DNA of 20,473 nt. It comes from a virus. A program made the position numbers and the translations under genes. Below, piece after piece: positions 1 to 20,473 of this stretch. The stretch is taken from positions 1-20,473 of the IMG/VR virus record IMGVR_UViG_3300025927_000178; one strand, 5' to 3'. The notes under the pieces are model-generated. The model was not told where the DNA came from, ran no database searches, and saw only the letters and a list, made by a program, of their open reading frames with translations. Numbering within the stretch: position 1 is the first letter of the stretch; each line of letters begins with the position of its first letter.

Positions 1-102
1 GTTGTGGTGGTGGCGGAAGTAGGCGAGGGTGGTCGGGAAGATGTAGAAGCCGATCAGCATCAGGGCGGCGATGATGCTGCTGGCCAGGTTCGCGTCGAGC
101 AT
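1..102 (-). CDS. Superinfection immunity-like membrane protein (partial, N-terminal 34 residues)
   Basis: The reading frame starts at ATG 102 and runs off the window edge, so only 34 residues are visible. A Shine-Dalgarno AAGGAAAGG lies 6 nt upstream. The fragment is a hydrophobic helix (about residues 6-29) with the pattern YIFPTTLAYFRHHHN. This resembles the start of the superinfection immunity family (T4 Imm-like, Pfam Imm_superinfect), where a membrane helix is followed by a 'lPtiiA' segment and a basic or polar stretch. Members of that family sit in the inner membrane and block DNA entry by related phages. The diagnostic second half (usually NLLLGWT followed by a second helix) is outside the window, so this is a family guess from half a domain. 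The gene follows a hairpin and a C-run leader. Confidence 0.6.
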   Translation of the reverse strand, partial: MLDANLASSIIAALMLIGFYIFPTTLAYFRHHHN

Positions 103-108
103 GTCGTT

Positions 109-124
109 CCTTTCCTTGGGGGGG
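109..124 (-). promoter_or_regulatory. C-run leader box fused to Shine-Dalgarno of the immunity-like gene
   Basis: On the minus strand this reads a run of seven C followed by AAGGAAAGG, then 6 nt to ATG 102. It is one of five minus-strand boxes with the same layout (also at 440-452, 11195-11207, 14218-14230 and 18677-18691). No TTGACA promoter precedes this copy; a hairpin does. Confidence 0.6.
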
Positions 125-127
125 ACA

Positions 128-144
128 GCCGAGCGGTGCTCGGC
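128..144 (-). terminator. Hairpin between a 42-aa gene and the immunity-like gene
   Basis: A perfect 7-bp stem (GCCGAGC/GCTCGGC) with a 3-nt loop begins 5 nt after the stop codon of the preceding gene. There is no U-tract; the next bases are the C-run of the following leader. It could be a weak terminator, an mRNA-processing or stability element, or an attenuator for the immunity-like gene. Confidence 0.45.
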
Positions 145-149
145 CGGGT

Positions 150-278
150 CTAGCGGGCGCGGTTCCGGTAGGCGCGCATCGAGGGGCCGAGGCTGCGGTA
201 GACGCCGTCGGCGCACAGGTAGAGCTTCTGGGTTCCGCGTCCTCGCGGGACTTCGAGGGTGACTGGCTTGGTGGTCAT
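150..278 (-). CDS. Small basic protein of unknown function (42 aa)
   Basis: A 42-residue ORF starts at ATG 278, overlapping the stop of the upstream gene as ATGA, and ends in TAG at 150-152. The product is basic (many Arg, few acidic residues) with one Cys and begins MTTKPVTLEV. It has no signal peptide or membrane segment. I do not recognise a family. Support comes from the coupled start and from its place between two small genes under the promoter at 471-499. Confidence 0.55.
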   Translation of the reverse strand: MTTKPVTLEVPRGRGTQKLYLCADGVYRSLGPSMRAYRNRAR

Positions 279-433
279 CAGTCCCGCCGCTTAGATGTCC
301 GGCCCGACGCCAGCACGACCTTGGCGGTGTTGACCTCCGGGTCGAACGGTCGCGGAGTGAACATCCACTCGGAGAACTCGTCCGCGGTCATCGCCGTGAT
401 CTCAGTCAGCAGTGCCTGTTCTTTCTCCGTCAT
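278..433 (-). CDS. Small protein of unknown function (51 aa), first gene of a promoter-led unit
   Basis: The start ATG 433 was chosen because AAGGAG lies 6 nt upstream, directly after a run of seven C, and because the promoter at 471-499 would place the transcript start between them. An upstream in-frame ATG at 499 would overlap the promoter and lacks a ribosome binding site. The product begins MTEKEQALLTEITAMTADEF, with an acidic, probably helical first half and a basic tail (SKRRD). It contains no recognisable motif. As first gene of a unit that ends with an immunity-like gene, it could take part in lysogeny or exclusion, but that is context only. Confidence 0.65.
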   Translation of the reverse strand: MTEKEQALLTEITAMTADEFSEWMFTPRPFDPEVNTAKVVLASGRTSKRRD

Positions 434-439
434 CGTCTT

Positions 440-452
440 CTCCTTGGGGGGG
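440..452 (-). promoter_or_regulatory. C-run leader box with Shine-Dalgarno AAGGAG
   Basis: On the minus strand this reads C7 followed by AAGGAG, 6 nt before ATG 433. It lies in the short leader (about 30 nt) made from the promoter at 471-499. The same arrangement follows the two other strong promoters of the window. Confidence 0.65.
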
Positions 453-466
453 ATATCCTTCATTGC

Positions 467-482
467 GTCCACTCTAGTGGAC
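467..482 (-). promoter_or_regulatory. Palindromic operator overlapping the -10 box
   Basis: The minus strand reads GTCCACTAGAGTGGAC, with two perfect 7-bp arms around a 2-nt centre. The -10 hexamer TAGAGT lies inside it, so a protein bound here would exclude RNA polymerase. Related sites are at 4663-4678, 11218-11233 and 14243-14258. Confidence 0.65.
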
Positions 483-499
483 AGCGGTGGGTTTGTCAA
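471..499 (-). promoter_or_regulatory. Sigma-70/SigA-type promoter (TTGACA-17-TAGAGT)
   Basis: The -35 TTGACA is at 494-499 and the -10 TAGAGT at 471-476, with exactly 17 nt between. The TGA stop codon of the upstream gene (496-498) lies inside the -35 box, so the promoter is built into the end of that gene. Spacing, sequence and layout match two other promoters in the window. Confidence 0.8.
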
Positions 500-759
500 G
501 TCGGTAGGGGTTCCTGGCCGGGTCGCGGCTGCTGCCGCCTGGCCTGCGACAGCATGCTGATCACCTCGTCGCAGAAATCGTCGCCCATGAACAGGTCGTA
601 CACCTCGACGTCATGCCGGCCGACGAAGATCGACAAGAGCACGCCCTGCGGCGTCGCTGTCACGCCGACGCGGCCGATCAGGTTCGTCCGCTTCACCGGG
701 TCAGGCTGTGGGTGTGGCCGCGCAGCGAGTGCCTCGAGGCGGCGGAGCTCGTTATCCAT
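496..759 (-). CDS. Unknown protein (87 aa) downstream of the GT-B glycosyltransferase
   Basis: The start ATG 759 overlaps the upstream stop by 8 nt and has GGAGG 6 nt upstream. The product begins MDNELRRLEALAARPHPQPDP, continues as a probable beta-rich segment (residues 28-55, including VGVTATPQGVLLSIFVGR) and ends with a short helix and a Gln/Arg/Pro-rich tail. No catalytic motif or membrane segment is visible. It is the last gene of the glycosyltransferase block, and its stop codon lies within the -35 box of the next promoter. Confidence 0.65.
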   Translation of the reverse strand: MDNELRRLEALAARPHPQPDPVKRTNLIGRVGVTATPQGVLLSIFVGRHDVEVYDLFMGDDFCDEVISMLSQARRQQPRPGQEPLPT

Positions 760-1639
760 ACTGGTCCTCCAAGTGGCTAATCAGTGCCTCAGCATCCGCG
801 CCAGTCAAGTCCTCGAGGTAGCTGGCGCGGTGGCGGGCGAGGCGGCTCAGCCGATCGTACTGGCCGAGCGCCAGGTCGATCGCCTCACTCCACGCCTCGG
901 GATACTCACGGTCGGCGTAGACCGCCGCCTCGGCCATGCTCTCCAAGACGCCGTCACAGGGATGGGCCAGGGTGGGGATGCCGCGGCAGGCCGCCTCGAC
1001 CGCAATCCTGCCCCACGACTCCTCCCGACTCGGCAACAAGAGCAGCTTCGTGCCGGTCAACGCGATCCGCACGTCCGGCTGGAACTCCCACACCGTCAGG
1101 TTGTCGTAGCGGCCGGGCTTGTACGCCTGCTCGTCCCACGCACCACGGACGCCCAGGAAGTCCAGATCGGGTCGTAGCCGCACCAGCTGCTCCAAGACGC
1201 GGACGCCCTTCAGCTGAGACAGGTTGACCAGCGTCATCGCGCTGCCCCGCCGGCCGTCATACCGCTGAGTGGGAACGTGCGGACGCAACAGCAGCGAGCC
1301 CGGCCGCGTCCGCTGCACGTGCAGGCTGTTGGCGATCGGCCGGGCCGTCCGTGGCGGGTGCTGCGAGGGCGAGTGCAATAGCCAGTAGAGAGCGGCCTTG
1401 GCCCGCTCGGCCAGCAGCACCTCGGCGTGGCCAGTGCCCAGGTGGCCGATCACGACGTCCGCCGTCTTCGCGTGGAGGACGACGTCGACGCCCTCGAACT
1501 GGTACGCCGTCCGCAACCGGTGATGCCAGAAACGCACGCTATGACCGCGTCGTATGCAGGCGAGGAGGAACTCGTGGGCCATCCACTCGGCACCACCGCC
1601 GACCGGCGGGTAGAGGTTCCCCGACCAGACGATCCTCAC
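752..1639 (-). CDS. GT-B (GT4-like) glycosyltransferase, 295 aa
   Basis: Probably transfers a sugar from an activated donor onto a glycan or protein. The N-terminus MRIVWSGNLYPPVGGGAEWM is the typical GT-B opening with a Gly-rich loop (residues 10-20). The C-terminal half has the donor-site motif EESWGRIAVEAACRGIP (206-222), matching the E-x7-E pattern of family GT4, followed by a 'v.ES' region near 231-234. At 295 aa it is short for GT4 (usually 350-400), with a compact acceptor domain. The GTG start at 1639 has AGGAGG upstream and overlaps the previous stop by 1 nt; the longer frame to 1900 would cover two small genes. It lies in one operon with a GT-A-like protein and a SAM methyltransferase, which fits phage-encoded glycan modification. 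Substrate unknown. Confidence 0.85.
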   Translation of the reverse strand: MRIVWSGNLYPPVGGGAEWMAHEFLLACIRRGHSVRFWHHRLRTAYQFEGVDVVLHAKTADVVIGHLGTGHAEVLLAERAKAALYWLLHSPSQHPPRTARPIANSLHVQRTRPGSLLLRPHVPTQRYDGRRGSAMTLVNLSQLKGVRVLEQLVRLRPDLDFLGVRGAWDEQAYKPGRYDNLTVWEFQPDVRIALTGTKLLLLPSREESWGRIAVEAACRGIPTLAHPCDGVLESMAEAAVYADREYPEAWSEAIDLALGQYDRLSRLARHRASYLEDLTGADAEALISHLEDQYG

Positions 1640-1842
1640 TACTCCTCCTCGACTGGCGTCTCGGACGAGAAGTTCGGAACCAAGGCGAGCACTGACAGGA
1701 TCGTGACGTAGAGCACTTCGCTGCCGAAGAACACCGCGCCGATCGCCGCCAAGAGCAGCGTCCAGAAGCCGAACGCTCGCCGATCCCGGCTGGTGAAGCG
1801 CTTGACCAGGTAGTCCGGCGGACCGTAGATGATGCGCTTCAG
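1639..1842 (-). CDS. Small membrane protein, probable CTG start (67 aa)
   Basis: The product has a basic N-terminal segment (KRIIYGPPDYLVKRF) and two closely spaced hydrophobic stretches around residues 24-55 (FGFWTLLLAAIGAVFF and VLYVTILSVLALV), then an acidic tail ending EEE. It is probably an inner-membrane protein. The best start is an unusual CTG at 1842: GGAGG lies 7 nt upstream and CTG overlaps the previous stop as CTGA, like the ATGA and GTGA junctions elsewhere. The alternative ATG at 1878 would give 79 aa and overlap the previous gene by 40 nt. Its 3' end overlaps the glycosyltransferase start by 1 nt. Confidence 0.6.
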   Translation of the reverse strand: MKRIIYGPPDYLVKRFTSRDRRAFGFWTLLLAAIGAVFFGSEVLYVTILSVLALVPNFSSETPVEEE

Positions 1843-1961
1843 TCGAGTGCCTCCCAGCCGACCAGGAAGACCAGCCACAGGCCGTGCGCCACGTACCCAC
1901 CGATCAACGCCCCCGCCAAGGTCAGGCCGCCCAATACGATCGCGTTGACGACTGCCTTCAC
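1839..1961 (-). CDS. Small two-helix membrane protein (40 aa)
   Basis: A GTG start at 1961 overlaps the upstream stop as GTGA. The product is almost entirely hydrophobic: a first helix around residues 4-24 with Gly pairs (VLGGLTLAGALIGGYV) and a second around 28-35 (GLWLVFLVG), ending WEALD. It could be a holin-like or accessory membrane peptide, but there is no lysis gene beside it. It lies between glycosyltransferase genes, so a role in membrane-bound glycan transfer is equally possible. Confidence 0.6.
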   Translation of the reverse strand: MKAVVNAIVLGGLTLAGALIGGYVAHGLWLVFLVGWEALD

Positions 1962-2128
1962 GGCACCGGCAGCCTTCGCAGCTCGTCGGCGCAGCACAGC
2001 ATCGCCTCGGCGACCAGCAGCATCGCCTGGGCCTGCGTCCGTTGCAAGCGCTCAGCGGTCATCGCTTCCTCGTCCAGATAGTCCAGCAGGTTCTCGCATT
2101 CCTCCGAAATCTCGTCGATCGTTCTCAT
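1958..2128 (-). CDS. Small helical protein (56 aa), unknown
   Basis: The start ATG 2128 has GGAGG 5 nt upstream and overlaps the previous stop as ATGA; an earlier in-frame ATG at 2140 is less well placed. The product (MRTIDEISEECENLLDYLDE...) looks all-helical and acidic in its first half, with Cys at residue 11 and a CC pair near 46-47. No family recognised. It sits between the GT-A-like gene and two membrane peptides. Confidence 0.6.
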   Translation of the reverse strand: MRTIDEISEECENLLDYLDEEAMTAERLQRTQAQAMLLVAEAMLCCADELRRLPVP

Positions 2129-2748
2129 ACCAGCCTCCATTCGGTTGGTGCCCGCTCAGCCAGGTGCGTCCGCTGGCGGTACGGGTGAGGGCGTCGCTGC
2201 CCGTTCAGGATGCTGGCCATAGCCTCGTCGTGGTCGCAGATCGACGGCGAGCAGACCCGCAGCTCGAGCTCCTGCTCGGCCATCCAGCAGCCGATCACAT
2301 CGTCGTCGTAGCGAGCATCCGGATGGCACCGCCACTGGTGATCCAGCAGGCTGGTGATCAACTCGCAGGGCAGGGCGAGGGCGACCGTCGGAGGCCAGTG
2401 ATACTCAACCGACAGGGGAACCAGCGTGCCCCACCCGGCGCGCTTGTGCAGGGTCGCCTCGGGCAACCACGGCCGCATCCAGAACGCGACAGCCGCGCCC
2501 TCCGCCACCTCGACCGCCGCCCTCGCCGAGGTGATGAATCCGGTGGCGGGGAGGGCGTCGTCCTGGATCACGAGGTGGTACCCGGTGGAGCCGTGTTCGG
2601 CCCAGGCCAGCATCGCCGCCTGCAGGTTGCCCGCCGTGCGCGTCCGGTCGACCATCACCGACGGATGCAGGCTCAGCAAACGACCGGCCAGGGCGACGGC
2701 TCGGGCCTGCCGCTGGGGGTGGCTGAGGATCGTGCAGCTCAGGTTCAC
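2125..2748 (-). CDS. GT-A-like glycosyltransferase (207 aa)
   Basis: Probably a nucleotide-sugar-dependent glycosyltransferase. The chain starts with a short beta-strand (LSCTILSHP). Around residues 57-66 it has a hydrophobic strand ending in an acidic triplet, YHLVIQDDALP, which resembles the DxD metal/sugar-nucleotide motif of GT-A enzymes (as in GT2 and GT25). A second acidic stretch, ARYDDDVIGCW, follows around 162-172 and could hold the catalytic base region. The GTG start at 2748 overlaps the upstream methyltransferase stop as GTGA; the longer frame to 2916 lies inside the methyltransferase gene. It is shorter than most GT2 enzymes. Family membership is inferred from fold motifs, not strong identity. 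Confidence 0.6.
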   Translation of the reverse strand: MNLSCTILSHPQRQARAVALAGRLLSLHPSVMVDRTRTAGNLQAAMLAWAEHGSTGYHLVIQDDALPATGFITSARAAVEVAEGAAVAFWMRPWLPEATLHKRAGWGTLVPLSVEYHWPPTVALALPCELITSLLDHQWRCHPDARYDDDVIGCWMAEQELELRVCSPSICDHDEAMASILNGQRRPHPYRQRTHLAERAPTEWRLV

Positions 2749-3257
2749 CGGCCGGGTACCGCCACCAGCATCACGTCCTCCTCCAGCATCCGCACCTTCG
2801 TCATCCGGTTGAAGTCCTGCGGCCCCCAGATCGAGCGGTGCCGCTCCGTCGGCCAGCCATTGTCGGCCTCCGGATTCTGGAACCAGACGGATGGTGTGGT
2901 GATCACCACCGGGCATGTGATCCGCGCTAAGACCTCGTGGCCGTCGGCCTTGGTCAGGTGCTCGATCACGTCGGCGAACAGGCAGACGTCATACGGGTCG
3001 AAGAACTCGCTGGGCATGTCGCGGACGTCGCCGAGCTGCACCCAGTCGTAGACCTCCCACAGGACGGGCGTCAGGTAGCGGCCTTCCGCCTCGATCGCAT
3101 CCAGCCGTCGCAGGCCGTGCAGATACTCCCGAGCCAGAAGGCCGTACTTACCGTACCCCGGCCCGACATCCAGCATCGAGAAACTGCCCTTACCAGCGAC
3201 CGCCTCCTGCAAGGCCAGAATCACCGGCAAGGCGGCGGACAACTTACTGGTCGGCAC
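2745..3257 (-). CDS. SAM-dependent class I methyltransferase (170 aa)
   Basis: Motif I (MLDVGPGYGKYGLL, residues 28-41) is the Gly-rich SAM-binding loop of Rossmann methyltransferases. An acidic residue in DAIEAEG (53-59) would bind the ribose, and FADVIEHLTK (94-103) matches the post-II/motif IV segment of UbiE/sugar-type methyltransferases. No DPPY motif is present, so it is unlikely to be a DNA amino-methyltransferase. Lying directly before the GT-A-like gene, it may methylate the same glycan or lipid. The start is GTG 3257 without a clear ribosome binding site. Confidence 0.8.
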   Translation of the reverse strand: MPTSKLSAALPVILALQEAVAGKGSFSMLDVGPGYGKYGLLAREYLHGLRRLDAIEAEGRYLTPVLWEVYDWVQLGDVRDMPSEFFDPYDVCLFADVIEHLTKADGHEVLARITCPVVITTPSVWFQNPEADNGWPTERHRSIWGPQDFNRMTKVRMLEEDVMLVAVPGR

Positions 3258-3266
3258 GCCAGGCGG

Positions 3267-3458
3267 TCAGGTTGCGGAGCCGGGCGCGGAGATGCGCTGC
3301 CCGTGCCCGGGGCTGCGGCACACGCCGGCCGCGTCCAGCGGGTAGTGACACGTCGGGCATGGTCGGGGTGGTGGCTGCGCTTTGATTCGTGGCTGCTGGC
3401 TGCGGAACAGGCTCATCCCTTGGAGGGCGTCGCGTGTTGTCTCGGTCGGCTCGGCCAC
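3267..3458 (-). CDS. Small zinc-ribbon-like protein (63 aa), uncertain frame and start
   Basis: This frame contains CPTCHYPLDAAGVCRSPGH (residues 34-52), a CxxC followed by Cys and His at zinc-ribbon spacing. That is the reason I prefer it. The start could be GTG 3458 or ATG 3416 (MSLFRSQQ); neither has a well-spaced ribosome binding site. A competing frame, GTG 3468 to stop at 3244, has a better GAGGAG and a 14-nt overlap with the methyltransferase gene, but encodes a low-complexity Arg/Pro/Ala-rich chain without motifs. Only one is probably real. Confidence 0.5.
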   Translation of the reverse strand: MAEPTETTRDALQGMSLFRSQQPRIKAQPPPRPCPTCHYPLDAAGVCRSPGHGQRISAPGSAT

Positions 3459-3512
3459 GGCCCGTCACCGTACGCTCCTCGTCGGATGGCCTCTCGGGCT
3501 GCCTGCTAGCAC

Positions 3513-4292
3513 TCACCGGATCACACCCGCCTTCCTCAGCTGCGCATCCAGCACGGACTGGTCCCAGGTGTTCCAGAAGTCGGCATGCGCCGAGTTCAGC
3601 GGGCCCGAGGAGAGCCGGAAGCCGGTGGCGCTGGAGCGGTTCCACTCGAAGCTGACGCGGATGTGCGGGATCGCGATGTAGCCGGCTGGGCAGATGTTCC
3701 CCTTCGGGCCGTAGACGAAGCTGCTGCGGCCGACGCCGTTCCCCGACCAGCAGTTGGGGAAGCGCACGGTGGTCTGGAGCTCCTCACCGCGGGGACAGGT
3801 GATCGGCACCGGCGAAATGGGGACGGACGGGTCGGCGAGGCAGTCCCACTTGACGCGGTCGACGCCCTGCGGCTGGGTCGCGCTTGAGCTGCCGCCGATC
3901 ATCTGCGCGCCGGCGGGGACGGTGTGGACATAGCCTTTGCCGGGCTTGGTGGAGTAGTAGGCGACGGCCTGGCGGAGCTGGTAGGGCTGCCCGCTGGGTG
4001 TGATTGGGGCGGGGAACCAGTACCCGGCGGTGTCACCGGCCAGCTTGCACGTCGTCCCACCGTTCCGCATCGAGGAAAGCGTCGAGTTCGCGTTGGTGGT
4101 CGTGTTGCCGAAGAACTGGTGGAGATGACTCGCGCCGGATTGGCCGGGGAAGACGATCGGGTCGTCGGATCGCTGGTGGGAGAAGTTGCAGGGGACGCGG
4201 AGGACGCCGGCGGCGTAGGCCGGTGAGGAGCAGAGGGCGAGCAGGATGAGGCTGAGCACGAACGCGGTGATCGTGGCGTACCGGGTGATCAT
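3513..4292 (-). CDS. Secreted DUF1996-family protein (259 aa)
   Basis: A signal peptide covers residues 1-27 (hydrophobic core ITAFVLSLILLALCSS, probable cut after AYA). The mature part has the DUF1996 pattern: RVPCNFSHQRSDDPIV near its start, SHLHQFFGN (55-63), a YWFPA segment, FPNCWSG around residue 180, a CPAGYIAIPHIRVSFEW stretch and HADFWNTWDQ near the C-terminus. Several Cys could form disulfides. DUF1996 proteins are secreted and occur in actinobacteria and fungi; I know of no defined biochemical role. ATG 4292 was chosen because GGGAGG lies 4 nt upstream. A secreted non-virion type protein between TerL and the glycosyltransferases is unusual for a phage. Confidence 0.8.
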   Translation of the reverse strand: MITRYATITAFVLSLILLALCSSPAYAAGVLRVPCNFSHQRSDDPIVFPGQSGASHLHQFFGNTTTNANSTLSSMRNGGTTCKLAGDTAGYWFPAPITPSGQPYQLRQAVAYYSTKPGKGYVHTVPAGAQMIGGSSSATQPQGVDRVKWDCLADPSVPISPVPITCPRGEELQTTVRFPNCWSGNGVGRSSFVYGPKGNICPAGYIAIPHIRVSFEWNRSSATGFRLSSGPLNSAHADFWNTWDQSVLDAQLRKAGVIR

Positions 4293-4339
4293 CTGGCCTC
4301 CCATGGTTGGACTCTGTCGCAGGCTAGCGAGAGCGTGGG

Positions 4340-4495
4340 CTAGGGCTTCGCCGCCTTGGCTTTGACCGGGTACTGGCGGTGCGGATCGTCGATCTGACTC
4401 GCACTGATCAAGACCGGCACGAGGATCAGGGTGGCGACGAGGATGACGAGGGCGATGAACTCGAGGGTGAGTCGTGCTGGGCTAGGTAGGTTCAT
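4340..4495 (-). CDS. Single-pass small membrane protein (51 aa)
   Basis: ATG 4495 overlaps the end of the ribbon-helix-helix gene by 14 nt. The product has one strong membrane segment, FIALVILVATLILVPVLI (residues 13-30), then a short polar, basic tail (DDPHRQYPVKAKAAKP). No family recognised. It immediately precedes the secreted DUF1996 gene. Confidence 0.65.
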   Translation of the reverse strand: MNLPSPARLTLEFIALVILVATLILVPVLISASQIDDPHRQYPVKAKAAKP

Positions 4496-4646
4496 CGGCT
4501 GCTTTGCGGATGATCTGCTGGGCGCGGGGGACGCAGCACAGCACGACGTAGCGGGTCATGCTCAGCCCCTTGATCTCCGCGGCGCGGCGGATCGTGTCGT
4601 ACTCCTCGACGCTGATCGAGACGTTCAACTGCTGACGCGGAGCCAC
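4482..4646 (-). CDS. Ribbon-helix-helix (Arc/CopG-type) protein, 54 aa, possible repressor
   Basis: The product starts with a short beta-strand, QQLNVSISVEEYDTIRRAAE, then a second helix, GLSMTRYVVLCCV. That is the strand-helix-helix plan of ribbon-helix-helix DNA-binding proteins, which bind palindromes as dimers of dimers through the strand. The GTG start at 4646 is the only sensible one; GGGGAG is nearly adjacent to it, too close for a normal ribosome binding site, so the mRNA may be leaderless. A palindrome of the GTCCA/TGGAC type lies 16 bp upstream (4663-4678), which makes the protein a candidate autoregulator and, by inference, the regulator of the three similar promoters. Binding is not shown. 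Confidence 0.7.
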   Translation of the reverse strand: MAPRQQLNVSISVEEYDTIRRAAEIKGLSMTRYVVLCCVPRAQQIIRKAADEPT

Positions 4647-4652
4647 TCCCCG

Positions 4653-4682
4653 AGGCTACCCTGTCCACTAGACGGGACGCAA
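4653..4682 (-). promoter_or_regulatory. Weak candidate promoter of the ribbon-helix-helix gene
   Basis: TTGCGT (4677-4682) and TAGCCT (4653-4658) are separated by 18 nt and would give a leaderless transcript starting close to GTG 4646. The match to consensus is modest. Its interest is that the palindrome at 4663-4678 fills the spacer. Confidence 0.3.
4663..4678 (+). promoter_or_regulatory. Fourth palindromic operator, inverted orientation
   Basis: The plus strand reads GTCCACTAGACGGGAC. It differs from the 14243-14258 site by one base, but is in the opposite orientation and has no TTGACA at the proper distance. It lies between the end of TerL and the ribbon-helix-helix gene. It could be an autoregulatory operator or a promoterless silencing site like the stoperators of cluster A mycobacteriophages. 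Confidence 0.6.
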
Positions 4683-4683
4683 G

Positions 4684-6018
4684 CTAGGCGTCGAGTCGCA
4701 GCGTGTCATCCGCCTCATAGACGACAGCCGGCGACGACCCCGCCAGGTACTCATGCGCCGAGCTCGACGTGTCGACCTGGTCGTCGTGCGCGCCCTCCGG
4801 GAACTGGCTCAACTCGTCGATATAACTGATCGTCCAGTCCGCCTCGACGATCCTGACCAGGCCGTTGCCGAGCATCGCCGAATAGGGGACGGCTCGTTGC
4901 TGCTTGCTGCCGGTTGGTCGGATCGCTTGGACGGCGTACTGCTGCAGGTTCCGCTGGATATGCCGCGTCGTCATCTTCCCGCTGCTGCCGCCCTCCTCCT
5001 CCACCCGCTGCACGATCCCCGGCCCATCCGCCGTCGCGGTGAGGCGCATCAGGCGGTCGACGTCGTCGGGTTGTAACTGGTCGCGGACGACGTTCCGGAT
5101 CACCATCACGCCGGTCTGACTATTCCAGTCGGCCCGCAGGCCGACCGTGTAGTCGGGGTCGTGCTCGCCGCCGCTGGGCGCCGTCGCCGCCAAATCCCAC
5201 GCCCGCACGCTCGTATCCCCCTCGGGGTAGGCGGCGGGGACGAGGCTTTGCAGCATCGCTTCGCGTTGGAACATCGAGCCCTGACTGGACACGTCCCAGT
5301 CGCCCTGCTCGAGCTGGCTGCGGATCAACGGGTGGAGTTTCGCGAGGCCTTCGCGGTAGGAGGTGACGTCGAGGCCGGGGTTGTCGGTCATCACCGCCCG
5401 CACGTAGCCGGTGCCTGGTTCGCGAGTCTGCGGGTCGATGAAGCGGCGTTTCACCCAGTCATGCCCCGGCCCGCCCGGATTGCTGGCGGCGCGCATCCGT
5501 AAGGGGACTTTCACGTCGCCGGCGCGACGGAGCCTGGAGAAGAGGTAGCGGTACATCTTCTCGGTGAACTGGGTCAGCTCGTCGAAGCCGATGTACTGGT
5601 ACTCCTGGCCGAGGTAGCGGTAGATGTCCTGCTCGTTCTGGACGTGTCCGAACGTGATCGTCGCACCGCTGGGGAAGCGCCACTGCGAATGCCCCGCCGA
5701 CCATCGAGCGTCTGATCCGCTGAGCCAGTCAAGGCTCATCGGGATCAGGCCGCCCGGCATCGACAGCTGCGGATACGTCCGCCGCAGGAGCAGGGCGGCG
5801 TAGCCGGGCTGGTCGGCGTACATCAACGACGCCTCGAGGAGCGCGGTGGATTTGCCGGGGCCAGCGCTGCCGCCGAAGAACACCTCGAGCTGCGGCATCC
5901 GCAGGAATGCTTCCTGCCGCTCCGACGGTGGGAACGGCGCGTGATACGGCCGGCGGAGCGCGCCGCCGAGGGCGACGAGGAGGTCGCGGCGGCGTGCGTT
6001 GGCTTTACGGAGAGCCAT
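4684..6018 (-). CDS. terL: Terminase large subunit (444 aa)
   Basis: The DNA-packaging motor: an ATPase that pumps the genome into the prohead and a nuclease that cuts the concatemer. Walker A is GGSAGPGKST (49-58), Walker B YIGFDELTQ (142-150), and the coupling motif RAASNPGG follows at 176-183. The RNase H-like nuclease half has AWDLA with D275, an EEEGG segment (340-344) and AHDDQVD with D412/D413/D416 as likely metal ligands. The length is normal for a compact TerL. ATG 6018 overlaps the TerS-like stop by 14 nt. No portal gene follows in the window; the next 4.6 kb hold envelope and glycan genes instead. Confidence 0.95.
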   Translation of the reverse strand: MALRKANARRRDLLVALGGALRRPYHAPFPPSERQEAFLRMPQLEVFFGGSAGPGKSTALLEASLMYADQPGYAALLLRRTYPQLSMPGGLIPMSLDWLSGSDARWSAGHSQWRFPSGATITFGHVQNEQDIYRYLGQEYQYIGFDELTQFTEKMYRYLFSRLRRAGDVKVPLRMRAASNPGGPGHDWVKRRFIDPQTREPGTGYVRAVMTDNPGLDVTSYREGLAKLHPLIRSQLEQGDWDVSSQGSMFQREAMLQSLVPAAYPEGDTSVRAWDLAATAPSGGEHDPDYTVGLRADWNSQTGVMVIRNVVRDQLQPDDVDRLMRLTATADGPGIVQRVEEEGGSSGKMTTRHIQRNLQQYAVQAIRPTGSKQQRAVPYSAMLGNGLVRIVEADWTISYIDELSQFPEGAHDDQVDTSSSAHEYLAGSSPAVVYEADDTLRLDA

Positions 6019-6484
6019 TTGGCGAGGCGCCGGAGGATTCGGCGATGATCTGCGCGACCGCCTCCAGCCGGGCGAGGCCGTCGTCTAGCTCGCCTTCGAC
6101 TTTGATCTCGCCGCCGAGTTGGATGGCTGCTTCGTCGCGCCAGTTCTCTTTGAATCCGCGGCGGAGGATCTCGATGGCTGCGCGCCAGTCCGCGTTCTCG
6201 CCTGTGCCCGCCCGTACGACGCTAGTGACGAGTCGGACTTCGGCTTGGGCTCTGGCTTCCATGACCGCCTCTACGAACTCGACGTAGATCCGTTCGCCTT
6301 CTGGTACCGGGGTTTCGTGTTCTTCGGCGCGTGCTATGGCGTCTTTGCCGCGGGCGAGCCATTTCCATCCGGCGGCTCGGCTGATGCCGGCGTATTCGCA
6401 GGCGACGTGGAAGAAGTTCCCGACCTGGATGGCTTGGATGATCTTCTCTTGGAGTTCGGGCGTGAGGGCGCGGGGTCTAGCCAT
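6005..6484 (-). CDS. Terminase small subunit-like HTH protein (159 aa)
   Basis: Probably recognises the packaging site and loads TerL. The N-terminal part has an HTH, VGNFFHVACEYAGISRAAGWKWLARG (residues 21-46), of the kind found in phage small terminases and some transposase-like proteins. A helical middle (AEVRLVTSVVRAGTGENADWRAAIEILRR) and an acidic C-terminus follow, as in oligomerisation and TerL-contact regions. ATG 6484 (MARPRALTPELQ) overlaps the upstream stop by 8 nt; the longer frame to 6646 is a Pro/Ser-rich shadow of the ParB-like gene. Its position directly before TerL is the strongest support. Confidence 0.8.
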   Translation of the reverse strand: MARPRALTPELQEKIIQAIQVGNFFHVACEYAGISRAAGWKWLARGKDAIARAEEHETPVPEGERIYVEFVEAVMEARAQAEVRLVTSVVRAGTGENADWRAAIEILRRGFKENWRDEAAIQLGGEIKVEGELDDGLARLEAVAQIIAESSGASPNGSP

Positions 6485-6935
6485 CGTATGGTCGTCCGCA
6501 GCAGGTGCAGCTGGTGGGGGTGGTGAGGGGTTCGGTGATTCGTTGCATGAGCGCGTCGAGGTCGTCGGCGTCGCGGGCTGTGCCGTTGAGGCCGGGTGGG
6601 GTGGTGGCGAGTTTGCGGAGCAGTTCGGCCAGCTTGACGTCATCATACGTGGCAGCGTCGGTCGAGCCGTTGTCGCCGAGCATGATGCGGAGGGCTTGTT
6701 CGTCGTCGGCGTCGAGGAAGAACGCGGGGAGCTCTTTGGCGCCGAGTTGTTGGGCAGCCCGGTAGCGGTGATTGCCGACCAGTATCCGGTTCGTGCCCTC
6801 CTGGACGATGAGGGCGCCGTACCAGCCGTTCGTGGTGATCAGTTGGCTGATCAGGCCGATGTCGCCCTCGCGGGGGTTGTCGGGGTGGGGGGTGAGCGTG
6901 TCCAGGGGGACGGCGTCGGAGTAGGTCTGGTTCAC
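6477..6935 (-). CDS. ParB/sulfiredoxin-fold nuclease-like protein (152 aa)
   Basis: The N-terminal 75 residues match the ParB N-domain: VPLDTLTPHPDNPREGD (9-25), then GALIVQEGTNRILVGNHRYRAAQQLG (40-65) with the GNHRYRA box, the CTP/phosphate-binding motif region of the fold. The C-terminal part is short and ends in CTCCGRPYDG, a possible metal-binding tail. No HTH or dimerisation domain of true partition ParB is present, so this is the phage 'ParB-like nuclease' type often found next to terminase genes. GTG 6935 overlaps the upstream stop as GTGA. Enzymatic activity is inferred only. Confidence 0.85.
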   Translation of the reverse strand: MNQTYSDAVPLDTLTPHPDNPREGDIGLISQLITTNGWYGALIVQEGTNRILVGNHRYRAAQQLGAKELPAFFLDADDEQALRIMLGDNGSTDAATYDDVKLAELLRKLATTPPGLNGTARDADDLDALMQRITEPLTTPTSCTCCGRPYDG

Positions 6936-7105
6936 TGCCTGGGAGCGTACCCCGTGGTGTGGTTGGTGGCGTCTTCGACGAGCTGGTTGATCGCGTCGTG
7001 GACGAGGGCTTGGATGCTCTCCCCCTGGTCGGCTGCGAGGATCTTCAGGCGGCGGTGGAGGTCAGCGTCGACGCGGATGATCACCGTCTTGTGACCGGCT
7101 CTCAT
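6932..7105 (-). CDS. Ribbon-helix-helix DNA-binding protein (57 aa)
   Basis: The sequence HKTVIIRVDADLHRRLKILAADQ, then GESIQALVHDAINQLVED, has the strand, helix A, turn and helix B layout of the Arc/CopG/ParG fold. The VIIRVD strand would enter the DNA major groove. It is followed by a short polar tail. The start is ATG 7105; no good ribosome binding site is visible. It sits immediately before the ParB-like gene, so a role in DNA organisation, packaging control or autoregulation is possible. It is the second protein of this fold in the window and a rival candidate for binding the GTCCA/TGGAC palindromes. Confidence 0.8.
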   Translation of the reverse strand: MRAGHKTVIIRVDADLHRRLKILAADQGESIQALVHDAINQLVEDATNHTTGYAPRQ

Positions 7106-7123
7106 TTTGTCAAACTATCACCC

Positions 7124-7348
7124 CTAGTCGGGCAGCTTGACGAGATCGCCGTGCGCCGTCTGCCAGTCCGAGAACTCGACCAGCACGGCGGCCATCGCCT
7201 GCGCGTTCTCCGCGCCGCTGGCCTGGGCCACCAACTGGTAGTAGGCCAGGACGCCCAGCGATAGCACGTCCTGGGCTCGGAGGACGAAGTACGGCTCGCC
7301 GTGGTGCAAGTAGAGCTGGATCGGAACGCTCGGGTCGTACTTCACCAT
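7124..7348 (-). CDS. Unknown small protein (74 aa)
   Basis: ATG 7348 overlaps the HNH gene stop by 7 nt. The product begins MVKYDPSVPIQLYLHHGEPY and continues as mostly helical sequence (FVLRAQDVLSLGVLAYYQLVAQASG), ending DLVKLPD. There are no Cys and no membrane segment of full length. No family recognised. It is co-transcribed with HNH and packaging genes. Confidence 0.65.
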   Translation of the reverse strand: MVKYDPSVPIQLYLHHGEPYFVLRAQDVLSLGVLAYYQLVAQASGAENAQAMAAVLVEFSDWQTAHGDLVKLPD

Positions 7349-7683
7349 TCGCTCCGCGCCGGGTAGAGCCGGTCGAAGCGGACCCGGCCGATCTTCCCGA
7401 CGCAGTACGCGACCTCGGCGTCAGATAGCCGGTTGCGAAGCGTGGCGAGGGTGGCTGGGTCGCGGGTGGTGAGTTTGCGGTGGCAGGTCACGCCGGGCCC
7501 GTCGCAGACCGGGACGATGTCGTCATCCACGTCGTCGCCGCCCTGGCTGCGGTTGAGGAGGTGGTGGCGAGTCAGTCCGCGGGCTTGGCCGCAGACGCGG
7601 CAGCGGCCCTCCCGCCGCAGCTTCGCCAGCCCCGCCTGCGAGTCACGGATACGCGGGGGTGGCTTCGGGTCGGGACGGGTCAC
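7342..7683 (-). CDS. HNH-type endonuclease-like protein (113 aa)
   Basis: A basic, Pro-rich N-terminus leads into CRVCG (28-32), GLTRHHLLNRSQGG (37-50) with the HH pair of the HNH core, then VPVCDGPGVTCHRKL (58-71) with two more Cys. The four Cys would bind a structural zinc, and the beta-beta-alpha metal site would lie at the His-Asn. Small HNH proteins near terminases are common in phages with cohesive ends and can stimulate TerL cutting; others are free-standing homing nucleases. The position fits the packaging type. The GTG start at 7683 overlaps the upstream stop as GTGA. Confidence 0.8.
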   Translation of the reverse strand: MTRPDPKPPPRIRDSQAGLAKLRREGRCRVCGQARGLTRHHLLNRSQGGDDVDDDIVPVCDGPGVTCHRKLTTRDPATLATLRNRLSDAEVAYCVGKIGRVRFDRLYPARSEW

Positions 7684-8021
7684 GATTGGAATGTCCAGAC
7701 GATCGCCGGCGTGCCGGTGTCCGTCCGCCGCCTGCGGCCGCTGTCGATGATCGGCCAGCCGTCGGCGATCAACTCCTCGCGCCGGGTGGCGGGCACGTGC
7801 GGCCGCGCGCCGACGCCGTAGTTGTGCCACAGCTCGTAGTCCGTCGCCCCGGCCACGCCCACCATCCGCAGCACCTCCAAGACCCTCGCCCGCTGCGTAC
7901 CCGAGCGAGGATGCACGCGGATAGCGGCCGCCCGCTCGGTGTCCGTGCCGGCGGTGTGGAAGCGGCCGATCCGGTTCCGCGCCGGGTCAGGCAGATCGCC
8001 GAATGCGAGCTGGTCACTCAT
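7680..8021 (-). CDS. Winged-helix-like small protein (113 aa)
   Basis: The central part TQRARVLEVLRMVGVAGATDYELW (residues 42-65), then RPHVPATRREELIADGWPIIDSGRRRRTDTG, resembles a winged-helix DNA-binding domain: helix, turn, recognition helix with an 'RR.eL...G.v.dsg' wing. It is probably DNA-binding, role unknown. The C-terminal TPAIVWTFQS would be the last strand. The start is ATG 8021, overlapping the HTH gene end. Confidence 0.65.
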   Translation of the reverse strand: MSDQLAFGDLPDPARNRIGRFHTAGTDTERAAAIRVHPRSGTQRARVLEVLRMVGVAGATDYELWHNYGVGARPHVPATRREELIADGWPIIDSGRRRRTDTGTPAIVWTFQS

Positions 8022-8253
8022 CCGACTGGTTGGGATCGTTGTTCGTCCAGCGCACCGGCTGGCGCTGCGGCACGTACCCGTTGCGGCGTAGCCACGAGCG
8101 GAGGTGCGAGTCGGACACCTCGAGGTGGCGGGCGATCGCGTCGATCCGCTCGCCCTGGTTGATCCGCCCGATCACGTCCTCCGCGTACGTCGGGGTCTGC
8201 CCATCATCGAGCAGGATGAACTTCCGCTCCTCCAACCTCGTCCTCGGTGCCAT
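8014..8253 (-). CDS. Helix-turn-helix protein (79 aa)
   Basis: The HTH lies at GERIDAIARHLEVSDSHLRS (residues 34-53), followed by WLRRNGYVPQRQ, a layout like transposase-type or Mor/RepA-like HTH domains. ATG 8253 has AGGAGG 5 nt upstream. It is the first gene after an intergenic hairpin, so it may open a transcription unit that continues into the packaging genes. I see no good promoter in the short gap. Confidence 0.75.
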   Translation of the reverse strand: MAPRTRLEERKFILLDDGQTPTYAEDVIGRINQGERIDAIARHLEVSDSHLRSWLRRNGYVPQRQPVRWTNNDPNQSDE

Positions 8254-8278
8254 CGCTTCCTCCTCGAAGTATCACCCA

Positions 8279-8301
8279 GCGGGCAGTTGGAGGCTGCCCG
8301 C
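8279..8301 (-). terminator. Intergenic hairpin, possible terminator without U-tract
   Basis: A perfect 8-bp GC-rich stem (GCGGGCAG/CTGCCCGC) with a 7-nt loop lies in the 61-bp gap after the gene ending at 8315. No U-run follows. In GC-rich actinobacterial genomes such U-less hairpins may terminate, but this is uncertain. Confidence 0.5.
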
Positions 8302-8314
8302 CGGGGTTCTGGGG

Positions 8315-8548
8315 TCAGACTGCAGGGTTCAGGAGTTGTGCGCAGTCGTGGTCGTTGGGGCACATCAGCCACGTCTCGACCAGCGCGTCATTCGCGAAGT
8401 CGAGGATCGTCGTCTGCCCCTCGTGATAGTCGACGCGCCCCTTGATGATCCGGCCCTGCTCATCCACCGCCACATCCACTAGGTAGACACGGACGACCGC
8501 CTCGAGGGGGAGGCCACAGACTGGGCAAGTAGCGATGCTCTGGCTCAT
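8315..8548 (-). CDS. Small zinc-binding-type protein (77 aa)
   Basis: ATG 8548 has CAGGAG 5 nt upstream and overlaps the previous stop as ATGA. The product has CPVCGLPL near the N-terminus (8-15) and CPNDHDCAQLL near the C-terminus, which together could bind one zinc. The middle part (VRVYLVDVAVDEQGRIIKGRVDYHEG) looks like beta-hairpins. Function unknown. The upstream junction contains one copy of a 16-bp repeat encoding SHDQE. Confidence 0.7.
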   Translation of the reverse strand: MSQSIATCPVCGLPLEAVVRVYLVDVAVDEQGRIIKGRVDYHEGQTTILDFANDALVETWLMCPNDHDCAQLLNPAV

Positions 8549-9108
8549 GGCTGCTCCTGGTCGTGGGAAGGCAACGAGCGTGACCGCCACGTCGCCGCGT
8601 AACACTCCTGCGAGCAGTACCAGAGCGGAGTCGGCTTCGCATCGTCGCTGACCGCGCCCTCATCCTGCGACCCGAAGTTCGTGCCGCAGACGGGGCACCG
8701 CATCGGCTTCAAGCGACCATGTGGTTGCTCCGGGCCGTGATACTCGCCGCACACAACGCACGCCGGGGCGTGGAACGAATCACTCGTAGGCTGCTCTAGG
8801 TCATTGGTCGCCCGCCGGGGAAGCCCAGCGCCAGTCAGCGGCTCCTGGTCGTGGGAGTGAACCTCGTCCAACCACTTCCGCGCCGCCTCCCGCCACTCAT
8901 CCGACTGGTGAGGCCACGCCTCCTCGGGCGCATCCACGTTGCTGATGATCCCGATGGCCCAGCCGATCAGGTGGTCGTGTGCGGTGTCGTCACTCATCTG
9001 CGTGCTCCTAGCTTTGGAGGATGGATGCACCAGTACGTATAGGACGCCCGCCCCAACGACGGCGCTGACCACGAGCAGGGAGATGAGCCAGCCCAGCGCG
9101 TCAGGCAT
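8545..9108 (-). CDS. Composite small-domain protein with membrane helix and zinc fingers (187 aa)
   Basis: Three different segments are joined in one frame. Residues 1-37 contain a membrane helix (LGWLISLLVVSAVVGAGVLYVLV). Residues 38 to about 91 (MSDDTAHDHLIGWAIG...) form a helical acidic domain ending SHDQEP. The rest holds CVVCG, CPVCG and a final CSQEC, as in zinc ribbons, ending SHDQEQP. ATG 9108 overlaps the previous stop by 8 nt. An internal AGGAG-ATG (8997) could start a shorter soluble form. The segment borders look like former gene junctions: ribosome-binding-site-like sequences with start and stop lost (see findings). Function unknown. Confidence 0.65.
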   Translation of the reverse strand: MPDALGWLISLLVVSAVVGAGVLYVLVHPSSKARSTQMSDDTAHDHLIGWAIGIISNVDAPEEAWPHQSDEWREAARKWLDEVHSHDQEPLTGAGLPRRATNDLEQPTSDSFHAPACVVCGEYHGPEQPHGRLKPMRCPVCGTNFGSQDEGAVSDDAKPTPLWYCSQECYAATWRSRSLPSHDQEQP

Positions 9109-9400
9109 CGTCTGCGGCCTCCCCTGGGCGTAGGTCGTCGAGCAGCGGCCCGATGCTTAGATTCGGCGGCGCGCTGGGGGTTGCTGGCCCGCCCGAATAC
9201 TCGACACGTTCCGAAACGCCCGTCGTCACGTCGATCTCGAAGACGATGTCGCCGTCCCAGTCCCACTCGGCGTACTCCTCGACGGCCAGTTTGATTCGCC
9301 GAAGAAGGTGTGCCCAGCGGAAGTCGGTGACGGGTTCGCCGTTGCGGTGCTTAGGCCACTGGATACGGAGCGTCATCTCGCTGTCACGGATCTCAGTCAT
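9101..9400 (-). CDS. Unknown protein (99 aa)
   Basis: ATG 9400 has CAGGAG 8 nt upstream, supplied by a 16-bp repeat. The product begins MTEIRDSEMTLRIQWPKHRN, has a helical part with aromatic and acidic residues (LAVEEYAEWDWDGDIVFEID) and a Pro-rich C-terminus. No family recognised. It ends by overlapping the composite gene start by 8 nt. Confidence 0.6.
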   Translation of the reverse strand: MTEIRDSEMTLRIQWPKHRNGEPVTDFRWAHLLRRIKLAVEEYAEWDWDGDIVFEIDVTTGVSERVEYSGGPATPSAPPNLSIGPLLDDLRPGEAADDA

Positions 9401-9675
9401 CGGGTGTGCTCCTGGTCGTGGGAGGGCTCGCCCAGCATCCTGAGCATCAGCCCGATGATCTCGTTCGGCAGGCTGCACCCGTTCAACAGCGGCGAGCAGT
9501 CCGGCATGTGATGGACGGGGCAGACGATCCGCGTCTGCTCGACGTGTTGGCGGGTGACGCTGAGAGCAGCATCCACGGCGATCCGCTCGATGTCCTTGAC
9601 GCTCAGGGCACGATGCCGCGCCTCTCCATCGGTCGCCTCACGCGCCTGCCGGATCGCCTCGTCGCGGAGCGTCAC
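9397..9675 (-). CDS. Unknown protein (92 aa) with Cys/His motif
   Basis: The GTG start at 9675 overlaps the secreted deacetylase-like gene's stop as GTGA. The N-terminal half is helical and charged (MTLRDEAIRQAREATDGEAR). A CPVHHMPDCSPLLNGC segment (residues 52-67) could bind a metal. The C-terminus ends SHDQEHTR, encoded by the first copy of the SHDQE repeat. Function unknown. Confidence 0.6.
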   Translation of the reverse strand: MTLRDEAIRQAREATDGEARHRALSVKDIERIAVDAALSVTRQHVEQTRIVCPVHHMPDCSPLLNGCSLPNEIIGLMLRMLGEPSHDQEHTR

Positions 9676-10541
9676 CGTGCCCTACCCCACGCGGTGGCGA
9701 CGGTCGCCGGGTCGGTGGTCGGGATCGTGATCTGGTCGAGCAGGGTGAGCCAGTCGGCGTAGCAGTAGGTCTCGGTCTTCCACGTCCAGTGCTCAGCGAC
9801 GGGGCCGGTGCAGTTCCACTTGCCGACGGCTGAGCCGACGACGAACCGGTAGAACTGGACGACCCGCCACTGCCCGGCTCGAGGATGCGTGTACGGCGCG
9901 ATCTCCGAGGGCGGGCTGTACTTCTGCGGCCCTGGCCCGTTGAAGGTCGCCGAGTCGCCGCCTCGCAGCTGCTTGACGTACGCGAAGCCGTTCGCCCCCG
10001 GCTGGACGTTGACGGCGTTGGCGTAGTCGCGGCCGAACGAGAAGCAGTCCAAGACGGTCGCCTGGGTGTGCGCGTTGAACTGGTCGTTCGGGTAGGAGAA
10101 CATGCCCCACGCCCGGTTGAACCCATGCGCCGTGAACAGCGGCAGGCTGCCGCACGTCTCGTCCCGCAGCTGGACGTCGCTAGCCGTCGTCAGGATCAGC
10201 TTCGTCTTCCCATTGCTCGTGGCTTCCCAGCCGTACTGGGTATGCCAGGCGCGGAGCTCGTCCCAGCTGGGGTAGAGGGCGGGGTTAGCGCAGCGGTGCG
10301 TCGACTCGTTGATGAACTTCGTGACGACGCCGAACGTCCCAGTCAGGCCACGAGCGTCCATGTCGGCGATTACCGTGCCCAGCGGCACCGAGCCGGGGAG
10401 TGGCGTCTTGGTCGTGCAGTCCGCCTCCGCCAACTGGGCGCGATCGGCGAACAGGGTCAGGTAGGGCGGCGTCGCCGCCCCGGCGGATGCTGGCCAGATG
10501 AGTCCGGCCACGAGCAGGAGGAGTAATCCGAGCTTCTTCAT
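9672..10541 (-). CDS. Secreted polysaccharide-deacetylase-like (NodB-type) protein, 289 aa
   Basis: A clear signal peptide (MKKLGLLLLLVAGLIWPASAGA, residues 1-22) precedes a domain that resembles secreted actinobacterial polysaccharide deacetylases. YLTLFAD (27-33) stands where the first catalytic Asp strand would be, GTVIADMDARGLTGTFGVVTKFI (55-77) matches the 'll...g..aTfFv' part, and PSWDELRAWHTQYGWEATSNG (91-111) matches the helix before the usual HSxxH. Here the place of HSxxH is SNGKTK, so the metal-binding His pair seems missing. Six or more Cys suggest disulfides. It may be a catalytically inactive glycan-binding relative. ATG 10541 has AAGGGAG 5 nt upstream. Confidence 0.7.
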   Translation of the reverse strand: MKKLGLLLLLVAGLIWPASAGAATPPYLTLFADRAQLAEADCTTKTPLPGSVPLGTVIADMDARGLTGTFGVVTKFINESTHRCANPALYPSWDELRAWHTQYGWEATSNGKTKLILTTASDVQLRDETCGSLPLFTAHGFNRAWGMFSYPNDQFNAHTQATVLDCFSFGRDYANAVNVQPGANGFAYVKQLRGGDSATFNGPGPQKYSPPSEIAPYTHPRAGQWRVVQFYRFVVGSAVGKWNCTGPVAEHWTWKTETYCYADWLTLLDQITIPTTDPATVATAWGRAR

Positions 10542-10565
10542 CGTTCTCCCTTGGTTGGTTGGGGG

Positions 10566-10922
10566 TCAGGCTGGTGGCTGGCAGCGACGCAGCGCCCGGA
10601 GCGCGGCCCGTGCGTCGCCGTCCAGCTTCCAGCCACGCTCCACCATCGTGGCGAGCAGTGTCTGGTAGTCGTCGTCGCCCATGCCCGGCACGTTCTCGGC
10701 CAGCCACAGGTCGGTGATCCGGTTCGGCATCGTCATCATCATGTTCCTCCCTGGTTCGCGCTCGACCCATCGGCAGAGCGGATTCTCACAAGCCCCGGCG
10801 CGTTGGCTGCGGCAGTAGCAGGCTGGGCAGATCCCGAGGCCCTGCCCGCGCCGCCGCGCATCATCCTCAACCTCGACCTGGAGCCGGAACTCGTTCACGA
10901 CGTACTCGTTGTAGAGGCCCAT
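10566..10922 (-). CDS. Zinc-cysteine protein with internal start signal (118 aa, maybe two products)
   Basis: ATG 10922 shares one base with the previous stop (TGATG). The first half (MGLYNEYVVNEFRLQVEVED) leads to a Cys cluster, CPACYC and CENPLC, of zinc-finger type. The second half, MMMTMPNRITDLWLAENVPG, is preceded in frame by a very good GGGAGG at 3-nt spacing from ATG 10742, so a separate 58-aa protein may be made. The two halves look like two small genes whose dividing stop codon is absent. Unknown function. Confidence 0.6.
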   Translation of the reverse strand: MGLYNEYVVNEFRLQVEVEDDARRRGQGLGICPACYCRSQRAGACENPLCRWVEREPGRNMMMTMPNRITDLWLAENVPGMGDDDYQTLLATMVERGWKLDGDARAALRALRRCQPPA

Positions 10923-11188
10923 CAGTCCCAGCCTCGGCAGCCGCAGTAGTAGCGGTCGGGGTGGCGCGGCCCGATCGGCTGGAAGTCCTCGCAGACGAAC
11001 CGCGAGCCGGGCCGGTAATACTCGCCGCCCTCGTGCGCGATGATGTTGTACCGGCAGTGCTTGCACGTCTCCCGCGCCTCGCGGCTGTCCGGGCCGAGGT
11101 ACTCGAAGCCGAACAACTCGCGGCTGCTCGGCGCCTCCTGGCCGCATGAGCAGCGAGCCACGCGGCCGGCCAGGCTGGGGTCACTCAT
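10922..11188 (-). CDS. Small Cys-rich zinc-binding-type protein (88 aa), first gene of promoter-led unit
   Basis: ATG 11188 has AAGGAGG 6 nt upstream, joined to a C-run. The product contains CSCGQ (13-17), CKHCR (42-46), a single Cys in FVCEDF and a terminal YYCGCRGWD, enough ligands for two zinc sites. The middle, FGFEYLGPDSREARETCKHCRYNIIAHEGG, resembles small zinc-ribbon proteins common in actinophages. Function unknown. It leads the unit that includes the deacetylase-like secreted protein. Confidence 0.75.
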   Translation of the reverse strand: MSDPSLAGRVARCSCGQEAPSSRELFGFEYLGPDSREARETCKHCRYNIIAHEGGEYYRPGSRFVCEDFQPIGPRHPDRYYCGCRGWD

Positions 11189-11194
11189 CTGGTT

Positions 11195-11207
11195 CCTCCT
11201 TGGGGGG
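11195..11207 (-). promoter_or_regulatory. C-run leader box with Shine-Dalgarno AAGGAGG
   Basis: Six C followed by AAGGAGG on the minus strand, in the short leader between promoter 11222-11250 and ATG 11188. Same layout as 440-452 and 14218-14230. Confidence 0.65.
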
Positions 11208-11217
11208 AGATCATCCC

Positions 11218-11233
11218 GTCCATACTAGTGGAC
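11218..11233 (-). promoter_or_regulatory. Palindromic operator overlapping the -10 box
   Basis: The minus strand reads GTCCACTAGTATGGAC. The outer 5-bp arms GTCCA/TGGAC are perfect, and the -10 TAGTAT lies inside. Same class as 467-482 and 14243-14258. Confidence 0.65.
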
Positions 11234-11250
11234 GAAGGGGTAGGTGTCAA
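11222..11250 (-). promoter_or_regulatory. Sigma-70/SigA-type promoter (TTGACA-17-TAGTAT)
   Basis: TTGACA at 11245-11250 and TAGTAT at 11222-11227 with a 17-nt spacer. It drives the zinc-protein and deacetylase-like unit. The spacer ends in GTCCAC, as in the other two strong promoters. Confidence 0.8.
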
Positions 11251-11339
11251 CCTGGAGCGCCGACGGGCCGCACCAGTTTCCTGGGAACGGCCCGCCGGTT
11301 CCATTCCCCCCAAGGGAACGAGATCACAGCCTAGCAATC

Positions 11340-11921
11340 CTACGCCAGGCCGCACGTCCCCGCCGTCGACCACGGCGACCAGCCATAGCTCGAGTAGAGG
11401 CTCCACGCCATGTCCAGCTGCGCACCCAGCGGCACGTTCAGCCAGGAGTCGCCGTAGGTCGCGGCGATCGTCGGCCCCGGGTCCTGGTACTGGCTGGGCG
11501 CGTAGATATACCCGAAGTAGCCAGCAGACGTGTTCGGCCCGTCCATGCCGTACTCCTCGTGGATGCTGATGCAGCTCATCGCGCCGATGAACCAGGACGG
11601 CAATGAGCCGCCCGGCTGGTCACGCTCCTGCACGTAGCGGGCGTGCGCCTGGGCGGCGTTCCCCCACCAGATCGCTGCGATGTGCCACCGCTTCCAGGTG
11701 GGCGTGGAGTGCTGGTGCGCGACCCAGTGGTAGGGCTTGCAGCAGAAGCCGCCCAGTGATTGCCAGTGGTGCGTCATCCGCACCGCGTGGTTCACCGACT
11801 TGAGGGAGTCGGGGGTCTCGGGCCTAGCCGTGGCGGTTGCCGGCCAGGCGAGGGCGGCTACAAGGGCCGCGAGTATGAGATACCGGATTGCATCGTCCTC
11901 CTCTTTCGCTTCGCCCCGCAC
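11340..11921 (-). CDS. Secreted Rpf/transglycosylase-like peptidoglycan hydrolase, uncertain start (193 aa)
   Basis: The C-terminal domain, MSCISIHEEYGMDGPNTS then AGYFGYIY, LGAQLDMAWSLYSSYGWSPW and TCGL, resembles the resuscitation-promoting-factor/lytic transglycosylase fold: Glu in 'CI..HE', a GYFG strand, a Q-containing helix and the 'G...W' end. The likely catalytic Glu is residue 122 or 123. Residues about 12-33 (IRYLILAALVAALAWPATATA) form a secretion signal. The start is doubtful. The best ribosome binding site (AGGAGG) precedes ATG 11893, but that ATG is out of frame by one base and gives a 10-codon ORF. The nearest in-frame start is GTG 11921, without a ribosome binding site and with an acidic n-region. 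A 1-nt indel at the start is possible. Confidence 0.7.
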   Translation of the reverse strand: MRGEAKEEDDAIRYLILAALVAALAWPATATARPETPDSLKSVNHAVRMTHHWQSLGGFCCKPYHWVAHQHSTPTWKRWHIAAIWWGNAAQAHARYVQERDQPGGSLPSWFIGAMSCISIHEEYGMDGPNTSAGYFGYIYAPSQYQDPGPTIAATYGDSWLNVPLGAQLDMAWSLYSSYGWSPWSTAGTCGLA

Positions 11922-11987
11922 GGTGCGGGACTCGGTTCGGCACCGATAGGTCGATCTACGGTGCAGGTCGCCGCCCGACGGTGCGGG
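11920..11987. repeat. Three copies of a 10-bp repeat, ACGGTGC(G/A)GG
   Basis: Direct copies on the plus strand lie at 11920-11929, 11958-11967 and 11978-11987, with start distances of 38 and 20 bp. They fill the short interval between the DPPY methyltransferase and the Rpf-like gene. They may be a protein-binding array or by-products of the two hairpins that use the same words. Confidence 0.5.
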
Positions 11988-11990
11988 CGG
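11971..11990 (-). terminator. Hairpin right after the DPPY methyltransferase gene
   Basis: A perfect 7-bp all-GC stem (CCGCCCG/CGGGCGG) with a 6-nt loop begins 5 nt after the methyltransferase stop. No U-tract follows. It may be a terminator or processing site that separates methyltransferase and Rpf-like expression. Confidence 0.5.
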
Positions 11991-11995
11991 ACGCT

Positions 11996-13324
11996 TCAAA
12001 ACATCTCATCCTCCGCGAACAAGCTCAGCTGCGACAACCGGCCGGCGGCAATCTGGAGGTACTCCACGTCCAGGTCTATCCCCCAGCAGCGGAAGCCCTC
12101 CACCCTCGCCGCAACGGCGGTCGAGCCGCTGCCGATGAACGGGTCGAGGATGACGCCGCCGGGTGGCGTGACGAGGCGGCAGAGCCACCGCATCAGCGCG
12201 ACGGGCTTCACGGTCGGATGATGGTTCTGCGCGACCTGCTTGCCGCTCGCCGCCGTTCGTCCTGGCGCGACGTTTTCCCCGCCGCTCATCTTGAACGCCT
12301 CGCGCTCGGGTAGGTGGTGGAGGCCGGTGTTCCGCTCCGCACGACTCGCCTTCGCCGTATAGAAGAACCGGCTCGCGCCGCCCCGGTCGCCGAAGGCGGC
12401 TACGTTCTCGCCTCGCGCCTTCTCGCCCCACCCTTCGCCGCCGTGACCGGCTTGTACCGAAGTTTTGCGGGTGTACTCGCTCGCTGGGCTGAGCGTCCCG
12501 GTTTGCGCGTCGAGCATGGCGGCGGCGGTCTCGTCGAGCGCGACGTTCGCCGGCCACCGCCCCGCCGCATGGGAACCGCTGCGCTTCGTCCAGTTGCCAG
12601 CCCAACCATCAGCGTCATCCGGGCCATACCCGTTACGCCCGTCGTACGGCCGATCATCCGCCCGCCACGCCTCTTCGGTGCCGATGCGGCACGCGTCGAT
12701 GTTCAGCGCGCCCACGCCATGCGCCAGGACGTTCGCGGCGACGGTACCGCGGAGCGGCTTCCGCGCGAGGATGACGGGTTCGTACGCTGGTTTGAGCGCG
12801 GTACCCCAGCCTTGCCACCGCTCCGCGTCCGGCGTCGCAGGCGCGGTCAGCGGTTGGACGTTCACCGCGAAGTTCCGAGATTCGCCATCCAGCGAGTACC
12901 CCGGTTGGGACTCTGGTCGTGCGTTGGGGTTCTGGCCGATGACTTCGCGTTCTGCGCCGGCGGCCTTGTCGATCGCTTTCGACACGTCGAGCGATTTGGG
13001 GAAGCCTGAGCCGTAGAGCCAGCAGAGCGTGTCGCGGATCTCGAAGCCAGCGTCCTCAATCGCGCACGTGATCCGGTGCGCCGTCCGCGTCGCGGCGAAT
13101 GCGACCAGGTGAGCTCCCGGCTTGAGGACGTGCAACGCTGCGGCCCACGTCTCGGGGTCGTACGCGACACCAGCGCTATCCCACGTGCGGCCCATGAACG
13201 CGATCTCGTAAGGCGGGTCGCAAACGACCGCGTCGACCGACTCGGCCGGGAGCTCGCGCATCACTTTGACGCAGTCGCCATGGAGGAGGCGGACGTCGCC
13301 ATCGTCGAGGTACGGGTCAGGCAT
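11996..13324 (-). CDS. Beta-class DNA amino-methyltransferase with DPPY (442 aa)
   Basis: Methylates adenine-N6 or cytosine-N4 in DNA. The catalytic motif IV CDPPY is at 35-39, near the N-terminus, and the SAM-binding FxGxG motif is near the C-terminus (DPFIGSGST, 394-402), preceded by HPTVKP at about 369-374. That order is the beta class. A long middle (about 140-340) carries the target-recognition region. The ends PYLDDGDVRLLHGDC and YLQIAAGRLSQLSLFAE are nearly shared with the SPPY enzyme at 15562-16962, so the two are paralogues. No restriction endonuclease is adjacent, which suggests an orphan, anti-restriction role. ATG 13324 overlaps the previous stop by 8 nt. Confidence 0.9.
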   Translation of the reverse strand: MPDPYLDDGDVRLLHGDCVKVMRELPAESVDAVVCDPPYEIAFMGRTWDSAGVAYDPETWAAALHVLKPGAHLVAFAATRTAHRITCAIEDAGFEIRDTLCWLYGSGFPKSLDVSKAIDKAAGAEREVIGQNPNARPESQPGYSLDGESRNFAVNVQPLTAPATPDAERWQGWGTALKPAYEPVILARKPLRGTVAANVLAHGVGALNIDACRIGTEEAWRADDRPYDGRNGYGPDDADGWAGNWTKRSGSHAAGRWPANVALDETAAAMLDAQTGTLSPASEYTRKTSVQAGHGGEGWGEKARGENVAAFGDRGGASRFFYTAKASRAERNTGLHHLPEREAFKMSGGENVAPGRTAASGKQVAQNHHPTVKPVALMRWLCRLVTPPGGVILDPFIGSGSTAVAARVEGFRCWGIDLDVEYLQIAAGRLSQLSLFAEDEMF

Positions 13325-13688
13325 CTGGGCTGCGGACGCTGGCCTGGAAGACGACGACGCCGCCCGGTTCGATGACGACGTCGTGATGCTCGGTCATGTC
13401 CCCGTTCAGGCCTCCCACCGGCCAGTCCCACGCGGCATACCAACCGATGATATGCACCGGCACGGACGACGGGTTCTGCCACGCCAGCTCAACCGGGTCA
13501 CCCCACTGCGTCACCCGGTGCAGCGTCGCGACGGGGTACTGGTCGCCGTCGCCGTTCTCCGCGATCAGCTGCACGGTCGTGTGCGTCCGCCGAGCGGCGC
13601 GTCGAGCAGTCCAGGTGGCGGCGAGGTTGAAGCTGATCGCGACCAGGCACGCGACCATCAGGCCGACCAGGACGATGGTGGTGGTCAT
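13317..13688 (-). CDS. Membrane-anchored protein of unknown function (123 aa)
   Basis: ATG 13688 overlaps the previous stop as ATGA. One N-terminal membrane helix (TTTIVLVGLMVACLVAISFNLAATW, residues 2-26) is followed by an Arg-rich stretch (ARRAARR). The C-terminal part looks beta-rich and ends GGVVVFQASVRSPDA. The positive charges after the helix suggest an inside C-terminus. No family recognised. Confidence 0.65.
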   Translation of the reverse strand: MTTTIVLVGLMVACLVAISFNLAATWTARRAARRTHTTVQLIAENGDGDQYPVATLHRVTQWGDPVELAWQNPSSVPVHIIGWYAAWDWPVGGLNGDMTEHHDVVIEPGGVVVFQASVRSPDA

Positions 13689-13876
13689 GCCACCTCGCGC
13701 CACTGATCGACGCCCTCGGTCAGGCACAGGTACTGGCCGTCGTCAAAGTCAATCCAGACCTGCAGACCGTCGGTGAAGGGCGTCAGGACTACGCCGCTCA
13801 CCGTGCCCTGAAGGCCGGGAGGAAACGGGTCGAAGTCCACGATCTCAACTCGGGTACCTGGCTCCACGATCATCAC
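13685..13876 (-). CDS. Small SH3/KOW-like protein (DUF4314-like), 63 aa
   Basis: The pattern EPGTRVEIVDFDPFPPGLQGTV, then DGLQVWIDFDDGQYLCLTEGVDQW, matches the small beta-barrel DUF4314 type: 'pGtrV.lv..Dp....G..GtV', then an acidic 'V.wDdG..L' strand and 'gvD.w'. These occur widely in actinophages with unknown role. It lies in tandem with a similar small barrel (13873-14073). The start is ATG 13876 or ATG 13873 next to it. Confidence 0.65.
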   Translation of the reverse strand: MMIVEPGTRVEIVDFDPFPPGLQGTVSGVVLTPFTDGLQVWIDFDDGQYLCLTEGVDQWREVA

Positions 13877-14073
13877 TCGTCCGCCTTCCGGTAGACGGTG
13901 ACGTCAGACGGGTCGCACAGGAAACAGCCATGCGTGTCGCAGTCCACCTCGACGGCGCCGTCCGTCGGGCGGATACGGACGACCTGACCGGCCACCCAGC
14001 CTGCGTAGCCGAGCGGCTTGACGCGCACCTTGTCGCCCAGCTGGGGCAGCGTCTCGGTGAATGAGAAGCCCAT
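13873..14073 (-). CDS. Small SH3/KOW-like protein (66 aa)
   Basis: The pattern LGDKVRVKPLGYAGWVAGQVVRI, then DGAVEVDCDTHGCFLCDPSDVTVYRK, suggests a five-strand barrel as in KOW/SH3-like proteins. There are three Cys around residues 45-53. It overlaps its downstream neighbour as ATGA. The two barrels may be diverged tandem duplicates. Confidence 0.65.
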   Translation of the reverse strand: MGFSFTETLPQLGDKVRVKPLGYAGWVAGQVVRIRPTDGAVEVDCDTHGCFLCDPSDVTVYRKADE

Positions 14074-14213
14074 CAGTCGCTCCCTCGTCGCATCCGGTAC
14101 AGGCTAACCCCGACCAGGATCAGCACGAAGCCGGCGAGCAGGAATGTCCACAGGTCGAAGCCGGTGTAGGGCGTCGTGCCACCAGCGTATTCGGAAACAG
14201 CGAACAGGTTCAT
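14073..14213 (-). CDS. Single-pass small membrane protein (46 aa), first gene of promoter-led unit
   Basis: ATG 14213 has AAGGAGG 4 nt upstream, joined to a C-run leader. The product begins MNLFAVSEYAGGTTPYTGFD and has one membrane helix, LWTFLLAGFVLILVGVSLY (21-39), then RMRRGSD. A polar region, helix and Arg tail resemble the C-terminal anchor of Gram-positive cell-wall proteins, but no true LPxTG is present. It ends sharing one base with the next start (TGATG). Confidence 0.7.
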   Translation of the reverse strand: MNLFAVSEYAGGTTPYTGFDLWTFLLAGFVLILVGVSLYRMRRGSD

Positions 14214-14217
14214 CGTT

Positions 14218-14230
14218 CCTCCTTGGGGGG
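14218..14230 (-). promoter_or_regulatory. C-run leader box with Shine-Dalgarno AAGGAGG
   Basis: Six C followed by AAGGAGG on the minus strand, 4 nt before ATG 14213. It lies in the leader made from promoter 14247-14275. Confidence 0.65.
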
Positions 14231-14242
14231 ACTACCTTCTCC

Positions 14243-14258
14243 GTCCAGTCTAGTGGAC
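14243..14258 (-). promoter_or_regulatory. Palindromic operator overlapping the -10 box
   Basis: The minus strand reads GTCCACTAGACTGGAC, with perfect GTCCA/TGGAC arms and the -10 TAGACT inside. It differs from the 4663-4678 site by one base. Confidence 0.65.
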
Positions 14259-14275
14259 GCGGGGTTGGATGTCAA
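14247..14275 (-). promoter_or_regulatory. Sigma-70/SigA-type promoter (TTGACA-17-TAGACT)
   Basis: TTGACA at 14270-14275 and TAGACT at 14247-14252 with a 17-nt spacer. The TAG of the -10 box is also the stop codon of the upstream 287-aa gene. It drives the membrane peptide, SH3-like, methyltransferase and Rpf-like unit. Confidence 0.8.
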
Positions 14276-15113
14276 CCGGGTGCGTGTCGACCTGGCGAGC
14301 CAGCCAGGCCGCCTGCCGCTCCGAGAACTCGGCCCGCGCCCAGGTGTCCGCCTGCTCCTGCCCCCACGCCTGGACTCGGCAGCGATAGGCCACCAGGCAG
14401 AGTTCGCGCACCTCGTCCGGCTTCGACAGCATGCGGATCGCCTCGATCACGTTGGGATCGTCCTCGGAGTGGGCCACGTACTCCTCGAACGCCACCCGCG
14501 TACCCGGCTCCGGCTTCTGCTCCGCCACGTAATCGATCCGAGCCTCGCCCTTCGCCCGTTCGACGTCGTGCTGATACGACTCCATCACCGTGGTTGCCAG
14601 CGCCGGCCACGAGCGACGCAGCCAGACCGTCGCCTGCTCCTCACCCAGCGCCTCGATCTGGCGCCGGTAGGCAGCGGTCGCCAGGCCCAACTCGTAGCGC
14701 ACCTGCTCCGGGTCAGGCGGGTCGGCATCCTTGCCGGCGGCGATCGACAGCGCCTCGTTGACCAGGTCGCTGGTGATCCACTCGAACTCGTCTCGCAGCA
14801 TCGCCTCGCGCTCGGCCTGCGGTACCTCCAGCAATGCCGTCCGCGAGTAGTTGATGACGCTTCGCCGCCGCTTCTCGGTGACTACCTGCTGGTCATCTAG
14901 CCGTAGCTCCTGCAGTTGCCGGTGCTGGTCGAGAATCCGTCGCACTCCGGCGATCACGACCGCTCGCGGTACCTCCGCCGAGTGGCTGCCGGCGATCAAG
15001 TCCCTGGTCGCCTCCGGCTCCAGCTCGAGCGCTCGCTCGACGGTCAGCAGTTGTTCGTCGGTCATCCCGACGGCGACCTGACCCAACGCTACGTAGGTGT
15101 CGTCTGCTGGCAT
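14250..15113 (-). CDS. Large unknown protein, mostly helical (287 aa)
   Basis: The start ATG 15113 was chosen because AGGAGG lies 10 nt upstream; ATG 15134 in frame has no ribosome binding site. The product is charged and probably all-helical: GMTDEQLLTVERALELEPEA, RRILDQHRQLQELRLDDQQV and AERAKGEARIDYVAEQKPEP-like stretches occur. Two Trp/Gln segments look similar: EALGEEQATVWLRRSWPAL and QAWGQEQADTWARAEFSERQ, perhaps an internal repeat. No enzyme motif or membrane segment seen. It is the first gene after the long non-coding gap. I do not recognise the family. Confidence 0.7.
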   Translation of the reverse strand: MPADDTYVALGQVAVGMTDEQLLTVERALELEPEATRDLIAGSHSAEVPRAVVIAGVRRILDQHRQLQELRLDDQQVVTEKRRRSVINYSRTALLEVPQAEREAMLRDEFEWITSDLVNEALSIAAGKDADPPDPEQVRYELGLATAAYRRQIEALGEEQATVWLRRSWPALATTVMESYQHDVERAKGEARIDYVAEQKPEPGTRVAFEEYVAHSEDDPNVIEAIRMLSKPDEVRELCLVAYRCRVQAWGQEQADTWARAEFSERQAAWLARQVDTHPVDIQPRVH

Positions 15114-15561
15114 AGCACCATCGCCTCCTGGCATTCGGGTTGGGTTCGGGTGATGAACAGAGTCATCGAATACGAGCAGGAAGAGCCACTACCTTGCTTC
15201 CTGTCTGGAGCGGCGCCGTCTCCCCGGTGTCTCCACCCCGTCTCCGAGGCTTCGTCTATCCCGCCCTTGCTTCACCTGGCGGGTCCCGGCGGACGCAATA
15301 CCCGGCCGACCGCTTTGGCTCGTGGTCGCGAACCTTACGGCCGGTCGATCGGAGACTCTCGACAGCTTGACAGCATCTGGCGATCCTACCAGGCGGTCAC
15401 CAGAATGCAGAAGGGCCGGAGCCTGCCAAGGAACCCCGACCCTCTGCGGTGGAGGGGAAGGGGCGCTGTCAGAACCCCCCAACCTCCTAGAGCCTCGCGG
15501 CTCAGCGCGTGCGCCGCTGCCTATCCTACCCTGCCCAGCGGACGGACGTGATAAAAAACTA
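15114..15561. other. 448-bp gap without a convincing gene
   Basis: This is the only stretch over 300 bp without a supported gene. ORFs exist on both strands, but they are Arg/Pro/Ser-rich and lack proper starts. The longest minus ORF (15189-15482) would begin at a TTG directly abutting AGGAGG, and I do not trust it. Contents seen: an AT-rich inverted repeat TGATA-N6-TATCA with a T6 run on the minus strand just after the methyltransferase stop, a small hairpin GAGCC-TCGC-GGCTC around 15490-15503, and the word TAGGAT twice. It may hold a regulatory RNA, an origin or site for a phage protein, or a decayed gene. Confidence 0.5.
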
Positions 15562-16962
15562 TCAACCCTCCGCGAACAGGCTGAGCTGGCTCAGCCGCTG
15601 CGCGGCGATCTGGAGGTACTCCGCCGACAGGTCGATGCCGACCGAGCGCCGGCCGTGCTTCCGCGCGACGAGCATGACGGTGCCGCTCCCAGCGAACGGG
15701 TCGAGAACGAGCTGCGGCCTGGCGGGCGCGCCACACGCGCACGACGCCGCCCAACCCGTCGTCACATAGACCGGGTCAATGCGGCTACTACCTGCCCGGC
15801 CTACGGTGCTTGAGGCTGGCAGGGGTGTAGTACGTCCGCGCGCACGGAACGCGGAATCCGTTTTCGGGCACTCCTTTGCCGATCCTGCCGTCCGATCGAC
15901 TTGCCGTTGCCACGGCGTGCCACACGCCGAACACTCCCCCCGCTCACTCGTCCCCGCCAATATGCAACGCCTAGCCAACTCCTCCGGGAACGTCGCGAAA
16001 TGCGCCTCAGGGAAGGGCTGCGTCGGGATGTCCCACACCGACCGCGCATTCCGCCCGACCGTGTTCCCGCCCCGCGCATGGATGCCGAGGTTGTTCGTGT
16101 TCCCCGGCTGGATGCCCTGGCCGTTCGCGACGCGCTCGGTGTGCGCCTCGTAGACGCGGGCGTACTTCGCGTTGTGTTCGGCCTGCTCGGGGCTCGCGTT
16201 CGCCTCGCGGATCGCGTCCGCGTCCCAGTAATACTTGGGCCGCTTCGAGAGGAGGAAGACGTACTCATGAGCCTTCGTAGGCCGATCCGTCACGCTCTCG
16301 GGCATCGGGTTCGGCTTCGCCCAGATGATGTCGCTGCGGAGGTACCACCCGTCGGCCTGCAAGGCGAACGCGACGCGCCACGGGATACCGACGAGATCCT
16401 TCGGCTTGAGGCCGTCGCCCGCCTTCGTCGGGACGCCGGTGACGCGCACGGCTGCGCCCGCGCTGTAGTTGCCGCTGCCGTCCGCGCGGTCGCCGTTCGT
16501 GCCGCCGCTGGCCGCGCTGCCGGTGTAGCTGTCCCCGAGGTTGAGCCACAAGGTGCCGTCGTCGCGGAGGACGCGGCGTACCATGCGGAACACGGCGACG
16601 AGCCGTTCGACGTAGAGATCGGGGGTGGGTTCGAGGCCGATCTGCGCGTCAACCCGCCGCGCACCACACCGCCCGCATTCCGCGCCGAACGCTTTACCCT
16701 GCGTGTATGCCGCGTTGTCGATGCCCAACCCGGCGCGCTGCGGGCCGAGCGTGCTTGTTCGTTGGTCGACCGCGGGGTTCTTCTTCGCGTGGTCGCAGTT
16801 CGAGTCGCCGCCCGTCCACTCCCCAGTCCCGTAGTCGCGGAGGCCCCAGTACGGCGGCGATGTGACGCACGTCTGGACGCTGCCGGCGGGGAGCGTGGCG
16901 AGGACGCTGCACACGTCGCCGTGGTAGAGGCGCACATCGCCATCGTCGAGGTACACGCTCAC
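15562..16962 (-). CDS. Beta-class DNA methyltransferase with SPPYWGLRDYG (466 aa)
   Basis: Motif IV TSPPYWGLRDYG (34-45) is the form seen in many phage and actinobacterial cytosine-N4 or adenine-N6 methyltransferases. The SAM motif DPFAGSGT is near the C-terminus (421-428). Two Cys pairs in the second half, CSACG before TPWQRQVD and CACGAP shortly before the SAM motif, plus CGRCG earlier, suggest zinc-binding inserts in the target-recognition part. The GTG start at 16962 overlaps the previous stop as GTGA, with GAGG 6 nt upstream; the longer frame to 17016 is less likely. It shares its N- and C-terminal ends with the DPPY enzyme at 11996. Target sequence unknown. Confidence 0.9.
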   Translation of the reverse strand: MSVYLDDGDVRLYHGDVCSVLATLPAGSVQTCVTSPPYWGLRDYGTGEWTGGDSNCDHAKKNPAVDQRTSTLGPQRAGLGIDNAAYTQGKAFGAECGRCGARRVDAQIGLEPTPDLYVERLVAVFRMVRRVLRDDGTLWLNLGDSYTGSAASGGTNGDRADGSGNYSAGAAVRVTGVPTKAGDGLKPKDLVGIPWRVAFALQADGWYLRSDIIWAKPNPMPESVTDRPTKAHEYVFLLSKRPKYYWDADAIREANASPEQAEHNAKYARVYEAHTERVANGQGIQPGNTNNLGIHARGGNTVGRNARSVWDIPTQPFPEAHFATFPEELARRCILAGTSERGECSACGTPWQRQVDRTAGSAKECPKTDSAFRARGRTTPLPASSTVGRAGSSRIDPVYVTTGWAASCACGAPARPQLVLDPFAGSGTVMLVARKHGRRSVGIDLSAEYLQIAAQRLSQLSLFAEG

Positions 16963-17636
16963 GCTTTGCCTCGCAACGAGCCGGGTCCGGGATCGCCGCC
17001 TTGCGACGCGACCCACGCCTCGTATGGCATCGGCTCGCTCGTGACATTCGCCTCCACCGTGAGTTGCCCGTCGCCGCCGCGACGCCGAGCGCGCGAATCC
17101 TCACGCCGAGAAGCAACCGCGAACCGGGATTGACGCCGCCACGCTTCCAAGTAGTCGGATACCGCCCCGGAACCGGGGAAGATGTCGTCCAGGATGTCGT
17201 CATCTGTCATTCCGAACGCGTCGAACAACCAGTAACAGAATGCTTGCGGCTTGCTCCCTCGGGTGTTGGAGGGGTTGCGCTGTACGCGGTTTGCGGACAC
17301 CCAATCTGCGGAGACGGGAGCATCGGGGCGCCTGGAGGGCAGCCACAAGATGACGGGTTCCCATGCGTAGAAGAGCCGCGCGTTGGGTGCATTCGGGTAT
17401 GCCTTGAAGGAAGCATTTGGCTTGACCCATGCCATTACTCGCGAGTTTTTGGGGCAGAGCGGTAGGAGTTCCGCGAGGCTCGGCGAGCTGGCGCTGAGCG
17501 CCCACCCGTCCGGGTACTCCGCAACTAGCCGCTCGATCAGGTTCGCGTGGTCGACCTCGCCCGCGTAGTCGGGGTGATCGGCGTAGTGGCGCTTCGCCTG
17601 GCCGATGTATGGTGGGTCGGCGTACGCGAATCTCAT
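16959..17636 (-). CDS. ADPPY-type DNA methyltransferase (225 aa)
   Basis: A compact enzyme with ADPPYIGQAKRHY at 6-18 as motif IV and DDIFPGSGAVSDYLEAW at 150-166 as the SAM-binding FxGxG. The middle contains WVKPNASFKAY and WEPVILWLPSRR, usual for adenine-N6 enzymes. The tail (about 170-225) is basic and then Pro/Gly-rich. ATG 17636 overlaps the stop of the previous 62-aa ORF as ATGA. Two methyltransferases in direct succession and a third further on indicate heavy investment in modification, probably against host restriction. Confidence 0.85.
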   Translation of the reverse strand: MRFAYADPPYIGQAKRHYADHPDYAGEVDHANLIERLVAEYPDGWALSASSPSLAELLPLCPKNSRVMAWVKPNASFKAYPNAPNARLFYAWEPVILWLPSRRPDAPVSADWVSANRVQRNPSNTRGSKPQAFCYWLFDAFGMTDDDILDDIFPGSGAVSDYLEAWRRQSRFAVASRREDSRARRRGGDGQLTVEANVTSEPMPYEAWVASQGGDPGPGSLRGKA

Positions 17637-17821
17637 CGCGCACCCCGAGAGTCTGGGGTGGACGCAACACGGGCATCCGGGGCGGGGGGAGACGCACCTT
17701 CCGATGCGCCCGCGCCCTGCTTTGACCCAGGGACGCTTGCCGCGCCCCGCCCCGAATCTGCAAAGTCGCAGGCGTCACCATCGTCGAGGTATGGCTCACG
17801 GATGGGCAATGGCTCGGTCAT
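17633..17821 (-). CDS. 62-aa ORF with a methyltransferase-like N-terminus, possible remnant
   Basis: ATG 17821 has AGGAGG 5 nt upstream, so it is probably translated. The first 17 residues, MTEPLPIREPYLDDGDA, contain the PYLDDGD of the two beta-class methyltransferases (MPDPYLDDGDV and VSVYLDDGDV). After that similarity stops, and the rest (CDFADSGRGAASVPGSK...) is Ser/Gly/Ala/Pro-rich low complexity. No catalytic motif. It looks like the beginning of a third paralogue whose catalytic body was lost, or a leader ORF coupled by ATGA to the next methyltransferase. Confidence 0.55.
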   Translation of the reverse strand: MTEPLPIREPYLDDGDACDFADSGRGAASVPGSKQGAGASEGASPPAPDARVASTPDSRGAR

Positions 17822-17876
17822 CGTATCCTCCTCGGTTGTGCCGGTCTTCCCGGGGTGGCGACTCCTCGCCTGCCCC

Positions 17877-17896
17877 CGCGGCCTGCGCTGGCCGCG
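17877..17896 (-). terminator. GC-rich hairpin between tRNA and methyltransferase unit
   Basis: A perfect 7-bp stem (CGCGGCC/GGCCGCG) with a 6-nt loop lies 62 nt downstream of the tRNA-like gene. No U-tract. It may end the tRNA transcript or protect it. Confidence 0.4.
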
Positions 17897-17957
17897 CCCC
17901 TCCGGCTCGCCGGGTCTCGCCTCGCTGACCACGATTCAGCGCCCGGCCCCACGACGA

Positions 17958-18029
17958 AGCGGCGGGCAGGGGATGATCCTGCATCTCCCACCAGGCCGGT
18001 GAGCGCTCTGCCAGTTGAGCTACCGCCGC
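17958..18029 (-). tRNA. tRNA-like gene, tentatively Gly (GCC), with abnormal loops
   Basis: A 72-nt cloverleaf can be drawn: acceptor GCGGCGG/CCGCCGC (7 bp), D stem GCTC/GAGC with AACTGGCA loop (GG present), anticodon stem CTCAC/GTGGG (5 bp with one G-U), 4-nt variable loop, T stem GCAGG/CCTGC (5 bp). CCA is not encoded. Two features are abnormal. The anticodon loop CGGCCTG has G at the normally invariant U33 position and can pair C32-G38. The T loop ATCATCC lacks the T54 and A58 of the usual reverse-Hoogsteen pair. It may be a degenerate or specialised tRNA, or a tRNA-like RNA. Confidence 0.65.
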
Positions 18030-18040
18030 CGCTTATCAAC

Positions 18041-18220
18041 CTAGCGCTCCCGCGTCGAGAACCACGCCATGACGACCAGCATCACGACGACCAGCAGGCC
18101 GACTGCCCAGAACCAGCCGACCAGTCGCGTCACGCCACCGAACGCGCACAGCGCGACGAAGCCGAGCAGGAGCCACGCGACGAGCTCGAGCCGAGGACGA
18201 AGCACGCCTAGCACCCGCAT
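18041..18220 (-). CDS. Two-helix small membrane protein (59 aa)
   Basis: ATG 18220 overlaps the secreted gene end by 13 nt. Two membrane helices are evident: LELVAWLLLGFVALCAFGGV (11-30) and LVGWFWAVGLLVVVMLVVMAWF (33-54), with a short TR linker and a charged tail (STRERE-like, ending RER). A basic N-terminus (RVLGVLRPR) suggests both ends are cytoplasmic. It could be holin-like, but no lysin is directly adjacent. Confidence 0.65.
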   Translation of the reverse strand: MRVLGVLRPRLELVAWLLLGFVALCAFGGVTRLVGWFWAVGLLVVVMLVVMAWFSTRER

Positions 18221-18669
18221 GACTGCTTATGGGTCCAGTGCCCGTCTGAGTAGATGGTGGCTGACTCCCATGGCGCGTCCGAGTCGACGTACTGGACGAG
18301 CGCGGACGTGAACTTGGCCTGCGCGTACCAGCCGACGCGGTAGGAGCCGACGCCGCCCCACTTCGAGCTGTCGATGATCCCGTCATACACCCAGGTCACC
18401 GAGCCCGTGCCGGTCCTGGTGACGGTGCCCTTCGTGATATGGCCACCACTCCAGCAGACGTTCATCCGCGTCGTCCATGTCCACAGGCGGCCGCCGAACA
18501 CTCCGTCACGGTACACCTTCAGCGTGTAGACGGAGCAGCCACTGGCTGAGCGTGGGCTGACGCTGGCAGTGCTGGTGGTCTTGCCCGGCGTCGCGTCACT
18601 CGATGCCATCGCCGTGGTCGGCGCTGCGAGCGCGATCAGCGCCATCATCAGGAGGAGTACGGTCTTCAT
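18208..18669 (-). CDS. Secreted protein of unknown function (153 aa)
   Basis: A signal peptide, MKTVLLLMMALIALAAPTTA then MA (1-22), is followed by a Ser/Thr-rich linker to about residue 42. The mature domain looks beta-rich with regular aromatic residues (CSVYTLKVYRDGVFGGRLWT, GSVTWVYDGIIDSSKWGG) and ends SCGC. Four Cys could form two disulfides. The pattern recalls small secreted actinobacterial proteins of unknown role. ATG 18669 has AAGGAAAGG 8 nt upstream with a C6 run. It is the fourth apparent exported protein in the window. Confidence 0.75.
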   Translation of the reverse strand: MKTVLLLMMALIALAAPTTAMASSDATPGKTTSTASVSPRSASGCSVYTLKVYRDGVFGGRLWTWTTRMNVCWSGGHITKGTVTRTGTGSVTWVYDGIIDSSKWGGVGSYRVGWYAQAKFTSALVQYVDSDAPWESATIYSDGHWTHKQSCGC

Positions 18670-18763
18670 GGAAAATCCTTTCCTTGGGGGGTTTGGCGGG
18701 CGTCGATGCCCACCACATGACCAGTATCGTCCAGCCGACGATACCGGTCGCCGCCAGCATCAT
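18596..18763 (-). CDS. Possible small membrane protein overlapping the secreted gene (55 aa)
   Basis: ATG 18763 overlaps the previous stop as ATGA, and AGGA lies 8 nt upstream. The N-terminus, MMLAATGIVGWTILVMWWAS, looks like a membrane helix and is followed by TPAKPPKERIF. The ORF then runs 74 nt into the next gene in another frame. The coupled start and helix support it; the long overlap argues against it. Confidence 0.45.
   Translation of the reverse strand: MMLAATGIVGWTILVMWWASTPAKPPKERIFHEDRTPPDDGADRARSADHGDGIE
18677..18691 (-). promoter_or_regulatory. C-run leader box with Shine-Dalgarno AAGGAAAGG
   Basis: Six C followed by AAGGAAAGG on the minus strand, 8 nt before ATG 18669. No TTGACA promoter precedes it. 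It matches the box of the immunity-like gene (109-124). Confidence 0.6.
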
Positions 18764-19230
18764 CGCGTCGTCCTGACGCTAGCCCGGCGGGTCTTCGGTA
18801 CCGCTCGGTGGTGCTGTTCCACGATCTCGGCGTAGGCCTGGTTCTTGCAGACCGAGTCCAGCACCTTGCGGTTGACTTTCCAGCTGGTCACCGGCGTGGC
18901 CAGCTCGTCCGATCGCTCGGCTGGCAGCCCGGCTGCCTCCAGCTTGGCCAGCATCTCCGGCACGTCCCAGTACTCGTGCGTACAAACGTCGGGGCCGTCC
19001 ACCGTCACCTCGAGGTCGCCGTGGCGGATCGTGTACCGGCCCTGGCGGTCGGCCTCCGCCACCAGCGCCTCCTGCAGCGCCCGGATCGTGAGGCGCAGCT
19101 GCTCGGCCTGCCAGTCCTGCAACTCGCGCAGCACGCTGCTCACCTGGCGGGTATCGGTCAGGTCGATGACGACGCCCGACGCCGGTGGGTAGTAGATGGT
19201 CAGCTCGGTCGATTCGTCAGGCGTCGGCAT
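18760..19230 (-). CDS. Unknown protein next to Rad52 (156 aa)
   Basis: ATG 19230 has GGAGG upstream and overlaps the previous gene by 14 nt. The chain begins MPTPDESTELTIYYPPASGVVIDLTD, then a helical region (SSVLRELQDWQAEQLRLTIRALQEALVAEADRQG), a short beta part (YTIRHGDLEVTVDG), and a C-terminal part with WDVPEMLAKLEAAGLP and SWKVNRKVLDSVCKNQAYAEIVEQH. This layout recalls a protein often encoded near recombination genes in actinophages, for which I know no function. It is probably part of the replication/recombination set. Confidence 0.7.
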   Translation of the reverse strand: MPTPDESTELTIYYPPASGVVIDLTDTRQVSSVLRELQDWQAEQLRLTIRALQEALVAEADRQGRYTIRHGDLEVTVDGPDVCTHEYWDVPEMLAKLEAAGLPAERSDELATPVTSWKVNRKVLDSVCKNQAYAEIVEQHHRAVPKTRRASVRTTR

Positions 19231-19423
19231 TCGCCGCCTCCATGATGTTGGCCCGGACGCGGATGATCCACCCGCGCAGCTCGTCCGGCAGTGGCCCGGT
19301 GTAGTTCCCGTCCGGGTAGAGCGAGTAGGGCGCGTTCTCGATGTGGTCGAGCAGGGCGATGATCCCGGCCGTGTAGCCCTGGCCGTACTCGTCGCGGAGC
19401 GCCTCGGTCAATGTCGTGGTCAT
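19217..19423 (-). CDS. Unknown small protein (68 aa) coupled to Rad52
   Basis: ATG 19423 overlaps the Rad52 stop as ATGA and has AAGGAG 7 nt upstream. The product, MTTTLTEALRDEYGQGYTAG, continues with helical sequence (IIALLDHIENAPYSLYPDGN, RGWIIRVRANIMEAANADA). No motif recognised. Tight coupling on both sides suggests a role with the recombination genes. Confidence 0.65.
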   Translation of the reverse strand: MTTTLTEALRDEYGQGYTAGIIALLDHIENAPYSLYPDGNYTGPLPDELRGWIIRVRANIMEAANADA

Positions 19424-20112
19424 TGTGCGTCTCCTTTCTCGAAGATCTGCAGTTGCTTCTCAGCCTCCGCCGGGTTACTGGCGGCGTAGTCGAGGGCGTT
19501 CGTGATCAGCTTGACGTCGTCCCGCTGGATCGATGCCATCCCCGCCGCCTTGTCGCGCAGCACGAACCGGACGACCCGCAGCGTCATGTCCTCGTCCACG
19601 TCGAGCTGGCGGGCGTGGGCCGCGACCTCGCTGGCCGACTGGTCATCCTGACGCTGGCCGCCGTTTCGGAATGCGCTCTGCTTGTCGTACAGGCTGAGCC
19701 CGAACTGGTCACCCAGACTGGTCATGGCTCGCTTCATCGCGTCGCTGCTGGCCTCCTTAGCGGCCAGTTCGTGGCAGGTGATGGTTGACCCTCCGTACTC
19801 GACCGCGTCGCCGTAGCCGACGTCTGAGCGCGTCAGGAAGCCATCGATGGTCACCTCCACGATCGCCAGGTAGCCGACTCTCCGGCCCTCCTTGCCATCC
19901 CGGCCCTCGAAGACCTCCTCGCCGATGCAGCGCAGCTCGACCAGGCGGGGTGCCCACCCGTCGTAGCCGAAGATCCGGTTGGCCTGGCGCTTGACGTCGT
20001 GCTGCTCCAGGTACGGCTGCTTCCGGCCGCCGCGGGCCTCGACCATCCGCACCCGGCTCGGATCAAGTGGCCGGTCGAGTGCCTCCAGGACTTCGGGTTC
20101 AACTGTCGCCAT
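19420..20112 (-). CDS. Rad52/Rad22-type single-strand annealing protein (230 aa)
   Basis: Binds single-stranded DNA and anneals complementary strands in phage recombination. The core spans about residues 34-144: YLEQHDVKRQANRIFGYDGWAP (34-55), YLAIVEVTIDGFLTRSDVGYG (81-101) and CHELAAKEASSDAMKRAM (113-130) with GDQFGLSLYDK (134-144). That last block, a helix before 'G.qFGl.LY', is diagnostic of the Rad52 family. A variable C-terminus follows (145-230), which may contact SSB or a nuclease. ATG 20112 has GGGAG upstream and overlaps the previous gene by 14 nt. No partner exonuclease is in the window. Confidence 0.9.
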   Translation of the reverse strand: MATVEPEVLEALDRPLDPSRVRMVEARGGRKQPYLEQHDVKRQANRIFGYDGWAPRLVELRCIGEEVFEGRDGKEGRRVGYLAIVEVTIDGFLTRSDVGYGDAVEYGGSTITCHELAAKEASSDAMKRAMTSLGDQFGLSLYDKQSAFRNGGQRQDDQSASEVAAHARQLDVDEDMTLRVVRFVLRDKAAGMASIQRDDVKLITNALDYAASNPAEAEKQLQIFEKGDAQ

Positions 20113-20317
20113 CGTTCCACTCCCATCCCTCAGCCGGCGCTGCCAGGCGGCGTGCCAGCGGCGTGTCGATGATGACGGCTAGCGGGTAGACGCGGCCGTC
20201 GTCGTCCTGCAGGCAGATCACGTCCACCGGCTCCCCGTCCAACCGGCTGGGCAGGATGCGGATACCCAGGCCGCGAACGATCTGCGCGAGCGTGGCGACC
20301 GAGCCGGGCCTGATCAT
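20099..20317 (-). CDS. Unknown small protein (72 aa)
   Basis: ATG 20317 overlaps the HTH gene stop as ATGA, with AGGA 5 nt upstream. The product begins MIRPGSVATLAQIVRGLGIR, then LDGEPVDVICLQDDDGRVYPLAVIIDTPLARRL. It looks like a small alpha/beta protein; the strand PVDVICLQDDDGRVYPLAV is the most regular part. No family recognised. Confidence 0.65.
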   Translation of the reverse strand: MIRPGSVATLAQIVRGLGIRILPSRLDGEPVDVICLQDDDGRVYPLAVIIDTPLARRLAAPAEGWEWNDGDS

Positions 20318-20473
20318 GGCTTCCTCACGATCGTGCCGATCCAGCTCGACGCGAAGCCGGTCGCGGTGGCGATCTCGCGGATCGTCATGCCCGCCCCGTG
20401 CGCGCGTTTGACCAGCGTCTTGAACTCGTTCGTCTGCTCAGCCAGCGAGGCCTGCGAGCGGCGGATCGCGTCC
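20314..20473 (-). CDS. Helix-turn-helix protein (partial, C-terminal 52 residues)
   Basis: The frame enters from the window edge and ends in TGA at 20314-20316. The visible part, SLAEQTNEFKTLVKRAHGAG, then MTIREIATATGFASSWIGTIVRKP, has an HTH (MTIREIATATGFASSWIGTI) of the resolvase/LuxR-like short type, often seen in small phage proteins and at the C-terminus of larger ones. Its N-terminus is outside, so full length and role are unknown. Confidence 0.7.
   Translation of the reverse strand, partial: DAIRRSQASLAEQTNEFKTLVKRAHGAGMTIREIATATGFASSWIGTIVRKP

Follow-up and report, generated by a model that had tools for sequence, protein, structure and literature searches.

A repeated 16-bp near-palindrome as the predicted operator of a phage regulon with candidate ribbon-helix-helix repressors

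Four copies of a 16-bp near-palindrome, three of them covering the −10 elements of sigma70-like promoters, are present in virus record IMGVR_UViG_3300025927_000178, whose entire 20,473 bases make up the window analyzed here. We consider it reasonably probable, from sequence and gene neighbourhood, that these sites are the operators of one phage-encoded regulon and that the protein binding them is most likely a small phage ribbon-helix-helix (RHH) protein. The record is probably a genome fragment of an uncultivated tailed phage. Its GC content is ~67%, its supported genes lie on the minus strand, and it encodes the large (terL, 4684–6018, minus strand) and small (6005–6646) terminase subunits; GC content and weak homology suggest that the host lineage is probably actinobacterial. 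For these phages, an unstudied lineage, the sites provide a compact, testable promoter–operator set in which one promoterless site could act as a roadblock. Together the sites most likely form a small phage-encoded repressor circuit, adding a further case to a well-known type of switch.

Predicted promoters and the site over their −10 elements

The first-pass annotation had reported three minus-strand sites (471–499, 11222–11250, and 14247–14275) in which TTGACA is followed, after 17 nt, by TAGnnT, and we confirmed this arrangement letter by letter. The −10 hexamers are TAGAGT at promoter 1 (471–499), TAGTAT at promoter 2 (11222–11250), and TAGACT at promoter 3 (14247–14275). Promoters 1 and 3 are packed into the ends of upstream ORFs: the −35 element of promoter 1 overlaps the stop codon (496–498) of ORF 496–759, and the TAG of the promoter 3 −10 element is itself the stop codon of ORF 14250–15113. 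For the pattern TTGAC, 16–20 nt, and TAnnnT we counted 3 occurrences where 0.26 would be expected, a number that no shuffle reached, and an independent promoter scan of positions 1–20000 returned these three as the only sigma70-like promoters.

The three minus-strand units that would start at these promoters have presumptive limits. Their first genes, all on the minus strand, encode a 51-residue protein of no family (unit 1, 278–433), an 88-residue Cys-rich protein (unit 2, 10922–11188), and a 46-residue protein with one likely membrane segment (unit 3, 14073–14213). Directly upstream of promoter 2 stands a GC-rich 39-nt hairpin with no U-tract (11260–11298, minus strand), and the 89-nt gap preceding this promoter has a predicted fold of −49.4 kcal/mol (z −3.5); the hairpin could possibly serve as the terminator of the preceding unit.

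A 16-bp palindrome had also been described over each −10 element. The sequence GTCCACTAGnnTGGAC is present at all three promoters, but its symmetry is only partial, being limited to arms of 5–7 bp around an asymmetric CTAGnn centre. The three minus-strand copies, each covering the −10 element, are operator 1 (467–482, GTCCACTAGAGTGGAC, with 7-bp arms), operator 2 (11218–11233, GTCCACTAGTATGGAC), and operator 3 (14243–14258, GTCCACTAGACTGGAC). The invariant unit of the palindrome is GTCCACTAG, and the other half is variable, reading AGTGGAC, TATGGAC, ACTGGAC, or ACGGGAC. With one mismatch or fewer, GTCCACTAGnnTGGAC occurs four times in the window compared to an expectation of 0.015 per sequence, calculated from 200 first-order Markov sequences, which is far beyond chance. 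The fourth occurrence, at 4663–4678, had been overlooked in the three-site inventory, which gave the correct positions for its three sites.

A weight matrix gave the four sites scores of 26–29 bits and the best match elsewhere in the window a score of 7; because the matrix was trained on the same four sites, the evidence lies in this gap and not in the scores themselves. The low score of the next-best match also indicates that the fragment lacks a series of weaker sites trailing off below these four. The tetranucleotide CTAG is depleted in the DNA of the window (28 seen compared to 62 expected) yet is present in all four sites. The palindrome ends at about the position where the RNA would start, which argues for a DNA element rather than an RNA element. 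Several promoters of the window thus share an operator-like site over the RNA polymerase site, as in phage repressor–operator regulons. The first-pass proposal of a phage regulon with its own repressor is upheld with respect to the shared operator by position, spacing, and statistics; its repressor is plausible, with two RHH candidates.

The fourth site and candidate binding proteins

Operator 4 (4663–4678, plus strand, GTCCACTAGACGGGAC) lies between the terL stop codon (4684), from which it is separated by 5 nt, and an RHH gene, and its orientation is opposite to that of the other three operators. Its 22-nt context is 91% identical to the operator 1 context in reverse-complement orientation, and one arm carries a mismatch. 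Operator 4 has no −35 element: TTGACA was absent 17 nt upstream of its TAG when the sequence was read, and its hexamer, TAGACG, is without the final T kept by the three promoters. The site scores 19 bits above background and keeps CTAG where there is no promoter, so a role in a −10 element cannot explain the tetranucleotide there. Loss of the −10 parts with retention of the GTCCACTAG half would fit recognition of that half by a protein, and the promoterless fourth copy therefore supports the palindrome as a protein-read site.

A phage DNA-binding protein on the operators would probably act as a repressor, denying RNA polymerase access to the −10 element. Three of the operators lie over the −10 elements of host-sigma-type promoters that would start the three minus-strand units, and a dimeric or tetrameric DNA-binding protein on the palindrome would exclude RNA polymerase and shut the promoter. 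Operator 4 is placed within a unit, after terL and before the RHH gene, and could be a roadblock, at which bound protein would block elongation and autoregulate the downstream gene or genes.

Two RHH proteins are encoded in the window, as would be anticipated for an Arc/Mnt-like regulon. One has 54 residues (4482–4646, minus strand) and matches Pfam TacA1 at 33.8 bits (cut-off 21); the other has 57 residues (6932–7105, minus strand) and matches Pfam Antitox_RHH, with weak Arc-like and omega-like matches. Operator 4 stands 17 nt from the GTG start (4646) of the 54-residue RHH gene. Because a block at operator 4 would act on elongation into this gene, its product would be the natural first candidate, as an autoregulated repressor. 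No GNAT-like toxin gene was seen adjoining it, and the next gene (4340–4495) looks like one for a membrane peptide; we infer from this neighbour that the 54-residue protein probably serves in regulation and is less likely to be an antitoxin. Judged from sequence, the operator-binding repressor is most likely to be found by taking the protein of 4482–4646 as first and that of 6932–7105 as second candidate. The window also encodes other possible DNA-binding proteins (8014–8253; 7680–8021, by eye only), and among the two RHH and two other possible binders no sequence rule assigns the operator.

A further counterpoint to an RHH regulon is that the true regulator may be encoded outside the 20-kb fragment, either as an immunity repressor like cI or that of cluster A or as a hijacked host regulator, with the RHH genes being unrelated. 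This alternative is a serious one, although we rate it as unlikely: RHH proteins are common in phages, and neither an integrase nor a cI-like gene was found among the scanned proteins of this linear fragment, but operator 4 directly adjoins an RHH gene. For a host regulator in particular, a slightly looser form of the module had just 4 matches in the genomes of 84,980 species, in unrelated bacteria and at about the chance number, and a widespread host regulon is therefore unlikely.

It is much less probable that the palindrome binds an activator, or a phage factor that binds RNA polymerase, and thereby boosts transcription from the promoters during a particular stage. The −10 elements are off consensus (TAGnnT), and help could thus be needed, but TTGACA with 17-nt spacing is strong alone, the site covers the −10 element, where bound proteins normally repress, and the fourth copy has no promoter to activate. 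We give hardly any weight to an explanation with no regulator, in which the three copies would stem from recent duplication of a promoter cassette, with the palindrome as a by-product: the 44-nt repeat surrounding the sites is 61–80% alike, but all 14 specified bases of the palindrome remain intact despite divergence of the spacers that separate it from the −35 element, and one copy has no promoter.

Comparison with known systems and relatives

Cluster A mycobacteriophages (L5, Bxb1, TipsytheTRex) carry 20–30 asymmetric 13-bp sites oriented with transcription, and their repressor is a 183-residue monomer with two DNA-binding domains (PMC9283540, PMC6550527). The window resembles these phages in having one site sequence at promoters and in short intergenic gaps, with a possible roadblock where there is no promoter. 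Its sites, however, are not asymmetric 13-bp sequences oriented with transcription but four near-palindromic 16-bp sequences, three over −10 elements and one reversed. The count of 4 applies to a 20-kb fragment, that of 20–30 to a whole cluster A genome. No L5-type repressor gene was found among the scanned proteins of the window, the record being a fragment. The earlier contrast with cluster A was fair, as both sequence and layout differ. More speculatively, a small RHH protein instead of a two-domain cluster A repressor might run a combined operator/roadblock network, shutting the three promoters at their −10 elements and halting elongation at the promoterless site within the terminase unit so as to control its own gene; we regard this extended proposal as doubtful, and if it is true, the stoperator principle would have arisen independently here.

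In cluster K phages, the SAS element is GGGATAGGAGCCC at starts, and the ESAS consists of paired 17-bp repeats with a variable spacer (PMC3203893). A repeated element before start codons, with an upstream inverted repeat at a subset, is common to cluster K and the window. The start element of the window is CCCCCCAAGGAR, however, and its inverted repeat is a single 16-bp palindrome tied to the −10 element; starts marked by GGGATAGGAGCCC, some of them preceded by 17-bp inverted repeats, were not what we found.

Arc and Mnt of Salmonella phage P22 are small RHH repressors with palindromic operators overlapping promoters. Mnt reads GTCCAC half-sites, which offers a possible lead towards an RHH binder. 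The operator spacing of this type of repressor, 13 bp, differs from the 16 bp of the sites described here.

Two Alphaproteobacteria have TTGACA and GTCCAnTAnnnTGGAC over the −10 element before ArsR-like genes (L039, 7120–7151; L040, 7627–7658), one of which is followed by an arsenate-reductase-like ORF; these gene names were read from the sequence itself. GTCCAnTAnnnTGGAC is probably the autoregulatory operator of the ArsR-like genes. Such ars promoters have the same geometry as the phage promoters and offer a cellular precedent for a palindrome over the −10 element, but they are cellular, and no ArsR-like protein was found in the phage window.

The collections searched yielded no close relative. 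Searches of viral contigs for the exact module with three patterns gave no match, nor did a megablast comparison of the whole window with 50,697 phages. TerL and Rad52, searched as single proteins, returned no relative; among viral contigs, the closest TerL shares 49% identity. The Cys-rich protein of unit 2 has 37 relatives in viral contigs and one, at 43.7%, in Actinomycetia phage DSL-LC01. The gene for this protein is preceded by a different repeated promoter, ATTCTAAAGnTGTTATAATnGAATC, in DSL-LC01 and three contigs, and in most other relatives its start is unclear or it has a position inside an operon. The ATTCTAAAGnTGTTATAATnGAATC cassette occurs in 18 copies in DSL-LC01 (L047, OQ999401.1) and also in the records behind L134, L135, and L138. 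Most copies in DSL-LC01 have an inverted repeat, GATTC..GAATC, around the −10 element, and a CGACGAAAGGA leader stands upstream of many small genes of this phage. These modules and those of related contigs are like the ones in the window in having an inverted repeat around the −10 element, a short leader, small genes, and a homologue of the unit 2 gene, but they differ in sequence and copy number and have no TTGACA. Three GC-rich contigs (L016, L024/L037, and L032) carry TGTTGACACCC...GTAnnGTT promoters at 11–13 copies per contig. Some of these promoters have the −35 element covered by the palindrome GGTGTTGACACC and leaders containing CCCCAAGGAG. As read from these records, promoter–palindrome–leader cassettes are known in kind and private in sequence. 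Sequence alone is enough to find cassettes of this type, each with its own sequence in unrelated phages, and predictions of regulons and immunity groups for uncultivated phages could be based on them.

Start elements and other genes of the window

A C-run joined to AAGGAG had been treated as the leader of the module. This element does follow all three promoters, at 440–452 before the 51-residue gene (278–433), at 11196–11207 before gene 10922–11188, and at 14219–14230 before gene 14073–14213, but two of the five copies of the C-run/AAGGA element, at 113–124 (ATG at 102) and 18681–18691 (ATG at 18669), stand without an adjacent promoter or operator, and the leader is for this reason ruled out as a defining part of the module. 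All five copies of C6–7 AAGGA in the window (0.09 expected) lie on the minus strand just upstream of starts, and C-run/AAGGA is thus a separate, independently recurring start element. The distance from AAGGAG to the start codon, given as 4–6 nt in the first-pass annotation, measured 6, 7, and 5 nt in units 1, 2, and 3, respectively. An RNA hairpin in the leaders was rejected, as folding was no better than for shuffles and the RNA is expected to start only downstream of the palindrome. C-runs adjoining AAGGAG were also seen behind the promoters of other phages, in a search that required CCCC and thus gives no measure of frequency.

A second repeated start element, CCCACGACCAGGAGC, occurs three times on the minus strand (8552–8572, 8840–8860, and 9407–9427), and two of these copies are placed at gene junctions, where one gene ends and another begins (8548 and 9400).

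Three proteins of the window have apparent signal peptides (3513–4292, 9672–10541, and 18208–18669), the first of which contains a DUF1996 domain (106 bits). Two N4/N6 DNA methylases (11996–13324 and 15562–17016) share RLSQLSLFAE at their C-termini, in which QLSLF resembles a beta-clamp binding motif. A short ORF (17633–17821) has a methylase-like start, YLDDGDA, and an unrelated sequence afterwards, and is perhaps the remnant of a third methylase.
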